DNA from: Paenibacillus polymyxa
GTDB taxonomy: Bacteria > Bacillota > Bacilli > Paenibacillales > Paenibacillaceae
NCBI RefSeq assembly: GCF_015710975.1
Contig: NZ_CP049783.1
Location: 3,577,501 to 3,641,500 of the forward strand
Length of the DNA stretch: 64,000 nucleotides
Direction: 5' to 3'
Of this stretch, positions 1 through 64,000 are shown in pieces (position 1 is the stretch's first letter; each line of letters starts with the position of its first letter). The notes beneath the pieces were generated by a model. The model was not told the DNA's origin and searched no databases. It worked only from the letters and a program-made list of their open reading frames with translations. The position numbers were made by a program, and so were the translations under genes.

Positions 1-1094
1 ATCGGCTGCCCGTTATCACCAATGTTCAGACGAAGGTCGTATTTTTGCTTCCATCTGCCAAAGTCACCGTTCCCGCCCTCAATCCCGGCAAAAACAGTTT
101 TAAGAGGGTTCAGACCCAATTGCTTGGCATGGTCACGGGAGCTTTTCAGCTTCGCTTTGTCCCACCAATAATTCAGAAAAATAGAATCGGATACCTGTCC
201 GTATTGCTTGTCTTTGACAAAAGGACTATTCACAGCATTAAACTCATTTTGATAAGCGATTTTACCGGTTTCGTTTACGGTGGAGTCGTACCATTGCACA
301 TACATGCCCTGATCCCGCAAGTATTTCATAAACTGCTTGTAACGCGGGATGTCCTCCTTAGCTACGCCTTTTGAAGCTTCCTCCTGGTTGATGAAGTAGC
401 CGTCATAGCCATAAAATTTCGCCATTTCGATCAATTTTTTGGCTACTAAAAATTCTCCCTGAGCATCCTGTACGAGCATTTGCTTATACGTTTGCGGTCC
501 ACGGTCATTATCCGAGAAAAAGATACAGGCGATGGAGAGAACGCCGTTTTTGTGCGCCGCATTCGTATAACCCGGATTTGGAATGTTCAGAATGCCGAAC
601 TCAAACCACTTTTCCGTCCAATCCTTTTGTGGATCGTATAGCTCTTCAGGGACATGGGCGGTAGGCATACCATGCCAGTAGCCGTAATAGTCGGTATACT
701 GCCAGTAATTGAACAAATATTGGCTAAATTTATTGGTATAGGGATAGCTATCGAAAAAAGCGTTACCATAATCGCCGCTGAGTGTAAACATTTGCGTGTC
801 AGGGCTTAAAGCAGACTGAGCCTGTGTGGCTGCAAAGGGGCTGTTTCGTTGTTGCAGTGGGACACGGGCGCGAAGCATATCTCCATAGACATCTTGGGTG
901 GGAGTCCAGTCCAAAATATGTGAGCTGGCGTATCCATGCTGATAAGGCTGATTCGGCCCTTTGGCGCTTTCTCCTTTATACGGGAGGGTATCGCCTGCAT
1001 ACACGGATGGAGAGAGGGTTTGACTGAACAGGACAGAAGTCAAAACCAGAGCAGTCCATTTTAAAGCGAACTTGTGAACCTTGTTACGTTTCAT
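1..1094 (-). CDS. GH85 endo-beta-N-acetylglucosaminidase, secreted (partial, C-terminus beyond left edge)
   Basis: Read on the minus strand, an open frame runs from ATG at 1094 to the window edge (364 codons seen). RBS AGGGGA lies just upstream. The N-terminus is a classic signal peptide: basic MKRNK, hydrophobic core, then SVYAGD around residue 33. The mature part contains YDGYFINQEE, the GH85 active-site signature in which Asn orients the GlcNAc acetamido group and Glu is the acid. GH85 enzymes cut the chitobiose core of N-glycans; here it would act outside the cell and supply the importer and mannosidases encoded divergently. The missing C-terminus probably holds binding or anchoring domains. 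Family call is firm; substrate is inferred from neighbours. Confidence 0.88.
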   Translation of the reverse strand, partial: MKRNKVHKFALKWTALVLTSVLFSQTLSPSVYAGDTLPYKGESAKGPNQPYQHGYASSHILDWTPTQDVYGDMLRARVPLQQRNSPFAATQAQSALSPDTQMFTLSGDYGNAFFDSYPYTNKFSQYLFNYWQYTDYYGYWHGMPTAHVPEELYDPQKDWTEKWFEFGILNIPNPGYTNAAHKNGVLSIACIFFSDNDRGPQTYKQMLVQDAQGEFLVAKKLIEMAKFYGYDGYFINQEEASKGVAKEDIPRYKQFMKYLRDQGMYVQWYDSTVNETGKIAYQNEFNAVNSPFVKDKQYGQVSDSIFLNYWWDKAKLKSSRDHAKQLGLNPLKTVFAGIEGGNGDFGRWKQKYDLRLNIGDNGQP

Positions 1095-1206
1095 AGCTCA
1101 TCCCCTAACGAGTATTTATCTCCCTAAAGATAATCAATAAAACGGTTTTTACATAGAGGATAAATTAAAGATATAGCGTTTAAATTAAAGAAAATCGCGT
1201 TTTTCA

Positions 1207-1220
1207 TGAATGCGCTTACT
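1207..1220. promoter_or_regulatory. candidate CcpA cre box
   Basis: TGAATGCGCTTACT is close to the cre consensus TGWAARCGYTWNCW. It sits in the divergent region between the GH85 gene and the sensor kinase gene, where catabolite control of a glycan locus would be expected. Prediction only. Confidence 0.4.
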
Positions 1221-1282
1221 TATCTCCTGCGAAGGACATGGTATACTTTATTTACGCATCACGATTCTGGAGGGCTTATACC

Positions 1283-3126
1283 ATGAAAAGGGGTACTAGA
1301 TACACTGCTTATTTTAAAAACAACATGTTCCTGAGGATACTAGTGTTGTTCTCCTGTATTGCGATTTTGTCCATCATTACAATTGCATATGTCACGTATG
1401 TTTCCATTTCGCAATCTATTGTTCGGCGGGAACTGGATACCCAGAAAGTAGCTATGGAAAGTGTTGACCGTTATATCCATCTCCGGCATGAATCCGTCCA
1501 GAACATGGTGCGAGATATGTACCGGAATGAGGTTCTCTCAATGAATGTTTCCTTTTTTATGGACCACGCGTATTCCGAATATGTACAGCACCGCATGGAC
1601 GAAATGTACATGGAGAGTCATGATTACTCAACAGATGTACTCACCTATTTTAAAAATTGGTTGGATGAAAATAGCGATATCAGCAATTTGATTTTGTACA
1701 GTGCCGACCAGCAATATCTGTCTACTTTCAATGAGAACAAGCAATTCAAGCAATTCCCGGTGCATGCGGCGCGTTCCTTTGTACCGGATGTGATGGCTGC
1801 AGAAAGCAAAAGCGTCTCTACTCCGAATTACTGGATTCGGAAGGCGGTCGATCAGTGGAGCCCTCGTTATATTCGTTACAAGTCCCCATTAACAATAAGC
1901 AAACACTCAAAAATACCGGTCAGCTTTTAGTATTTCTAAATTCCAAAAGTATCTCCAATGCACTTGCCAGCTACGGGAACAACCTGAAGGGAGAAATTAT
2001 CGTTCTGTCCAGCAATGGAACCGTTCTGTTCGATTCAAGGAATAACTATTACGGAAAAACGTACCCTTATGTCGAAGTGACCCGATCATTATATGACGAT
2101 GTGGATTCCGATGCCGGGATCATTCAGACGAAGAAAAATATGTATATTAACAAGCTGATTTCTCCGGACGAAGGATATGTCGTGATTGGGGCAGTCCCCC
2201 ATGAGGAAATGGCTCAATCGTACCGGGGCATTCGTAATACGATTTTGACCATCAGTGTCATCTGTATTCTGTTTGCTGTGTTGTTCCCTGCATTCTTCGT
2301 CATTAACTTTGCTAAACGAACGAATCGGATTATTAAATTCACTCGTCAAGTAAAAAATGGTGACCTCACAGCTCGCATTCAGGACCTCCGAGAGGACGAG
2401 TTGGGACAAATCTCTCGAAGCTTCAACGATATGCTGGACGAACTTAATCTATATATTGAACGGGTGTATAAAGCAGAGATCAAACAAAAGCAAACGGAAC
2501 TTGTGGCCTTGCAGGCACGTATTCATCCACATTTTTTGTATAACACGCTTGAAGTGATACGTATGAGGGCCATTTCCCAGGGAGCCAAGGATGTAGGAGA
2601 AATGATCTATAGCTTATCAGTGTTGTTCAAAAGCCTGGTTCAGCAGAAAAAAATATACACGCTTAAAGATGAATTGGAGGCTTGCAGATTATATCTTGAG
2701 TTGTTCAGAATACGCTACAAGGAAAGGTTCAATTACACGATTACGGTCGACCCCGAGTTGTATACCCGCTCTGTCATGAAGCTGATGCTTCAACCCATCA
2801 TTGAGAATTATATTGTGCATGGTATCCAAAGCGACAGGAATGATAATGTGTTGACCATTGAGGTTCGGGAAACGGGGGAGGCTCTGCTGGTTGAGATCCG
2901 TGACAATGGGAAAGGCATTGAAGGAGAGCGTTTGAAAGAGATTTTGGAGGAACTGGAACGCCAGGAGGAAAACGGACAAATGTTTGGACTACGCAGTGTG
3001 CACACCCGACTTCGGTTTCTACACGGAGCCGATTACGGGATTGAACTGGAGAGCGGCAGCGGTGAGGGAACGACGATTCGGGTACGATGCCCCAACAGGG
3101 AAGGGATGGATGCCGTATATGTATAA
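1283..3126 (+). pseudogene. YesM-type sensor histidine kinase, split by a frameshift
   Basis: The start is ATG 1283, preceded by TGGAGGG. The first frame gives a transmembrane segment (about residues 16-38) and an extracellular sensor region, then ends at 1930. The conserved continuation (PINN..TLKNTGQLL), second transmembrane segment, HAMP and His_kinase domain (HPHFLYNTLE with the phospho-His, then N- and G-box motifs) lie in the -1 frame, open from about 1855 to 3126. One base is missing near 1855-1865, at the end of the sensor domain. It overlaps the regulator start by 8 bases. YesM kinases with YesN regulators usually control adjacent sugar importers. Either a real inactivation or a sequencing indel; the rest looks fully conserved. 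Confidence 0.85.
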
Positions 3127-4642
3127 AGTATTTATTGTAGACGATGAGCCTTTTATCATTGAGGGATTATACGATATTGTGGATTGGCCCTCTTTTGGGC
3201 TAGAAATTGTCGGACATGCGGAAAATGGCTCTTTGGCGCTGGAAGCGCTGGCGTCCAGACCCGTGGACGTACTGATTACGGACATTTCCATGCCAACGAT
3301 GAATGGTCTCAGGCTGATTTGTGAGGCGAGAAAGCTGCATGCTGACTTGAAGGTGATTATTTTGAGCGGATTTAATGAATTTGATTACTTGAAGGAAGGC
3401 ATGAAGCTGGGCATCGAAAATTATCTTTTGAAGCCGATTAATGTGGAAGAACTGGAATCCACTTTATGCAATACAACGGAGAAGCTGGATAGGTTCTGGA
3501 TGGATCAACGATATGAGACGTTCGGGGTGCAGGTGCTTAAGGAAAATACGTTGTATCGTTGGCTGACAGGACAGATTGCGCCTACAGAATTTCAGGAACG
3601 TGCTGAATTGATAGGTTTTTCGTTAAATATCCCCTTCATGGCGGTAGCCGTGTTACGGACGGAGGGGGATTCGGTAGGAATGCATCAACAGTTAAGGCAG
3701 TACATTCAGCATCAGCCCGATTTAACATTGTTTCTCGATGTTGATGCGGATAGTGTAATCATTGCCGCACTGCCGAATTATGATGAGGGCAGACAGGACT
3801 TGATTATGCTGTTGGAGGATTTTTCTGTTCAGTGGTCAACGGACGGGGAAGAAACAGTTTATATCGGGATAGGCAGCGCCGGCTCGCTTGTTGCTGCTCC
3901 ACGCAGCTATAATGAAGCTAAAAGGTCACTGGAATATTTTGTGCTATATGATGACCGCCGGATCATTGACTATACGTTGCTAGAGGAGGGTGGGGGAAAT
4001 GCTGGCGAAACTTGTTCCATCGAATGGAAGGATTATGCGAAGCTGATTATAGCAAGAGACCTAGATGCGCTTACCGCACGGATTCAGAGTGATTTTGAGC
4101 AAATCCAGCATCTTGAAAGGGTTACCCCGGATGAATTGCGGAATATGGCGCTGGAACTGGTGATCCGGTTCAAGATGGAACTGGAGAGCATCAAGCATTC
4201 CAATGAGTCGGAGCGGTTTCAGCAGGGGTTGCACCAGATAAAATGCTGTACGACATGGGCAGAGCTGGTGAGCGCGCTTCAGCATGTGGCGACAGAGACG
4301 GTGAATTCACTACTGCAAGATATGAAGAACCCTATTGTAAGCCAGGTGCTGTCCTATATCCATGTTCATTATGCCAAGGAGTTATCATTAAAAATATTAG
4401 GTTACCAGTACCACCTTCACCCCGTTTATCTCGGTCAGTTGTTTCATAAGGAAACGGGCGAAACCTTTGCTGAATATATCAATCAATACCGAATTAAAAA
4501 AGCCAAGGAGCAGCTTAAAAGCACAAATCTCAAGGTAAACGAAATTGCGCGGAACGTAGGGTATTGGGAGACGGGATATTTTTATAAGCAGTTCAGAAAA
4601 TATGTGGGCATTTCCCCGACAGATTATAAAGGATTGGGATAA
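3119..4642 (+). CDS. YesN-type response regulator (REC + AraC HTH)
   Basis: 507 aa from ATG 3119, overlapping the kinase stop. An open frame extends upstream but the REC domain begins exactly at MYKVFIVDDEP. Phospho-acceptor is Asp55 in LITDISMP, with acidic pocket D8/D9 and a later K in LLKPIN. A long middle linker is followed by a C-terminal AraC helix-turn-helix pair (about 405-505: YLGQLFHKETGETF, then NVGYWETGYFYKQF). Regulators of this class activate the adjacent ABC importer operon when the partner kinase senses sugar; here the target is probably the promoter in front of the solute-binding protein gene. Confidence 0.92.
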   Translation: MYKVFIVDDEPFIIEGLYDIVDWPSFGLEIVGHAENGSLALEALASRPVDVLITDISMPTMNGLRLICEARKLHADLKVIILSGFNEFDYLKEGMKLGIENYLLKPINVEELESTLCNTTEKLDRFWMDQRYETFGVQVLKENTLYRWLTGQIAPTEFQERAELIGFSLNIPFMAVAVLRTEGDSVGMHQQLRQYIQHQPDLTLFLDVDADSVIIAALPNYDEGRQDLIMLLEDFSVQWSTDGEETVYIGIGSAGSLVAAPRSYNEAKRSLEYFVLYDDRRIIDYTLLEEGGGNAGETCSIEWKDYAKLIIARDLDALTARIQSDFEQIQHLERVTPDELRNMALELVIRFKMELESIKHSNESERFQQGLHQIKCCTTWAELVSALQHVATETVNSLLQDMKNPIVSQVLSYIHVHYAKELSLKILGYQYHLHPVYLGQLFHKETGETFAEYINQYRIKKAKEQLKSTNLKVNEIARNVGYWETGYFYKQFRKYVGISPTDYKGLG

Positions 4643-4703
4643 ATACCAGGTGTACATGGATTTCTTTAATTTGTACCTTGGTTTATTAAGTTTATCTTCT
4701 TTA

Positions 4704-4717
4704 TGAAAGTGCTTACA
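4704..4717. promoter_or_regulatory. candidate CcpA cre box upstream of importer operon
   Basis: TGAAAGTGCTTACA matches the cre consensus except for TG in place of the central CG. It lies 111 bases before the solute-binding protein start, in the only sizeable gap between regulator and importer genes, so catabolite repression of the operon is plausible. Confidence 0.4.
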
Positions 4718-4827
4718 TTAGTTAAGGTTAACGTAGTTGCTTCATCAATGAGGATTTCGCAAAAATCCTGAAACAGAAATGAATGAAACGACAGGGTCAG
4801 ATTCCATTTCATAAGGGAGGATCATAC

Positions 4828-6306
4828 ATGGGTAAAAGCAAAAGAAGCTACTCGTTTGTTCTAGTAATGTGTATGGTTTTGACGCTCATTCTCAGTGCAT
4901 GTGGAGGAAGCAGCGGTGGCGGGGAAACGACGAATGAGGGAGCGGAAAAGCCGGTAGAGCTGATCTGGTATACCATTGGTACACCTCAAAAAGATGTAGA
5001 TCGGGTGATGGAAGAGGTTAGCAAGTACACCCAAAAGAAAATCAACGCCACGATCAAAATGAAAATGGTCGATTGGGGCGACTACCCGCAAAAAATGCAG
5101 GTGAATGTGGCTTCGGGAGAGCCCATGGATATTGTATTTACGGCTTCCGGTGGTTTTGATTATGTACAAAATGCCAGAAAGGGCGCATTCATGGAGCTGG
5201 ACGACTTGCTTGACAAGTACGGTCAGGATATTAAAAAGACGATTGATCCTGCGTTTCTGGAAGGCTCCAAGGTGGATGGTCATCATTATGGCATTCCTGC
5301 CAACAAGGAGCTTCCACAGCAAGAGGTATGGCGGTTCAATAAAAAATTGCTAACCCAATACAAGCTGGACCTTTCCAATGTCCGCTCGCTGGATAGCCTG
5401 GAGCCACTGCTCAAAACGATTAAAGAAAACGAGCCCGGCGTAACGGCATTCGGTATGGACAAAAACTATGTTCCCTATGTTCCATATGACTATATCATTC
5501 AAAACCTGCCGATGGCTGTCAAACTGGATACTACGGACTATAAAATCGTAAACATCTTGGAAACACCTGAAATGAAGCAGGCGCTGACGACGATGCATAA
5601 GTTTTACAAGGCCGGATATGTATCACCGGAAGCTGCAACTACAGGCTCGACTAATGATTTAACTACGTCCGGAAACTGGTTTCTGGATCGTGCGCAAACT
5701 CAACCACTAGCCGATAATCTATGGTCTGCCAGCTACGGCTATCCGGTGATATCGACACCTGCCAGTGATCCAATTGTGACCAATACGTCTGTTCAGGGCT
5801 CCATTATGGCAATTTCGGCTAACTCGGCAAACCCTGAAAAGGCGATGCAGTTCCTGAACCTGCTGAATACAGATCCAGTATTACGTAATATGGTTGACTC
5901 TGGTATTGAAGGAGTGCATTACAAAAAAACAGATGGCCAATATATCGAAAATCTGGCTGATTCCAAAAACTATGATATGCCTTCGTATTCACTCGGTAAC
6001 AATATGCTGCTGTATCTGAATCCGAATGATCCTGCTGACAAATGGGAGCAATTCAAGAAGTTCAACTCGGAAGGAAAAAACTCTCCTATCCTGAGCTTCA
6101 ACTTTGACAGCAGTAAAGTATCCACGGAGATGGCAGCGGTGCAGAACGTCAAAGAGCAATTTTGGGCTTCGCTGATGACAGGCACGCTGGAACCGGAAAC
6201 GAATCTCCCGAAAGTAATTGAGAAATTCAAGCAGGCTGGGCTGGATAAGGTGATGGCGGAAGCGCAATCCCAGCTTGATGCCTGGAAGGCACAAAACAGC
6301 AAATAA
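4828..6306 (+). CDS. extracellular solute-binding lipoprotein (LplA/NgtS-like, DUF3502 C-terminus)
   Basis: 492 aa from ATG 4828, behind RBS AAGGGAGG; an in-frame ATG at 4783 lacks an RBS. A lipoprotein signal with lipobox LSAC puts the modified Cys at residue 25, followed by a GGSSGGG linker. The body is a family-1 carbohydrate-binding fold (LIWYTIGTPQKD...) with a DUF3502-type C-terminus. It should capture an oligosaccharide at the membrane surface for the two permeases downstream. No ATPase gene is present, as is usual for this class, which shares an MsmK/MsmX-type ATPase encoded elsewhere. By analogy with pneumococcal NgtS the ligand may be a high-mannose glycan released by GH85; that is inference. 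Confidence 0.9.
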   Translation: MGKSKRSYSFVLVMCMVLTLILSACGGSSGGGETTNEGAEKPVELIWYTIGTPQKDVDRVMEEVSKYTQKKINATIKMKMVDWGDYPQKMQVNVASGEPMDIVFTASGGFDYVQNARKGAFMELDDLLDKYGQDIKKTIDPAFLEGSKVDGHHYGIPANKELPQQEVWRFNKKLLTQYKLDLSNVRSLDSLEPLLKTIKENEPGVTAFGMDKNYVPYVPYDYIIQNLPMAVKLDTTDYKIVNILETPEMKQALTTMHKFYKAGYVSPEAATTGSTNDLTTSGNWFLDRAQTQPLADNLWSASYGYPVISTPASDPIVTNTSVQGSIMAISANSANPEKAMQFLNLLNTDPVLRNMVDSGIEGVHYKKTDGQYIENLADSKNYDMPSYSLGNNMLLYLNPNDPADKWEQFKKFNSEGKNSPILSFNFDSSKVSTEMAAVQNVKEQFWASLMTGTLEPETNLPKVIEKFKQAGLDKVMAEAQSQLDAWKAQNSK

Positions 6307-6330
6307 TCCTTTAGGTTGTGAAATAGAAGC

Positions 6331-6366
6331 AGATCGGGCGGGTGTAAGTTACGCCCGGTCTTTTTC
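6331..6366 (+). terminator. stem-loop with T-run between binding protein and permease genes
   Basis: GATCGGGCG (6332-6340) pairs with CGCCCGGTC (6352-6360), one G-T wobble, followed by TTTTTT. It sits inside the importer operon, so it probably works as a partial terminator or 3' mRNA stabiliser that leaves the binding protein expressed above the permeases. Confidence 0.75.
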
Positions 6367-6416
6367 CAATAGCTATTTTAGCTGATTTTCTCATTACAGA
6401 TTGGGAGGGGATACCT

Positions 6417-7346
6417 ATGGCCGCATTTTTCAGAAATGTGATTCGAAACAAAGTTATGCTGTTCATGGTGCTGCCTGGCGCTATCTGGTTCTTTTTCTTT
6501 TCATATCTGCCGTTGGTTGGTACTGTGGCTGCCTTCAAGCAATATCGTTTTAACAGGGAAGGATTCTGGGCCAGTATTTATACGAGCAAATGGGTGGGCT
6601 GGGATAACTTCAAGTTTCTGTTCAATAACAATGATGCCTATGTCATCACACGAAATACCCTTTTGTATAATCTGGTCTTTATTATTCTTGGACTTGTGTT
6701 TTCAGTCGCTATGGCTATTCTGCTCTCCGAGCTGATTAATAAACGGTTGGCGAAGCTGTACCAGACAGGCATGTTTCTCCCATATTTTCTATCGTGGGTC
6801 ATCGTGGGCTACTTTGCCTTCAGCTTTCTGAGCATGGATCGGGGGATGCTGAATCAAATTATCGCAGGGTTTGGCATAGAGCCCATTCAGTGGTATTCAG
6901 AGGCTGCATATTGGCCGTATATCTTGATTCTAGTCAGTCTATGGAAGGCAATCGGCTATAACAGTGTCGTATATCTGGCTTCGATTTTGGGTATCGACAA
7001 ATCCTTGTATGAAGCAGCCATGATAGATGGAGCCAGCAAGTGGCAGCAAATTCGTAATGTGACGATCCCTTTGCTCTCGCCGATCATTATCATTATGACG
7101 CTGCTTGCAGTCGGACGGATTTTTTATGCGGATTTTGGTTTGTTCTATCAGGTTCCGAGGGATTCGGGCACCTTATACTCAGTAACGAACGTCATCGACA
7201 CTTATGTATATCGCGGTTTGAAAACGACAGGCGAAATCGGGATGAGCACGGCGGCAGGTTTGTATCAGTCGGTGGTTGGCTTCGTTCTCGTCATCCTATC
7301 CAATTATGTTGTGCGAAAAATAGATAAAGACAGCGCTTTGTTCTAA
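6417..7346 (+). CDS. ABC sugar importer permease, LplB-type
   Basis: 309 aa from ATG 6417 with RBS GGGAGGGG. Six hydrophobic segments are visible, beginning with VMLFMVLPGAIWFFFFSYLP. The EAA loop that docks the ATPase is YEAAMIDGASKWQQIRNVTIPLL. It lies downstream of the binding protein and 23 bases before the second permease, forming the membrane heterodimer of a CUT1-type importer. Confidence 0.92.
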   Translation: MAAFFRNVIRNKVMLFMVLPGAIWFFFFSYLPLVGTVAAFKQYRFNREGFWASIYTSKWVGWDNFKFLFNNNDAYVITRNTLLYNLVFIILGLVFSVAMAILLSELINKRLAKLYQTGMFLPYFLSWVIVGYFAFSFLSMDRGMLNQIIAGFGIEPIQWYSEAAYWPYILILVSLWKAIGYNSVVYLASILGIDKSLYEAAMIDGASKWQQIRNVTIPLLSPIIIIMTLLAVGRIFYADFGLFYQVPRDSGTLYSVTNVIDTYVYRGLKTTGEIGMSTAAGLYQSVVGFVLVILSNYVVRKIDKDSALF

Positions 7347-7369
7347 AAAAGAGGAGAGGGGTGTGGACT

Positions 7370-8290
7370 ATGGCTGCTGGAAAAAAAAGAAAAAAACGAG
7401 ATTTCCATCATATTTCACGGGGCTGGAATGTTGTTCTGAATGGGATAGCAGGGATGTTCGCGTTCCTATGTGTGTTTCCGTTTTTGTTTGTCGTCATTAT
7501 TTCCCTAACCGATGAGAAAACGCTGGCGCGGGACGGATATCGTTTGCTCCCGGCTCAATGGAGTCTGGAAGCCTACCGCTTCATATTTCGTACCAGTGAT
7601 ACGCTACTGCGCTCCTATGAGGTGACGATTGCTGTAACGGTCATCGGTACGGTGATCAGTCTCATTCTTATTTCGTTATATGCGTACGCCATTTCACGAA
7701 AGAGCTTTCGTTACCGGAGATTCTTTTCCATTTTTGCGATTTTAACCATGCTCTTTAATGGTGGAATGATCCCGACCTATATGGTCGTTTCCCAATTGCT
7801 CGGGCTTAAGGATACGATTTGGGCTTTGATTTTGCCGCTTGCCATGAATGCCTTTTATATTATGATCCTGCGCACATTTTATAGCACCAGTGTGCCTGAT
7901 GCCATTGTCGAATCAGCCAAAATAGATGGGGCAGGCGAGTTTTACACCTTTTTAAAAATCGTGCTTCCACTCTCTCTGCCTGGACTTGCCACCATTGGCT
8001 TATTCAGCACGCTTGGTTACTGGAATGACTGGTTTAATGCCCTGTTGTATATTGACAATCCCAATCTGGTGCCGCTTCAGTCTATGTTGATGCGGATTGA
8101 ATCCAGCATTCAGTTCATCCAGCAAAATTCGCAAAACAGCTCTATGAGTCTGGCTGCACTTCAATCCATTCCGCAGGATACCTCGCGGATGGCGATGGTG
8201 GTGCTGGCGACGCTGCCTATTATATTCGCCTATCCTTTTTTTCAGCGTTACTTTGTGCAGGGACTTACGGTTGGGGCTGTGAAGGAATAA
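7370..8290 (+). CDS. ABC sugar importer permease, YtcP-type
   Basis: 306 aa. ATG 7370 is preferred over GTG 7361 because the RBS GAGGAGAGGG (7351-7360) abuts the GTG but is well spaced from the ATG. The N-terminus is strongly basic (KKRKKR), then six membrane segments. The EAA loop is VESAKIDGAGEFYTFLKIVLP and the C-terminus ends QGLTVGAVKE, typical of the family. Second half of the permease pair. Confidence 0.92.
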   Translation: MAAGKKRKKRDFHHISRGWNVVLNGIAGMFAFLCVFPFLFVVIISLTDEKTLARDGYRLLPAQWSLEAYRFIFRTSDTLLRSYEVTIAVTVIGTVISLILISLYAYAISRKSFRYRRFFSIFAILTMLFNGGMIPTYMVVSQLLGLKDTIWALILPLAMNAFYIMILRTFYSTSVPDAIVESAKIDGAGEFYTFLKIVLPLSLPGLATIGLFSTLGYWNDWFNALLYIDNPNLVPLQSMLMRIESSIQFIQQNSQNSSMSLAALQSIPQDTSRMAMVVLATLPIIFAYPFFQRYFVQGLTVGAVKE

Positions 8291-8305
8291 CAGGGAAGGA
8301 GAGAC

Positions 8306-10615
8306 ATGAACATGTTGATTTATAAAGACCAAAGCAAACCGATCGAAGAACGGGTAGAGCACTTAATCGGTTTGATGACAATAGAGGAAAAGGTAGGACA
8401 GCTTGTGCAGCCCTTTGGCTGGCAAGTGTATGAGCACACAGACGGAGAATTGTCCCTACATCATGATTTCAAGCAGCAGGTACAAAATGGAGGAGTCGGC
8501 TCCTTATACGGGGTACTTCGCGCTGATCCGTGGACCGGAGTGACCTTGGAGAATGGCTTATCTGCCAAAGAAGGGGCGGAGGCCGTGAACTTGATCCAAC
8601 GTTATGCGATAGAGCATTCCCGACTGGGTATCCCGATACTGATCGGTGAGGAATGCTCTCATGGGCATATGGCGATTGACGGCACTGTTTTTCCGGTTCC
8701 GCTGTCCATAGGCAGCACATGGAATGTTGATTTGTACCGCGATATGTGCCGTGCGGTTGCGAGTGAAAGCCGCGCTCAGGGCGGGGCTGTCACGTATTCG
8801 CCCGTGCTTGATGTTGTGCGTGATCCGCGCTGGGGACGCACGGAGGAATGCTTTGGCGAAGACCCTTATCTCATCGGCGAATTTGCTGTTGCCGCAGTGG
8901 AGGGGCTTCAGGGGGAAAGCTTATTCAGCGAACATAGCGTAGCTGCCACACTAAAGCATTTTGCAGGCTATGGCAGCTCGGAAGGCGGACGTAATGCCGG
9001 ACCTGTGCATATGGGCAGGCGCGAGCTTTTGGAGGTCGATCTGTATCCATTCCAAAAAGCGGTAGAAGCAGGGGCCCAATCTGTTATGCCAGCCTATAAC
9101 GAAATCGACGGGGTCCCGTGTACAGTGAATACTGAGCTATTGGATGATATTCTTCGTCAGGCGTGGGGATTTGACGGTCTGATCATTACAGATTGTGGCG
9201 CAATTGAAATGTTAGCGAGCGGACATGATGTGGCCGAGGATGGATCGGATGCCGCTGTGCAGGCGATTCGCGCAGGAATTGATATGGAAATGTCCGGGGA
9301 AATGTTCGGCAGTCATCTGGTCGAGGCGGTTCATGCTGGCAAGTTGGAGACGGGCGTGCTGGATCGGGCGGTTCGCAGGGTGCTCACGTTAAAATTCAGG
9401 CTCGGTCTGTTTGACAAACCGTATGTGAATGCAGAACGAGCGGAGCAGGTAATTGGTCAGGCGGAGCATATTCGATTGGCTAGACAGCTTGCGACCGAAG
9501 GGATCGTGCTACTTAAAAACGTCAATAGCACGCTTCCCCTGCCGAAAACCTCCAAGCGTATTGCGGTCATCGGCCCGAATGCAGATCAGATCTACAACCA
9601 ACTGGGCGATTATACGTCACCGCAGCAGAGAACCCGTGTGGTAACTGTACTTGATGGTATCCGTGGCAAGCTGGGCAAGGATCATTCAGGTGTTCTGTAT
9701 GCACCTGGCTGCCGGATCAAGGGAGAATCCCGGGAAGGCTTTGATAATGCACTGGCATGTGCGGCTGAGGCCGATACCGTGGTGATGGTGGTTGGAGGGT
9801 CCAGCGCCCGCGATTTCGGGGAAGGGACGATTGATCTGAAAACCGGCGCATCGAAGGTATCGGATCACGATTGGAACGACATGGAATGCGGCGAAGGCAT
9901 CGATCGGATGACGTTGGGGCTTGCGGGCGTACAGCTTCAACTCATGCAGGAAGTCTACAGGCTGGGGAAAGAGCATGTCGTCGTTTATATGAACGGGCGA
10001 CCGATTGCTGAGCCATGGGTGGAGGAGCACGCACATGCCATTGTGGAAGCATGGTATCCCGGTCAGGAGGGAGGGCATGCAATCGCAGATATTTTATTTG
10101 GGGATGTGAACCCTTCGGGACGTTTGACTCTTTCCATCCCTAAACATGTGGGGCAGTTGCCGGTATATTACAACGGCAAGCGTTCCCGGGGCAAGCGGTA
10201 TCTGGAAGACGATGCCGAGCCGCGCTATCCGTTTGGCTATGGTCTTAGCTACACGACGTTTAGCTATGAAAGGCTTACACTAAGCGCTAATTCGATCCGA
10301 GCGGGCGAATCCGTTACGGTTACAGTCGATGTAACCAACACGGGCGACCGGGAAGGGGCTGAAGTAGTTCAGTTATATATCTCGGACACGGTGAGTTCGG
10401 TGACCCGTCCAATCAGGGAACTTAAGGGCTTTTGCAAGCTTGTATTACAGCCGGGAGAAACACGGACGGTGGTGTTTGTAGTAGGCTCCGACAAGCTGCA
10501 ATATATAGGGCATGATCTACAGCCAATCGTTGAGACTGGGCGATTTTCTATTCAAGTAGGCAGGCACTCCAAAGATACCCTGTGTGCCGAGCTGATCGTA
10601 CGGGAGGATGAATAA
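8306..10615 (+). CDS. GH3 beta-glycosidase (BglX-like), cytoplasmic
   Basis: 769 aa from ATG 8306 behind GGAAGGAGA. Domain order: GH3 (beta/alpha) barrel with KHFAGYG and the nucleophile Asp296 in IITDCGAIEM, the alpha/beta sandwich domain from about 390, and a fibronectin-III-like C-terminus (VTVDVTNTGDREG...). No signal peptide, so it acts on imported sugar. GH3 members include beta-glucosidases, beta-xylosidases and beta-N-acetylhexosaminidases; the standard three-domain form points to beta-glucosidase or xylosidase type, so its exact role in an N-glycan locus is unclear. Its stop overlaps the next start (TAATG). Confidence 0.9.
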   Translation: MNMLIYKDQSKPIEERVEHLIGLMTIEEKVGQLVQPFGWQVYEHTDGELSLHHDFKQQVQNGGVGSLYGVLRADPWTGVTLENGLSAKEGAEAVNLIQRYAIEHSRLGIPILIGEECSHGHMAIDGTVFPVPLSIGSTWNVDLYRDMCRAVASESRAQGGAVTYSPVLDVVRDPRWGRTEECFGEDPYLIGEFAVAAVEGLQGESLFSEHSVAATLKHFAGYGSSEGGRNAGPVHMGRRELLEVDLYPFQKAVEAGAQSVMPAYNEIDGVPCTVNTELLDDILRQAWGFDGLIITDCGAIEMLASGHDVAEDGSDAAVQAIRAGIDMEMSGEMFGSHLVEAVHAGKLETGVLDRAVRRVLTLKFRLGLFDKPYVNAERAEQVIGQAEHIRLARQLATEGIVLLKNVNSTLPLPKTSKRIAVIGPNADQIYNQLGDYTSPQQRTRVVTVLDGIRGKLGKDHSGVLYAPGCRIKGESREGFDNALACAAEADTVVMVVGGSSARDFGEGTIDLKTGASKVSDHDWNDMECGEGIDRMTLGLAGVQLQLMQEVYRLGKEHVVVYMNGRPIAEPWVEEHAHAIVEAWYPGQEGGHAIADILFGDVNPSGRLTLSIPKHVGQLPVYYNGKRSRGKRYLEDDAEPRYPFGYGLSYTTFSYERLTLSANSIRAGESVTVTVDVTNTGDREGAEVVQLYISDTVSSVTRPIRELKGFCKLVLQPGETRTVVFVVGSDKLQYIGHDLQPIVETGRFSIQVGRHSKDTLCAELIVREDE

Positions 10616-13600
10616 TGGAGCGTATCAAACGCCTGATTCGGGAATTGTCGGAATGCCAATGGCTGGAGAAGCTGGATTTGCGGAGCTGGAACATTACACG
10701 CTCCACTTACCTGGCACCAGGTCAATACGAAGGCGCCGAGCCTTTAACGGAAGGACTGGACCTCAAGCGATTCCCCAGCAGTCAGGGGACGACTTATTTT
10801 TTTCGAATGCGGCTGAATGTACCAACAGCGTGGTTGAGAGAGCCTTTTGGATTGGTGTTTGAGTCCGGGGGAGAAGGTTTGCTGCGAGTCAATGGTGCTT
10901 CCTATCACGGGCTTGATCGCAATCATACCTATGTCACGCTAAATCCAGAGCTCATCGGGTCTTCCCCTGAGCTGGAGATTGAGCTGTTTGATCCGGTACC
11001 TGAGCCCGTAGATCCGCTCAATCGGCAGGCTGTCATTCAACCTCCGATTTCTTCTATTACAAGCTATCTTGTACGGCCCAATAAGCCTGTGCAAAGCCTG
11101 ATGTATACCGTTACCGTTGTTAGCGAAGCTGCTCTACTGCTGCCTGAGGGCGACATCCGTAGCATACGCTTGCTGAAAGCCCTGTATGAGGTGATGGATT
11201 GCTTTGCGAATTTGGAGGAAGACGCCATTCGAGCAGGAGGAGCGATCTCAGCCACAGAAAAGGAGCTGATTCGTCAGGTTCAGGAGATCGGCGGAAATGC
11301 GCAAGCTTTGGAACACATGGTAGGACAGTCGCACATCGACATTGCTTGGCTGTGGCCGATGCGCGAGACCGTACGGAAAACAAGCCGAACCTTCTCAACG
11401 GTGGATGCGCTGATGGATGAATACCCGGCCTATCAATATGCACAGAGCCAGCCGCTGCTGTTCTCTTTTGTAAAGGAAAATGATCCAGAGCTGTATGAAC
11501 GAGTCAAAGCGAGAGTCGGTGAAGGACGGTGGGAACTGGTCGGGGGGATGTGGGTAGAGCCTGATTTGAACCTGCCCAGTGGCGAATCACTCATCCGCCA
11601 AATGCTGTATGGTCAGCGCTTTTACCAACAGGAATTTGGCCAAACCTCTCATATCGAATGGCTGCCGGATACGTTTGGCTACTGTGCGTCCCTGCCGCAG
11701 ATTTTAAAGCATGGGAAGATAGACTATTTTATGACGACCAAGCTTGGCTGGAATGATACGAATGTGTTTCCTTATGATTTGTTCCACTGGGTGGGCATCG
11801 ATGGGACTTCGATGTTGTCCTACCTCAATCATGGCGTGAATGAAAATACACGGCCACAGGACATTCGTGACCACTGGCAGTCCTATCGTGAAAAATCGGC
11901 TCATCCTGAGCACATGTTGCTCTATGGACATGGAGACGGCGGGGGCGGAGTTACGCGTGAAATGCTGGAATATATAGAGCGTTCTTCGCTAATGGTGGGA
12001 TTGCCTGCGAGTCAGTTCAGCACGGCGGGACAGTTTTTCGCAGGCATAGATCAGGCACATCCGAAGTTTCCCAAATGGCATGGTGATTTGTACCTTGAGT
12101 TGCACCGAGGAACCTACACGACCCACGCCCGCAACAAACGCAATAACCGGAAAGCGGAGGGAGTCTACCGCGAGGCAGAACTGTGGAGCACGCTGGCATT
12201 ACCACAGCTGGAGCCGGAGCAGGTGGAGGATATCTGTTCGGCATTGCATGAGGGCTGGAAGCTGATTTTGTTGAATCAGTTCCACGATATTATCCCTGGC
12301 TCGGCGATTACCGAGGTGTACGGCACTTCGGATAAGGAGTATCAGCAAATTTTCGAATGGGGACATGTCGGGCTTCAACAGGGGATTACGACGCTGGCGG
12401 CTCAAGTGAACACGGAAGGATCGAGAACAGGAACACCGTACCTGGTGTTTAACAGCCTGGGCTGGAGCCGTAATGCTGTGATTCATATTGCTACGGAATC
12501 GGCACAGGGATGGTATGCCTATCACTACGCTAATGATGAAGCCGAGCGGCTGGACACCGATGTGGAGGAAGGCGGCATTTCAGTGCGTATTCCGGATATT
12601 CCTGCGCTGGGCTACAAAACGATTTGGTTGGAGCGAGAACAGGCTCAAGCAGGTGAGAAGCCCGGGATCGCTATGATATCCGGACCGCTGGGGGACATCT
12701 GGGAGACGGCATTTTATAAGGTGCAATTTAACGAGCGGGGCGAAATGATTCGCCTGCTGGATAAAGCGGCAAACCGTGAAATTTTGAAGCAAGGGGAACG
12801 GGCAAACCGTTTTTATTTTTTCCATGACCGTCCGACGCTGTGGGATGCCTGGGATTTGGATGACCGCTATGAGGAACAGGTAGCAGGAGAAGCCGAGTTG
12901 CTGGAAAAACAAGTAGTGCTTCAGGGAAAAACGAAGGATGTGCTGCGCTTCCGATGGCGAATCCATCAATCTGAAATGACACAGGATGTAATCTTTTATC
13001 ATCATGAGCGGCGAATTGATTTCAAGACGCATGTGAGCTGGAATGAAGCGCACAAGCTGCTAAAGGTAGGCTTTCCTATAGATGTGGTTACGGACAAGGC
13101 GACTTATGAAATTCCGTTCGGTGCCTTGGAACGGCCGACCCATCGGAATACGAGCTGGGAGCAGGCGCAGTACGAAGTATGTGGACACCGATTTGCGGAT
13201 ATTTCCGAGCACGGGTATGGCGTGAGTCTGCTCAATGATTGCAAATATGGCTACGACATTCAAGACAGTACCATCCGTCTGTCTCTGCTACGAGCACCCA
13301 AATGGCCGGATAAAGATGCCGATCTGGGCGAGCACGATTTTACGTATTCGCTTTATCCGCATGTTGGAGATTGGCGCAGCGCCCATACTTTGCGTCATGC
13401 GGCTGAGCTGAATCAAGATATGCCTGTTGTGCAGCAGCAAAAGCACAATAGCGGAGTGCTGCCGAGCAGTGGATCGTTCATTAACTTTGATAGCCGTCAC
13501 GTTGTGCTGGATACGATCAAGTCGGCCGAAGATGGGCTGGGGACGATTCTTCGTTTGTATGAATCTTCTGGGGGACGGGAAACGATCAAGCTGACCTGGC

Positions 13601-13728
13601 CTTACACGTTCAAAGCAGCCTACGTGTCGAATGCGCTAGAGGAACCCCTGCAGCCGCTTGAGCTGGAAGGCAGCTGTCTCACATTGTCTTTTACACCTTA
13701 TGAAATTAAAACGATACGTTTGCAATAG
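10615..13728 (+). CDS. GH38 alpha-mannosidase (first copy, 1037 aa)
   Basis: Translationally coupled to GH3 by TAATG. The N-terminal third is an ancillary beta domain, then the GH38 catalytic domain: zinc-binding HIDIAWLWPM, nucleophile Asp352 in WLPDTFGY, and zinc ligand in NQFHDIIPGS. Beta-sandwich domains follow. This long type resembles bacterial and fungal cytosolic alpha-mannosidases acting on short mannosyl oligosaccharides. With GH125 and the second GH38 it would dismantle imported mannose-rich glycans. Confidence 0.92.
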   Translation: MERIKRLIRELSECQWLEKLDLRSWNITRSTYLAPGQYEGAEPLTEGLDLKRFPSSQGTTYFFRMRLNVPTAWLREPFGLVFESGGEGLLRVNGASYHGLDRNHTYVTLNPELIGSSPELEIELFDPVPEPVDPLNRQAVIQPPISSITSYLVRPNKPVQSLMYTVTVVSEAALLLPEGDIRSIRLLKALYEVMDCFANLEEDAIRAGGAISATEKELIRQVQEIGGNAQALEHMVGQSHIDIAWLWPMRETVRKTSRTFSTVDALMDEYPAYQYAQSQPLLFSFVKENDPELYERVKARVGEGRWELVGGMWVEPDLNLPSGESLIRQMLYGQRFYQQEFGQTSHIEWLPDTFGYCASLPQILKHGKIDYFMTTKLGWNDTNVFPYDLFHWVGIDGTSMLSYLNHGVNENTRPQDIRDHWQSYREKSAHPEHMLLYGHGDGGGGVTREMLEYIERSSLMVGLPASQFSTAGQFFAGIDQAHPKFPKWHGDLYLELHRGTYTTHARNKRNNRKAEGVYREAELWSTLALPQLEPEQVEDICSALHEGWKLILLNQFHDIIPGSAITEVYGTSDKEYQQIFEWGHVGLQQGITTLAAQVNTEGSRTGTPYLVFNSLGWSRNAVIHIATESAQGWYAYHYANDEAERLDTDVEEGGISVRIPDIPALGYKTIWLEREQAQAGEKPGIAMISGPLGDIWETAFYKVQFNERGEMIRLLDKAANREILKQGERANRFYFFHDRPTLWDAWDLDDRYEEQVAGEAELLEKQVVLQGKTKDVLRFRWRIHQSEMTQDVIFYHHERRIDFKTHVSWNEAHKLLKVGFPIDVVTDKATYEIPFGALERPTHRNTSWEQAQYEVCGHRFADISEHGYGVSLLNDCKYGYDIQDSTIRLSLLRAPKWPDKDADLGEHDFTYSLYPHVGDWRSAHTLRHAAELNQDMPVVQQQKHNSGVLPSSGSFINFDSRHVVLDTIKSAEDGLGTILRLYESSGGRETIKLTWPYTFKAAYVSNALEEPLQPLELEGSCLTLSFTPYEIKTIRLQ

Positions 13729-13795
13729 ATATGCAGAATTGGAATGACTATAAGCGCACGGGTGTTTGCCGACAGATAAAGGAGCGAAAAAGCTA

Positions 13796-15115
13796 TTGGA
13801 ACAATTCAGACTTCCCAAAATACCAATGCCCGACCTTGATTTGCCGCAGGCTGTTCAGGACGTACTCAAGGAAGCAGAGCAAGCACTGGCTCACAGGCCG
13901 AAGCTGCTGAAGCTGTTTAAAAACTGTTTTCCAAATTCACTGGAGACGACGACCAAGCTAATGGATGATGGGACAACGTTTCTCATTACAGGGGATATTC
14001 CAGCTCTTTGGTTGCGGGATTCTGTAGAGCAGGTCATTCATTATGTGCCGTTAGCCAGGGAGGATGCTGATTTACAGCGCATCATTGGGGGGCTGATCAA
14101 GCGCCATATTCATTATGTCCTCATAGACCCGTATGCGAATGCGTTCAATGAGACAGCGAATGACTGGCACTGGAATGCGACCGATGAGACGGAGATGTCA
14201 CCATGGGTGTGGGAACGAAAATTTGAAATCGACTCGCTGTGCTTTGTCATTCGGCTAGCTTATATGTACTGGAAGGAAACGGAGCTTACCGATATTTTTG
14301 ATTCAAAATTCAAGACGGCTCTGCGCAAAATAGTGGATGTGTTCAAAACGGAGCAGCGTCACCAAGAGCAATCTGCGTATCGGTTTACGCGTAATAACGG
14401 CATTCCCACAGATTCCTTGCGCAATCAGGGACTCGGTATGCCTGTAAATTATACGGGGATGATTTGGTCGGGCTTCCGTTCCAGTGATGATGCTTGCGAT
14501 TTTCACTACAATATACCCGGCAATATGTTTGCAGTGGTTGCTTTGCGGCAGATGCAGGAGTTTGCGGAGTGGGTATTCCGTGATATGGACTTTCTGAACG
14601 AGCTGAAGGAGCTGGAGGCTGAGGTGGAGCACGGTATCCGCTTGTACGGCATTTACCGCCATCCGGTATTTGGGCCTATATATGCTTATGAAACGGACGG
14701 ATTTGGCAACTACTGCCTGATGGATGACGCGGGTACGCCGGGATTGATGTCCATTCCGTATTTGGGCTATACGACGGCGGACGATCCTATCTATCAAAAT
14801 ACGAGACGCTTCGCTTTAAGTCAGGAGAATCCGTTTTACTTTGAAGGCAAGGCGGCTAAAGGGATCGGAAGTCCGCACACGCTGCCGGGTTACATCTGGC
14901 ATATGTCCCTGTCAATGCAAGGGCTGACGGCCCAGACCGCAGAAGAAAAGCTGGAGATAATCCAGATGCTGGAAGAGACAGATGGGGACACCGGCTATAT
15001 GCACGAGGGCTTTCATGCCGATGATCCTACAGTTTACACGAGAAAATGGTTCGCCTGGTCCAACAGTCTGTTTGCCCAGCTTGTGTATAAGGCCATGAAG
15101 GATGGCTTGTTATGA
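13796..15115 (+). CDS. GH125 exo-alpha-1,6-mannosidase
   Basis: 439 aa if started at TTG 13796, which is spaced 11 bases from AAAGGAG (13778-13784); ATG 13826 is the main alternative. Whole-length match to the metal-independent GH125 family: TGDIPALWLRDS near the N-terminus, NETANDWHWNATDETEMSPWV, NYTGMIWSGFRSSDDAC, and the C-terminal HEGFHADDP..YTRKWFAWSNSLF. GH125 removes alpha-1,6-linked mannose, including that of the N-glycan core arm, which supports the N-glycan reading of this locus. It overlaps the next gene by ATGA. Confidence 0.9.
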   Translation: MEQFRLPKIPMPDLDLPQAVQDVLKEAEQALAHRPKLLKLFKNCFPNSLETTTKLMDDGTTFLITGDIPALWLRDSVEQVIHYVPLAREDADLQRIIGGLIKRHIHYVLIDPYANAFNETANDWHWNATDETEMSPWVWERKFEIDSLCFVIRLAYMYWKETELTDIFDSKFKTALRKIVDVFKTEQRHQEQSAYRFTRNNGIPTDSLRNQGLGMPVNYTGMIWSGFRSSDDACDFHYNIPGNMFAVVALRQMQEFAEWVFRDMDFLNELKELEAEVEHGIRLYGIYRHPVFGPIYAYETDGFGNYCLMDDAGTPGLMSIPYLGYTTADDPIYQNTRRFALSQENPFYFEGKAAKGIGSPHTLPGYIWHMSLSMQGLTAQTAEEKLEIIQMLEETDGDTGYMHEGFHADDPTVYTRKWFAWSNSLFAQLVYKAMKDGLL

Positions 15116-18100
15116 ATGAATCCACAGTAAGCCCATCCATCGTTGTTTTTAGTGAGCAAGGCTTTCCCGCTATAGGGAGCCTGTTGCCAGATGAGGCATT
15201 TCAGGGAGTTGCAGAGGTGGTGGTCGTAGGAGCCGATGAACTGGCTGAAACGCTAAAGCATATGGACAACGGTTGCTTTGTCAATCTGCATGCGCCGTAT
15301 TTCCCCAAGTCTGCCTGGACCGAAATCGTGGCATTTCTCCACAGGGGAGGGGGGCTGCTTAACGTCGGGGGAGCACCCTTTAAGATTCCGGTCCGCAATC
15401 CTGCTGATGAGCATGGAGATTGGTGGATTGAGACTGAGCAGACTGCATATCATCAGGAGCTGCAAATTCATGAGGTGCTGCGAGTGGATGCGTCGAAGGT
15501 AGCTTCCCTGGTCGCATCAGAGGATATTCCTGTACTGTATGGTCAGGAGTCGCTGTTTGAGGTGACAGATACGTGTAATCTCGTTCCACATACGACCAAA
15601 AGCAGCGATCTGCCACACCAGATGGGCTCTGCAGGGCCGATGAATACGCAAATTTATCCTTTGCTTAAGGGAGTAAGTAAGGACGGTCGGGATATTGCTG
15701 CCCCGGTCGTGCTGTGGGAACATGCCCGGGGTCTGTTTGCCGGCGCACGTTGGATGTTTATCCATGTGCCGTTGAGAGCTTCCTTTTGGGAACAGGATGG
15801 TGAGCAGTTGCTTGCCCAATGGGCACGTTTTTGCGCCAAGGGGATGACGGAGCTATCTATCAAGCCGAACTATGCTGCTTATGAGTCCGGGGAACGAGCC
15901 ATATTGACACTTCAAACCCAGAGTTTGCAGCGAGAAGGAGCCACGCCCAGAAATCACGAGATATGGAGCTTTGACCTGACGGTGGAGCAAATATTGGATG
16001 AGTACAGTCAGCAGGTATGGAGCAATCGCTTGCAGATTGAGGTTAGCAAAGAACAGAACTTTGTACGTATTCCCCTTGGTTTTTCCATTCTAAGCGGTTT
16101 ATATCGGGTCATTTGCCGAGCTGAATCATCGGATGGTGAAGTGCGTATATTGCGACAGGGTTTTTGGGGGCAGGATGCCGAACTGCTGGCTGAAGGACAC
16201 GTCATCATGCGCAGTCGGGATTATTTTATAAAAGACGGGCGTCCGTTGCCTGTTGTTGGTATGACCTATATGACCTCAGATGTGGCACGGAAATTTTTGT
16301 TTTTGCCCAATGCAGCAATTTGGGATCGGGATATGGCCCAGATGGCCAAAGCGGGCATCAACTGGATTCGTACAGGGGTATGGACGGCTTATCGCAACAT
16401 GATGCAGATAGACGGGCACGCCTCGGAAGAGGTACTTCGCGCGATTGATGCTTTTCTGCTGACAGCCAAAAGGCATGGCTTGCAGGTGACGTTCACGTTC
16501 TTTTCTTTTACGCCGGAAACATGGGAAGGGGTTAACCCTTATCTTGATCCGCAAAGCGTGGAAGCACAAAAGCGATTCATTCGCAGTATTGTCAGTCGTC
16601 ACACGGCTACAACCCATGTGGATTGGGATCTAATTAACGAGCCTTCGATGTTTGATCCGTCGCGTATTTTCGCAGACGGTCCACGCTCTGCGAGGGACTC
16701 ATGGGAACAGGCGGCGTTTAGTACATGGCTGGAGCAACGCCATGGCAGCATTGAGGCTTTGCAGGAAGCCTGGAATATGACGCCACAGCAGCTTTCCTGT
16801 TTTGCTTCTGCCACAATCCCCGAGCCGGAGGAGATCAACTTCGGCGTTCAGGATATGCATCAGGCCAAAAAGGGAGCCAAATGGCTGGATTACTGTCTAT
16901 TTTCGATGGAAATGCACAATCTGTGGGCCGAGCAATTGGCGACTACGATTCGGGAGCTTTGTCCCGGACATTTGGTAACTGTAGGTCAGGACGAGGCACT
17001 GGGCGCGCAACGGCCATCTCCGTTTTTTTATGAGGCTGTGGTGGATTATACGACGGTGCATTCATGGTGGCTGAATGATCATTTGGTGTGGGACGGTATT
17101 TTTGCCAAAACACCAGACAAACCGAATCTCGTGCAGGAAACCGGAATCATGTATGTTGAGACGCCGGATGGTCGAGCCAAGCGTTCGGAGGAGGAGCTGC
17201 GCGACATGCTGGAGCGCAAGTATGCGTATGCCTTTTCGACTGGCGGAGCGGGTGCGATTCATTGGATCTGGAATACGAACTTTTATATGGATAATGCCAA
17301 TGAATCGCACATCGGTGCGTTACGTGCGGATGGGACCGAGAAGCCAGAAGCAGAGGTATCTTACGATTTTGGGCGTTTTATGAATGATATTCGCGATCTG
17401 TTTACAGACCGGAAGCTGGAGGAAACGGCTGTTGTATTCCCGTATTCCAATGATTTCTCTAACCGGTCACTTGCCTTTGCTGCCACGACACGGCTTACCC
17501 GGGTGATGTCCTATAATCTCAAGCAGCCGTTCCGTGCCGTCTCCGAGTATCATCTGGACTCGCTCAAGCGGCAGTTACCGAAACTGATTATGATCCCCAG
17601 CGCGCACAATTTCGATAGTACATCGTTGGAGCATCTTCTGGAAATGGTGCGAGTCTTCGGTGTGACGCTACTAGTCACCGGACCACTGGGGCTTGATCCT
17701 TACTGGAAAATGACCGAACGGGTTGATGCCATTATTGGTCAGCGTACGCTGGGGAACGTCCAACGGGAGGAAGTACTGAGTCTGGAGGGTCAAACCTACT
17801 CTGTCTCATTCGGTCAGCGGCGAATTGCTGAGGTCGCTAAAGAGGAACTACTATCACCGGAAGCGGATGGAGCGATGGGTGATGAAGTCGTGAATCTGCC
17901 GCTTGGCAGGGGGCGCTTGATCTGGAGTCCGCTTCCACTGGAGTTGAATGGCAGAGATGAGCCGATTGCCGAATTGTATCGTTACGCCTTCGCTGCTGCC
18001 GGGGTGGAGCGAGAGCTGGAATGGATAGACGGTGGCGATCAGCCGGGGCTATATGGACGTAAGCTGAATTTCAAGAATGGGGGCCTATATATTTTCGTAT

Positions 18101-18267
18101 CGGAGTTTTCCCGGGATACCCAAGTGCGTGTTCGGGATAAGGAGACTGGATTATCCTACGCTTTTCTGTTGCCAAGGAGCCGCTCTATCTTGTTTGCTGT
18201 GGGTCGAGAAGGTCAGTTGCTAGCAGTATATCGTCCCGAGGACGTGACGATTGAAGTGATACAGTGA
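15112..18267 (+). CDS. GH-A clan (beta/alpha)8 glycoside hydrolase, family uncertain
   Basis: 1051 aa, start overlapping the GH125 stop. The first ~360 residues look like a glutamine-amidotransferase-like/beta accessory region (FLHRGGGLLNVGG). The barrel starts near residue 375 (DGRPLPVVGMTYMTSD). The acid/base is probably Glu510 in WDLINEPS and the nucleophile Glu676 in NLVQETGI, the beta-4 and beta-7 positions expected for clan GH-A. A further amidotransferase-like fold and beta domain follow. The order barrel plus GATase-like domain recalls GH42-type architecture. Given the locus a beta-mannosidase releasing the core Man-beta-GlcNAc unit is attractive, but that is inference. No signal peptide. 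Confidence 0.75.
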   Translation: MNESTVSPSIVVFSEQGFPAIGSLLPDEAFQGVAEVVVVGADELAETLKHMDNGCFVNLHAPYFPKSAWTEIVAFLHRGGGLLNVGGAPFKIPVRNPADEHGDWWIETEQTAYHQELQIHEVLRVDASKVASLVASEDIPVLYGQESLFEVTDTCNLVPHTTKSSDLPHQMGSAGPMNTQIYPLLKGVSKDGRDIAAPVVLWEHARGLFAGARWMFIHVPLRASFWEQDGEQLLAQWARFCAKGMTELSIKPNYAAYESGERAILTLQTQSLQREGATPRNHEIWSFDLTVEQILDEYSQQVWSNRLQIEVSKEQNFVRIPLGFSILSGLYRVICRAESSDGEVRILRQGFWGQDAELLAEGHVIMRSRDYFIKDGRPLPVVGMTYMTSDVARKFLFLPNAAIWDRDMAQMAKAGINWIRTGVWTAYRNMMQIDGHASEEVLRAIDAFLLTAKRHGLQVTFTFFSFTPETWEGVNPYLDPQSVEAQKRFIRSIVSRHTATTHVDWDLINEPSMFDPSRIFADGPRSARDSWEQAAFSTWLEQRHGSIEALQEAWNMTPQQLSCFASATIPEPEEINFGVQDMHQAKKGAKWLDYCLFSMEMHNLWAEQLATTIRELCPGHLVTVGQDEALGAQRPSPFFYEAVVDYTTVHSWWLNDHLVWDGIFAKTPDKPNLVQETGIMYVETPDGRAKRSEEELRDMLERKYAYAFSTGGAGAIHWIWNTNFYMDNANESHIGALRADGTEKPEAEVSYDFGRFMNDIRDLFTDRKLEETAVVFPYSNDFSNRSLAFAATTRLTRVMSYNLKQPFRAVSEYHLDSLKRQLPKLIMIPSAHNFDSTSLEHLLEMVRVFGVTLLVTGPLGLDPYWKMTERVDAIIGQRTLGNVQREEVLSLEGQTYSVSFGQRRIAEVAKEELLSPEADGAMGDEVVNLPLGRGRLIWSPLPLELNGRDEPIAELYRYAFAAAGVERELEWIDGGDQPGLYGRKLNFKNGGLYIFVSEFSRDTQVRVRDKETGLSYAFLLPRSRSILFAVGREGQLLAVYRPEDVTIEVIQ

Positions 18268-18305
18268 ACAATGGCAGGTCAAGACATACGGTGAGGAGAT
18301 ATGCG

Positions 18306-21098
18306 ATGAGCGAGCAAAGGGATGAATCAATCAACAATCAAGCGATAAGCAGGGAAGTAGACACATACACGGGCAGCAAGACGACAGCACATATTATTTC
18401 GCATACCCACTGGGATCGGGAGTGGTATTTGCCTTATGAGAAGCACCATATGCGCCTGATTAGCCTGATGGATTCTCTGCTGGATAAGCTGGAGCAGGAC
18501 CCGGATTATAAAAGCTTTTATCTGGACGGGCAGACGATCATTCTGGAGGATTATCTACAGGTTCGGCCCGAGCATAAGGAACGTTTGGAGCAGCTTATTC
18601 GCAATGGTCGTATTTTTATCGGACCCTGGTACATTTTGCAAGATGCTTTTCTGACCAGCGGCGAAGCCAATGTACGCAATATGCAGATTGGTCACCGCGA
18701 TGCCGAACGTTACGGCAGTCCGTCCAAGATCGGATACTTCCCCGATACGTTTGGCCTGGTTGGGCAGACTCCGCAGTTCATGCAGCAGTCGGGAATTACG
18801 AATGTTTTCTTTGGAAGGGGAGTAAAGCCGACAGGGTTTAACAATACGGTGTCGGATAGAGGCTACGAGTCCTCCTTTTCGGAACTGTTATGGACGGGGC
18901 CAGACGGATCGGAGGTACTCGGTATTTTATTTGCCAACTGGTATTCCAACGGCAATGAGGTTCCTGTAGATGAGGCGGAAGCCAAAATGTATTGGAAGCG
19001 TAAACTGGATGATGCGCAAAAATATGCTTCAACTGGCGAGCTGCTGTTCATGAACGGTTGCGATCATCAGCCTTTACAGCTTGATTTACCGGAAGCAATC
19101 CGTACGGCACAGAAGCTTTATCCGGATATCGAGTTTGTTCATTCCAATTTCAATGATTATCTGATTTCTCTGAAACGGACTTCCCAAAGGCAACTCTCGT
19201 CAGTGAAGGGAGAGCTTCGCAGTCAGCGCACGGACGGCTGGGGAACGCTGGTGAATACGGCTTCTGCTCGGGTGTATTTGAAACAAATGAACCAGTTGGG
19301 ACAAGTGATGCTGGAAAAAGTGGCAGAGCCGCTTGCGACCGTCGCGCATCTGCTGGGGCAGGCTTATCCTCACCATTTGTTCACCTATGCCTGGAAAACA
19401 CTGATGCAGAACCATCCGCATGACAGTATTTGCGGCTGTAGTGTGGACGAGGTGCACCGTGAGATGGTGACCCGGTTCGATAAGAGCCGTCATGTAGCCG
19501 AGAGCATTGTGGATGAAAGCATTGAGGTCATTGCGCAAGCCGTGGATACGACGGGCTTCAGTCGCTTTGGAGAAGATGCATTGCCACTCGCGATTTTTAA
19601 TACGTCAGGCTGGGAGCGCAGTGGTATAGTGTCGGCAGAACTGGAAGTGGTGCGTCTGTACTTCCGTGAAGGATACACGCTTGAAGAGGCCGCCCATCGA
19701 GCGAAAACAGTGGATCTTTCCGGGCGTATACTGGTGGACAGTGAAGGGAGTCCGGTGGCATGCAAGATGGAGGACCTCGGGCTCCAGTTCGGTTATGATT
19801 TGCCGGATGACCGATTCCGCCAGCCTTACATGTCTCGTCGGGTTCGCCTTACCTTTGAGGTTGAACGTGTGCCCCTGCTAGGCTTAAAAACCTATGCTTG
19901 GCTGAGAAGTAGTGTCGAGACGGACTCCTCTTCCCTTTTTCATGGCAGTCGCAGTATGGAAAATGATCTGCTTCACGTCGAAATTGCGGATAATGGCTCT
20001 TTTACCCTGACAGATAAGCGTACAGCCCGTAGCTACAAAGACCTTGGCGTATATGAAAATGTGGGTGATATCGGCAACGAGTATATGTTCAGACAGCCCG
20101 AGGGAGAGCAGGCACTGACTACCAAAGATTTGATCGCTGACATTCGTGTGCTTGAAGATACACCTTTTCTGGCATCCATCGAGATTATCCATCATTGGGA
20201 AATCCCGGCCTCTGCGGATGAAACGCTGGAGCAGGAGCAGCGAGAACTGGTTTATTATCCGTACCGCAAGGCTCAGCGCTCCTGGCAGACCGTTCCGCTG
20301 ACGATACGGACCGTCATTTCTTTATCTAGGAACAGCAGAGTGGTTTCCATGGAAACCACCTTTAACAACCAGGCCAAGGATCACCGTCTTCGTGCTCTGT
20401 TTCCGACAGATATAGTTTCTGGTGAGCATCGGGTGGACTCGATGTTTGAAATTGCAATCCGGGACAATGAACCTGCACCTGAGTGGGAAAACCCAAGCAA
20501 CACACAGCATCAGCAGGCGTTTGTGGATGTAAGCGGGGAACAGGCGGGTCTAACCGTAGCCAATCTCGGGTTGAATGAATATGAAATCATGCGTGATGGT
20601 CGTAACACGATTGCAATAACGCTGCTTCGCTCAGTTGGCGAGCTGGGGGATTGGGGATGGTTCCCGACGCCGGAAGCGCAGTGCCCAGGTGAGCGCACCG
20701 CTCGTCTGGAAATCATTCCACATGATGGCGACGGTATTCAGTCCGGCGCGTATACAGAAGCCTATCAATACCAAATTCCTTGGATTGTAAAACAAACGGG
20801 GATTCATACGGGTACAGTTGCTTCAGATTATGCGCCGTTTGATTGGCAAAGCACGGAGCTTGCCTTTTCCTCTATGAAAATGAATGAGCTGTCGGGGGAT
20901 GTGCTGCTACGCTGGTACAATATGAGCAATAGTATAGCCGAATTAATTATCAAGCCCGGGCCGCACCAGTGCGATTTTTATAAAAGTAATATCCTCGAAG
21001 AACCAGGAGAAGACATCGTAGTGGATTCTTCTAATGAGTTGCTTCAGTCTGTAAAGCTGCATGAAATTATCACACTGGGTTTTAAATTGAAGACCTAA
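18306..21098 (+). CDS. GH38 alpha-mannosidase (second copy, MngB-like, 930 aa)
   Basis: ATG 18306 is chosen because GAGGAG (18293-18298) fits it; the frame is open from GTG 18264. The catalytic domain is right at the N-terminus: HTHWDREWYLPYE (zinc ligands), nucleophile Asp147 in YFPDTFG, and NHPHDSICGCSVDEVHREM. This is the short, MngB/SpGH38-like lineage, distinct from the first GH38, which has an N-terminal extension. SpGH38-type enzymes cleave alpha-1,3-mannosyl linkages in N-glycan fragments. Last gene of the run; a strong terminator follows. Confidence 0.92.
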   Translation: MSEQRDESINNQAISREVDTYTGSKTTAHIISHTHWDREWYLPYEKHHMRLISLMDSLLDKLEQDPDYKSFYLDGQTIILEDYLQVRPEHKERLEQLIRNGRIFIGPWYILQDAFLTSGEANVRNMQIGHRDAERYGSPSKIGYFPDTFGLVGQTPQFMQQSGITNVFFGRGVKPTGFNNTVSDRGYESSFSELLWTGPDGSEVLGILFANWYSNGNEVPVDEAEAKMYWKRKLDDAQKYASTGELLFMNGCDHQPLQLDLPEAIRTAQKLYPDIEFVHSNFNDYLISLKRTSQRQLSSVKGELRSQRTDGWGTLVNTASARVYLKQMNQLGQVMLEKVAEPLATVAHLLGQAYPHHLFTYAWKTLMQNHPHDSICGCSVDEVHREMVTRFDKSRHVAESIVDESIEVIAQAVDTTGFSRFGEDALPLAIFNTSGWERSGIVSAELEVVRLYFREGYTLEEAAHRAKTVDLSGRILVDSEGSPVACKMEDLGLQFGYDLPDDRFRQPYMSRRVRLTFEVERVPLLGLKTYAWLRSSVETDSSSLFHGSRSMENDLLHVEIADNGSFTLTDKRTARSYKDLGVYENVGDIGNEYMFRQPEGEQALTTKDLIADIRVLEDTPFLASIEIIHHWEIPASADETLEQEQRELVYYPYRKAQRSWQTVPLTIRTVISLSRNSRVVSMETTFNNQAKDHRLRALFPTDIVSGEHRVDSMFEIAIRDNEPAPEWENPSNTQHQQAFVDVSGEQAGLTVANLGLNEYEIMRDGRNTIAITLLRSVGELGDWGWFPTPEAQCPGERTARLEIIPHDGDGIQSGAYTEAYQYQIPWIVKQTGIHTGTVASDYAPFDWQSTELAFSSMKMNELSGDVLLRWYNMSNSIAELIIKPGPHQCDFYKSNILEEPGEDIVVDSSNELLQSVKLHEIITLGFKLKT

Positions 21099-21127
21099 CA
21101 ATAAAGTAAAGAAGGCCATAGCAAATT

Positions 21128-21166
21128 AACAAGCCCCGATGGAATAGCTTATCATCGGGGCTTGTT
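21128..21166 (+). terminator. rho-independent terminator of glycan locus
   Basis: A perfect 14-bp stem, AACAAGCCCCGATG with CATCGGGGCTTGTT, and an 11-base loop. The A-rich and T-rich ends suggest it may serve both the glycan operon and the converging hydrolase gene. Confidence 0.85.
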
Positions 21167-21247
21167 ATCGTTTGCTAAAAGTAAATAGTAGCTAGGTTTA
21201 CGGATTCAATCCGCGTTGCTTTTTTGACACAAGGCTCTCCTGACATG

Positions 21248-21832
21248 CTATTCATTTGCATTCATCATCTCAAGTAACACTTGATATACCACCGGTAAGG
21301 TGGTAAAACCGTCACTTTGCAAAAAGTGCCCCCCATGATCTACTTCGTGAAAATCAGCCTGCATATCTTCCGCTAGTTTCTTACTAAGTGCAAAGGGGAC
21401 AATCGTATCGTCCTTTGAAGCTATAGCTGCACGTGCCTTTAGTGAATCTATAATTTGCTGATCATCCAAATGGTCAATTGTAAACTCATCTAATGATGGT
21501 AGGCTTGGCACTGGGTCAGTAAAACCGGAAACGAACACGGCGCCCCCCAGCGGTTCCGAGATATTTACTTGCTGCAGGTACCTTAATATGGATACACATC
21601 CCAAGCTATGACCAATAAAATAGGTGTCTTTATGTAGAACTTTAATATTTTGCAATAGATACTCAATCCACTCATTAAGCTTGGGCGCTTGCGAGTTGGG
21701 CATTTCTAGTATATCTACCGAAACCCCATCTTCCTGTAATTTGTCTTGTAACCAAGGAAACCAATGATCTGCTGGCGAAGCGGTGTATCCATGGATTATA
21801 TATACTTGCTTTTGATTTTGTATGTTTGTCAC
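21248..21832 (-). CDS. YdeN/RBBP9-family serine hydrolase
   Basis: 194 aa, GTG start at 21832 with GGGAGAGAA upstream. Alpha/beta hydrolase of the small YdeN type: IIHGYTASPADHWFPWL near the N-terminus, nucleophile Ser76 in GHSLG, acid in KDDTIVPF and His in DHGGHF near the C-terminus. Substrate unknown in the family. Transcribed convergently towards the glycan operon. Confidence 0.85.
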   Translation of the reverse strand: MTNIQNQKQVYIIHGYTASPADHWFPWLQDKLQEDGVSVDILEMPNSQAPKLNEWIEYLLQNIKVLHKDTYFIGHSLGCVSILRYLQQVNISEPLGGAVFVSGFTDPVPSLPSLDEFTIDHLDDQQIIDSLKARAAIASKDDTIVPFALSKKLAEDMQADFHEVDHGGHFLQSDGFTTLPVVYQVLLEMMNANE

Positions 21833-22181
21833 AATACGTTCTCTCCCATCATCCAGTGTTTAGAACTTAATTTGCATATGTGCCTCACTTCATGCAGGCA
21901 TTCCCCTCTAGTTTACCAAACTCCCCATGCTTATAAGTACTAAAATTGTGGATTTACGTAGCAAGTCCATGTATAAATTTTCCTGTTATAATATTCATTA
22001 TTTTTGCAGTACTGTAATTTGACTTATAAATTTAAGCGCTTTCTACCGATATATATAGCATCACGTTTTGTAATCTACTTCATATTGTTGTTTGGAGGGC
22101 AGCATCAGGGGGGGATCGGAGTACTCGTGAAAGTTGAGAGCAGCGTGAACTATTATCCATAGACGAGCTGGAGGGGTTTGG
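21833..22181. other. 349-base divergent intergenic region
   Basis: Separates the hydrolase gene from a chemoreceptor gene. It contains a good -10-like TATAAT near 21988 and a cre-like palindrome TTAAGCGCTTTCT near 22031. No open frame longer than about 75 codons there looks like a gene. Confidence 0.4.
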
Positions 22182-23927
22182 ATGAGTAACAAGCTATCGG
22201 ACAGGACGAAAAAAGGAAAAGGGCTTAGAGATTTAAAGGTCACAACAACGATGATCTCCATGATTGTGATCAGCTTGGTGGGTTTGCTCATTGTATCGTT
22301 GGTAGGGGTTATCGGTATGTATCAAGCTAAAGAGGGTCAAGGTATTTTGTATGTGGATCGCTTTCAACACCAAACCAATATTCTTGAAGTCAAAAGTGAT
22401 TTCTACAATATGCGGGCCAATTATACAAAAATACTCGACAATAAAGAGTATACAGATAAACAATATAAGCAGGTACAGAAAGGAAAGGATAGTGTTACAA
22501 CCGGGCTAAATGAATTTTCACAAAGGACATTGGATGCAAAGGAACAGAAATTGTATGAGGAACTAAGAGGCAGTATAGACACGTATTTTCAGGATATTGA
22601 ACAGATCATGGCCGTCAAAAAAAATACTGGAACCTATGACACAGAAGAGAGAGGTCGGATTAATAAATCTAGTACGGCCATAGTTACGATGCTGACTACC
22701 ATTTCAGATTATAACAATGAGCAATCCGCCAACCTATATCAAAATACGCAAAATGAGATAAAAATGCGTACAATTGTGTTGATCACGGTTCTGGCTCTCG
22801 TGCTGGCTGTTCTGATCACAATCTCCTTTGTGGCCATTCAAAACATTCGTTCCCGGATGAGCACCATTACGAAATACTGTGAAGAGATTACCCAAGGCAA
22901 TTTAACGGCAGCACTTGATCCAGCCTTGCTCAAAGGAAATAATGAGATCGCTGTCATTGCTCGTGCTATTCAGCAAATGACAGATTCAACCTCAATGGTC
23001 ATTACGGGAGTGATCAATGAGTCGCGCCAAATTAACCAGCTTAGCGATCAGACGAATCTGAATATGACAGATCTCAATGAACGGATTCGCGATGTATCCG
23101 CCACGGTCGAACAGCTGTCAGCAGCTATGGAGGAGACTTCAGCATACACCGAAAATATGAATCATTCTGCGGATGAAATGCAGCGGGCAGCAGAGTACAT
23201 CTCGGTCAAAACTCAAGAAAGAGCTCAGTCTGCCTATGATACAAGTGTAAAGGCCGAAACGTTGAAGCAGGCGGCTAGTCAATCCAATAAAGCGGCCAAG
23301 GAAATTTACCAGAAGGCTAATGCAAAGATGACAGAAGCATTAGAACGAGCTAAGGCAGTAGATCAAATTCGTATACTTTCTCAGTCTATCTTGGAAATTA
23401 CGGCACAAACCAATTTGCTGGCCCTAAATGCATCTATTGAAGCGGCTCGTGCCGGTGAGTCAGGTCGAGGGTTTGCGGTTGTAGCTAACGAGATTCGTAA
23501 GTTGGCAGACGGCTCCAAACACGCGGTAGACCAAATTCAGAGTGTTACTCAAGAGGTTGTGCAGTCTGTAGAAAATCTGACTACCAATGCCGAAGAATTA
23601 CTGCACTTCCTGCAAACCCAGGTGGGCAAGGATTATCAGCTGCTTGAGGACACAGCGGGACAATATTACACTGATGCTGTTGAGCACACGAACACAGTCA
23701 ATGATTTGAACGCTACCTCTAAGCAGGTAAATGAAACCATCCAAACCATGGTGAGAGCGATCCATGAGATTGCAACCGCCAGCGAACAGTCTGCTATATC
23801 TACCCAGCACATTGCTGAGAATATGGTGTCATCAACGGAAAAATCTCGTGAAGTGGCACACCAGTCTGATCAGGTGAAGGAAAGCGCAGCTCGACTGAAT
23901 GAGCTGGTCGAAGGCTTTAAAATTTAA
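22182..23927 (+). CDS. methyl-accepting chemotaxis protein (4HB sensor)
   Basis: 581 aa from ATG 22182 with GGAGGGG. Transmembrane segments at about 22-46 and 198-222 flank a four-helix-bundle-like sensor; HAMP about 220-272; then the cytoplasmic coiled-coil signalling domain with the hairpin tip [20 protein letters not shown] and [11 protein letters not shown]. It would relay a ligand signal to CheA/CheW. Not visibly operonic with neighbours; a terminator follows. Confidence 0.93.
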
Positions 23928-23978
23928 CGAGGACCATACGGTGATGGGTATTTAAATGAAGGACGAAGAAAAACAGTT

Positions 23979-24004
23979 GGGAGCCGTAAGAAGGCTCCCT
24001 TTTT
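23979..24004 (+). terminator. terminator after chemoreceptor gene
   Basis: GGGAGCC, 7-base loop, GGCTCCC, then TTTTT. Confidence 0.8.
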
Positions 24005-24038
24005 GAGCAGACTCTACTAGATTGCTTTCGTCATCCAG

Positions 24039-24608
24039 TCAGGAGTCCAAATCTCGTAACTCTTCCTGTTCAGCCATTTGCATCAGCTTATAAATCTGCC
24101 GGGTTGTGTTCACATTCCGCACCGTCATTTGCTGATACAGCTTGGTGCCGACTAATTTCGTTAACCCGCTTTTTGTGACTTGTTCCTTGCTGACAGAAAA
24201 CAAAATCGCCCCGGGCGTATACATGACGTGCCCAATTCCCGGTTTCAAAGGAAGCTTGTCCAGAACGGTAATATCGTTAATTTCATCCCACAGAAACATT
24301 ACGTCACTTTTCATCTGTGTATCATTAGCCCATTCATCCGGCAGTGCCTCCATAATGCTCTGAATCTCCTTCATATTACGGACGATGACACGGATGGGTA
24401 AGCTAAAATCCTCCAGAATCGCCTGTTCCAATACGAGCGATAGCTCCTGGTTGGACCGCTCCTGACTGGAAAATATGATATTTCCAGAATTGATGTAAGT
24501 CGTCACATGCCCCATACCTGCATGTTCAAACGTTTGCTTGAGCTTCTTCATCTCGATCTTGTTGTTGCCGCCGACATTGATGCCCCGCAGTAATGCGATA
24601 TAGATCAT
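24039..24608 (-). CDS. DUF1697 protein
   Basis: 189 aa from ATG 24608, spaced from GAGAGGTGGGG; a GTG 12 bases further upstream falls inside that RBS. The start MIYIALLRGINVGGNNKI is the DUF1697 signature, followed by GHVTTYINSGNIIFSS. Function unknown in the family. Lies 34 bases downstream of the SUKH gene and probably shares its transcript. Confidence 0.9.
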   Translation of the reverse strand: MIYIALLRGINVGGNNKIEMKKLKQTFEHAGMGHVTTYINSGNIIFSSQERSNQELSLVLEQAILEDFSLPIRVIVRNMKEIQSIMEALPDEWANDTQMKSDVMFLWDEINDITVLDKLPLKPGIGHVMYTPGAILFSVSKEQVTKSGLTKLVGTKLYQQMTVRNVNTTRQIYKLMQMAEQEELRDLDS

Positions 24609-24642
24609 AAAAAGCCCCACCTCTCTTTAACCAATAGGATTT

Positions 24643-25293
24643 CTAACAAAAGGATAGGTAATTCAGCAAATACGTGGTTTGGTTTTCGCCCAACAAATGA
24701 TGCAGCAATGGTTTTACGTGCTCGATATATGCTGCTTTGGTTTCGTATGTATCTTCATCTATCAATTCTCCCTTAAAGGTACAGGCACCTTCAATCAGGA
24801 TGGAAAGAGCCGTAAAGAAGTTAGCTAAAGAGTCAGCCACCTGCTGCGCCCCACCACTCTCAATTGCAGCATATACAGGCGAACCGGGTGCGCTAGTATC
24901 GACAATGACTGGATCGTCATTAAACGTGGCAATTACAACATGATGGGATGGCCATGAAGATGACTCATGAACAAGCTCATCAGACGTAATAAAGCGATAA
25001 CCCAACTGTTGGCGATATAAATGTTCTGGTGCGACAAAAAAGAGAACTGCGGCATCCCCAACTTCAACTGCCGCGTTTTTAAATTTGTGTGTTCCCGCTG
25101 CCTTGGCATCGATCATTTCATAGTGGCTATACATGTACGCAAGCTCAGGAGATAGAGGAATCCGACTGTCCCAGCAATCTGTTATACTCTCTGAACGGGG
25201 CTGGATATCGTGGTCTTGGAACAGCCCGTAGGCTTCATTATACAAGTTTTGCTGGTGTACAAACCGGGTAAGCGCTTCGTTTAACTGTTTCAT
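24643..25293 (-). CDS. SUKH (SMI1/KNR4)-like protein
   Basis: 216 aa from ATG 25293 with GAAAGGAA upstream. Pattern of the SUKH superfamily: an early LSPELAYMYSHYE, a central VLFFVAPEHLYRQQLGYRF, then HHVVIATFNDDPVIVDTS. SUKH proteins are often immunity proteins for secreted nuclease toxins, but no toxin gene is adjacent. Family call fairly good, role unknown. Confidence 0.7.
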   Translation of the reverse strand: MKQLNEALTRFVHQQNLYNEAYGLFQDHDIQPRSESITDCWDSRIPLSPELAYMYSHYEMIDAKAAGTHKFKNAAVEVGDAAVLFFVAPEHLYRQQLGYRFITSDELVHESSSWPSHHVVIATFNDDPVIVDTSAPGSPVYAAIESGGAQQVADSLANFFTALSILIEGACTFKGELIDEDTYETKAAYIEHVKPLLHHLLGENQTTYLLNYLSFC

Positions 25294-25474
25294 AGGTGTG
25301 TATTCCTTTCTAGTCGTAGGCTATGACCTGCGACATCACGTTTTACTTTTAGCATTAAGATATCATAATATAGAACAGAAGAACATATGTTTCTGTATTT
25401 ATGCCGCCTTGCCAGTCGATCCAGAATAATTTTAAAATATAGGAGTTCGAAAATAAGGTGTAAGGAGGAGAAAA

Positions 25475-26470
25475 ATGTCTTTTTCTGAAATATACGATTA
25501 CAAATTAAGAGCCTACTTTAATGAGCGCATTTCTGATTTGAATCATGAAGATCTATTTTATTCCTATCCTGATCAAGAGCAAAATTTAAGAATATTAACT
25601 CTGAATATAAATGAGCAGGATCATATTTCTTTAGTGCGATGGCATGATTTATTTGACAGGTCGCTATTTACAAAAATGGATCATCCCATTCTAAGCGTAA
25701 CGGATGCTGAACGTCTGATTCGATTGCTTGCGCTTATTTTTAACATGTTTGATATACATAAAGATGCTGTCTATAGCCGAAAAAACTTATGTTGTGTTTA
25801 TTATCAATATCAGATTTCACATGTAGCAGAGAGAGGAAATGAATACTTGCTTACTTCAGATAGGCTATCTTTCCTTCACCATCTTTTATTTGAATTGGGT
25901 TTAGGGGATGACATTTATGATCGTCTAACGATTGAAAATAGCAAGATGATGTACAGGATGGAAGACGGACAGCAATATGATTTGCACATTCTAATTGACA
26001 TTTTGCATGAGCATATTAACAAAAATGAGATGGATATGGATACCCGAGCAGCGCTGGGAAAAATAAAAATTTTGCAAGGAGAGTTGATCAACTTCATCCT
26101 GGGCAGTCATGATGTATATGATTTTCCGTATGATGATTTCAACAAGTCGTTTGTAGAAGCAACGAGGTTTATACAAGCCTATAACTCTAATAAAAATAGG
26201 TTATTAGAAGTGCTGATCGACTGTATCAATGAACATCAATCTCCAACAGAGCAGTTCATCTCCAATATGATCATGATGAATTACTCCTATTTTATTCTCA
26301 AAAGTAATCCTAGCGAAATTACATATTTTAAATGTTTCTGCAAGAAAAAACCGGGTGTTTTTATGAAAGTATTGTCTGCATTGCTTGAACTCAGATTTTT
26401 TATCGATAAATCCAGCTTCACAAATACGGGTATAAATTATTATTTATCCAGATTAAAAGGGGTTAAATGA
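25475..26470 (+). CDS. hypothetical protein, 331 aa
   Basis: ATG 25475 behind TAAGGAGGAG, a very strong RBS. Not recognised. Soluble, rich in aromatic and acidic residues, mostly alpha-helical in appearance, no signal peptide. Overlaps the next gene by ATGA, so the two are translationally coupled. GC is lower than in the glycan locus. Confidence 0.75.
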   Translation: MSFSEIYDYKLRAYFNERISDLNHEDLFYSYPDQEQNLRILTLNINEQDHISLVRWHDLFDRSLFTKMDHPILSVTDAERLIRLLALIFNMFDIHKDAVYSRKNLCCVYYQYQISHVAERGNEYLLTSDRLSFLHHLLFELGLGDDIYDRLTIENSKMMYRMEDGQQYDLHILIDILHEHINKNEMDMDTRAALGKIKILQGELINFILGSHDVYDFPYDDFNKSFVEATRFIQAYNSNKNRLLEVLIDCINEHQSPTEQFISNMIMMNYSYFILKSNPSEITYFKCFCKKKPGVFMKVLSALLELRFFIDKSSFTNTGINYYLSRLKGVK

Positions 26471-27558
26471 TGCCATTTCATCACGTTTCTTTACCCGATT
26501 TACCACAGACGATCGGACGTCTTACAGCCATTTATCCACTAAAGGGTGGCTCTCAGGGAAGCATAACCTTGCTGGCATTGAACACACAAGCAGAACTGTG
26601 GAGGCTAGAGCTTTGCTCTGGTAATGCCGAATTGTGTACACGTATTTGTATTCCTGATTTTAATCCCCTGCAACCTGTCCAAATGGTGACCAGCCCTGAC
26701 GGCAAGTACGTAGCCATATCCAATCGTTTTGGCCGGCATGCGGCAGTGTATGATTTAGTCCATGCTCAAGAAAAAATGCAATTATCGCGGGACGAATACC
26801 ATTATGATAAAAGTATGTTCCCTCTGGCATTTGCTCATCGAGATGGTGCATGTATTCTTGTTCATGGAACGGAATGGAACCGGCTGGATCTGACGGATAT
26901 AGAAACAGGGAGGCTTTTGACAGCAAGACCTAGCCCTGTTTATAACAACGAAAGCAAAGATGAGCATTATCTAGATTACTTTCATGGGAGACTGCTGGCT
27001 TCTCCAGAGGGAAAGTGGATGGCGGATACAGGATGGGTATGGGCTCCATTAGGAGTGGTTCGAACTTGGTCATTATCTGATTGGCTGCTGAACCCATGGG
27101 AATCGGAAAATGGTCCGTCAGTTCGCCATCTTTGGCAAACCATAGATTGGGATGGGCCAGTGTGCTGGACAGGACCCGATACATTGGCGGTATGGGGACA
27201 GATGGATGCCGATTTACTGGAGGAGGAAGATTGGGGAGAGGAAGGCGTGGAACCGGCGGTTGTCCTATTCGATATGACTCAGCCAGGGTACCGACGTGTG
27301 CTTTCTGCGATCCCGCCTCTAAACTGCAAGCCTGATGAATACGGGATTTACCCATATCCCCAAGCGGATATAACCGCTTGCGGCGACCGATTATTCTTAT
27401 GGGGAAAAGAAGTCCCGCTTCAGGTATGGCGGCTTTCAAGCGGTGTGCGCGAATATATAGATACGGAGCGATTTCCACTCATTTACCATCAAGAGGCAGG
27501 AATTTTCATTGAATTAAATCCAGATAGCGGTTGTACAGCCTTGAGCTACGACGAATAA
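26467..27558 (+). CDS. hypothetical beta-propeller-like protein, 363 aa
   Basis: Coupled to the upstream unknown gene. Repeated short beta segments with Trp and Asp (MVTSPDGKYVAISNRFG, LLASPEGKWMADTGW, WTGPDTLAVWG) suggest a WD40/YncE-like propeller of blades about 45-60 residues apart. No signal peptide. Probably works with its upstream partner; function not known. Confidence 0.7.
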   Translation: MMPFHHVSLPDLPQTIGRLTAIYPLKGGSQGSITLLALNTQAELWRLELCSGNAELCTRICIPDFNPLQPVQMVTSPDGKYVAISNRFGRHAAVYDLVHAQEKMQLSRDEYHYDKSMFPLAFAHRDGACILVHGTEWNRLDLTDIETGRLLTARPSPVYNNESKDEHYLDYFHGRLLASPEGKWMADTGWVWAPLGVVRTWSLSDWLLNPWESENGPSVRHLWQTIDWDGPVCWTGPDTLAVWGQMDADLLEEEDWGEEGVEPAVVLFDMTQPGYRRVLSAIPPLNCKPDEYGIYPYPQADITACGDRLFLWGKEVPLQVWRLSSGVREYIDTERFPLIYHQEAGIFIELNPDSGCTALSYDE

Positions 27559-27641
27559 ATGGCGTACCGGATATTCTTCCTTCCTAGTGATATGGAAATA
27601 TATGCATTAGTTATAACAATTACAAAGGAGTGTACATCAAA

Positions 27642-28580
27642 ATGGCACTTAACAAGGATTGTTTTTATGGATGTCTCGCTGGACTAGCCGTAGGTGATGC
27701 TTTGGGAACCACAGTAGAATTTAGCAGTCCAGGCACATTCGAACCTGTAACGGATATTGTAGGCGGTGGTGTATTTGGGTTGAAGGCAGGGCAGTGGACA
27801 GACGATACGTCTATGGCGCTCTGTTTGGCCGAGAGCATGGTGCGAAAAGATAGCTTTGATCCAGCAGACCAAATGCGCCGCTACACCAATTGGTACCACC
27901 TGGGATATATGAGCAGCACGGGAACGTGCTTTGATATCGGTGGTGCGACGAGAACAGCACTGCATCGCTTCGAAGCCACTGGAGATCCGTATAGCGGGTC
28001 CGTTGACCCCATGACTGCTGGTAATGGCTCGATTATGAGGCTTGCACCTGTGGCGATGGCCTATGCGAACCGCCCGGAAGAGGCCGTGATGTACGCTGAG
28101 CTGAGCTCGCGCACCACCCATGGAGCAGTCGAAAGTGTGGAGGCCTGTGCCGCGCTTGCTTCAATTCTTGTGGCAGGTCTGCGGGGAGCGGACAAAGAAT
28201 CCATGTTATCAGCTGATGTCTGCTATAAGTGGCGGCAGGAACAGTCAGCTTATTCGGCAGCCATTGAAGAAATCATTCAGGGATCTTACAAGCATAAGGA
28301 GCCGCCTGAAATCCAAGGAAGCGGTTATGTTATTCGTTCCCTTGAGGCTGCGCTGTGGGCATTTTACCATTCGGCTTCATTTGAAGAGGGGGCACTGCTG
28401 GCCGTAAATCTGGGAGATGACGCAGATACGACCGGAGCAGTGTACGGCCAGATTGCAGGGGCTTATTATGGGCTAAGCAGTATCCCGAGTCACTGGCGCG
28501 AGAAGCTGGCAATGAAAGAGACGATTGATGAGCTGACTGAGGCTTTATGGCAGAAGGCCGACAAGGACCGGACACTTTAA
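27642..28580 (+). CDS. ADP-ribosylglycohydrolase family protein
   Basis: 312 aa from ATG 27642, 11 bases after AAAGGAG. Starts GCLAGLAVGDALGTTVEF; metal-binding WTDDTSMAL and, near the C-terminus, NLGDDADTTGAVYGQIAGAYYG, both classic of DraG/ARH enzymes that remove ADP-ribose from proteins, arginine or O-acetyl-ADP-ribose. Key Asp residues are intact. Single gene with its own terminator. Confidence 0.92.
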   Translation: MALNKDCFYGCLAGLAVGDALGTTVEFSSPGTFEPVTDIVGGGVFGLKAGQWTDDTSMALCLAESMVRKDSFDPADQMRRYTNWYHLGYMSSTGTCFDIGGATRTALHRFEATGDPYSGSVDPMTAGNGSIMRLAPVAMAYANRPEEAVMYAELSSRTTHGAVESVEACAALASILVAGLRGADKESMLSADVCYKWRQEQSAYSAAIEEIIQGSYKHKEPPEIQGSGYVIRSLEAALWAFYHSASFEEGALLAVNLGDDADTTGAVYGQIAGAYYGLSSIPSHWREKLAMKETIDELTEALWQKADKDRTL

Positions 28581-28604
28581 GAGGAACAGAGCATTTGTAA
28601 ATAT

Positions 28605-28647
28605 CAAGCTGGGTTGCTTTTATTATGAAGCAGAACCCGGCTTTTTT
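28605..28647 (+). terminator. terminator after ADP-ribosylglycohydrolase gene
   Basis: AAGCTGGGTT (28606-28615) pairs with AACCCGGCTT (28634-28643, one wobble), followed by a T-run. Confidence 0.75.
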
Positions 28648-28797
28648 GGTTCACTATATTTTGCCGATGACTCATCTCTTGGGATTACTACCCATATCGC
28701 CATACTTCCACCCTCCTCAGTTACTTGTCGTTATGACAAAATGAAATCCAATACAAATAAAACTTCACTTTACTGATCTTTTAGAGGAGGAACTACA

Positions 28798-29718
28798 TTG
28801 TCACATCTAGATAAACAGCTTTATTCATTTGTCGATATTTCCAATAATATAGAAGGGTTTGAGATCGTTTCGACCCAATTTGGTCCTGATGGACGCGTGT
28901 ATATTTTGCTCATTGATAAAGTCCCAGAACGAGTGCGGGGGATGTTCACGCCTGCTTCTCTTAAAGAGAGACGTACTTACAAGGTACTCATTCTAGACGA
29001 TCACATTCAAGAGGTGTGTTTGGAGGGGCAGCAGTTCAACTATCATTATGTACAGCCGCTACAAGATTATTTGTTACTCGTCGGAGCACGATGCCATTAT
29101 TACGGACCTGATCAATACGATCTAAATGGTAAAATTATTGATTATGAAGGTCGTACTGTGAATGAACTACTGCTTGGAGACGGTATCCAGAGTGTTCAGG
29201 CTACAAAAGAAGGTACGATCTGGACCAGTTATTTTGATGAAGGTATATTCGGGAATTATGGTTGGAATGAGCCTGTGGGGTCCTCCGGCCTTGTCGCCTG
29301 GAATAAAGAGGGACACAAAATATATGAGAACCAAGCGGCAGACATTCATGATTGCTATGCTTTGAACGTGGTTAGCGAGCAGGAAATCTGGTTTTATTAC
29401 TATTCAGATTTTTCATTAGGACGTATTTCCGGTAGCGACCTTACGAATATTACGTTTATGAATCCGAGGATTTCCGGCTGCTCCGGGGTGGCTACAGATG
29501 GGTATCACTTTTTGTTCGACGGCGGGTATGGCAAGAATGGACAATATGTCTTGAAAAAGAATGTGAAGCCAGGCAACTTGAGCAAAGGACAACACATTTG
29601 CTTTTTAAATGACGATCAAGAGTTCCTTCAGCCGCACGAACAGGATTTCAGAAAAGACCGCCTGCTGCTCCGTGAAGGTTCTCTGCTGTATCAGGTGGCT
29701 GTTGAAGAGATAGCATAA
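28798..29718 (+). CDS. hypothetical protein, 306 aa
   Basis: TTG start at 28798 after AGAGGAGGAAC. Not recognised by family. Beta-rich with DIHDCYALNVVSEQEIWFYYY and SGVATDGYHFLFDGG, compatible with a propeller-like fold of uncertain ligand. No signal peptide. Monocistronic; a terminator starts at its stop codon. Confidence 0.75.
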   Translation: MSHLDKQLYSFVDISNNIEGFEIVSTQFGPDGRVYILLIDKVPERVRGMFTPASLKERRTYKVLILDDHIQEVCLEGQQFNYHYVQPLQDYLLLVGARCHYYGPDQYDLNGKIIDYEGRTVNELLLGDGIQSVQATKEGTIWTSYFDEGIFGNYGWNEPVGSSGLVAWNKEGHKIYENQAADIHDCYALNVVSEQEIWFYYYSDFSLGRISGSDLTNITFMNPRISGCSGVATDGYHFLFDGGYGKNGQYVLKKNVKPGNLSKGQHICFLNDDQEFLQPHEQDFRKDRLLLREGSLLYQVAVEEIA

Positions 29719-29745
29719 AAACCCACGTCAGACGTGGGTTTTTCC
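29717..29745. terminator. bidirectional terminator between convergent genes
   Basis: AAACCCACGTC and GACGTGGGTTT form an almost perfect palindrome with A and T runs on either side, between the converging unknown gene and the TerD-family gene. Confidence 0.85.
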
Positions 29746-29761
29746 TTAACACCAAAAATAC

Positions 29762-30331
29762 TTATTCATACGTTTTGACAAGCTCATTCAGGGAGGTAAT
29801 GGTGCTGCCTTCCCCAATAGCACCGAATTTCCATTCCCCTCCATAGCGGTATACTTCACCTACACGGATGCTACACATCCCTTTATAGTCCTCTGTCAAA
29901 TTGTATCGGAGAATCTCTTCATCTTGCGACGCATCCAATACTCGAATATAAGCATTGTTCACCATACTGAAATCCTTACGTCTACCAAAGCTGAAAAAAC
30001 GGAATATATTCACAATAAATACGACTCTATGCACTTCAGGTGGTAGTTGTTGAAGGGATACAGTAATGACTTCATCATCACCGGCACCATGTCCTGTCAA
30101 GTTGTCACCACTATGTACGACGGCCCCGCAAGGGCTATTTTTGTTTCCGAAATATACTAGATTTTTCGTCTGGGTTAGCTTGCCGTTCTCATTAAGAAGC
30201 AGCGCTGACGCATCAATATCCATGCTTCTACCCCTCATAGGGTCCCATCCAAGCCCTACTTTCAGCACGGATAAGTGTGGATTATTTTTGGTTAGGTCTA
30301 CCTTCTGTCCTTTAACTAGACTAATACTCAA
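29762..30331 (-). CDS. TerD-family calcium-binding stress protein
   Basis: 189 aa, TTG start at 30331 with GGGAGG 8 bases upstream. Begins ISLVKGQKVDLTK and continues LGWDPMRG..DIDASALLL, VYFGNK and GDNLTGHGAGDDE, the Ca-binding TerD repeats. Members protect against tellurite, phage or envelope stress. It stands alone here instead of within a full ter operon. Confidence 0.92.
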   Translation of the reverse strand: MSISLVKGQKVDLTKNNPHLSVLKVGLGWDPMRGRSMDIDASALLLNENGKLTQTKNLVYFGNKNSPCGAVVHSGDNLTGHGAGDDEVITVSLQQLPPEVHRVVFIVNIFRFFSFGRRKDFSMVNNAYIRVLDASQDEEILRYNLTEDYKGMCSIRVGEVYRYGGEWKFGAIGEGSTITSLNELVKTYE

Positions 30332-30518
30332 CGTTATGCCTCCCTATCATTATTTTTGTTCTACTCTGAAATTGTAGCATATATATAGAAGGATATAATC
30401 TATTCGTAACTTCACAGATTTTTTTCCGTATAAAGATAAAAACATGATCCAAATTCGTTCGCTCAGGGAGAAATGCAACCATGTTTAAACAAAATGAGAA
30501 GTTGAGGTAATGCATCAT

Positions 30519-32897
30519 ATGAATGAAAAATTTCGAGCCGATACAGGATACCAGCTGGCTGAGCAGAAGGCGCTCCAGTATTTTGCATCACTCTATAATC
30601 AGGTCAAGGATAAGACTTATGTGACTTCTCTTACAGAAGATATCCATATATGGAAAAGGAATCATATCCGTCCTTCTTCATGGTTATCCTTCATTTCGCG
30701 GAATAAGAGAAAGCCGGATACTCGGGATTATGACAGATACATTCAATGGCTGAGTTACACAGGCAAATTGGATGATTATCTGAAGCGAAGTGTCTCTTAT
30801 ATTTACATGAGGGATCTAGGCAAGGCTCTAGATTCTGCGAACACACAGACCCGGATTCAGCGCGTTATTGCTGACGTGAAAAGATATTTGCTTCAACCCA
30901 CCCGTGCTAATAGAAGAAATCAACCGGAGTTTATGAATATAGCCAGGGTGTATCGGTGGTCTCAAAAGGAAGGGATCGAAGCCACTGTAATCTGGCTAAT
31001 CAACAAGCTTAACTCTGTATCTTCTCATATTCCCGAGGAAATGGATGCAGAGCACGCCCAGCGCAAACTGATTAAAATCATCATTGGAGTTATTCTGCAT
31101 GTGATGGAAGAAATGGACGAAGCCGTGTCACCTGTTGAGCGTTCGCGCAGACTGGATGAAGCGATTAGGCTTGGGTATTCCTATGGGTTGACTTATCCTT
31201 TTATTGATGATCTTCTCGATTCTCAGCTGTTGACCATTCAGGAGAAAGAGCAATACTCCCATATGATACGTAACGCGCTTCTTACCGGATCTGTGCCAGA
31301 GCTGGGCGACTGGACCGGTGAGCATATGAATTTCATTTGCTATATCCATTCGGAGCTCTCGGATGCTTTTGAGTATATTAAGGCACATCAGCGGCCAGAC
31401 ACACAGCAAACCTTTTTCGAGCAGTCCTACGTTTTCTTTCATTCTCAAGATATCGACCGGGATAAGAATCTAGCGCGAACTCATTACACCAATGAAGAAC
31501 TGTATATACCCGTGATTTTAAAATCTGCTTCTTCCCGCTTGATTGTCCGTTCCGTGATTAGTGCTCCTGAGGATGAAGGGTTTGAGCAACGAACATTCTT
31601 TTATGGTATCTATAACCAGCTTGCTGATGATTTTGCGGATATGGCTGACGATATGAGAGACGGTGCAGTAACACCCTATACCTATTATTTAAAATATCAT
31701 CATCAAAGATCGGATTTGATCAATCCCTTCGAGCTATACTGGGCGGTCATTTCTAATTTGATCCATAACGTGTATGACTCGGATGCTATGGCTCGCGAGG
31801 TAATACTGGACCGTGCAATAAATGGACTCAAACGTTATAAAGAACGGGTAGGTGCAGAAAAGTACAATGAGATAATGGAGATTTTTGCATCCGGGAATCC
31901 TGAATTCAATCGTCTCGTTCAGAAAATGGTAGGCAAAGCAGAGGATGTAGATTTCTTCGATAAGCTGCTTCGGGACCAGATGATTACCCATCTGAAAAAC
32001 GATTCGAGGGAAAAGGAAGACTTTATGAATACGGTCAAAACAGTCCGTGATCAGATTAACAACCAATTGAAAATTACCAAACCTCCTGGGATCGAGGTCA
32101 TGAAAGAACAGCTTATTGATGCTGCAAATTATAGTCTTGAGGGGGATGGGAAAAGGATACGACCTATTTTGACTTGGGTCATGGGCGTAAATGAATATGG
32201 ATTAGACGCTTCGGCAATCGTACCTCTTCTGCGATCACTGGAATATATGCATACAGCCTCCCTGATTTTTGATGATTTGCCTTCCCAGGATAACGCTTCT
32301 ACCCGTAGAGGGCGTCAGACATTACATCAGGTGCACAATAGCGCTACTGCGGAATTAACCGGACTATATCTGATCCAGAAGGCCATCGGGGAGCAAGCAT
32401 CACTGAGTCAGTTCAACGCTGAGACTGTGCTTGCCTTGATCCAATACTCGGCCCGTAAGGCAGAGGATATGTGTATGGGTCAGGCGATGGATCTGGATTC
32501 CAAAGGAAAGGCTTTGACCTTGGAGCAGCTGAATATGATGTGCTTTTACAAAACAGGAGTGGCGTTCGAGGCTTGTCTCGTTATGCCAGCCATGCTTGCA
32601 CAGACCGAGGAATCAGAGATTGCTGCTTTGCAGAAATTCGCCCATCATATGGGGATTGCTTTTCAGATCAAAGATGATTTGCTTGATGTGGAAGGAGATA
32701 CGCTCTTACTTGGAAAACCTGTGGGTCAGGATTCGGATAACAATAATTCGAATTTTGTGTCCATCCTTGGTTACGAAGGTGCCAGTAAAGAGATGTGGGA
32801 GCACTACTGTCTTGCCATGGAAGCATTAAAAGAGGTGCCCCGCAATATCTCTTTTTTGAAGCATCTGATGAATTATATTGTGAACCGGGATCGTTAA
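30519..32897 (+). CDS. two-domain polyprenyl synthetase / terpene-synthase-like protein
   Basis: 792 aa from ATG 30519 (an ATG 9 bases earlier is too close to the GAGG). Residues about 500-792 are a trans-isoprenyl diphosphate synthase: GDGKRIRPIL, first Asp motif DDLPSQD from Asp585, RRGRQTLHQ, and second motif KDDLLD from Asp719. The first ~490 residues are mostly helical with their own Asp-rich stretches (YPFIDDLLDS; DDFADMADDMRD from Asp370), consistent with a second class-I terpenoid-fold domain. Typical synthases are about 300 aa. Possibly makes and then cyclises a prenyl diphosphate; related to large Bacillus terpene synthases by architecture (inferred). Confidence 0.8.
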   Translation: MNEKFRADTGYQLAEQKALQYFASLYNQVKDKTYVTSLTEDIHIWKRNHIRPSSWLSFISRNKRKPDTRDYDRYIQWLSYTGKLDDYLKRSVSYIYMRDLGKALDSANTQTRIQRVIADVKRYLLQPTRANRRNQPEFMNIARVYRWSQKEGIEATVIWLINKLNSVSSHIPEEMDAEHAQRKLIKIIIGVILHVMEEMDEAVSPVERSRRLDEAIRLGYSYGLTYPFIDDLLDSQLLTIQEKEQYSHMIRNALLTGSVPELGDWTGEHMNFICYIHSELSDAFEYIKAHQRPDTQQTFFEQSYVFFHSQDIDRDKNLARTHYTNEELYIPVILKSASSRLIVRSVISAPEDEGFEQRTFFYGIYNQLADDFADMADDMRDGAVTPYTYYLKYHHQRSDLINPFELYWAVISNLIHNVYDSDAMAREVILDRAINGLKRYKERVGAEKYNEIMEIFASGNPEFNRLVQKMVGKAEDVDFFDKLLRDQMITHLKNDSREKEDFMNTVKTVRDQINNQLKITKPPGIEVMKEQLIDAANYSLEGDGKRIRPILTWVMGVNEYGLDASAIVPLLRSLEYMHTASLIFDDLPSQDNASTRRGRQTLHQVHNSATAELTGLYLIQKAIGEQASLSQFNAETVLALIQYSARKAEDMCMGQAMDLDSKGKALTLEQLNMMCFYKTGVAFEACLVMPAMLAQTEESEIAALQKFAHHMGIAFQIKDDLLDVEGDTLLLGKPVGQDSDNNNSNFVSILGYEGASKEMWEHYCLAMEALKEVPRNISFLKHLMNYIVNRDR

Positions 32898-33032
32898 AAA
32901 GAATTGTGCCCCAGATATGTCTGAATAAACAAGCAAAGATGTGAATATCTGGTGACTTCAGTACCGTATTTTGTCCGTTACGGCGCGTTCTCCCTTATAA
33001 TGATTTAAAACGGACAAGGAGATGAACTCCAG

Positions 33033-33572
33033 ATGAAAAAAGGAATCTTGGTCGCTTCAGGGTTGGTTGTTGCGGCATTGGGGACGTACCTGATTGCAGG
33101 AAATATGCAGAAAGAAGGAACGAACAAGATCGAGACAACCGATATCAAGCAATTGGTGCATGATTTCAGCGCAGGCAAGGGAACAGGTCAATCCGCTTCC
33201 ATTAATTCCAGTCAGTTGATGGTCACAGGGGACAATACCCAACCCATAACTTATGATTTGCCTGACAACGAGTTTTTTGTTTCGATTGCGCCATATGTAG
33301 AAGAGACCCACCCTTGTGCAACTCATAGTCTAACCGGCTGCCAAGGCGAAATAAAAAATGGAGAATTCAATGTGACCGTTCACGACTCCGAAGGGAATAT
33401 CATCATGGAGAATGCTGCCATGAAATCACAACCCAATGGTTTTATTGATCTATGGCTACCGAGGGATAAAACCTACCGCATTAGCGTGAATCATGAAGGT
33501 AAAACGGCCAAAACGGAATTCTCTACATATGAGAAAAACGATACATGTATCACAACGATGCAGCTAAGCTAA
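33033..33572 (+). CDS. cueP: CueP-family copper-binding protein
   Basis: 179 aa from ATG 33033, RBS AAGGAGATG. N-terminal hydrophobic signal/anchor (GILVASGLVVAALGTYLIAG). The CueP core is intact: FFVSIAPYVEETHPCATHSLTGCQGE and the C-terminal DTCITT give three conserved Cys plus His used in copper handling outside the membrane. Its own promoter region lies in the 135-base gap upstream. Confidence 0.9.
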   Translation: MKKGILVASGLVVAALGTYLIAGNMQKEGTNKIETTDIKQLVHDFSAGKGTGQSASINSSQLMVTGDNTQPITYDLPDNEFFVSIAPYVEETHPCATHSLTGCQGEIKNGEFNVTVHDSEGNIIMENAAMKSQPNGFIDLWLPRDKTYRISVNHEGKTAKTEFSTYEKNDTCITTMQLS

Positions 33573-33655
33573 CGACAGAGAATAATGGGGGTGAGCTTAC
33601 AGATCGCTCGAACGCTTTAAGTCTGCAACACCTCGCGTGTTCATAGCTTTTTTTA

Positions 33656-33686
33656 GAAAAGAGCCTGCGTCTGACGGAGGCTCTTT
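33656..33686 (+). terminator. terminator downstream of cueP
   Basis: AAAGAGCCTGCGTC and GACGGAGGCTCTTT pair with a TG-containing mini-loop and one bulge; a short T-rich stretch follows. Confidence 0.65.
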
Positions 33687-33857
33687 GTGCTGCCCTAATC
33701 TTTTGCTGGAGTTACTGAACGGGTTGGGAGGAAATCTATGAGGAATCAGATAGCAAAACTTTAAATTGTGTATACTAAAAACCTATTAAAATAGCTGCAA
33801 ACTTCCGACATATTATCTAAGAGCTTTTCGCTCAATATTCCTTGGGGAGATGGCAGC

Positions 33858-35921
33858 ATGTCACAAAATATGAAGAAGCGCGTATTCAGATCATCCAGTA
33901 TCGCCAACACATTGGCCATGGTCTTGTTAGTTATTATCGTTGTCGTCTTTGCAACCTTGGGGACGTTCATGTATGCGAGCACGCAAAGTATGCTTGTCAA
34001 GCAGCAAGAGGCCATGCTCCAGACCAAGACGCAGGCCACCGTCAGTCAATTTGATGCGTTATTTAAGGAAAAGGGCTCGCTGGTCAAACAAATGTCAACC
34101 AACACTTTATTTAGACAATATATAGAAACCACCGAATCAGCAGAGATGGCGAAAACTTCTCCATATGCTGCGGAAACAGTAGCAACTCTAGCAGCCATTG
34201 TAAAGGAAGAGCCATCTTTTGCCGACGCCTGGATTGCAGGAATACATGGCAAAGGCTTCTTTCTTCAGAATGATGGTGCTGCTTCCAAACCGGATTTCGA
34301 TATCCATTCGCGTCCGTACTTCAAGCCGGCTGTTGAGGCAGACGGTTTGTACTACTCAGAACCCTATAAAGACGTCAATACGGGGAGTGTCGTCATGGGC
34401 ATTTTCTATCCGATCAAAGATAGCAGCAACCAATTAATCGGCTTTGCAGCTGTAGATATTGCCTTCAAAGACATCCCTGCCGTTATGCAAAGCTATTCGC
34501 TTGGAAGCACAGGTTATTCGATTCTTGCGTCCAAAACAGGTGATATTTTGTATCACCCTGATCAAAATAAAGTGCTGAAAGAAAAGATTAACGAAAGCAC
34601 AGGTGATCTTGGCGAGATCGGTAAGAAAATGATTGCTGGTGAGTCTGGAGTGCAGCTAATTAATGATAACGGCGAACGTCGTTACATTGGGTATGCAACC
34701 AGTAAAGATACGGGGTGGTCCGTAGGCTTAACCATCTCTGAACAAGAGGCGCTCTCAGAATTAAGAAGCTTTACCTGGATTACGATTGGCGGTTTTGCCG
34801 CAGCCACCATCCTGCTGGTTGTAATTTGTTATATAACGCTCCGTTATCTGTTGAGATCCATTCCGAAATTGCTCGCCAAAATCAAGCTAATTGAAAATGG
34901 AGATTTGACCGTTCCGTTTGATACGAATTCCCATAACGAAATCGGGCAAATTTCTCAAGGGGTTTACAATATGGTTCAAAAAATTCAAGGTATGCTCCAA
35001 ATGGTGGGCGGCTCAGCTCAAGTGTTAAATCAGTCTTCTCATGATTTGCAATCCATTTCTTCCAGAACCGCAATTACGATGAACGACACTGCGACAGCAA
35101 TTAATGAAATTGCCAATGCAACGAATTATCAATCCATCGAGACGGATAACATTTTACAAAAAACCGGTGCCTTATCCGGCCAAATTGACGAAATTGCCAA
35201 TGATGCCAAAACCATCGAAACGATGGTGCAAACCTCTGCCGAACAAAGCGGACAAGGGCTTGCAGTAGTAGATCAGCTATCCAAATGGGCGGAAGAAAAT
35301 CATAACTCCACACAAGCGATGTCGGCTATCATTCAGGATATCGATCTGAGCCGTCATGAGATTTCGGGCATCGTGGATACGGTCAACCAAATTGCAACGC
35401 AGACCAACCTGTTGGCGCTCAATGCTTCCATTGAAGCTGCGCGTGCAGGAGAACAGGGCAAAGGGTTTGCCGTGGTTGCCGGGGAGGTTCGCAAGCTGGC
35501 TGAGCAGACGGCACTGGCGACACAGGAAATCTACAAGAAGGTCCGCGTCATCGAAGAAAAAACTAGCGTATCGGTTGAGCATACCGTTCACGGTCTGAAA
35601 ATCGCAGAAGAAAATGCGAGATCGGTGGAGGACACGAAGCAAGTGTTCTTTAGTATTAACAAGGATTTGGAAGATTTGAAATTACGAATGATCCAGATCA
35701 GCACCAACACCTCCAAAGTCCACAAGCACAAAGATGAGATTTTACAGGCGTTGGAAATCATCTCTTCCACCACAGAAGAGAACTCCGCTTCAACCGAAGA
35801 GGTTAGCGCCAGCACGCAGGAACAATTGGAGAGCTTCGAACAGGTTGCTGAACTATCCAAACAATTAAACCAATTGTCCACTAAGCTTCAAGACGAATTA
35901 AAACAGTTTAAGGTTGAGTAA
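33858..35921 (+). CDS. methyl-accepting chemotaxis protein (dCache sensor)
   Basis: 687 aa from ATG 33858, RBS GGGGAGA. Transmembrane segments at about 18-40 and 298-322 enclose a double-Cache domain ([46 protein letters not shown]). HAMP follows and then the signalling hairpin with [20 protein letters not shown]. Cache receptors bind amino acids, organic acids or amines. A terminator lies downstream. Confidence 0.94.
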
Positions 35922-36042
35922 CATGGTAGGTGGCGGCGATGCTATGGGATGATGTGACGGAGGAACTGGACAAATAAAGGTAGAGCATTTTATGATAATA
36001 TAAATTGGACTTAATGATCAATAATTCACTCTGAAAGAATCA

Positions 36043-36082
36043 GGGACTTAAGATGAATATCCATCTTAAGTCCCTTTTTTTG
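36043..36082 (+). terminator. terminator between chemoreceptor and recombinase genes
   Basis: GGGACTTAAGATG and CATCTTAAGTCCC form a perfect 13-bp stem followed by TTTTTTT. It marks the left boundary of the integron-like region. Confidence 0.88.
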
Positions 36083-36138
36083 TGTAAAATTAGATTTCCA
36101 ATTTTTTGAACGGCTGATATACTAAGGAGGCAAGTGAG

Positions 36139-37071
36139 ATGAAGATAAACCTACTTTATCGGGATAAAAAAACGATCGGCGGGACGCGTAGGCTGATGCG
36201 GTTCCCTTTTCTACGGAACGAGGTGAATGGAACCCGGATCAGTGGCAAGAAATGCGCGATGCATTGGTGGCAAGGGGCTACAGCAGCAAGACGATTAAAG
36301 CATACATATCGCAAACGGAACGCTTTTTTGCAAGATTGCAAGGGACCGAAGCAAGCACAAATGATGCGACGGTGCAAAAATACGCGTCGGCGCTGCTCGA
36401 AAAAGGCCTTTCGCACGCTTATGTTAACCAAGCGATCAGCGCACTGAAATTTTACTTTCGCCATGTGCTAAAGCAGCCCAAATCCGCCGCCTATGTTCGT
36501 CCGAAAAAGGAGAGTAAACTGCCAGATGTGCTGTCCCTGAATGAGGTTATGCGTCTGTTGAAAGCAGTGAAAAATCTAAAGCATAAGGCTATTCTGTACC
36601 TGACGTATACATCCGGGCTACGGGTAAGCGAAGTGGTGAGGTTACGTCTTGAAGACTGCGACCGTGAACGGAAATTACTGAAAGTTCGTCATGGAAAGGG
36701 CAGGAAGGATCGGCAAACGCTGCTATCCGAAGCGGCTTTTGGCGGTGGTCGAGCAGTATATAGGGGTGGAGCGGCCAGAAGACTGGCTGTTTCCAAGGCA
36801 GAGGGAAGGCCGCCACCTGACGGAACGTTCAGCGCAGAAAGTGTTTGAAAAAGCGCTGGCTGAAGCGGGCATTCGCAAACAGGTGAGTATCCATTCGCTA
36901 AGGCATTCTTTTGCGACCCACTTGCTGGAGAATGGGATTGATCTTCGCTATATTCAGGAACTGCTAGGGCATCAGAGTGTGCGAACGACGGAGCGGTATA
37001 CACATGTGAGCAGACGGGACATTGGGCGGATTAAAAGTCCGTTGGATCGGATGAGCGGGCTGGAGGATTGA
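36139..37071 (+). pseudogene. tyrosine recombinase (XerA/IntI-like), interrupted by two frameshifts
   Basis: A strong RBS (AAGGAGG) precedes ATG 36139, reading MKINLLYRDKK. Homology continues in another frame from about 36192 (ADAVPFSTERG..NPDQWQEMRDALVARG) and again in a third from about 36733, giving a virtual protein of about 310 aa. Catalytic residues are all present: Arg in TSGLRVSEV, Lys in [24 protein letters not shown] and Tyr in TTERYTHVS. The end, [11 protein letters not shown], resembles IntI and XerA tails. The extra ~20-35 residue block that IntI proteins carry between the Lys and HxxR motifs is absent. It reads in the same direction as the cassettes, unlike standard integrons. 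Indels could be real or sequencing errors. Confidence 0.85.
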
Positions 37072-37176
37072 AACGCAGAAAGTGCGGGAATAAGGAGAAA
37101 AGTGCAGGATTTACGAAGTTCGTGAATATGACGAAGAGAGCATTCTTTCGAAAGTGCGTAAATAATACGTTATGAG
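37072..37176 (+). other. candidate attI site and array leader
   Basis: Between the recombinase stop and the first cassette. It ends in a core site GTTATGAG (37169-37176), cut expected after G37169. Two near-identical direct repeats, GAAAGTGCGGGAATAA (37078-37093) and GAAAGTGCGTAAATAA (37150-37165), plus a weaker third (37097-37110), could be recombinase-binding repeats like DR1/DR2 of attI1. It has no R''/L'' partner, as expected for attI and not attC. Confidence 0.6.
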
Positions 37177-37202
37177 AAATCAAATTAAAGGGGAAACCAA
37201 GA

Positions 37203-38102
37203 GTGGGAAAAAAACTAACTATATTTCTTGTGGATGGATCAGAAACAGGACCTAGAACAATTGAAATCGGTAATTGGTCAGGTAAGGCTTTATATTCACA
37301 GCGTTCTTCTTTGCCTAAAATCATAGAGCGACCCGAATTTAATAGACCAGGAGTCTATATTCTAAAATCTTTACCTAACAACGACAACTATAATGAACGC
37401 ATATACATAGGTGAAGCAGAGAATCTTAAAAAGAGATTAAAGCAACACTTAGCGGATTCAGAAAAGGATTTTATCGAATTTGTAGCCTTTATAAGCAAGG
37501 ATGAAATGCTTACTAAATCTCATATCAAGTATTTAGAATCTCGAATTATTTCTTTGTCTAAGGATGCGAAAACAGCCGAAATTGATAATGCTGTACAGCC
37601 TGAGTTAACAACTCTCCCTGAAGCTGATATTTCAGATATGGAATACTTTTTAGAGCAGATGAAGTTGATTTTTCCAGTAGTTAATTTTATGTTCTTGGTT
37701 CCTTCTACCCTTAAACAATCAAATGATAATATAATTTCATCACCTCAGGTTAGTAGTGATATCATATACACGCTAAAAAGCAAAAGAGCTTCTGCTAAAT
37801 TGATAGAAACTGAAAAAGGCTACGTAGTTCTATCTGGATCTCAAAGCTGTAAACAGACGTCAAGTTCAATTTCCGAGGGATGGATCAAGCAGAGAAACAA
37901 ATTGATAGAAACTGGAGTTCTGATTGATGGCGGGGAATTTTATATATTTAATGAGAATGCGATTTTCTCCAGTATCAGTGCAGCGACTGCTGTAGTATTA
38001 GGCCGTCAAGCAGCAGGCCCTGTAGAGTGGATAGATGTTAACGGAAGAACGTTTAAGCAAAATCAAGAAAAGAAATTTGAAAGTGAAAGCAATGAAGAGT
38101 AA
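37203..38102 (+). CDS. cassette 1: GIY-YIG nuclease-like protein with DUF4357-type C-terminus
   Basis: 299 aa, GTG start at 37203 about 9 bases after AAAGGGG. GIY-YIG motifs: GVYILKSL then RIYIGEAENLKKRLKQHL, followed by a Glu in HIKYLESRI at the expected catalytic position. The C-terminal ~90 residues (KRASAKLIETEKGYVVLSGS...) look like DUF4357, often attached to such nucleases in mobile elements. The first cassette, so nearest to any attI-borne promoter. Confidence 0.85.
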   Translation: MGKKLTIFLVDGSETGPRTIEIGNWSGKALYSQRSSLPKIIERPEFNRPGVYILKSLPNNDNYNERIYIGEAENLKKRLKQHLADSEKDFIEFVAFISKDEMLTKSHIKYLESRIISLSKDAKTAEIDNAVQPELTTLPEADISDMEYFLEQMKLIFPVVNFMFLVPSTLKQSNDNIISSPQVSSDIIYTLKSKRASAKLIETEKGYVVLSGSQSCKQTSSSISEGWIKQRNKLIETGVLIDGGEFYIFNENAIFSSISAATAVVLGRQAAGPVEWIDVNGRTFKQNQEKKFESESNEE

Positions 38103-38110
38103 TTTGACAT

Positions 38111-38228
38111 CTCATAACATACATATTCAAGCAGCGGCTCCGATGGAGCCTTGGTCTGCTGGAGGAATTCGAGAAGGAATTTCAGCAGACAACCTCTTCG
38201 GGGTTCATGAATACAGAAACGTTATCAG
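38111..38228 (+). repeat. attC1
   Basis: R'' CTCATAAC (38111-38118), R' GTTATCAG (38221-38228), 118 bp. L boxes TATTCA/TGAATA. Three internal hairpins A-B-C. R'' complements the start of cassette 1. Confidence 0.85.
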
Positions 38229-38253
38229 AAATCAGCGTGAAGTGGGTGAATAA

Positions 38254-38721
38254 ATGAATAGAGGCATAAGTTTTGAAATTCCAAATTCTTATGGAAACCA
38301 TCTTGGAGAGATTTTAAAGCCAATAGATATAACTACTTTCAGTTGGTTTATTGGTGGAGAAGAGTCATATTTTATTGTTGATGATACTTTAGGGGGTAGT
38401 CTCTTTCCAGACATGGTTACTGGAATGGATGGAGAAGATCTTAAAAAGATTATTGATTACAACAAGTACTACTTAATATTTGCGAATTTAAAGGCGTATC
38501 CAAAAGGAGCAAATATAATAGATGTAATGTCATATGAAGAATATATTGCGAGTGAGTGTCAGATTATTCTTCTTGTGATTGATAGCGTGTACATAACAGT
38601 TTACTGCAAAGACTTTGAAAAACTTGAGGACTTATATGATCACATAAAGAGAAAGGGATATAAATCTCTGGAATATATAACTGATGAAAATGATACAAGG
38701 ACAAGACTATCAGTTTGGTGA
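38254..38721 (+). CDS. cassette 2: DUF2691-like protein
   Basis: 155 aa from ATG 38254. Starts MNRGISFEIPNSYGNHLGEILKPIDI..FSWFIGGEESY, which resembles DUF2691, a small Bacillus family of unknown function. Soluble alpha/beta. The gene starts 32 bases after the recombination point, typical of cassette genes here. Confidence 0.65.
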   Translation: MNRGISFEIPNSYGNHLGEILKPIDITTFSWFIGGEESYFIVDDTLGGSLFPDMVTGMDGEDLKKIIDYNKYYLIFANLKAYPKGANIIDVMSYEEYIASECQIILLVIDSVYITVYCKDFEKLEDLYDHIKRKGYKSLEYITDENDTRTRLSVW

Positions 38722-38772
38722 TTAAAAACAAAAAAATGATTGTTGTAAGTAATTCAAGGAAGACGCTGAAAT

Positions 38773-38890
38773 CGGATAACATAATATTCAAGCTGCGGCT
38801 CTAATGGAGCCTTGGTCTGCGGAATGAATTTCGGAGAGGCATTTCAGCAGACAACCCCGTTGGGGTTCATGAATATAGAAACGTTATACG
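38773..38890 (+). repeat. attC2
   Basis: R'' CGGATAAC, R' GTTATACG (38883-38890), 118 bp, A-B-C type. R'' differs by one base from the complement of the cassette 2 start (TTATCAG). Confidence 0.8.
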
Positions 38891-38923
38891 ACAGAATCAA
38901 AATGAAAAAGAGCCAGAAGGCTC

Positions 38924-39211
38924 TCAATCTAAATATATATGTAATTCGTTATGCAGGTGAAGAGCGTCCTTAAAACCTTGCAAATAAATTTCACGTTCTA
39001 AAATAGCTTGAACAGAAAGCTCAGCATCATCGTAAAGGAATAGGGTCTTCTGTATATTCTCCGGTACTCCTTCATGTAACTGCTTGAAGTAGAGATTCCG
39101 CTCGGATGAGAACCGGTTGTAGCTGGAGTTGTTTTTGATAAGCTCGCCATATAAAAATTCAATTCGAGTCTGAATCAGTGAATCAAGTAAGACTTCTAAA
39201 GAATTATGCAT
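38924..39211 (-). CDS. cassette 3: DUF6809-like small protein, antisense gene
   Basis: 95 aa from ATG 39211 (GGATGGTG upstream); an ATG 12 bases earlier is possible. Sequence MHNSLEVLLDSLIQTRIEFLYGELI..RNLYFKQLHEGVPENIQKTLFLYDDAE..QGFKDALHL has the layout of DUF6809 proteins. Divergent from an XRE-type regulator with a 171-base AT-rich gap, so the pair carries its own promoters. A second copy is in cassette 30. Possibly a regulator-controlled or toxin-antitoxin-like module; unproven. Confidence 0.7.
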   Translation of the reverse strand: MHNSLEVLLDSLIQTRIEFLYGELIKNNSSYNRFSSERNLYFKQLHEGVPENIQKTLFLYDDAELSVQAILEREIYLQGFKDALHLHNELHIYLD

Positions 39212-39382
39212 TTTGAACACCATCCAACGTATTTGATTTTATGAATAAAAGTTCAACTTATTAAATATAATTTTAACATAACAAACAATTAAGTCAATAC
39301 ATGTTGAAGATGTTTTTGATAAAGAAAATATACTTTCATATAATTAAAGAAAAATTCACTTGATGTGTGAAAGGAATATCAG

Positions 39383-39586
39383 ATGATTAGTTATAAACCT
39401 TTTCAAAAATTATTGATCGACAGAGAGATTAAGAAGCAGGATTTATTGAAAATGACAGGTATCTCGTCTGCAACAATGGCGAAACTCAATACGAACGAAT
39501 ATGTGTCATTAGAAGTGATTGATAAATTATGTACGGCTTTAGGTTGTCAGCCAGGAGATTTATTGGAACATATAGCAGAACAATGA
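39383..39586 (+). CDS. cassette 3: small XRE/Cro-type HTH regulator
   Basis: 67 aa from ATG 39383, RBS GAAAGGAA. A complete YozG-like HTH: KKQDLLKMTGISSATMAKLNTNEYVSLEVIDKLCTALGCQPGDLLEH. Divergent from the DUF6809-like gene; probably represses the shared promoter region, whose 39224-39382 stretch is very AT-rich. Compared with the copy in cassette 30, one A is missing near 39581, which shortens the C-terminus by three residues. Confidence 0.88.
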   Translation: MISYKPFQKLLIDREIKKQDLLKMTGISSATMAKLNTNEYVSLEVIDKLCTALGCQPGDLLEHIAEQ

Positions 39587-39635
39587 CAGAATAGAATCAA
39601 GAATGAATGTTGGTTAATCGAAGAAGTGATTCCAT

Positions 39636-39752
39636 CGTATAACATAATATTCAAGCAGCGGCTCCTTTGGAGCCTTGGTCTGCGAGAAGATTTCAGGGAA
39701 GCATTTCAGCAGACAACCCCTTCGGGGTTCATGAATACAGGAACGTTATGTG
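39636..39752 (+). repeat. attC3
   Basis: R'' CGTATAAC, R' GTTATGTG (39745-39752), 117 bp, A-B-C type with TTCG-containing hairpin C. R'' complements the cassette 3 start exactly. Confidence 0.85.
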
Positions 39753-39812
39753 AAATTGAGAAGATGCTTAAAGAATTTAGTCGAAGATCTATTTAATATA
39801 GGAGAGATATTT

Positions 39813-41759
39813 ATGGAAAAAATAAAGTTTTTCTCACCGGATGATTTATCTTGCGGAATGAACTTGCAAAAGAGTGAAGTTATTTTAAATGAATATTACC
39901 AAGGTACAAGAAAGATCGAAAATATTAATGATGCTATCGAAATTTACAATATCAAAAAATTCTTTGATAACAAATTATATTTAACAAAATGGACGCCAAC
40001 GGATATCGAAAACTTTGAAAAAATTATCGCTAACATTTTTGGTACGGTAGCTAGGTATGTAAGGTCTGTTGATGACAAAAATTTAGAGAATACATACCAA
40101 GAAACAGTTTTTTATTATAAATCAGATTTTTGGAGGCTTATTGATAAGTTCAAAACATATCAAAATATCTCAGTAGATATTATTGAGAAGCTTCTTTTTT
40201 CTTCTAAAGTTAGACTGAATGAAATATTAAAAAGTAAAAATCTCACTGAGTATTAAGGAATCGAATTAAAAAAATATATGCTTAGTGAAAAATCGACTGC
40301 GGAGATTCTTTTGGATAAATATGAGATAAAACATTTTAGAGAGAAAGAAGAAATATATCTTCCAAAAGAATTAAGCAATCACGACAAAGAAATTATACTT
40401 TTAAATTATATAGATAGTGATGTGCCTAATTTAAACTACTTGAGACTTATTAAAAATATTCAAAGTAATAAAGATAAGATTGAAGTCTCTCCAAGAACTT
40501 TATTAAAGGCTAAAAGAAAAGCAGAAGAGCAAGAAGAACGGTTTTTTGAGAAAAGTTCAGGTATGGAAATGGAAACCACCGTTATATTCTCAAAACACGC
40601 GGAGAAGGAAGTATTTCTAGACAATGAGGGGGTAAAAACTACAGCGACCTATAGTTCTAAATGGATTGAAGATAATTTAGATCAAGCTACTTTACTCAAT
40701 AATTTTATATATATGTTTGAATTTGTTGATAGACAAATGAGATGTGCTTTTGTCAATAAAGAAAGTGAGATGGGAGCCTTTGAAAGGTTTGCATTCATGT
40801 CTGCTCAGACTGGATATACCAAAGGCGTTGCATTTGACCATAAAAATATTTTTGCATTACTTCAGATGAATGGTTACTACAATCAACTTTTTAGTAATGG
40901 AATTAGATTAGAAGAGGTCATTGAATGGTTTTTTGTTGAATATCTTTTTGAAGAATTTAATGCATTTGGTTTTAAAGTTGCTATGCCCTCAGCCAATTCA
41001 ACCTTTCTTGAAAAATGTACTGCTGTGATGCCCGCATTAGAATCAACTCTTAAGCAGTTTATTTTATACGTTGAAGAAAGACAAATTGATTTTGAGTTGC
41101 TGGAAATTCGTTCTGAACATTTAGTGTATAAAAATATTCCTTCTTTAATTGATAAGAAATATGTATATGGTATTGGTGAAGAATTTAAACAGGTAACTTT
41201 TTTGCTCTTTTCAGATCAAAGTGGACTAGGGTATGTTGGTGAAAATCGAAAAACTTATAATGATTTCTTCGATTTATTAAGAAATGAACAATTAAAAATG
41301 AACGATTTTCTATCATTTGATATGCCTCGTGTTCAGTGGTTAATTGACCAAGACTATTTGAAAGTTGACAGTGGCGGATTCCTTGTTTTTTCAGACAATC
41401 TTCTCGTGGCAATACTTTATGATTTGTACAAGAACGATGTAGTTGCTTATTGGAATTGTCCACCTGAAGCAAGAGAGAAACTAGATCAGTTAGCAGCTAG
41501 AAATGTTATAGAATTTGAGAATACACTTTTTTCAAGACCGGAATATCATTACATTAATTATTTACTTAACAAATCTCAATTTAATAATGGACTAGATTTA
41601 AGGAACAAGTACAGTCATATGCAACCATTTTCCGAGGATGAAGAGAAAACGCATGCTCATAATTATTATGTCTTTTTAACTTTGTTTATTGTCACAGTGA
41701 TAAAAATAAACGATGAATTTTGTAGTGAATTATCTTCAGAAAGTATCAACTTCACATAA
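39813..41759 (+). pseudogene. cassette 4: ~648-residue protein with DUF4209/HEPN-like C-terminus, interrupted by in-frame TAA
   Basis: ATG 39813 follows GGAGAGAT and opens a 147-codon frame ending at TAA 40254-40256. The same frame then stays open to 41759 without other stops, and the next ATG (40278) has no RBS. The two parts read as one continuous helical protein, so a single nonsense mutation is likely. The C-terminal half contains DLRNKYSHM, an RX4H motif as in DUF4209/HEPN proteins, then a hydrophobic helix. The final stop lies inside the attC R'' box. Function unknown; an RNase-like or sensing role is a guess from the motif. If the TAA is genuine, the downstream part (493 codons) may be expressed alone. 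Confidence 0.65.
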
Positions 41760-41832
41760 CATAATATTCACGCTGCGGACATTCGTCGTACACTCGGCAT
41801 ACGCCGGGTCGTGAATACAGGAACGTTATCTG
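41753..41832 (+). repeat. attC4
   Basis: R'' CACATAAC, R' GTTATCTG (41825-41832), 80 bp. Shortest class: hairpins A and C only, B missing. L boxes TATTCACG/CGTGAATA pair perfectly. R'' complements the cassette 4 start. Confidence 0.87.
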
Positions 41833-41879
41833 AAACCAATGCTCAATGCAAATAAAAGACAAAAATTAAGGAGCCAATA

Positions 41880-42296
41880 ATGCAATTATCTCAGAATAGT
41901 ATGAGTGGAATTAAAGGCTGGCTGCTTTTCTTTGTGATCTATTCTTTTTATCTACTTATAAGTAATTTAATAGGTCTTTATTTCGAATTTTATATTTATA
42001 TGTTAGTTGGAACAATTGGTTGGAATCTTGCTAGAAATATTTCTGTCGGAATATATTTATTTTCTGAAGTCTTAATTATTGTTTCTCTAGTGCTTATATT
42101 GAAGAAGAAAAGGAAAGGACCAAATATAATAATTCAAATTGAAATAATCACTATAATATTTGGATTTTTAAACTTCATTCTCACAATTAACAAAATAGAT
42201 GAACTCCCAAGTTTAATCTCTACAATTATTTTTGGATCAATATGGATTTTGTATTTTAAAAACTCAAAACGAGTCAAAGCAACATTTGAAAGTTAA
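41880..42296 (+). CDS. cassette 5: DUF2569-family membrane protein
   Basis: 138 aa from ATG 41880 with AAGGAGCC. Four hydrophobic segments; begins SGIKGWLLFFVIYSF and ends with IWILYFKNSKRVKATF, the two hallmark motifs of DUF2569. Integral membrane protein of unknown function. Confidence 0.8.
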   Translation: MQLSQNSMSGIKGWLLFFVIYSFYLLISNLIGLYFEFYIYMLVGTIGWNLARNISVGIYLFSEVLIIVSLVLILKKKRKGPNIIIQIEIITIIFGFLNFILTINKIDELPSLISTIIFGSIWILYFKNSKRVKATFES

Positions 42297-42314
42297 TCAA
42301 GAAGGCATTGGCAT

Positions 42315-42478
42315 CAGATAACAAAATATTCACGCATCGGGCCATTCGGCCCTCGGTCCGGCAGAGACATTTTGGGGAGTGGAAGCAGCCGGACAACCCT
42401 GCACTGGCTAAGTCCGTCGGACCCGGCGCGTTCGCTCCTTAAGCCAGTGAGGGTTCGTGAATACAAGAACGTTAGGCG
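42315..42478 (+). repeat. attC5
   Basis: R'' CAGATAAC, R' GTTAGGCG (42471-42478), 164 bp, A-B-C with a long branched C arm (CACTGGCTAAG / CTTAAGCCAGTG). R'' complements the cassette 5 start. Confidence 0.87.
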
Positions 42479-42526
42479 AAACCTCGAAGTGAATTGAAAA
42501 AATAAAAAAAGGAGTTAGATACAAAT

Positions 42527-43018
42527 ATGGAATTGAAACTTGTCCCAGTAAGCCCTGAAGATAAAAGTACACTAATTAATTTGTATGAATTGTACGAGTA
42601 TGACTTCAGCAAATATACAGGTCGAGATGTAGATAGAAACGGAAAATTTGAAGTGAACATAGATTATTATTGGGAGGGCGACGAACGGTGGAATCCATTT
42701 TTTATAGAAGTAGCAGATACAATCGTTGGCTTTATAGTAGTCCTTTTTGAGAATATGGATACTGATCCAGATCCGACACATGTGATATACGATTTTATGA
42801 TTTTACAGAAATATAGAAGATCAGGTATGGGGCGTAAAGCAGCAATAATGGCATTTAACATGTATAAAGCGAATTGGTTAGTTTCTCAGATGGAAGAAAA
42901 TATTACGGCAATAACCTTTTGGAGAAGCGTAATAAATGAATTTAAAAAAGGCAATTACACGGAAAGATATAGAGAAGAACGAAAAAAATATATTCAAGAG
43001 TTCACTACAAAGATCTAA
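42527..43018 (+). CDS. cassette 6: GNAT-family N-acetyltransferase
   Basis: 163 aa from ATG 42527, RBS AAAGGAG. GNAT core: FFIEVADTIVGFIVVLFE (beta 4), acetyl-CoA loop QKYRRSGMGRKAAIMAFN, and FWRSVINEF near the end. Nearly the same protein is encoded by cassette 19. Substrate unknown; this subtype with a DPDPTHVIYDFMI motif is common in Bacillales. Confidence 0.88.
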   Translation: MELKLVPVSPEDKSTLINLYELYEYDFSKYTGRDVDRNGKFEVNIDYYWEGDERWNPFFIEVADTIVGFIVVLFENMDTDPDPTHVIYDFMILQKYRRSGMGRKAAIMAFNMYKANWLVSQMEENITAITFWRSVINEFKKGNYTERYREERKKYIQEFTTKI

Positions 43019-43051
43019 TGACACTAAAGTAGGGTTATTTCAGAGCGGCAT

Positions 43052-43215
43052 CGCCTAACACCAAATTCATGCTTCGGGCATACGCCCTGGGTCCGGCAGG
43101 GGGATTTCAAGGAAGCGAAAGCAGCCGGACAACCCCGCACTGGCTAAGTCTGACGACCGGTTCGCTATCGTTCACTTAAGCCAGTGAGGGTTCGTGAATT
43201 CAAGAACGTTATGTG
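43052..43215 (+). repeat. attC6
   Basis: R'' CGCCTAAC, R' GTTATGTG (43208-43215), 164 bp, long C arm. R'' complements the cassette 6 start. Confidence 0.87.
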
Positions 43216-43258
43216 AAATCAGCTAGGAATAAAAAGATTATATTTAGGAGCAAGCACT

Positions 43259-43627
43259 ATGAAGCGAATTTACAAGCATATCGAAGAATACACAGATCAG
43301 GAAATAAAAGATATTTTAACTCGTCAAGAAGTAGAAGAACTTATATATTTACCACTTTCAGTTGGAATGTATCATCACAATTGGAAGTTTGCTCAAGATA
43401 TATGTCTTAAAACAGCGGAACATGATAATCCAAATGTAAGAGCGAATTCTGTATTGGGATTAGCACATATAGCAAGAACTAAAAAACAGTTAGATAAAAG
43501 ACTAGTAAAACCAATCATTTTGAAAGAATTAAAAAATAATATAGAACATAAAGGAATAATATTAGATGCTATAAGTGATATAAATTTATTTATGAAGTGG
43601 AAACTAGCAAGGAAGCATAATTATTAG
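43259..43627 (+). CDS. cassette 7: small helical (HEAT-like) hypothetical protein
   Basis: 122 aa from ATG 43259, RBS AGGAGC. Helical, with NPNVRANSVLGLAHIARTKKQLD resembling a single HEAT-type repeat pair. Function unknown. Almost identical to the gene of cassette 21. Confidence 0.75.
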   Translation: MKRIYKHIEEYTDQEIKDILTRQEVEELIYLPLSVGMYHHNWKFAQDICLKTAEHDNPNVRANSVLGLAHIARTKKQLDKRLVKPIILKELKNNIEHKGIILDAISDINLFMKWKLARKHNY

Positions 43628-43651
43628 TTGACTCGAAGAAGAGCTGACCTC

Positions 43652-43811
43652 ACATAACATCGCATCTACGCTGCGGGCGTTGCCCTTGGTTCGCTAGAAG
43701 TGGAAAGCAGAGAAGCCGGGATCAGCTCACAACCCTGCGAGGCTAAGTCCGTTGGACCCGGCGTTTTGCGCCTTAAGCCTCTCGGATTCGTAGATACAGG
43801 AATGTTATATG
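43652..43811 (+). repeat. attC7 (variant L boxes)
   Basis: R'' CACATAAC, R' GTTATATG (43804-43811), 160 bp. L boxes are ATCTACG/CGTAGAT instead of ATTCACG/CGTGAAT: both arms changed together. R'' complements the cassette 7 start. Confidence 0.85.
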
Positions 43812-43837
43812 TAATCATCTTTAAACTAGGAGGAAGT

Positions 43838-44467
43838 ATGCCAACATATTTCTCAATACAGTATTCCTTTCCCTATGACTATTTCTATGCTAACTTTACT
43901 CAAGAAATCTATGAAACGATATTTGAATGTTTTTCTTTTAAATCAGGTTATTGGAATTCTGAAGATAATAACCTGGAAGAAATTATCTCATGGAATTCTA
44001 AACTATTGTCAGATAAGTTTAAATTGGAATTTGATCAGCATGTCAGACATAATTACAAACAAGTATTGTTACAGTCGAATCAATTTAGTCATTTAAGATT
44101 ATTTTGGACGTATCAATCCAATGAAATCATTTTACATCTGATATTACCGGAAGACGAAATAGAGTTGGATGACGATAGTTGGAAATTCAATGGAGAACAA
44201 ATCGCTCCTCTACTAAATCTCTCAGTGAAAATTTGGGAAAAATATAGATTAAATATGGTGCAAACTTATAGAGAATTAGGAGCACCTGTTAGTTTAAGAG
44301 AAGTTTTAAAGGGCAAATTAGCTTCGACGGATCCATTTTCAATTATGGGATTTGAACTTTTTGAGAAACAGGAGAATCTTGAAAGTAACTACAAAACAAT
44401 AGTAATAAAGAACGGTCTTCTTATAATTGAGCAAGAATATGTGAGCTTATTCAATGAGGTCAGATGA
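43838..44467 (+). CDS. cassette 8: hypothetical protein, 209 aa
   Basis: ATG 43838 preceded by AGGAGG fixes the start; the longer open frame upstream lies in attC7. Not recognised. Alpha/beta, acidic, with FSIQYSFPYDYFYANFTQEIYETIFECF and several Trp residues. No membrane segment. Confidence 0.72.
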   Translation: MPTYFSIQYSFPYDYFYANFTQEIYETIFECFSFKSGYWNSEDNNLEEIISWNSKLLSDKFKLEFDQHVRHNYKQVLLQSNQFSHLRLFWTYQSNEIILHLILPEDEIELDDDSWKFNGEQIAPLLNLSVKIWEKYRLNMVQTYRELGAPVSLREVLKGKLASTDPFSIMGFELFEKQENLESNYKTIVIKNGLLIIEQEYVSLFNEVR

Positions 44468-44470
44468 CTA

Positions 44471-44594
44471 CATATAACATAATATTCACGCATCGGGCAT
44501 ACGCCCTCGGTCCGGCAGAGGGATTTCAGAGAGCAGAGGCAGCCTTGACACACCTGGCATACGTCAGGTGTCGTTAATACAAGAACGTTAGACG
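44471..44594 (+). repeat. attC8
   Basis: R'' CATATAAC, R' GTTAGACG (44587-44594), 124 bp, A-B-C; hairpin C ACACCTGGC/GTCAGGTGT. The L' box reads CGTTAATA, one change from CGTGAATA. R'' complements the cassette 8 start. Confidence 0.85.
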
Positions 44595-44617
44595 AAACCA
44601 TTAAGGAGAAATACATT

Positions 44618-45214
44618 ATGAGATTTCAAATAGGTGATGAAACAGATAGACACTTGGTGAGTGTAATTGTCCATGAATTTTCACGATGTGAATTAGCATT
44701 TGACCAATTTATTAAATTAAGAGGAATAAAGCATAAAGGAGACTTGGTTTTTGACAATAAGATCGATCTCATGACGTATAATGCATACTCTTTATTTATT
44801 CAGCACCTTTATGAATATTTTAAAGGATGCGTTACTCGATCAAGAGAAAATACAGGTAATATTTCGTTTGAAGTTATTGATAGCTTGATGAATAGAGAAG
44901 TAAATAAAATCCAAAAAAATTGGCGAGACGCTATAGATAATAATTATGCGCCTAAATGGGCTAATGATAGAAGCTACTATGAGGATGTATGTCCAGAAAA
45001 CTTCGGAAGAGATTTCCGTAATATTAGAAACAATGTTGCTCATGTAGATTTCAGAAGAATAAATGGAGGAAGCCGACTTACTTTAACACAATTTTATAAA
45101 GACTATCATAAATACGCTATATTGCTGTTTTATAACGGTAGGGATTATTGGAGCATATCCGATTATGGAGATTTAGATTTTGGTGATATTACTTCCTTTA
45201 ATAAACTCACCTAA
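44618..45214 (+). CDS. cassette 9: HEPN-like hypothetical protein
   Basis: 198 aa from ATG 44618, RBS AAGGAG. Mainly helical. RNNVAH at residues 137-142 in NIRNNVAHVDF is an RX4H motif in the setting seen in HEPN domains, many of which are RNases of toxin or abortive-infection systems. No partner MNT nucleotidyltransferase is in the cassette. The motif is seen; the function is inference. Confidence 0.6.
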   Translation: MRFQIGDETDRHLVSVIVHEFSRCELAFDQFIKLRGIKHKGDLVFDNKIDLMTYNAYSLFIQHLYEYFKGCVTRSRENTGNISFEVIDSLMNREVNKIQKNWRDAIDNNYAPKWANDRSYYEDVCPENFGRDFRNIRNNVAHVDFRRINGGSRLTLTQFYKDYHKYAILLFYNGRDYWSISDYGDLDFGDITSFNKLT

Positions 45215-45248
45215 ATGATGTTCAATACGTCGAAAAGAGCAATGGCAT

Positions 45249-45346
45249 CGTCTAACATAATATTCACGCTGCGGACATTCGTCCTTGGTCCGGCATTCGC
45301 CAGACACTCAGCATATGCTGAGTCGTGAATACAGGAACGTTATCGG
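45249..45346 (+). repeat. attC9
   Basis: R'' CGTCTAAC, R' GTTATCGG (45339-45346), 98 bp; hairpin B reduced to a short GTCCGGC/GCCAGAC stem. R'' complements the cassette 9 start. Confidence 0.86.
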
Positions 45347-45381
45347 AAATTACCGTAAAATCTAAAGGGAGATGACACATA

Positions 45382-45684
45382 ATGAGATTTCAACAAATTA
45401 AGAGAGTAACAGTTCAACTAAGTGAAACTGATATAAAAGAGAATAGAATTCATTTTGATCAAGCTACAATCCATCATTTAGGGTTAACTGATATATCAAA
45501 AATTCAAATTGATGGTGATGAAGATCACTATTTTAGAGCCGATGATTTTGGGCATGGCGCAAGGATTGAAAAATTAAGTTTTATAAACGAGAATTTTAAT
45601 CATTTATTTTATGTGAATAGAAATATTGAGATTGAAATCCTATCAAGAAAACCATGTAAATTAAAATTTTATATAATCCAATAA
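45382..45684 (+). CDS. cassette 10: hypothetical protein, 100 aa
   Basis: ATG 45382, RBS AAAGGGAGATG. Beta-rich small protein (FQQIKRVTVQLSETDI..., FYVNRNIEIEILSRKPCKLKFYI). Not recognised. Complete cassette with intact boundaries, so probably a real gene. Confidence 0.65.
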   Translation: MRFQQIKRVTVQLSETDIKENRIHFDQATIHHLGLTDISKIQIDGDEDHYFRADDFGHGARIEKLSFINENFNHLFYVNRNIEIEILSRKPCKLKFYIIQ

Positions 45685-45718
45685 GAATTTGGAGGTTTTT
45701 CGAAGAGGACAGTAACAA

Positions 45719-45885
45719 CCGATAACAACACATTCACGTATCATCCGACTGGCACCGACCTCGGTCCGTAGGAGGTATTTTGAGGAAGTGGAATCAGCGG
45801 ACAACCCTGCACCGACTAAGCGCATCACGCTCAGGCCTTCGGCCTTTAAGTCGGTGAGGGTTCGTGAATGCAGCAACGTTAGATG
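45719..45885 (+). repeat. attC10
   Basis: R'' CCGATAAC, R' GTTAGATG (45878-45885), 167 bp, long C arm. L boxes CATTCACG/CGTGAATG show a compensated T-A to C-G change. R'' complements the cassette 10 start. Confidence 0.87.
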
Positions 45886-45925
45886 AAACCAATACAAGAT
45901 CTTAAGTAAGGGGTAGAGATATATA

Positions 45926-46816
45926 ATGATTGAATATAATATCGAAACGATTAATAGATTGTTTCAACAGCACCATATAAATGATGAGATTGTAAGTTTT
46001 CAAAGCCTATCAGGAACAACTTCTGGAATAGTTTTAAAATTAGAATCAAAGCATGGAATTAAGTACATTTTGAAGTCTGATACTCCAATCCAGATTGAAT
46101 TAGTTGAACATTTGCTTCATACCTATAAGCATTCAGTATTATTACCTAAAGTTCTTTTATCAGCCCAAGATAAGTCATATTTTGTTTATACATTCATTGA
46201 TGGTATAACTCATTTTAATCGTAGTAAAAAAAGAAATTGGATGAGAATCCTAGTAAAAGAACTGCTCAACCAATATGTTGAACATCAGGGGGAAAATACA
46301 TGGGGAAGAATAGAATTCCCTCGAGAAACATGGAAGGAATTTAATGAAATTAGCATTGAAGAAGCAAGAATGAATCTGAAGAATGTATTATCGCCAGAAG
46401 ACTATCAATACGTAAAATTAATGTCAAAAAAACTATTTAATGATGATTCAAAGCAAGGAAATAAGTATTTATTGCATGGGGATACAGGCGTTCATAATTT
46501 TGTTTTTAATGATTCAACACTAATTGGTGTGATTGATCCGTCACCGATGGTGGGACCAATCATATATGATTTTTTATATGCATTTTGTTCTTCACCTGAT
46601 GATATTAATACTGATACTTTGTTTGCCGCATCGGATTTACTTGAACAAGGTAATGTTGAGAGAACCAGATTAATTAAGGAAACACTGATACATCTTTATT
46701 GTCGAATAGGACTTAGTGTACGGCATCATCCAAATGACTTGACTGAATATATACAGGCATGGGGATATTGGAAACAATTGTGTAAGCAAATCGATGAAGG
46801 CACTGGCATCATCTAA
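45926..46816 (+). CDS. cassette 11: APH/choline-kinase-like phosphotransferase
   Basis: 296 aa from ATG 45926. Kinase-like fold: ATP-lysine region KYILKSDTPIQIE, hinge YFVYTFIDG, catalytic loop LLHGDTGVHNFVF (Brenner motif HxDxxxxN) and metal Asp in GVIDPSPMVGPIIYDF. Such proteins phosphorylate aminoglycosides, macrolides or small metabolites; this one is not close enough to a known resistance enzyme to call. Stop codon lies within the R'' box. Confidence 0.85.
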   Translation: MIEYNIETINRLFQQHHINDEIVSFQSLSGTTSGIVLKLESKHGIKYILKSDTPIQIELVEHLLHTYKHSVLLPKVLLSAQDKSYFVYTFIDGITHFNRSKKRNWMRILVKELLNQYVEHQGENTWGRIEFPRETWKEFNEISIEEARMNLKNVLSPEDYQYVKLMSKKLFNDDSKQGNKYLLHGDTGVHNFVFNDSTLIGVIDPSPMVGPIIYDFLYAFCSSPDDINTDTLFAASDLLEQGNVERTRLIKETLIHLYCRIGLSVRHHPNDLTEYIQAWGYWKQLCKQIDEGTGII

Positions 46817-46971
46817 CAAAATATTCACGCATCGGGCCATCCGGCCCTCAGTCCGGCAGAGGAATTTCGGTGAAGCGAGTCCAGCAGACAACCCTGCACT
46901 GGCTAAGTCTGACGACCCGCGCAAGCGCGCTTAAGCCAGTGAGGGTTCGTGAATAGAGAAAACGTTATCTG
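46810..46971 (+). repeat. attC11
   Basis: R'' CATCTAAC, R' GTTATCTG (46964-46971), 162 bp, long C arm. R'' complements the cassette 11 start. Confidence 0.87.
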
Positions 46972-47007
46972 AAATTACCGATAGAACATCAGAAAGAAGG
47001 CGAATTC

Positions 47008-47460
47008 GTGGGAGTTTTATTAAAGAACATTGATAAAACAAATTGGACAAAATGCATTTTTCTAACGACTGATCCTGATAACAATCATTATCTTTTAGAG
47101 AAGTTTGTAGCTTCAAATGCTGTTTCAATTGCACAATCAAAGATAGAGCGAGGATGGATAACCAAAGCTATTTATGATGGGGACACCATTGTAGGATTTG
47201 CAATGTATGGATATTCAGAAGAAAAGGATTTTTTTGAAATATGCCGTTTAATGATTGATCATAAATTTCAGCGTCAAGGGTTTGGTAAAAAGGCGTTAAG
47301 TCTAATCATCGAAGAGATGAGCAAGAATAAGCAATGCTCTGAAATCTATATATCATTTGAACCCGAAAACTACTCTGCAAAAAAACTATATGAAGAATTT
47401 GGATTTGAAAACACAGGAAAAATCTTAGATGATGAAATGCTTTATTGCTTGAAGATATAG
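47008..47460 (+). CDS. cassette 12: GNAT-family N-acetyltransferase
   Basis: 150 aa, GTG start at 47008, RBS AAGAAGG. GNAT motifs: IVGFAMYGYSEEKDFFEICRL, acetyl-CoA loop KFQRQGFGKKALSLI, and C-terminal AKKLYEEFGFENTG. Resembles spermidine/diamine acetyltransferases (SpeG/BltD type) in order of motifs, but the substrate is unproven. A frameshifted duplicate is in cassette 22. Confidence 0.87.
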   Translation: MGVLLKNIDKTNWTKCIFLTTDPDNNHYLLEKFVASNAVSIAQSKIERGWITKAIYDGDTIVGFAMYGYSEEKDFFEICRLMIDHKFQRQGFGKKALSLIIEEMSKNKQCSEIYISFEPENYSAKKLYEEFGFENTGKILDDEMLYCLKI

Positions 47461-47494
47461 ATAAATGTAAGAAAATTCGAGATGCCGGTGACTA

Positions 47495-47574
47495 CAGATA
47501 ACATAATATTCACGCTGCAGGCATACGCCGGACACCCAGCATACGCTGGGTCGTGAATACAGGAACGTTATACG
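47495..47574 (+). repeat. attC12
   Basis: R'' CAGATAAC, R' GTTATACG (47567-47574), 80 bp, hairpins A and C only. R'' complements the cassette 12 start. Confidence 0.87.
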
Positions 47575-47625
47575 AAAACTTGTTAACTCCATTAAAAACC
47601 AATAATTTCAAGGAGGCATTTCAAG

Positions 47626-48093
47626 ATGATAGGGCAACAACAACCACAAAAGTACCATGTGCTGGCTCGAGGAGTCATATTGAGCAATAATCATCTTTTG
47701 GTTGCTCACTGCATAGGCATGGATAACACCTTTTTACCAGGAGGACATGTTGAGCTTCATGAAAGTATTAGAACATCTTTATATAGAGAGATAAATGAAG
47801 AACTTGGTTTAATAAGTGAAGTCGGGCCTTACATAGGAGCAGTAGAAGCGGAACACGAAGATGAAGGAACATATCATCAAGAGATAAATCATGTTTTTAC
47901 TGCTAGATTAGAAAACGCAGATTATCGAAAGAATCCAGAATCAAAAGAAAGCCATTTAGAATTTTATTGGATACCTATAAATGAGATGGATCAGCATAAT
48001 CTCCTTCCTCAACCTATGAGAAAGATTGTTCAGAACTATATAAATGATGTTAAAGGGCCTTATTTGGAGAGCACATTTAAAGAAATTGAGTGA
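47626..48093 (+). CDS. cassette 13: Nudix hydrolase
   Basis: 155 aa from ATG 47626, RBS CAAGGAGG. A complete Nudix box spans residues about 39-62 (GGHVELHE, then YREINEELGL, fitting GX5EX7REUXEEXGU). Hydrolyses a nucleoside diphosphate linked to another moiety; exact substrate unknown. Nudix genes are recurrent cargo of integron cassettes elsewhere. Confidence 0.9.
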   Translation: MIGQQQPQKYHVLARGVILSNNHLLVAHCIGMDNTFLPGGHVELHESIRTSLYREINEELGLISEVGPYIGAVEAEHEDEGTYHQEINHVFTARLENADYRKNPESKESHLEFYWIPINEMDQHNLLPQPMRKIVQNYINDVKGPYLESTFKEIE

Positions 48094-48118
48094 GATTTTT
48101 CGATGAAGAAAAAGTCTA

Positions 48119-48216
48119 CGTATAACATAATATTCATGCATCGGACATTCGTTCTCGGTCCGGCAGGAGCCGGACACCCAGCATGCGCTAGGTCGTGGAT
48201 ACAGGAAGGTTATATG
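48119..48216 (+). repeat. attC13
   Basis: R'' CGTATAAC, R' GTTATATG (48209-48216), 98 bp, short hairpin B (GTCCGGC..GCCGGAC). L boxes TATTCATG/CGTGGATA have one mismatch and one wobble. R'' complements the cassette 13 start. Confidence 0.83.
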
Positions 48217-48253
48217 ACAGTGCGAAGATAGAATTTAAAGGAGGGAACTCGTG

Positions 48254-48775
48254 ATGACAAATAAAGAATACAAAGAGCTAGTAGAAGCTAAGTACGGTAA
48301 GTCCTTAAAAGAAGTAATGTATGAATTGTGTGTGGATAGAAGATTAGATAAATGGGACGGAGCTAAAATATTAGACGTGCCTGAAAAAACATTTGTTGCT
48401 TGGAGAACCCAATTTCGTTTTGGTCCTGATCAGTTAAGATATGATCAGGCTGTAAAGATGAGAATTGAAAGAATCAATGAGTATAAAAAGCAATTGGAAA
48501 ACATAAATCTACGAAGAAAATTTACACATAATAAAGATAAATCCTTAAAAGGATTTCGAGAGCTAATTGAAAGGAAAATGGAACTGGAGAAGTTAAGAAG
48601 AACTTTATTAGAAGAAGAGGATTCGCTTAGTGATATGTCTGTTCTAATGAGAATTGGAATGCTTGAAGGTGTGCTAGACTATCTAGATGAGTATGAAAAG
48701 CATGAGGAGAATATAGAAGCTCGTTTTCTTAAAGAAGTAGAGATGATGGAGTTATTTCTAAACAGAGAAGTCTAA
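48254..48775 (+). CDS. cassette 14: HTH plus coiled-coil hypothetical protein
   Basis: 173 aa from ATG 48254 (a GTG directly precedes it), RBS AAGGAGGG. The N-terminus has a possible helix-turn-helix (DKWDGAKILDVPEKTFVAWRTQF); residues about 70-170 are charged, heptad-rich and likely coiled coil. Not recognised; perhaps a phage-like regulator. Confidence 0.65.
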   Translation: MTNKEYKELVEAKYGKSLKEVMYELCVDRRLDKWDGAKILDVPEKTFVAWRTQFRFGPDQLRYDQAVKMRIERINEYKKQLENINLRRKFTHNKDKSLKGFRELIERKMELEKLRRTLLEEEDSLSDMSVLMRIGMLEGVLDYLDEYEKHEENIEARFLKEVEMMELFLNREV

Positions 48776-48797
48776 TACAAGTAACTCAAGGCACCGA

Positions 48798-48917
48798 CAT
48801 ATAACAGTACATTCACACTTCGGACAAGCCTCGATTCGGTAGATGATTTTCAAGGAGTAGAGGCAGCCGGACACACCCAGCATTCGCTGGGCGTCGTGAA
48901 TATAGGAACGTTAGCTG
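48798..48917 (+). repeat. attC14
   Basis: R'' CATATAAC, R' GTTAGCTG (48910-48917), 120 bp, hairpin A degenerate. R'' complements the cassette 14 start. Confidence 0.83.
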
Positions 48918-48955
48918 AAATTGCTGAAATTAAAAAAAGGTTCTTGAGGTGAACA

Positions 48956-49321
48956 TTGGGAGTAAGAAAAAAATACAAACGAAAGATCATACGTGCAAAT
49001 CGGTTATTCTATTGGTATGTTGAACCGGATATTGATGATGAAGGAATAATTAAATTACACATTTTAGCTGAGAATAAGAAGTTTTTAGTTACCTATGAAG
49101 TAGGACAGCATAGCATTAAAAATAAAACCCCTATAATTGTAATCATTGGAAAGGAATTTGAAGGATGGACTAAAGAATATATAGGATACAGAAGAGTGAT
49201 AACACCAAATTGGAATGATGAAATAATTACTCCAAACTTGATAGGTGAAATAATTGATTGGTGCCTTTTAAGGGATAAAGAAATAAAAGTCGTTAATTGG
49301 AAAGGAGAGTTAATAGAATAA
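48956..49321 (+). CDS. cassette 15: hypothetical basic protein, 121 aa
   Basis: TTG start at 48956 behind GAGGTG. Starts GVRKKYKRKIIRANRLFYWYVEPD; beta-rich middle, ends IDWCLLRDKEIKVVNWKGE. Not recognised. Occurs alone in the cassette with correct boundaries. Confidence 0.62.
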   Translation: MGVRKKYKRKIIRANRLFYWYVEPDIDDEGIIKLHILAENKKFLVTYEVGQHSIKNKTPIIVIIGKEFEGWTKEYIGYRRVITPNWNDEIITPNLIGEIIDWCLLRDKEIKVVNWKGELIE

Positions 49322-49348
49322 GAGATAATATCGAGGAGCCAACAATAT

Positions 49349-49468
49349 CAGCTAACATTATATTCACGCATCGGGCATACGCCCTCAGTACAGCAGAATG
49401 GATTTCGGGGAAGCAGAAGCAGCTGGACACCCAGCATCGCTGGGTCGTGAATACAGAAACGTTAGCTG
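49349..49468 (+). repeat. attC15
   Basis: R'' CAGCTAAC, R' GTTAGCTG (49461-49468), 120 bp, A-B-C. R'' complements the cassette 15 start (and here also its own R'). Confidence 0.86.
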
Positions 49469-49567
49469 AAATCATTGATAAGAATAAAAATAGATAACAA
49501 AACTTCCTAGTTATATGAGTTTTTTAGCTTGAAAAATATAGATTATCTAGAAAGAAGGAATGGGAAT

Positions 49568-50527
49568 ATGCTTTATAAACTTTATCCGCCTTTTTTAGTT
49601 GTTCCTGAAGAACAAGATTTCTCAGATGCTTGGGAGTCCTTTTGTTTCAAAATCTTATCACTTGAGAAGAGTAAAAATAATTTACACAGAAGAAATCCCC
49701 CTGAACAGGGTGTAGACCTATATGACACAACTGATAAAATTGCCTATCAGTGTAAAAGCGTAGAATCAGGGAAAAGTGGGGATTTCAACGTTACACAGGC
49801 TGTAAATTCATTGAAATCTGCACTAGCTATCAAGGATGAGTTAGGTTGGAATACATACATTCTTTGTTCAAACGTTAATGTTTCAGGTTCAGCAGAAAAC
49901 AAGTTGAAAGAAATCTTTCCTGATATTATTATCAAATCTCAAAACAATTGGGAGTCAATGTGTGAAAAGTATAGTGATAAGGTGGAGAGGAATTTTAATA
50001 GGCTAGTTAAAATACCTTCAGAAAGAGTAGTGGCAAGTATAAAAGAAGAAATTTATGATTCTTATTCAGCTGACCTTATAAACAAAATCGAAAAGGAAAG
50101 CTATGATATTTTTTTGTTTACTAATAGATATGACACCATTTATAAAGTTCCGGTTTCTCCTGATTTTTCTATAGGACAATTATTAAATATACTTAGGATT
50201 TTTTTCAAACTACCTGAATCAAAACAAATTAGCTCAGAAGGCATTTCAGTATCATTAAATCATTCAATTATGTTTAACAAGAAAAAACAACCACTGAGCA
50301 AATCACTCAAAGAAGTTGGAATAAAAGATGGTGAAGTTGTAACCTATTGGACGAAGATAATCTGGAAGGACAACTTTGAATTGAGAACAGATGTTATGTA
50401 TAACATGACATTCGAAATGACACAGAAAATGTTTAACAAGGAAGAACGGGCAAGAAAAGCCATAGAAATCTTTCAGTCGGAAATTATCAAATGCTTCAAA
50501 AAATTTAACAAACAGTACATCAAATAA
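49568..50527 (+). CDS. cassette 16: Mrr-like nuclease domain fused to a beta-grasp-like domain
   Basis: 319 aa from ATG 49568 (AAGGAATGGG upstream); a TTG 39 bases earlier has no RBS. Residues 1-120 carry a PD-(D/E)XK-like core: GVDLYD with Asp50 and AYQCKS giving Q61-C62-K63. Residues about 205-285 (SIGQLLNILRIFF..., NKKKQPLSKSLKEVGIKDGEVV) resemble a ubiquitin-like beta-grasp fold, as seen in some defence proteins. A long helical tail follows. Both assignments rest on motif reading only. Confidence 0.6.
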   Translation: MLYKLYPPFLVVPEEQDFSDAWESFCFKILSLEKSKNNLHRRNPPEQGVDLYDTTDKIAYQCKSVESGKSGDFNVTQAVNSLKSALAIKDELGWNTYILCSNVNVSGSAENKLKEIFPDIIIKSQNNWESMCEKYSDKVERNFNRLVKIPSERVVASIKEEIYDSYSADLINKIEKESYDIFLFTNRYDTIYKVPVSPDFSIGQLLNILRIFFKLPESKQISSEGISVSLNHSIMFNKKKQPLSKSLKEVGIKDGEVVTYWTKIIWKDNFELRTDVMYNMTFEMTQKMFNKEERARKAIEIFQSEIIKCFKKFNKQYIK

Positions 50528-50614
50528 TTAGAATAATAAGTTGTTTTTGTTCAAATCCATATAGTTTTAAATCAGTAAAAGAGACTTTAATGTATTTCAA
50601 GATGCCAAGGACTC

Positions 50615-50778
50615 CAGCTAACAAAGCATTCACGCATCGGAGCCTGACGACTCCTCGGTCCGAAAGAAGCATTCCGGTGAAGTGAGATCAGCGGACAACC
50701 CTGCACCGACTAAGCGCGTCGCGCCCGGCCTGGCGGCATTAAGTAGGTGAGGGTTCGTGAATGCAAGAACGTTATACG
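50615..50778 (+). repeat. attC16
   Basis: R'' CAGCTAAC, R' GTTATACG (50771-50778), 164 bp, long C arm. L boxes GCATTCACG/CGTGAATGC pair over 9 bases with compensated changes. R'' complements the cassette 16 start. Confidence 0.88.
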
Positions 50779-50807
50779 AAATCATCTTACATAAGAGGAG
50801 ACCAAAT

Positions 50808-51419
50808 ATGAATTCTAATGATTTTTCATGGAAAGAAGTCTATTCATACTGGAAGCACTTTATTGAAGAGTATAGCTGTAGATCTATTAACGAACAAAGT
50901 TTTAAAAAAATTAAAATACAACCACAGTTAAATCCTAATTTTAATATTGGAACTGAAATAATAGATTGGTGGCCAACCAATGAAGTTGAATATAGAACAA
51001 AGAAACTAAATGATCGAGGCATTTTAGGTGCTGATTGGGATACAGTAGTCGGTTTTAATCGAACAGCTGAAATGTTATGGAACAACAAAGAAAGTAATGA
51101 GCAGCAAGCCCTGATTTGGATTGCTGCCGGACTGAATGAAATATTATCTCATCTTCCAGAAGAATGGAGAGGTGATCCATATAGATTTATCTATGAAACC
51201 AAATTGAATATCATGAAAGAATTTGAAAATAGAGATATGTGGTCGTGGCATGGATCAACCAGAAAATTTTTGCCTGTTACCGTTAATAAATTTATGGAAT
51301 TATACTCTAAACCAATGGAGATATATAACTTAATGAATATCATAGCCATTGATAATGTCTTTTCAAGAAATGCATGGACATTAGTTTGTGTTTCTCGAGA
51401 AGAAGATGACTCCGTATAA
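50808..51419 (+). CDS. cassette 17: hypothetical protein, 203 aa
   Basis: ATG 50808 with GAGGAG sets the start; the upstream extension is attC16. Not recognised. Trp-rich, mixed fold (EIIDWWPTNEVEY, EEWRGDPYRFIYETKLNIMKEFENRDMW). The stop codon is within the R'' box of the following site. Confidence 0.7.
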   Translation: MNSNDFSWKEVYSYWKHFIEEYSCRSINEQSFKKIKIQPQLNPNFNIGTEIIDWWPTNEVEYRTKKLNDRGILGADWDTVVGFNRTAEMLWNNKESNEQQALIWIAAGLNEILSHLPEEWRGDPYRFIYETKLNIMKEFENRDMWSWHGSTRKFLPVTVNKFMELYSKPMEIYNLMNIIAIDNVFSRNAWTLVCVSREEDDSV

Positions 51420-51536
51420 CATAATATTCACGCATCGGGCATACGCCCTCGGTCCGGCAGAGGGATTTCAGAGAAGCAGAGGCAGCCGGACACACCTGGC
51501 ATACGTCAGGTGTCGTGAATACAAGAACGTTAGGCG
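51413..51536 (+). repeat. attC17
   Basis: R'' CGTATAAC, R' GTTAGGCG (51529-51536), 124 bp, textbook A-B-C with intact GTCCGGC/GCCGGAC B stem. R'' complements the cassette 17 start. Confidence 0.88.
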
Positions 51537-51563
51537 AAATTAATACTTGCAAGGATGATGATA

Positions 51564-52412
51564 ATGATGTTCTGGAAATCCCCGGAAGCAATAAATGAAG
51601 AGCAATTAAAATCGACAAAAGATATGATAGATAAGTGGCTAATATTAATTGATAAGATTAGGGAGAATCTTCTTCAAAACTCTACTATTCTTGAAAACAA
51701 TAAAGACTATGCAAATCAAAGACATATAATATTGTCAGAGTTAAGTATGGCCCAATTCTTCACTTTCAGTTCAATATCAACATTAATTTCGAATGCACAT
51801 TATTCGGATGCATTCACATTGTTAAGAGTATTATACGAAGGACATTTACATTTATGGAATTTATGGAATTGTGATGATGAAGAGTTTCAAAAATACTTAG
51901 CGTTAGTAGTAATGCATGAATGGGGAGTAGCCAATGAAGTTCTATCTATAAAAGATACTATACTTAAAGAAGAATACTACAGTAACGAGAGGTTAAAAAC
52001 CTTAAAACACCGTTATGATGAGGCAAGACTGTTATTCAATTGCAGGGAAGGCAAGATCCCAAAGAACTATACAACCAAGACGATATTAAAGCTAGCTCAA
52101 GAAGTTGATGAATCAGAAGGTGGTAAACCTTTTAGGCAATTAATGCATAGCAGGTTATACTCGTCTGGGTCGGAATATGTGCATCGCAGTTTCTATGGAT
52201 TGCGAGAAGGATATGCAGTAGTAGAACACAATGGAAAACATGTATTGTTTCCAAATCCGCGTAGAGGGATAGAGACTTGTTGGTGGGCGACCTCCATAGA
52301 ATTAGATACAGTAATATGGCAATCGACTTTTTTGGGAGTAGAGGATGTTACTAAGATAATGAAAGAACTTAGAAATGAAGTAAGAGAATTAGCTAAAGAA
52401 TGGTTGTTGTGA
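51564..52412 (+). CDS. cassette 18: DUF5677-like helical protein
   Basis: About 282 aa; five in-phase start candidates lie between 51555 and 51567, and 51564 best fits AAGGA. All-helical: ILSELSMAQFFTFSSISTLISNAHYSDAFTLLRVLYEGHLHLWNLW is typical of DUF5677-type proteins, with a later SGSEYVHRSFYG. Function unknown. Confidence 0.65.
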   Translation: MMFWKSPEAINEEQLKSTKDMIDKWLILIDKIRENLLQNSTILENNKDYANQRHIILSELSMAQFFTFSSISTLISNAHYSDAFTLLRVLYEGHLHLWNLWNCDDEEFQKYLALVVMHEWGVANEVLSIKDTILKEEYYSNERLKTLKHRYDEARLLFNCREGKIPKNYTTKTILKLAQEVDESEGGKPFRQLMHSRLYSSGSEYVHRSFYGLREGYAVVEHNGKHVLFPNPRRGIETCWWATSIELDTVIWQSTFLGVEDVTKIMKELRNEVRELAKEWLL

Positions 52413-52427
52413 GGGGGGAATTAACTC

Positions 52428-52610
52428 TGCCTAACGATGTGTTGACACATCGGCGGACAAGCCGCCTCGGTCCCGGAAGATAAGTCGAAGAAGCTATTGC
52501 AGGGACACATGCATTCACCCAACCGCATCGCGGCCGGCTGAGATCGTGCTAGTCGCACTACTCTGGCAGCTTAGGGTGAATGGACGTCGTGAACACGGAA
52601 ACGTTAGGCG
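52428..52610 (+). repeat. attC18 (divergent)
   Basis: R'' TGCCTAAC, R' GTTAGGCG (52603-52610), 183 bp, the longest. L boxes GTGTTGAC/GTGAACAC and the internal arms differ from the other sites. R'' matches the cassette 18 start with one wobble. May have come from another lineage. Confidence 0.75.
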
Positions 52611-52642
52611 AAACCGCAAGAGCGAAACCAAAAGGAGCCAAT

Positions 52643-53134
52643 ATGGAACTAAAACTTGTTCCGGTTAAGCCGGAGAATAAAGACACATTAACTAATCTGT
52701 ATCAATTTTATGAATATGATTTTAGTAAATACACAAATCGAGAAGTAAATAGGAATGGGAAGTATGAAATTAACTTAGATTTTTATTGGGAAGGTGACGA
52801 AAGGTGGAACCCTTTCTTTATTGAAGTGGAAGGTTCAATCGTAGGTTTTTTGGTAGTTCTATTTGAGAATATGGATGTTGATCCTGATCCAACACATATA
52901 ATCTACGATTTTATGATTTTACAGAAGTATAGAAGAGCAGGTATAGGTCGTAAAGCAGCAATAATAGCATTTAACATGTATAAGGCGAATTGGTTAGTTT
53001 CGCAGATGGAAGAAAATATTACGGCAATATCCTTTTGGAGAAGCGTAATAAATGAATTTAAAAAAGGCAATTACACTGAAAGATATAAAGAAGAACGAAA
53101 GAAATATATTCAAGAGTTCACTACAAAGATCTAA
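52643..53134 (+). CDS. cassette 19: GNAT-family N-acetyltransferase, paralogue of cassette 6
   Basis: 163 aa from ATG 52643, RBS AAAAGGAGCC. Same layout as the cassette 6 protein with scattered substitutions concentrated in the N-terminal half (e.g. KPENKDTLTNLYQFYEYDF); the last 45 codons are almost unchanged. The acetyl-CoA loop reads QKYRRAGIGRKAAI. Duplicated, then diverged, or acquired twice. Confidence 0.88.
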   Translation: MELKLVPVKPENKDTLTNLYQFYEYDFSKYTNREVNRNGKYEINLDFYWEGDERWNPFFIEVEGSIVGFLVVLFENMDVDPDPTHIIYDFMILQKYRRAGIGRKAAIIAFNMYKANWLVSQMEENITAISFWRSVINEFKKGNYTERYKEERKKYIQEFTTKI

Positions 53135-53167
53135 TGACACTAATTGAGGGTTATTTCAGAGCGGAAT

Positions 53168-53331
53168 CGCCTAACAACAAATTCACGCTTCGGGCATACG
53201 CCCTCTGTCCGGCAGGGGGATTTCAAGGAAGCGGAAGCAGCCGGACAACCCTGTACTGGCTAAGTCTGACGACCCGTTCGCTATCGCTCACTTAAGCCAG
53301 TGAGGGTTCGTGAATACAGGAACGTTAGCCG
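53168..53331 (+). repeat. attC19
   Basis: R'' CGCCTAAC, R' GTTAGCCG (53324-53331), 164 bp, long C arm; close to attC6, the site of its paralogous cassette. R'' complements the cassette 19 start. Confidence 0.87.
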
Positions 53332-53368
53332 AAATACTTGTAAATTCATAATTATAGGGGTTGTTTAT

Positions 53369-53949
53369 GTGCTTGTTGTTCATTGGTCACCTGTGAATTA
53401 CTCAAAAAACATCTTGAAAAACGGAATTAGAAAAAGTCGGAACGGGGTTTACTGCTTTCCTTTAACAGGACATATTGCATTGGATCGTTGGTGGATGAAA
53501 GCATTAAAGAGTTTAGAAGAGACGGAAAGAAATATAATGGATTTGTATTTAGAGTGGAAGAGTCTGATTTTCCTGCTTATTTTGGTCATTTTATAGGACA
53601 CATGACAAGTGACAGAAGCGAAAAACCTATAAAAACGCTAATTGAATTAGGTATGGAAATACAGAATACAATCATTTGGAGGATCGGAGAAAGAGCTGTA
53701 TGGAATAATATCGAAGTACATAACCATGATCAGGATTTTTTAAAGCTGGGGAAGGAAGTAATTAAGAAAAACCCAGATGTTTATAAGGAAACTTTAACAG
53801 ATGCAGCATTCATGGAATACATCCTAGAGGACTGTCAACTTGTTTTGACGAATTCTATAAATGCTAGTCGAATCATTCGGGTTATCTCACCAACTAAAGA
53901 GTTTGGAAAAGTCTTATACAAGCAAAAGAAAGATGAGTATTTTGAGTGA
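53369..53949 (+). pseudogene. cassette 20: hypothetical protein, frameshifted near 53490
   Basis: GTG 53369 with AGGGG gives LVVHWSPVNYSKNILKNGIRKSRNGVYCFPLTGHIALDRWW, then homology appears to move to the -1 frame (ESIKEFRRDGKKYNGFVFRVEESDFPAYFGHFI...), open to 53949. One base seems missing near 53486-53495. The first 30 residues (H..ILKNGI..S..GVY) vaguely recall ADP-ribosyltransferase folds, but this is weak. Frame 2 could instead be an independent gene from ATG 53488. Confidence 0.55.
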
Positions 53950-53972
53950 AAACTCGAAGAGGATCATTACTT

Positions 53973-54090
53973 CGGCTAACATAATATTCAAGCAGCGACT
54001 GTGTGAAGCCTTGGTCTGCAAGGTGGATTTCGAAGAGGTATTTCAGCAGACAACCCCTGATGGGGTTCATGAATACAGAAACGTTATGTG
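53973..54090 (+). repeat. attC20
   Basis: R'' CGGCTAAC, R' GTTATGTG (54083-54090), 118 bp, A-B-C with degenerate A. R'' complements the cassette 20 start. Confidence 0.85.
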
Positions 54091-54133
54091 AGATCAGCTA
54101 GGAATAAAAAGGCTATATTTAGGAGCAAGTACT

Positions 54134-54502
54134 ATGAAGCGAATTTACAAGCATATTGAAGAATACACAGATCAGGAAATAAAAGATATTTTAACTCGCC
54201 GAGAAGTAGAAAAACTTATATATTTACCACTTTCAGTTGGAATGTATCATCACAATTGGAAGTTTGCTCAAGATATATGTCTTAAAACAGCGGAACATGA
54301 TAATCCAAATGTAAGAGCGAATTCTGTATTGGGATTAGCACATATAGCAAGAACTAAAAAACAGTTAGATAAAAGACTAGTAAAACCAATCATTTTGAAA
54401 GAATTAAAAAATAATATAGAACATAAAGGAATAATATTAGATGCTATAAGTGATATAAATTTATTTATGAAGTGGAAACTAGCAAGGAAGCATAATTATT
54501 AG
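54134..54502 (+). CDS. cassette 21: small helical protein, duplicate of cassette 7
   Basis: 122 aa, RBS AGGAGC. Differs from the cassette 7 protein at only two residues that I can see (RREVEKL for RQEVEEL); the flanking leader and the following attC are also shared, so the whole cassette was copied. Confidence 0.78.
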   Translation: MKRIYKHIEEYTDQEIKDILTRREVEKLIYLPLSVGMYHHNWKFAQDICLKTAEHDNPNVRANSVLGLAHIARTKKQLDKRLVKPIILKELKNNIEHKGIILDAISDINLFMKWKLARKHNY

Positions 54503-54525
54503 TTGACTCGAAGAAGAGATGACCT

Positions 54526-54689
54526 CATATAACATCGCATCTACGCTGCGGGCGTTGCCCTTGGTTCGCTAGAAGTGGAAAGCAGAGAGAGAAGCGGGAT
54601 CAGCTCACAACCCTGCGAGGCTAAGTCCGATGGACCCGGCGCTTTGCGCCTTAAGCCTCTCGGATTCGTAGATACAAGAACGTTATCTG
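54526..54689 (+). repeat. attC21 (variant L boxes)
   Basis: R'' CATATAAC, R' GTTATCTG (54682-54689), 164 bp. Shares ATCTACG/CGTAGAT arms with attC7. R'' differs by one transition from the complement of the cassette start. Confidence 0.82.
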
Positions 54690-54725
54690 AAATTACCGAT
54701 AGAACATCAGAAAGAAGGCGAATTC

Positions 54726-55177
54726 GTGGGAGTTTTATTAAAGGACATTGATAAAACAAATTGGACAAAATGCATTTTTCTAACGACTGATCCTGATAAC
54801 AATCATTATCTTTTAGAGAAGTTTGTAGCTTCAAATGCTGTTTCAATTGCACAATCAAAGATAGAGCGAGGATGGATAACCAAAGCCATTTATGATGGGG
54901 ATACCATTGTAGGATTTGCAATGTATGGATATTCAGAAGAAAATGATTTTTTTGAAATATGTCGTTTAATGATTGATCATAAATTTCAGCGTCAAGGGTT
55001 TGGTAAAAGGCGTTAAGTCTAATCATCAAAGAAATGAGCAAGAATAAGCAATGCTCTGAAATCTATATATCATATGAACCCGAAAACTACTTTGCAAAAA
55101 AACTATATGAAGAACTTGGATTTGAAAACACAGGGAAAATCTTAGATGATGAAATGCTTTATTGCTTGAAGATATAG
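54726..55177 (+). pseudogene. cassette 22: GNAT acetyltransferase, frameshifted duplicate of cassette 12
   Basis: GTG 54726, same leader as cassette 12. Identical layout up to QRQGFGK, where the A5 run of cassette 12 is A4 here (55005-55008), causing a stop at 55014-55016. The remaining ~50 codons persist in the shifted frame to 55177. The acetyl-CoA loop is cut, so the product should be inactive if the indel is genuine. Confidence 0.85.
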
Positions 55178-55211
55178 ATAAATGTAAGGAAATTCGAGAT
55201 GCCGGTAACTA

Positions 55212-55308
55212 CAGATAACAATATATTCACGCTGCGGGCATACGCCCTTGGTCCGGCATACGCCGGACACCCAGCTACGCTGGGTCGTGAATACAGGAAC
55301 GTTATAAG
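55212..55308 (+). repeat. attC22
   Basis: R'' CAGATAAC, R' GTTATAAG (55301-55308), 97 bp, short B. R'' complements the cassette 22 start. Confidence 0.86.
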
Positions 55309-55330
55309 AAATCGTCGAAAGAGGAGAACT

Positions 55331-56503
55331 ATGAATTCTAAAACCAAACTTGCACTTATGCAACGGAAAATTGATTCAAAGCTTGCTGAACAGCTTATTG
55401 CTCGCGGTTTTACACTTGGAAAATTGAAACAACAAAGTAGCGATGAATTAAGAGGTCTGGGATTAATGAAGGAATCAATCGATATAATTCAAAATGAATC
55501 CAGGCCTCCTATACCGGAAGATACGGTTCGAAAGCTTCTGTTTGAATCAAATTATACTTGTTGTTTATGTAAGGATAGTAGTAAATCCATCATCATTCAT
55601 CACATTAATCCATGGGAGTCATCCAGGTCCCATGATATCAATAATCTAGTAGTATTGTGCTTACAACATCATGATGAAGCACATACTAAGCATGAGTTGT
55701 CTATAAATTTAACACCTGGTCGAATTCGAGATGCAAAAAAGAGATGGCTTGAAAGTGTACAAGAAAAGGGAATAAATAATGCATTAAAAGTAAGTAATAC
55801 AGATGGTGCTTTCTATGACTACTTTAATTTAAACAGAATATTTGAGTTGGCAGAAAGCTTGGGATTTGATAAAAAAAGTTGCAGGTACTTTCCTATTGCA
55901 TTAGAGTACGGGTTTATTAACGAACTTGGACTAATAAAACCCATAAAAAGTTGGTCAGACAAAGATATTGAAGAAAAAAGATACTGGATAGATTTTTTTG
56001 AAGGGACATATTTATATCATTATATGAAAGACATTTTTTCTCTTGTTGTACAAAAAAGTAATTTTATATACATCAATGAAATTTGGAGTAGATCTAAAAT
56101 AGTTGCTCTTATAAAACCAGGTGATTTTATTTTAGTGCAAGGTTTATTTTCATTCCAACCACTAACCAAAAAACAAATTGGTATGAGTCAACTGAAAAAA
56201 GGATACCGTAAAGCGAAAGGGATTAAAATTGAATTTGAAATAGACTTGTTTTACTGCAATAGTGAGAGTTCAAGAAGCCATCTGTCAGGTAGAAATGTAA
56301 AAACTTTATATGCTGTAGTTAGATCAATTAAAGTTGAAGGAAAGTTCTTGGTTATTACTTGTACAGCACTAGCTAGTGGAACAGGTTTTAACAGACTAGA
56401 TGATCCATACCTATTATATCCTAATATGAGATTGCATGACGATGAAGAATATGATGATGTAGAACTTAATGACGAAGATGAGCATGAGGGCCAAATTATA
56501 TGA
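55331..56503 (+). CDS. cassette 23: HNH endonuclease-domain protein, 390 aa
   Basis: ATG 55331 behind AGAGGAG; the upstream open frame is attC22. N-terminal ~60 residues look like a small helical DNA-binding or SAP/HhH segment. HNH domain at about 70-120: C77xxC80, IIIHHINPW with H90/H91, DINNLVVLC and LQHHDEAH. The 270-residue C-terminus is unknown, with two hydrophobic beta-rich stretches and an acidic tail. Probably DNA-cutting; a defence role is suggested by the company it keeps. Confidence 0.8.
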   Translation: MNSKTKLALMQRKIDSKLAEQLIARGFTLGKLKQQSSDELRGLGLMKESIDIIQNESRPPIPEDTVRKLLFESNYTCCLCKDSSKSIIIHHINPWESSRSHDINNLVVLCLQHHDEAHTKHELSINLTPGRIRDAKKRWLESVQEKGINNALKVSNTDGAFYDYFNLNRIFELAESLGFDKKSCRYFPIALEYGFINELGLIKPIKSWSDKDIEEKRYWIDFFEGTYLYHYMKDIFSLVVQKSNFIYINEIWSRSKIVALIKPGDFILVQGLFSFQPLTKKQIGMSQLKKGYRKAKGIKIEFEIDLFYCNSESSRSHLSGRNVKTLYAVVRSIKVEGKFLVITCTALASGTGFNRLDDPYLLYPNMRLHDDEEYDDVELNDEDEHEGQII

Positions 56504-56526
56504 GTGTTTCAAGTAGTCGCCGACAT

Positions 56527-56649
56527 CTTATAACATTATATTCAAGCATCGGGCACATGCCCTCGATCCGGCAGAGGGATTTCAAGGAAGTGGGGCAGCT
56601 GGATAAATCTGGTATTCGCCAGGCGTCGTGAATACGAGAACGTTATGTG
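56527..56649 (+). repeat. attC23
   Basis: R'' CTTATAAC, R' GTTATGTG (56642-56649), 123 bp, A-B-C. R'' complements the unusual cassette 23 start TTATAAG exactly. Confidence 0.87.
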
Positions 56650-56688
56650 AAACTCCTTGTAAAACTAAAACAAAAAGGACTGATCCTT

Positions 56689-57339
56689 ATGAATAACACT
56701 AAATCGTGGCTGGAAGAGATAATAGAGGCATTAAATGAGCTTGGTGGTGAAGGGACATTACTAGATATTTATACTCAGATTGAGGATCGGAAGCAAATGG
56801 AGTTAACAAAGGCTTGGAAAAATACTGTAAGAAGAACTATTTATGATAATACGAAAGATAGTGTAGGGAGACGAGATGTTTTTTATTCTGTTGAAGGTAA
56901 AGGTAATGGCATATGGGGGTTAAAGGATTTTGAAGCTAACAAAGAAAATATTGAAATAACTGAAGATGATACCGGATTTCCTGAGGGCAAGAAAAAATTA
57001 AGGTTGCATTTAAGTAGAGAGAGACGACCAGCGGTCGTAAGAGAGGCGAAAAAAATATTTAAAGAGAAAAACGGTGGTAATTTGTTTTGTGAGATATGCG
57101 GTTTTAATTTTTCTTCTGTATACGGTGAGCTAGGAGAGGACTTTATCGAAGGTCACCATGTAATTCCAGTATCCGAGTTGAATGAAGATCATAAAACCAA
57201 GGTAGAAGATATCGCAATGGTTTGTTCAAACTGCCATAGAATGCTGCACAGAAGAAGACCTTGGTTAACTAAAGATAAATTGAGAGATCTAATAAAACAT
57301 TTAGCATTTCAGGAAGTCAAGGAGCATCACATAACATAA
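56689..57339 (+). CDS. cassette 24: winged-helix (HARE-like) HNH endonuclease
   Basis: 216 aa from ATG 56689 (AAAAAGGAC upstream). Residues 6-80 resemble a HARE/winged-helix domain found on restriction and defence proteins (LNELGGEGTLLDIYTQIEDR...IWGLKD). HNH domain at 130-190: C134EIC137, EGHHVIPVSEL with H156/H157, MVCSNCHRMLH. Catalytic and zinc residues intact. Likely a restriction-type nuclease with no methylase in the cassette. The reading frame runs through the attC R'' box before stopping. Confidence 0.85.
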   Translation: MNNTKSWLEEIIEALNELGGEGTLLDIYTQIEDRKQMELTKAWKNTVRRTIYDNTKDSVGRRDVFYSVEGKGNGIWGLKDFEANKENIEITEDDTGFPEGKKKLRLHLSRERRPAVVREAKKIFKEKNGGNLFCEICGFNFSSVYGELGEDFIEGHHVIPVSELNEDHKTKVEDIAMVCSNCHRMLHRRRPWLTKDKLRDLIKHLAFQEVKEHHIT

Positions 57340-57424
57340 TATTCACGCTGCGGACATTCGTCCTGGGTCCGGCATCACCGGACACCCAGCATGCGCTGGG
57401 TCGTGAATACGGAAACGTTAGGCG
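57328..57424 (+). repeat. attC24
   Basis: R'' CACATAAC, R' GTTAGGCG (57417-57424), 97 bp, short B. R'' complements the cassette 24 start; overlaps the end of the nuclease gene. Confidence 0.86.
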
Positions 57425-57442
57425 TAGGGAAGAAGGAATATA

Positions 57443-58090
57443 ATGCAGTTAATACATAGAAGAGGCTGGGGAATATTCGAGGATGAAGAAGAGGTTTATT
57501 TTCATCTAATGGGTGAAAAAGGTGAAGAGCTTGGTTATGCTAAGTGGTCCAATTCACAGGTGAATACTATTTCTAAACAAGAATACTTTTATCATAAGTA
57601 CGGTCCATACTATGTTGAAATTATGAATTACTTTCAGGACAATCTAACTGATTCATGCAGGTCATTAGATGGCTCCGTCTATGTATCAAACTACCAACAA
57701 TCAGACATTCATAAGTTTGATAGTAACGGAAATCTAGAATTTATCCATCAAGATATGTTTGATACAGTCTATGGTTTTGCTGTTTCTGAGGATCTAATTT
57801 GGGTTGTTTACCCAACAAGGAATACAATAAAATGTTATAACCTTAAAACATACAAAGAATTGTATTCTATAGGAGACATTGAAGGAACCTTATTTAACTT
57901 ACCTGAAAGTATATACTTTTACGATGAACTTCTTTACGTCTGTGATATGGGAAATCAACGAATATGTACTATACATCCGAAGAGTAAAGTAATAAGTTCT
58001 TATAAAGTATTTAGAGAACCGGTATGGGAATATATAAGATCTAATAACTATGAGATCGTAAGACTGAAGTCAGGGATTTTTCGGGTATAA
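57443..58090 (+). CDS. cassette 25: NHL/propeller-like hypothetical protein
   Basis: 215 aa from ATG 57443, RBS GAAGGAA, only 25 bases after the recombination point. Residues 70-200 contain short beta blades (GSVYVSNYQQSDIHKFDSNGN, WVVYPTRNTIKCYNLKT, LYVCDMGNQRICTIHPKS) similar to NHL repeats. Function unknown; no signal peptide. Confidence 0.7.
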   Translation: MQLIHRRGWGIFEDEEEVYFHLMGEKGEELGYAKWSNSQVNTISKQEYFYHKYGPYYVEIMNYFQDNLTDSCRSLDGSVYVSNYQQSDIHKFDSNGNLEFIHQDMFDTVYGFAVSEDLIWVVYPTRNTIKCYNLKTYKELYSIGDIEGTLFNLPESIYFYDELLYVCDMGNQRICTIHPKSKVISSYKVFREPVWEYIRSNNYEIVRLKSGIFRV

Positions 58091-58100
58091 CTGTCCGCAT

Positions 58101-58247
58101 CGCCTAACATCACATTCCTACTGCGGGGCATTCGCCCTTTGGTCGCCGGAGGCATTCAGGGGAGAGGATTCAGGCGACACATTGATTTCCCTAAGATAAG
58201 AGCTTATTAAGGTAAACATAACGTCAGGAATGTACATACGTTAGCTG
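58101..58247 (+). repeat. attC25 (variant L boxes)
   Basis: R'' CGCCTAAC, R' GTTAGCTG (58240-58247), 147 bp. L boxes ACATTCCT/AGGAATGT: sequence unlike other sites but perfectly complementary. R'' complements the cassette 25 start. Confidence 0.84.
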
Positions 58248-58307
58248 AAATGCTCTTGAAAAATTAAAGACTTACTGAAGATGCAGGATCCTCAGTAAGT
58301 AAGGGGT

Positions 58308-59147
58308 TTATTTAATATTCCCAATGTAGCGTTTTAAAGTAGGAACAATTTCATTTGCTATTTTTTCAATGTGCATGTCACTCTCTCGGACAAAATACTT
58401 AAGGTCAGTTAAGAACAATTCTAGTTTATCGGGAGAAACATCATGATTTACAACTGATATAATAAGTACATCTTTTTTTGAAGAATATCTGTTAAGGAAA
58501 TTAGTTAATTCAGTATCACACCAATTAGAATTTAGAAAATCATTTGTTATCCAAAAGATAACTGCTGCTGATTTTTTAATTCCTCTTTGAATGGCTTTAG
58601 TAATAGATTCTCCATAATCAATGTTAATTTTATCAAACCATACGGGTAATCCGGCTCCATTTATATAGGGAATTAAATCTTCAATTTCTGATTTATCCTT
58701 AGATGCATGACTTAAAAATACAGGTAATTGATTTCCTAAAGCAGTACTAAATTTGTAACCTATATTTTCAAGTTCTTCTTTCTCCGGAAATGCAAATAAA
58801 TGAGATATTTGAGATTCAATTGGAATTCCGTCCATTAAGTTAATGCTATTAAATCTTCTGTTACCCATTTCAGTAAACAATTCACTCATTGTGATATCTG
58901 ATCTATAACGAAGTCCAGCACTTAACATTAATTCTTTCATAGTATTGATATGGCCTTCAAGTGGATCGTCATAACCAATTACAACGAAAAATTCTAAACA
59001 AAAGGGATTTGAATTTGTAAATATACTAATCATCTGTAGTGACGATGAATCTTGCTCTGTCATGAGGTTTTGTAGGACTGAAATGACTGGTTTTCTAACA
59101 CCGTAATCACATTCCCAAACATAATCCTTACTTAATCTACTTGTCAT
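58308..59147 (-). CDS. cassette 26: TIR-domain protein, antisense to the array
   Basis: 279 aa from ATG 59147, upstream RBS-like TAAGGAG. Residues ~141-270 form a TIR domain: PVFLSHASKDK (beta A), WFDKINIDYGESI (BB loop), AVIFWITNDFLNSNWCDTEL with candidate catalytic Glu213. Bacterial TIR proteins are NAD-consuming effectors of antiphage systems such as Thoeris or stand-alone guards. The N-terminal 140 residues are unknown and may be the sensor. One of only two gene types carried in reverse orientation, so it needs its own promoter. Confidence 0.85.
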   Translation of the reverse strand: MTSRLSKDYVWECDYGVRKPVISVLQNLMTEQDSSSLQMISIFTNSNPFCLEFFVVIGYDDPLEGHINTMKELMLSAGLRYRSDITMSELFTEMGNRRFNSINLMDGIPIESQISHLFAFPEKEELENIGYKFSTALGNQLPVFLSHASKDKSEIEDLIPYINGAGLPVWFDKINIDYGESITKAIQRGIKKSAAVIFWITNDFLNSNWCDTELTNFLNRYSSKKDVLIISVVNHDVSPDKLELFLTDLKYFVRESDMHIEKIANEIVPTLKRYIGNIK

Positions 59148-59229
59148 AAAATACTCCTTAAGTTGTTTTTGTTCCAGTATATTACAAACTAAAGGTTTTT
59201 GGTAGAATAATCTAAGAAGAATATCACTT

Positions 59230-59392
59230 CAGCTAACGAAATATTCACGCATCGGAGCCTGGCGGCTCCTCGGTCCGCAAGAGGAATTTCGGGGAAGTGG
59301 AATCAGCGGACAACCCTGCGAACCTAACCGCAGTCGCGGCCGGGGCTATGCCCCTTAAGGTTCTCGGGTTCGTGAATGCGAAACGTTATACG
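59230..59392 (+). repeat. attC26
   Basis: R'' CAGCTAAC, R' GTTATACG (59385-59392), 163 bp, long C arm. R'' complements the cassette 26 start. Confidence 0.87.
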
Positions 59393-59427
59393 AAACCCCT
59401 TAAATCCAAAAAAGGACATGAAAATAT

Positions 59428-60006
59428 ATGGATGAACACTTGAAACCTAATAGGGTAGAGCTTGAATTCTTAAATCTAGCGTACAATAGTTTTTATGATA
59501 TTTTTGATGAGATATTTGAAGACTCATTTTGGGAGAAGGATGCTTATTATCGGTTCTCAAAAGTCAAAGATGCTTTTACAATCTATGCTGAATTATTGAA
59601 TTATGAACCAATTAAGTGGGTAGTTGAAGAGATGAAAAAACGAAGACCTCCTATGGAAGCCGAAATTGGAAGTGAACTATTTAAGTTTGTAAGAAATCTG
59701 TTTGCTCATTTTCCATTCTACAAAAATTGGGATGAAGTATGGGTAAGTAAGACACTATGTAATTGGGTTAGAGAGGGACAATCAATTGATCGATTTCTTA
59801 GGAAATATACTGGTCGTACTGAAGTGAAGTATAGATTCTGGGAAGCAGATAAAAAGAAAATGACATATTTAAGCATTAGGTTCTCAGATCAGTATACAGA
59901 GAATACAAGAATTTATTTAAAGGACATTTTAACTGAAACTGAAGGTGTCAAATTTTCTTTAATATTAATGAAGCAAATAATAGATACACAAGTGATCAAG
60001 GAATGA
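59428..60006 (+). CDS. cassette 27: HEPN-like hypothetical protein, 192 aa
   Basis: ATG 59428, AAAGGACAT upstream. Helical. RNLFAH at residues 89-94 within FKFVRNLFAHFPFY is an RX4H motif. The following residues (SIDRFLRKYTGRTEVKYRFWE) are beta-rich. A HEPN-type fold is likely by motif; enzymatic activity unproven. Confidence 0.62.
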   Translation: MDEHLKPNRVELEFLNLAYNSFYDIFDEIFEDSFWEKDAYYRFSKVKDAFTIYAELLNYEPIKWVVEEMKKRRPPMEAEIGSELFKFVRNLFAHFPFYKNWDEVWVSKTLCNWVREGQSIDRFLRKYTGRTEVKYRFWEADKKKMTYLSIRFSDQYTENTRIYLKDILTETEGVKFSLILMKQIIDTQVIKE

Positions 60007-60036
60007 TATGTAGACAATTTAAAGAGGAAGGGGCCT

Positions 60037-60158
60037 CGTATAACATTATATTCACGCATAGCATACGCCCTCGGTCCGGCAGAGGGATTTCGGGGAAGTA
60101 GAAGCAGCCGGACACACTTGGCATTCGCCAAGCGTCGAGAATATGGGAACGTTATACG
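60037..60158 (+). repeat. attC27
   Basis: R'' CGTATAAC, R' GTTATACG (60151-60158), 122 bp; hairpin A half lost, L' reads CGAGAATA. R'' complements the cassette 27 start. Confidence 0.8.
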
Positions 60159-60181
60159 AAATTCAAAGACGGGGGAGTTTT

Positions 60182-60965
60182 ATGGAAGAGTGGAAAATAG
60201 CCATATTGAGTTATTTGGATTATTGCTTAGAAAACTATATAGATAATCAAAAAATGAAAAATTTATTATATCCTTTTAATTTTAATAACCACTATACGGA
60301 TCGAATGAGTGAAAAATCAAGGCTGTATACTATGAATGTTGAGAAAAATTTGAAGGAACTAATGTTGATTTATTATAAAATAATTAACTTTTATGATGAG
60401 TATAAAGAATCGGATATGTCACGTTATAAATATTTAATTAAAACTGAGTTGGAGCATTTTGTATTGCGTTATAGGATTATTGTTAATAAGATCGCTTTAA
60501 TTAAAAAGGAGTCTAAAATAATTGATTTTTCAAGTGTTGATACTAGATATTTTGAAGAATCAATAGAGTATGAACAACTAATAGGAATTCGCAACAGTAT
60601 TGCTCATGAGAGTATAAGGAGTCATGTTTTTGATACAACTGAAGACAAGAGACTATATTTTCAGTTTTATACTAATCGAAGTACATGAAGTTTTTGTAAA
60701 TCCGCTCGGCTCAGAAATTTATGATTTGAAGTATTGGCTATCTTGGATGTTAATACTCTTACTAAACTTTATAGATGATATTATTAGAAATATATTTGTA
60801 TCAATGCAAAGAATTTGCGATGAAGATGGAAGTATTTTCAATGAAATTACGAAATGTGATCAAATGATGAATAATAGACATTCGATATTGGATACATATT
60901 TTGATGACATTCCGTTATTTATAAGTGAAATAAGAGAATTGAGGAATCACATAATCAAGTTTTAG
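60182..60965 (+). pseudogene. cassette 28, first gene: HEPN-like protein, frameshifted near 60680
   Basis: ATG 60182 with GGGGGAG. The first frame (to 60688) ends NRST; the rest (EVFVNPLGSEIYDLKYWLSWMLILLLNFI...) is in the +1 frame to 60965. RNSIAH at 137-142 is an RX4H motif. Clearly related to the next gene: TELEHFVLRY and YWLSWMLILLLNF align with NELEHFILRY and YFITWMLNLLMNY there. Real inactivation or sequencing indel. Confidence 0.7.
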
Positions 60966-61045
60966 AGTAAAGAAAAAGTAAGGTTAAAGACATCACAAAC
61001 TCAATTTGCTTATGTTAATGATTAATTCTTAAAGGAGAGGCTGTG

Positions 61046-61756
61046 TTGGTGAGTAACTACAGTAATAAAATAGCTAATGGGTTTAGAGTGATTTTGGGTT
61101 CGGGTGAACTGTATAGACCTACATATCCTCTTAATTTCATAGAAAATATATGTGAAAATGATAAGGTTGAGGATCTCGATATTGCTGGTTCAGTTGAAAA
61201 AGAAATTCGATATTTATTTTGTATATATGTAAAGATTCTAACCGAATTTGAAAATTATAAACTTGACAAGTTGAATCTTTATGGTCACTTAGTATCTAAT
61301 GAATTGGAACACTTTATTCTAAGATATCCTGTAGTATTCGATATTATAGAGAAACATTTTTTATGTGTAGTAGGTGATAATTTCAAAACTATTGAAGAAG
61401 TTGTTCCGCTAGATAATGAACTTAAAAGTATGAAAAAAGTGAGAAATGAGATAATTCACCATGGGGCAGAATGCATTGTTAAAGGTGATATATACGGTCC
61501 TGGTTTTAGAATTTCTTTCAATCGTCATTCAATGGAGAATCATCAGCCTAATCGATTTCTTTTACTTGATAATCATAGTGAATTGTATAATGTTACTTAT
61601 TTTATTACGTGGATGCTAAATTTATTGATGAATTACCTTATTCTTTTTTTTAAAACTGCAAATGAAATAAGAACAAATATGCACTTAATTACTGAAAAAC
61701 AAATTAATGAAATTAAAAGTATGGATAAACGCTATGGGGGGCATTTTCGAAAATAA
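61046..61756 (+). CDS. cassette 28, second gene: intact HEPN-like paralogue
   Basis: About 236 aa; TTG 61046 is chosen by spacing to AAAGGAG, with GTG 61043 and 61049 as alternatives. RNEIIH at residues 133-138 (KKVRNEIIHHG) is the RX4H motif; C-terminal hydrophobic helix YFITWMLNLLMNYLILFF. Related to the frameshifted gene just upstream. No attC separates the two, so this is a two-gene cassette or a fusion of two that lost the middle site. Confidence 0.7.
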   Translation: MVSNYSNKIANGFRVILGSGELYRPTYPLNFIENICENDKVEDLDIAGSVEKEIRYLFCIYVKILTEFENYKLDKLNLYGHLVSNELEHFILRYPVVFDIIEKHFLCVVGDNFKTIEEVVPLDNELKSMKKVRNEIIHHGAECIVKGDIYGPGFRISFNRHSMENHQPNRFLLLDNHSELYNVTYFITWMLNLLMNYLILFFKTANEIRTNMHLITEKQINEIKSMDKRYGGHFRK

Positions 61757-61886
61757 GATTTTTCAACAATGAAGCGGAAATTTATAAGGGGAATTTGGAA
61801 GAACTATTGGTTCATACTATAATTTATGAAAAAGCTATTGAAAATTGTCTAACAGATAGTTACCAAAATTACTGAGGAATACCACT

Positions 61887-61911
61887 TCGGTAACTGTCGG
61901 AACGTTAGTTG
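61887..61911 (+). repeat. attC28, degenerate remnant
   Basis: Only 25 bp: TCGGTAAC, then TGTCGGAAC, then GTTAGTTG. The outer boxes and a GGAAC-type spacer remain, but L boxes and all hairpins are gone. Boundary complementarity fails for the cassettes on both sides. Confidence 0.6.
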
Positions 61912-61945
61912 AAATTCAGAAAACGTTTAATAGAAAGGAACAAAA

Positions 61946-62890
61946 ATGCCAATTCTAAATTTTAAAGAAATACCTCAAGCTAATGTATCAGACGGTAATC
62001 AAGACATGTTTGAGCAATTTGCACGAGATTTTTTTCTTATGCTCGGATTTGAAATTGAAACGGGACCTGATCGTGGGCAAGATGGAGGGCGTGATCTAAT
62101 AATTATAGAAAAAAGAACCGGTATTGCTGGCGTTTCCACTATAAAATGGTTGGTTAGTTGTAAACATAAAGCTCACTCTGGTCGCTCTGTGACTGATAAT
62201 GACGAACAAGATGTAATTGATAGATTAACGGCGCATGATTGCAATGGTTTTATTGGATTTTATTCATCTGTACCGAGTGCACCCTTGGCTAGGAAATTAG
62301 AAGCTTATAAAAATCGTTACGAGATACTAATATTTGATAACGAAAGAATAGAACAATCCCTTCTTGTTGGTGAAGATGGAAGATTCCTTTGCAGGAGATA
62401 CTTTCCTAATTCTTTTTACATATGGGAAACCACTGCATTTCGACCGACAGTGTTACTTTCTCAATATGAGCCTTTACGCTGTAAGAAGTGTGGACGTGAC
62501 TTATTAGAAGAAGAGGTAATCAATAACGAGCAGGGCATTGTGGTTTTTGTTGAGAAGTACAATAAGGACAACTTGGATACTGAAGAGATTGTAGATATTT
62601 ACTGGACCTGTAAAGGAGAGTGTGATCGTGAAATTGAAAATATTTATTTAAGTAAAGGCTTCAATACTAAATGGGAGGACATTTCTGATATTGCTATCCC
62701 TGTTAAGTATCTGCAATGGAATTTAGCAGTATTAAATAGATTAGAAGAAGGAATGGATAACTATAGTCGCCAGGCATACGATAATCTTAAACACTTTATC
62801 ATCCGGGTTTCACAATTAGTATTAAAAGAACAAACCGATAAGCAACGCGAAAGATTCAAGATGCTTCAAGAGATTCCAGAGTATTTCTAA
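61946..62890 (+). CDS. cassette 29: Mrr-like restriction endonuclease-fold protein
   Basis: 314 aa from ATG 61946, RBS AAAGGAAC. N-terminal restriction-endonuclease fold: FEQFARDFFLMLGFEIETGPDRGQDGGRDLIII with Asp50, and KWLVSCKHKAHSG with Lys73. A zinc-ribbon-like CKKCGRDL (and later CKGECDREI) follows near residues 175-230, then a helical tail. Family: Mrr_cat-like nucleases that restrict modified or foreign DNA. Catalytic pattern intact. Confidence 0.82.
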   Translation: MPILNFKEIPQANVSDGNQDMFEQFARDFFLMLGFEIETGPDRGQDGGRDLIIIEKRTGIAGVSTIKWLVSCKHKAHSGRSVTDNDEQDVIDRLTAHDCNGFIGFYSSVPSAPLARKLEAYKNRYEILIFDNERIEQSLLVGEDGRFLCRRYFPNSFYIWETTAFRPTVLLSQYEPLRCKKCGRDLLEEEVINNEQGIVVFVEKYNKDNLDTEEIVDIYWTCKGECDREIENIYLSKGFNTKWEDISDIAIPVKYLQWNLAVLNRLEEGMDNYSRQAYDNLKHFIIRVSQLVLKEQTDKQRERFKMLQEIPEYF

Positions 62891-62905
62891 GAAGGCCCTG
62901 AACAT

Positions 62906-62985
62906 CGTCTAACATAATATTCACGCTGCGGGCATACGCCCTGGGTCCGGCATACGTCGGGTCGTGAATACAGGAACGTTATACG
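62906..62985 (+). repeat. attC29
   Basis: R'' CGTCTAAC, R' GTTATACG (62978-62985), 80 bp; hairpin A intact, B and C merged. R'' does not fit the cassette 29 start (TTAGTTG), in keeping with the broken attC28. Confidence 0.8.
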
Positions 62986-63018
62986 ACAGAATCAAAATGA
63001 AAAAGAGGCAGAAGGCTC

Positions 63019-63306
63019 TCAATCTAAAGATATATGTAATTCGTTATGCAGGTGAAGAGCGTCCTTAAAACCTTGCAAATAAATTTCACGTTCTAAAATA
63101 GCTTGAACAGAAAGCTCAGCATCATCGTAAAGGAATAGGGTCTTCTGTATATTCTCCGGTACTTCTTCATGTAACTGCTTGAAGTAGAGATTCCGCTCGG
63201 ATGAGAACTGGTTGTATCTGGAGTTGTTTTTGATAAGCTCGCCATATAAAGATTCAATTCGAGTATGAATCAGTGAATCAAGTAAGACTTCTAAAGAATT
63301 ATGCAT
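63019..63306 (-). CDS. cassette 30: DUF6809-like protein, duplicate of cassette 3
   Basis: 95 aa from ATG 63306. Differs from the cassette 3 protein at a handful of residues (e.g. HTRIESL for QTRIEFL). Again divergent from the XRE regulator with the same AT-rich spacer, so gene pair, spacer and attC were copied together. Confidence 0.7.
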   Translation of the reverse strand: MHNSLEVLLDSLIHTRIESLYGELIKNNSRYNQFSSERNLYFKQLHEEVPENIQKTLFLYDDAELSVQAILEREIYLQGFKDALHLHNELHISLD

Positions 63307-63477
63307 TTTGGACACCATCCAATGTATTTGATTTTATGAATAAAAGTTCAATTTATTAAACATAATTTTATCATATCGAATAATTGAGTCAACACATGTT
63401 GAAGATGTTTTTGATATAAAAAATATACTTTCATATAATTAAAGAAAAATTCACTTGGTGTGTGAAAGGAATCTCAG

Positions 63478-63690
63478 ATGATTAGTTATAAACCTTTTCA
63501 AAAATTATTGATCGACAGGGAGATTAAGAAGCAGGATTTATTGAAAATGACAGGTATTTCGTCTGCTACAATGGCGAAACTCAATACGAACGAATATGTA
63601 TCATTAGAAGTGATTGATAAATTATGTGCGGCTTTAGGTTGTCAGCCAGGAGATTTATTAGAACATATAGCAGAACAAATGACAGATTAG
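63478..63690 (+). CDS. cassette 30: XRE/Cro-type HTH regulator, duplicate of cassette 3
   Basis: 70 aa from ATG 63478, RBS GAAAGGAA. HTH identical to the cassette 3 copy apart from one Thr to Ala change. Ends HIAEQMTD; the extra three residues come from one additional A in the AAA run, so this is probably the ancestral form. Confidence 0.88.
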   Translation: MISYKPFQKLLIDREIKKQDLLKMTGISSATMAKLNTNEYVSLEVIDKLCAALGCQPGDLLEHIAEQMTD

Positions 63691-63731
63691 AATCAAGAAT
63701 GAATGTTGGTTAACCGAAGAAGTGATTCCAT

Positions 63732-63849
63732 CGTATAACATAATATTCAAGTAGCGGCTCCGTTGGAGCCTTGGTCTGCGAAGTGGATCTCGAAGAGGCA
63801 TTTCAGCAGACAACCCCTTTGGGGTTCATGAATACAGGAACGTTATGCG
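63732..63849 (+). repeat. attC30
   Basis: R'' CGTATAAC, R' GTTATGCG (63842-63849), 118 bp, A-B-C, near-identical to attC3. R'' complements the cassette 30 start. Confidence 0.86.
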
Positions 63850-63883
63850 TAATTATTGCGATTCTAAAGAAAGGAGAAATACA

Positions 63884-64000
63884 ATGGATCAAATCAAATA
63901 TCCGATTGGTCAATTTCAACCCATAAACAATCTTTCAAATGATGAAATAATAAATCTTATTAAACAAATTCCTGAATTAATTAAGCGATTAAATACATTG
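63884..64000 (+). CDS. cassette 31: YfiT/BstA-type DinB-superfamily protein (partial, 5' end)
   Basis: ATG 63884 after AAAGGAG; 39 codons to the window edge. MDQIKYPIGQFQPINNLSNDE matches the start of YfiT-like putative metal hydrolases / bacillithiol S-transferases (KYPIGKFEP). The metal-binding His residues lie beyond the edge, so the call rests on the N-terminus only. Confidence 0.6.
   Translation, partial: MDQIKYPIGQFQPINNLSNDEIINLIKQIPELIKRLNTL

Follow-up and report, generated by a model that had tools for sequence, protein, structure and literature searches.

A long integron-like cassette array beside the remnant of a tyrosine recombinase in Paenibacillus polymyxa

The second half of the window, by which we mean the whole 64,000-nucleotide stretch of DNA from the soil bacterium Paenibacillus polymyxa analysed here, carries a tyrosine recombinase (integrase) remnant (36139..37071, + strand), an attI (37115..37172, +) and an array of 30 complete cassettes (37170..64000, +) whose sites extend to about 79650. 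The recombinase is the array's own. It had been predicted as a gene and proved to be broken: its PF00589 domain is divided between two reading frames (36528-36737 and 36730-37011), intact relatives have ∼200 bp near 36181 that are lost here, and the frame shifts near 36735. In five relatives the frame is open over 379 residues. Of the 15 Pfam tyrosine recombinase matches in the host genome, two are the broken gene, and a recombinase search at E <= 1e-60 returned 2 matches, both inside it; no second close copy was seen when the five best candidates were scored. With a defective recombinase and no other close copy in view, the array has probably become static in this strain, although other host tyrosine recombinases may act on its cassettes. 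The attI has its insertion point, G^TTA, at 37169. All seven related species compared by eye are conserved up to this G and then continue into differing first cassettes, and in a second group of nine loci conservation likewise stops at G^TTA. In 6/6 loci compared, the sequence preceding the recombinase agrees with that of the window; no GAAC-N4-GTTC-type (LexA) box was found upstream of the recombinase in 9/9 loci.

The window contains thirty R''-L''...L'-R' sites, every one on the + strand and from 38112 onward; between G 37169 and G 63842 they delimit 30 cassettes. In order, attC 1 to 10 lie at 38112..38228, 38774..38890, 39637..39752, 41754..41832, 42316..42478, 43053..43215, 43652..43811, 44472..44594, 45250..45346 and 45720..45885; attC 11 to 20 at 46811..46971, 47496..47574, 48120..48216, 48799..48917, 49350..49468, 50616..50778, 51414..51536, 52429..52610 (attC 18, left arm divergent), 53169..53331 and 53974..54090; and attC 21 to 30 at 54527..54689, 55213..55308, 56528..56649, 57329..57424, 58102..58247, 59231..59392, 60038..60158, 61847..61911 (attC 28, also delimited as 61850-61904), 62907..62985 and 63733..63849. 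Twenty-nine of them form one broad family and one, attC 28, is short, divergent and of another type. The predicted layout of 30 structured sites in a single orientation was borne out, with 27 matches to TATTCACG on both strands against 1.97 expected, a count reached by none of 100 shuffles. The motifs assigned to the sites held in part. TAAC and GTTA occur in 30/30, both having also served as selection criteria, whereas exact TATTCACG as L'' and exact CGTGAATA as L' are each found in 13/30, the remaining sites being variants; one extra exact match of the L''/L' motif search falls inside attI. A sequence-blind search for R/L stems gave 13 forward matches in 37001-64000, where 10 shuffles averaged 0.3 and never exceeded 2, and no match in 1-36000, a region in which no attC site was found. 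Beyond the window end the sites run on for ∼16 kb, to about window coordinate 79650, becoming sparser and less conserved. The sites are strongly structured, with predicted folds on both strands. The two site spacers differ by 3 bases in 89/89 measurable cases (of 172 sites), a regularity set aside as evidence because the sites were chosen with motifs of that spacing.

The ends of the cassettes carry the strongest signal. At the three variable bases, 26/30 cassettes have an R'' that matches their own starting R' (mean 3.0 and at most 13 in 20,000 permutations), while agreement within a single site, between its two halves, is seen in just 3/30. Two cassettes clearly fail this own-cassette rule (60151-61904 and 61904-62978; attC 28 and 29) and two more are off by one base (attC 2 and 21). 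Across the window and 18 congeneric loci, 141 adjacent cassettes gave 97 own-cassette matches, 20 same-site matches and 23 after shuffling. In some small distant arrays the rule did no better than the same-site comparison: own-cassette versus same-site matches were 0 versus 1 of 1 in both L250 and L155, 1 and 1 of 1 in L252, and 2 and 2 of 2 in L254. As read from the sequences, own-cassette complementarity is the signature that recombination at G^TTA leaves, with the boundary resolvable to within GTTA and no finer. Cassettes have also been exchanged between species, the level at which arrays were compared. Twenty-nine cassette families are common to different arrays, and 117 of 123 same-family pairs lie in different contexts. 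Identity within these pairs at the three bases after GTTA is 0.98/0.95/0.93, against 0.47/0.31/0.32 for random pairs, and there is little identity excess outside the cassette ends.

The content of the cassettes is broad and includes GNAT, NUDIX, HNH and unknown genes. The first cassette gene (37203..38102, +) encodes GIY-YIG and DUF4357 domains and matches the candidate defence family PDC-S14; the gene at 40278..41759 (+) matches another, PDC-S56. A TIR-domain gene lies at 58308..59147 on the - strand, and a gene with an Mrr_cat restriction-endonuclease domain at 61946..62890 (+). The most widely shared cassette, family F1 (38883..39745, +), holds a small HTH_26 gene at 39383-39586 on the + strand and a weakly DUF6809-like ORF on the - strand, and has a second copy at 62978-63842. 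Minus-strand ORFs occur in a few cassettes (58308-59147, 38924-39223 and 63019-63318). Several cassettes look like carriers of putative defence or accessory functions.

Intact members of the recombinase family are about 370-380 residues long, with roughly 95 of these in an extra N-terminal region, and the positions R, H, R, H and Y, which we take to be the catalytic residues, are invariant in 15 aligned relatives. A recombinase match was found in 143/394 genomes of the family and in 34/398 of the phylum, 30 of the 34 lying outside the family. The lineage is therefore not specific to Paenibacillus, contrary to what had been suggested: the same clade occurs in Saccharibacillus, Cohnella, Alkaliphilus, Natronincola, Fusibacter, Acididesulfobacillus and other Bacillota, some with attC-like sites, and relatives are found on Bacteroidota plasmids. 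At E <= 1e-15, plasmid collections yielded 1287 records and phage collections 256, all below 60% identity, so no close mobile copy was seen there.

With up to 1 mismatch, the R' pattern has 1189 matches in 75 congeneric genomes, as compared to 12 for the reversed pattern, and 69 of the 75 hold five or more. A recombinase match is absent from 31/75 at E <= 1e-30, 30 of these 31 holding at least one R' match, and from 23/75 at E <= 1e-60 with another alignment. Array and recombinase are associated in position: among the best 80 loci listed, R' matches lie downstream of the recombinase in 55/80 and none lies upstream in 75/80, and many of the 25 loci lacking a downstream match are contig ends or distant hosts. 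Farther away, sequence-blind searches found no site in 8 and a single site in 5 of 20 regions at recombinases of the phylum sample, and no site in 7 of 13 distant loci. Because many distant regions gave no site, arrays are not established for all relatives of the recombinase, and some distant matches that lack the N-terminal region may be other recombinases. At the distant loci, some of the stretches end with the contig. A Chryseobacterium array, with insertion elements among its genes and 0/1 in the generic own-cassette test, is unproven as a cassette array.

The array works like an integron, since it combines own-cassette complementarity, an attI followed by varying first cassettes, and cassette families that recur with their ends at GTTA. 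Judged from sequence, it is very probably a sedentary chromosomal integron-like system run by a dedicated tyrosine recombinase that lacks the insert of IntI, and the Paenibacillus arrays are an integron variant with such an insert-less integrase. In the mechanism we propose, the recombinase would cut folded attC sites at G^TTA and excise or capture one-gene cassettes; new cassettes would go in at the attI beside its gene, so that the array would grow from the recombinase end. We infer that the neighbouring recombinase does the cassette work and that the reacting form of attC is one folded strand, as it is with the bottom strand in IntI integrons; the folds on both strands fit this, though they prove nothing.

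Bacteroidales carry rAID-1 clusters, in which a tyrosine recombinase accompanies an array of type VI secretion system (T6SS) immunity genes. The array might be a Firmicute version of these immunity-gene arrays and not a general-purpose integron. The nearest comparison is the Parabacteroides array of plasmid NZ_OY725747.1, presumably of the rAID-1 type, which contains Tdi1 and SMI1/KNR4 genes. One end of this single array is occupied by a recombinase that belongs to the same group and lacks the insert, and the cassette ends of the array match their own starts in 7/7 cases by inspection. In a tree of 37 rows, a 24-row group joins the array recombinases with the Parabacteroides one, which alone represents the rAID-1 side, with support that is not full (93/87). 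The two differ in core (A^TTA as opposed to G^TTA here), in phylum and in cargo, which consists of immunity genes in rAID-1 and is broad here, a Pfam scan of 30 window ORFs having found neither SMI1 nor Tdi1. We therefore consider a mere Firmicute rAID-1 unlikely, and think it more likely that the Paenibacillus arrays and rAID-1 are branches of one wider system.

A canonical IntI integron of the sedentary chromosomal kind, here in Bacillales, is a still less probable reading. Its anatomy fits: as in IntI integrons, an attI lies beside the integrase gene, a long one-orientation attC array encloses one-gene cassettes of like content, the sites have the R''-L''-L'-R' architecture with the boundary at GTT, and cassette units are exchanged at G^TT. 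The nearest solved structure, by both sequence and fold search, is also an IntI, the Vibrio integrase 2a3v; the fold search, with 2a3v and XerA on top at TM scores by query length of 0.38-0.42, adds little because the AlphaFold model was weak (pTM 0.48). The enzyme, however, is of another kind. Among the 75 readable recombinases of the best 80 loci listed, the IntI-type insert of roughly 40 residues is absent in all, the distance from GKGxKDR to RHSFAT being 62 residues in 70 and 58-64 in the other 5, as compared to 102-103 in the three of five IntI that were measurable, two of them near-identical. The alignment to 2a3v accordingly leaves a gap in the array recombinase at the insert, and the N-terminal region of about 95 residues is extra relative to IntI; the GTTA core of the sites is a further difference from IntI integrons. 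All six insert-less recombinases scored against NCBI's TIGR02249 integron-integrase profile reach 191.5-224.4, below its cut-off of 265, whereas both true IntI exceed it (400.6 and 446.7), and the five IntI form a tree group of their own (100/100). The identification as a sedentary chromosomal integron therefore stands for layout, GTT(A) boundaries and cassette mobility and falls for membership in IntI, which fails on the insert; a working integrase was also not seen in this genome among the five best candidates. Clusters of attC without an integrase (CALIN) are known from a few Firmicutes genera in the available text of PMC9024848. This strain and many congeners resemble them in having attC arrays for which no intact integrase was found, but relatives here do possess one.

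A third possibility is that host XerC/XerD, or homologous recombination between the repeats, moves the cassettes and that the recombinase is a bystander. The broken gene of this strain, and the genomes with site arrays and no recombinase match, would be in keeping with it. We hold it to be very unlikely, as the breakpoints fall at GTTA and are not scattered across the repeats, a single fixed attI beside the recombinase is followed by a different first cassette in each species, and in Paenibacillus, Saccharibacillus and Cohnella alike the recombinase has the sites on its downstream side. Ordinary intergenic structured repeats, such as terminators or BOX/REP-like elements, share with the sites their strong structure and are hardly credible otherwise, given the own-cassette complementarity of 26/30 cassettes, the single orientation, the shared cassettes with common ends and the lack of an Rfam family matching at gathering score. 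A repeat family scattered over the genome on both strands was ruled out as well, since the R' pattern (up to 1 mismatch) has only 26 matches genome-wide, in two clusters: 24 forward in the array and 2 that constitute a two-site mini-array elsewhere. Neither cassette ends away from the predicted boundaries nor repeats outside any array, the patterns that the original prediction named as speaking against it, were found; between species, the ends fall at GTTA.

If the integron-like reading with an insert-less enzyme is extended beyond Paenibacillus, the recombinase lineage may well represent a second great branch of integrons, present across Bacillota and reaching into Bacteroidota, which runs both the genus-wide attI/attC arrays of Paenibacillus and the immunity-gene arrays of Bacteroidales; we consider this somewhat favoured. 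Were it true, the IntI insert would not be needed for handling folded attC sites, and integrons of Firmicutes would be common but have been missed or filed under clusters without an integrase. The available text of PMC9024848 reports a single complete integron from Firmicutes, though they made up 22% of the genomes searched, and in that of PMC4909258 Paenibacillus appears only as a weak protein match. Our results suggest that a gene-capture system deemed very rare in this bacterial branch is common there, with a different kind of enzyme. Five or more sites in 69/75 genomes of one genus would alter the known range of integrons, and an enzyme other than IntI would allow testing of what the insert is for. 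The arrays would also provide a large pool of cassettes, candidate defence genes among them, and the literatures on integrons and on interbacterial immunity arrays would be joined. An IntI profile would be expected to miss integrases of the insert-less type. Another profile, NCBI's NF040815 (recomb_XerA_Arch, 'site-specific tyrosine recombinase/integron integrase'), has a family name that by itself implies no array; its cut-off of 220 is passed by four of the six insert-less recombinases (224.8, 222.6, 240.2 and 221.5), with those of Fusibacter and Parabacteroides falling short at 199.4 and 215.2.

All 30 of the structured sites described in the original prediction were found, on the forward strand from 38112 to 63849. 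Exact copies of TATTCACG numbered 27 on both strands, as compared to 1.97 expected by chance. A sequence-blind search, requiring only YAAC...GTTR enclosing an 8-bp stem, gave 13 forward matches in 37001-64000 against a mean of 0.3 in shuffled sequence, with 12 on the reverse strand (the pattern is almost self-complementary), and none in 1-36000. Site length ranges from 58 to 175 bp, and most sites have an outer stem and inner hairpins when folded without constraint on either strand, with a few folds losing the outer stem. They continue past the window end to ~79650, where they are less dense and less conserved. A short attC of a different type (61847-61911) lies within the array, and its CTTCGGTAA and GGAACGTTA segments resemble those of Fusibacter attC sites (L176); it may have arrived with a cassette of foreign origin. 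Among 172 sites from loci L082-L099 and the window, all 89 that could be measured had an L'-R' spacer 3 bases longer than the R''-L'' spacer; since these sites had been chosen by motifs having that spacing, the result is biased, but the asymmetry could mark the reacting strand.

If excision and insertion occur between G and TTA, the bases following GTTA travel with the cassette and must pair with its own R'', not with the neighbouring R'. Cassette ends agreed with their own starts at three variable bases in 26 of 30 window cassettes (25 at four bases), whereas the two halves of one site agreed in 3 of 30. Over 20,000 trials with permuted starts, the mean was 3.0 own matches and the maximum 13. 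The failures were the cassettes starting at 38221, 54083, 60151, and 61904, the first two by a single base. In 18 congeneric stretches and the window taken together, 97 of 141 cassettes matched their own start and 20 of 141 the other half of the same site, with 23 expected, under a stricter picking of sites that admitted 23 window cassettes (19 matching). Matches on plasmids include a recombinase of Parabacteroides with Tdi1 and SMI1/KNR4 immunity genes downstream of it, which we take to be an array of the rAID-1 type. Its intergenic pieces contain TAAC ... ATTA sites and, as in the window, cassette ends pair with their own starts: in all seven cassettes inspected by eye in this one array, the end was the complement of the start over 8 to 11 bases, TTA included.

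Between recombinase and array, seven related species show 93-100% conservation (majority base, in blocks of 10) as far as the G of GTTA in attI (37115..37172, G^TTA at 37169). Past this G, conservation drops to about 0.5 because the first cassette differs in each species. The stretch 5' of the recombinase matched the window at 91-94% in the six loci compared. A second attI, in nine loci of a group whose recombinase is ~57% identical to that of the window, displayed the same drop, with strong conservation confined to its last 20-30 bases. Some of the loci, with neighbouring R' 250-2500 bp apart, provided 394 cassettes in 59 arrays, which fell into 36 families at 75% identity over 80% of length. 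P. maysiensis (L086 and L123) was included in duplicate; dropping the duplicate leaves 388 cassettes in 58 arrays. Families F14-F17, which depend on it, were discarded as evidence of sharing between arrays, as were F32, F33, and F36, which are duplications within a single array. The remaining 29 families are common to different arrays, the widest being F1 (10 copies in 9 arrays, duplicate excluded). For 117 of 123 same-family pairs, with different or unassigned neighbours and the duplicate left out, identity following GTTA at the cassette start was 0.98, 0.95, and 0.93, as compared to 0.47, 0.31, and 0.32 in random pairs. Past GTTA at the cassette's other side it was 0.50, 0.40, and 0.33 (random, 0.47, 0.33, and 0.33), with only a small excess of identity outside the cassette ends. 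A second mini-array of two attC lies distant from the main array (G000:C1:635167-636697, L081, reverse strand), and the sequence following it begins like F1.

The predicted tyrosine recombinase gene is present (36139..37071) but broken, with its Pfam domain spread over two frames and ~200 bp of its relatives' sequence missing. It is also broken in a near relative (G025); five relatives of the same group retain a 379-residue open frame. The protein comprises an N-terminal region of ~95 residues, a SAM-like core-binding domain, and a catalytic domain; in three proteins searched, the N-terminal region gave no confident Pfam match, two of them showing HARP-like similarity with E-values of 0.056 and 0.021. 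By sequence, the nearest solved structures are VchIntIA (2a3v) and archaeal Xer proteins, and the 2a3v alignment is interrupted where the IntI chain has ~42 extra residues. The interval spanning this insert is 58-64 residues in 75 readable recombinases (62 in 70 of them) from the best 80 loci among the matches listed, as compared to 102-103 in three IntI, two of them near-identical, two further IntI with a variant motif being left out. The TIGR02249 cut-off was reached by none of six insert-less recombinases and by both IntI controls. In a 37-row tree with few rows and several long branches, the five IntI rows formed one group (support 100/100), and 24 insert-less rows from Paenibacillaceae, clostridia, Fusibacter, Chryseobacterium, and Parabacteroides formed another, whose support (93/87) falls short of what the program regards as firm. 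Sinorhizobium, an IS91-linked Emticicia protein, a Leptospira phage protein, P. glacialis, and a Gemmatimonadetes protein had no firm placement. In Emticicia (L219, 992-2813), a related tyrosine recombinase is directly followed by an IS91-family transposase. On an Acinetobacter plasmid (L217, 804-1469) and a Klebsiella plasmid (L221, 742-1353), tet(X5) and blaVEB-3, respectively, are immediately preceded by relatives of this type of recombinase that carry the annotation of short tyrosine recombinases; these relatives are perhaps remnants of an insert-less integron that supplied both genes.

For Firmicutes, the IntegronFinder 2.0 article reports one complete integron and a few CALIN (PMC9024848). 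Across 75 congeneric genomes, the R' pattern with up to one mismatch had 1189 matches, as compared to 12 for the reversed pattern, with at least one in 74 genomes, at least five in 69, and at least ten in 56. Some single matches recur letter for letter outside arrays and resemble chance hits or coding sequence, making the count of at least five safer. A search with the N-terminal half found the recombinase at E <= 1e-30 in 44 of the 75. Among the other 31, 30 have at least one R' match and 8 do match in the E <= 1e-60 recombinase search; recombinase loss seems common among congeners. At E <= 1e-60, fragments counted, the recombinase occurs in 143 of 394 family genomes (14 of 19 genera). Of 398 genomes (266 genera) sampled from the phylum, 34 (28 genera) had it, 30 of them outside the family. 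Hosts include Paenibacillus, Saccharibacillus, Cohnella, Alkaliphilus, Natronincola, Halonatronum, Acididesulfobacillus, and Fusibacter. The sequence-blind search gave no site in 8 of 20 fetched regions or in 7 of 13 distant loci, and own matches were no better than same-site matches in L250, L252, L254, and L155. With 4 or 5 of 5 bases taken as a match, long-stem sites in three genomes of other families had own matches in 4/4 (L248), 6/7 (L251), and 4/4 (L256) cases, with 1, 2, and 0 same-site matches, and Fusibacter ferrireducens (L176) had 4/4 and 0.

Thirty window ORFs, a subset of those in the cassettes, were scanned against Pfam; 16 had a match at E <= 0.01 and 14 had none. The domains include GIY-YIG/DUF4357, DUF2691, HTH_26, GNAT acetyltransferases, NUDIX, HNH (twice), TIR, Mrr, DUF5677, and a weak APH. 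Four of ten cassette genes compared with PADLOC gave matches: two strongly, to the candidate defence families PDC-S14 (37203-38102, 8.4e-94) and PDC-S56 (40278-41759, 4.1e-188), and the others to TIR families and, weakly, to type IV restriction. The array may serve as a reservoir of phage-defence genes.
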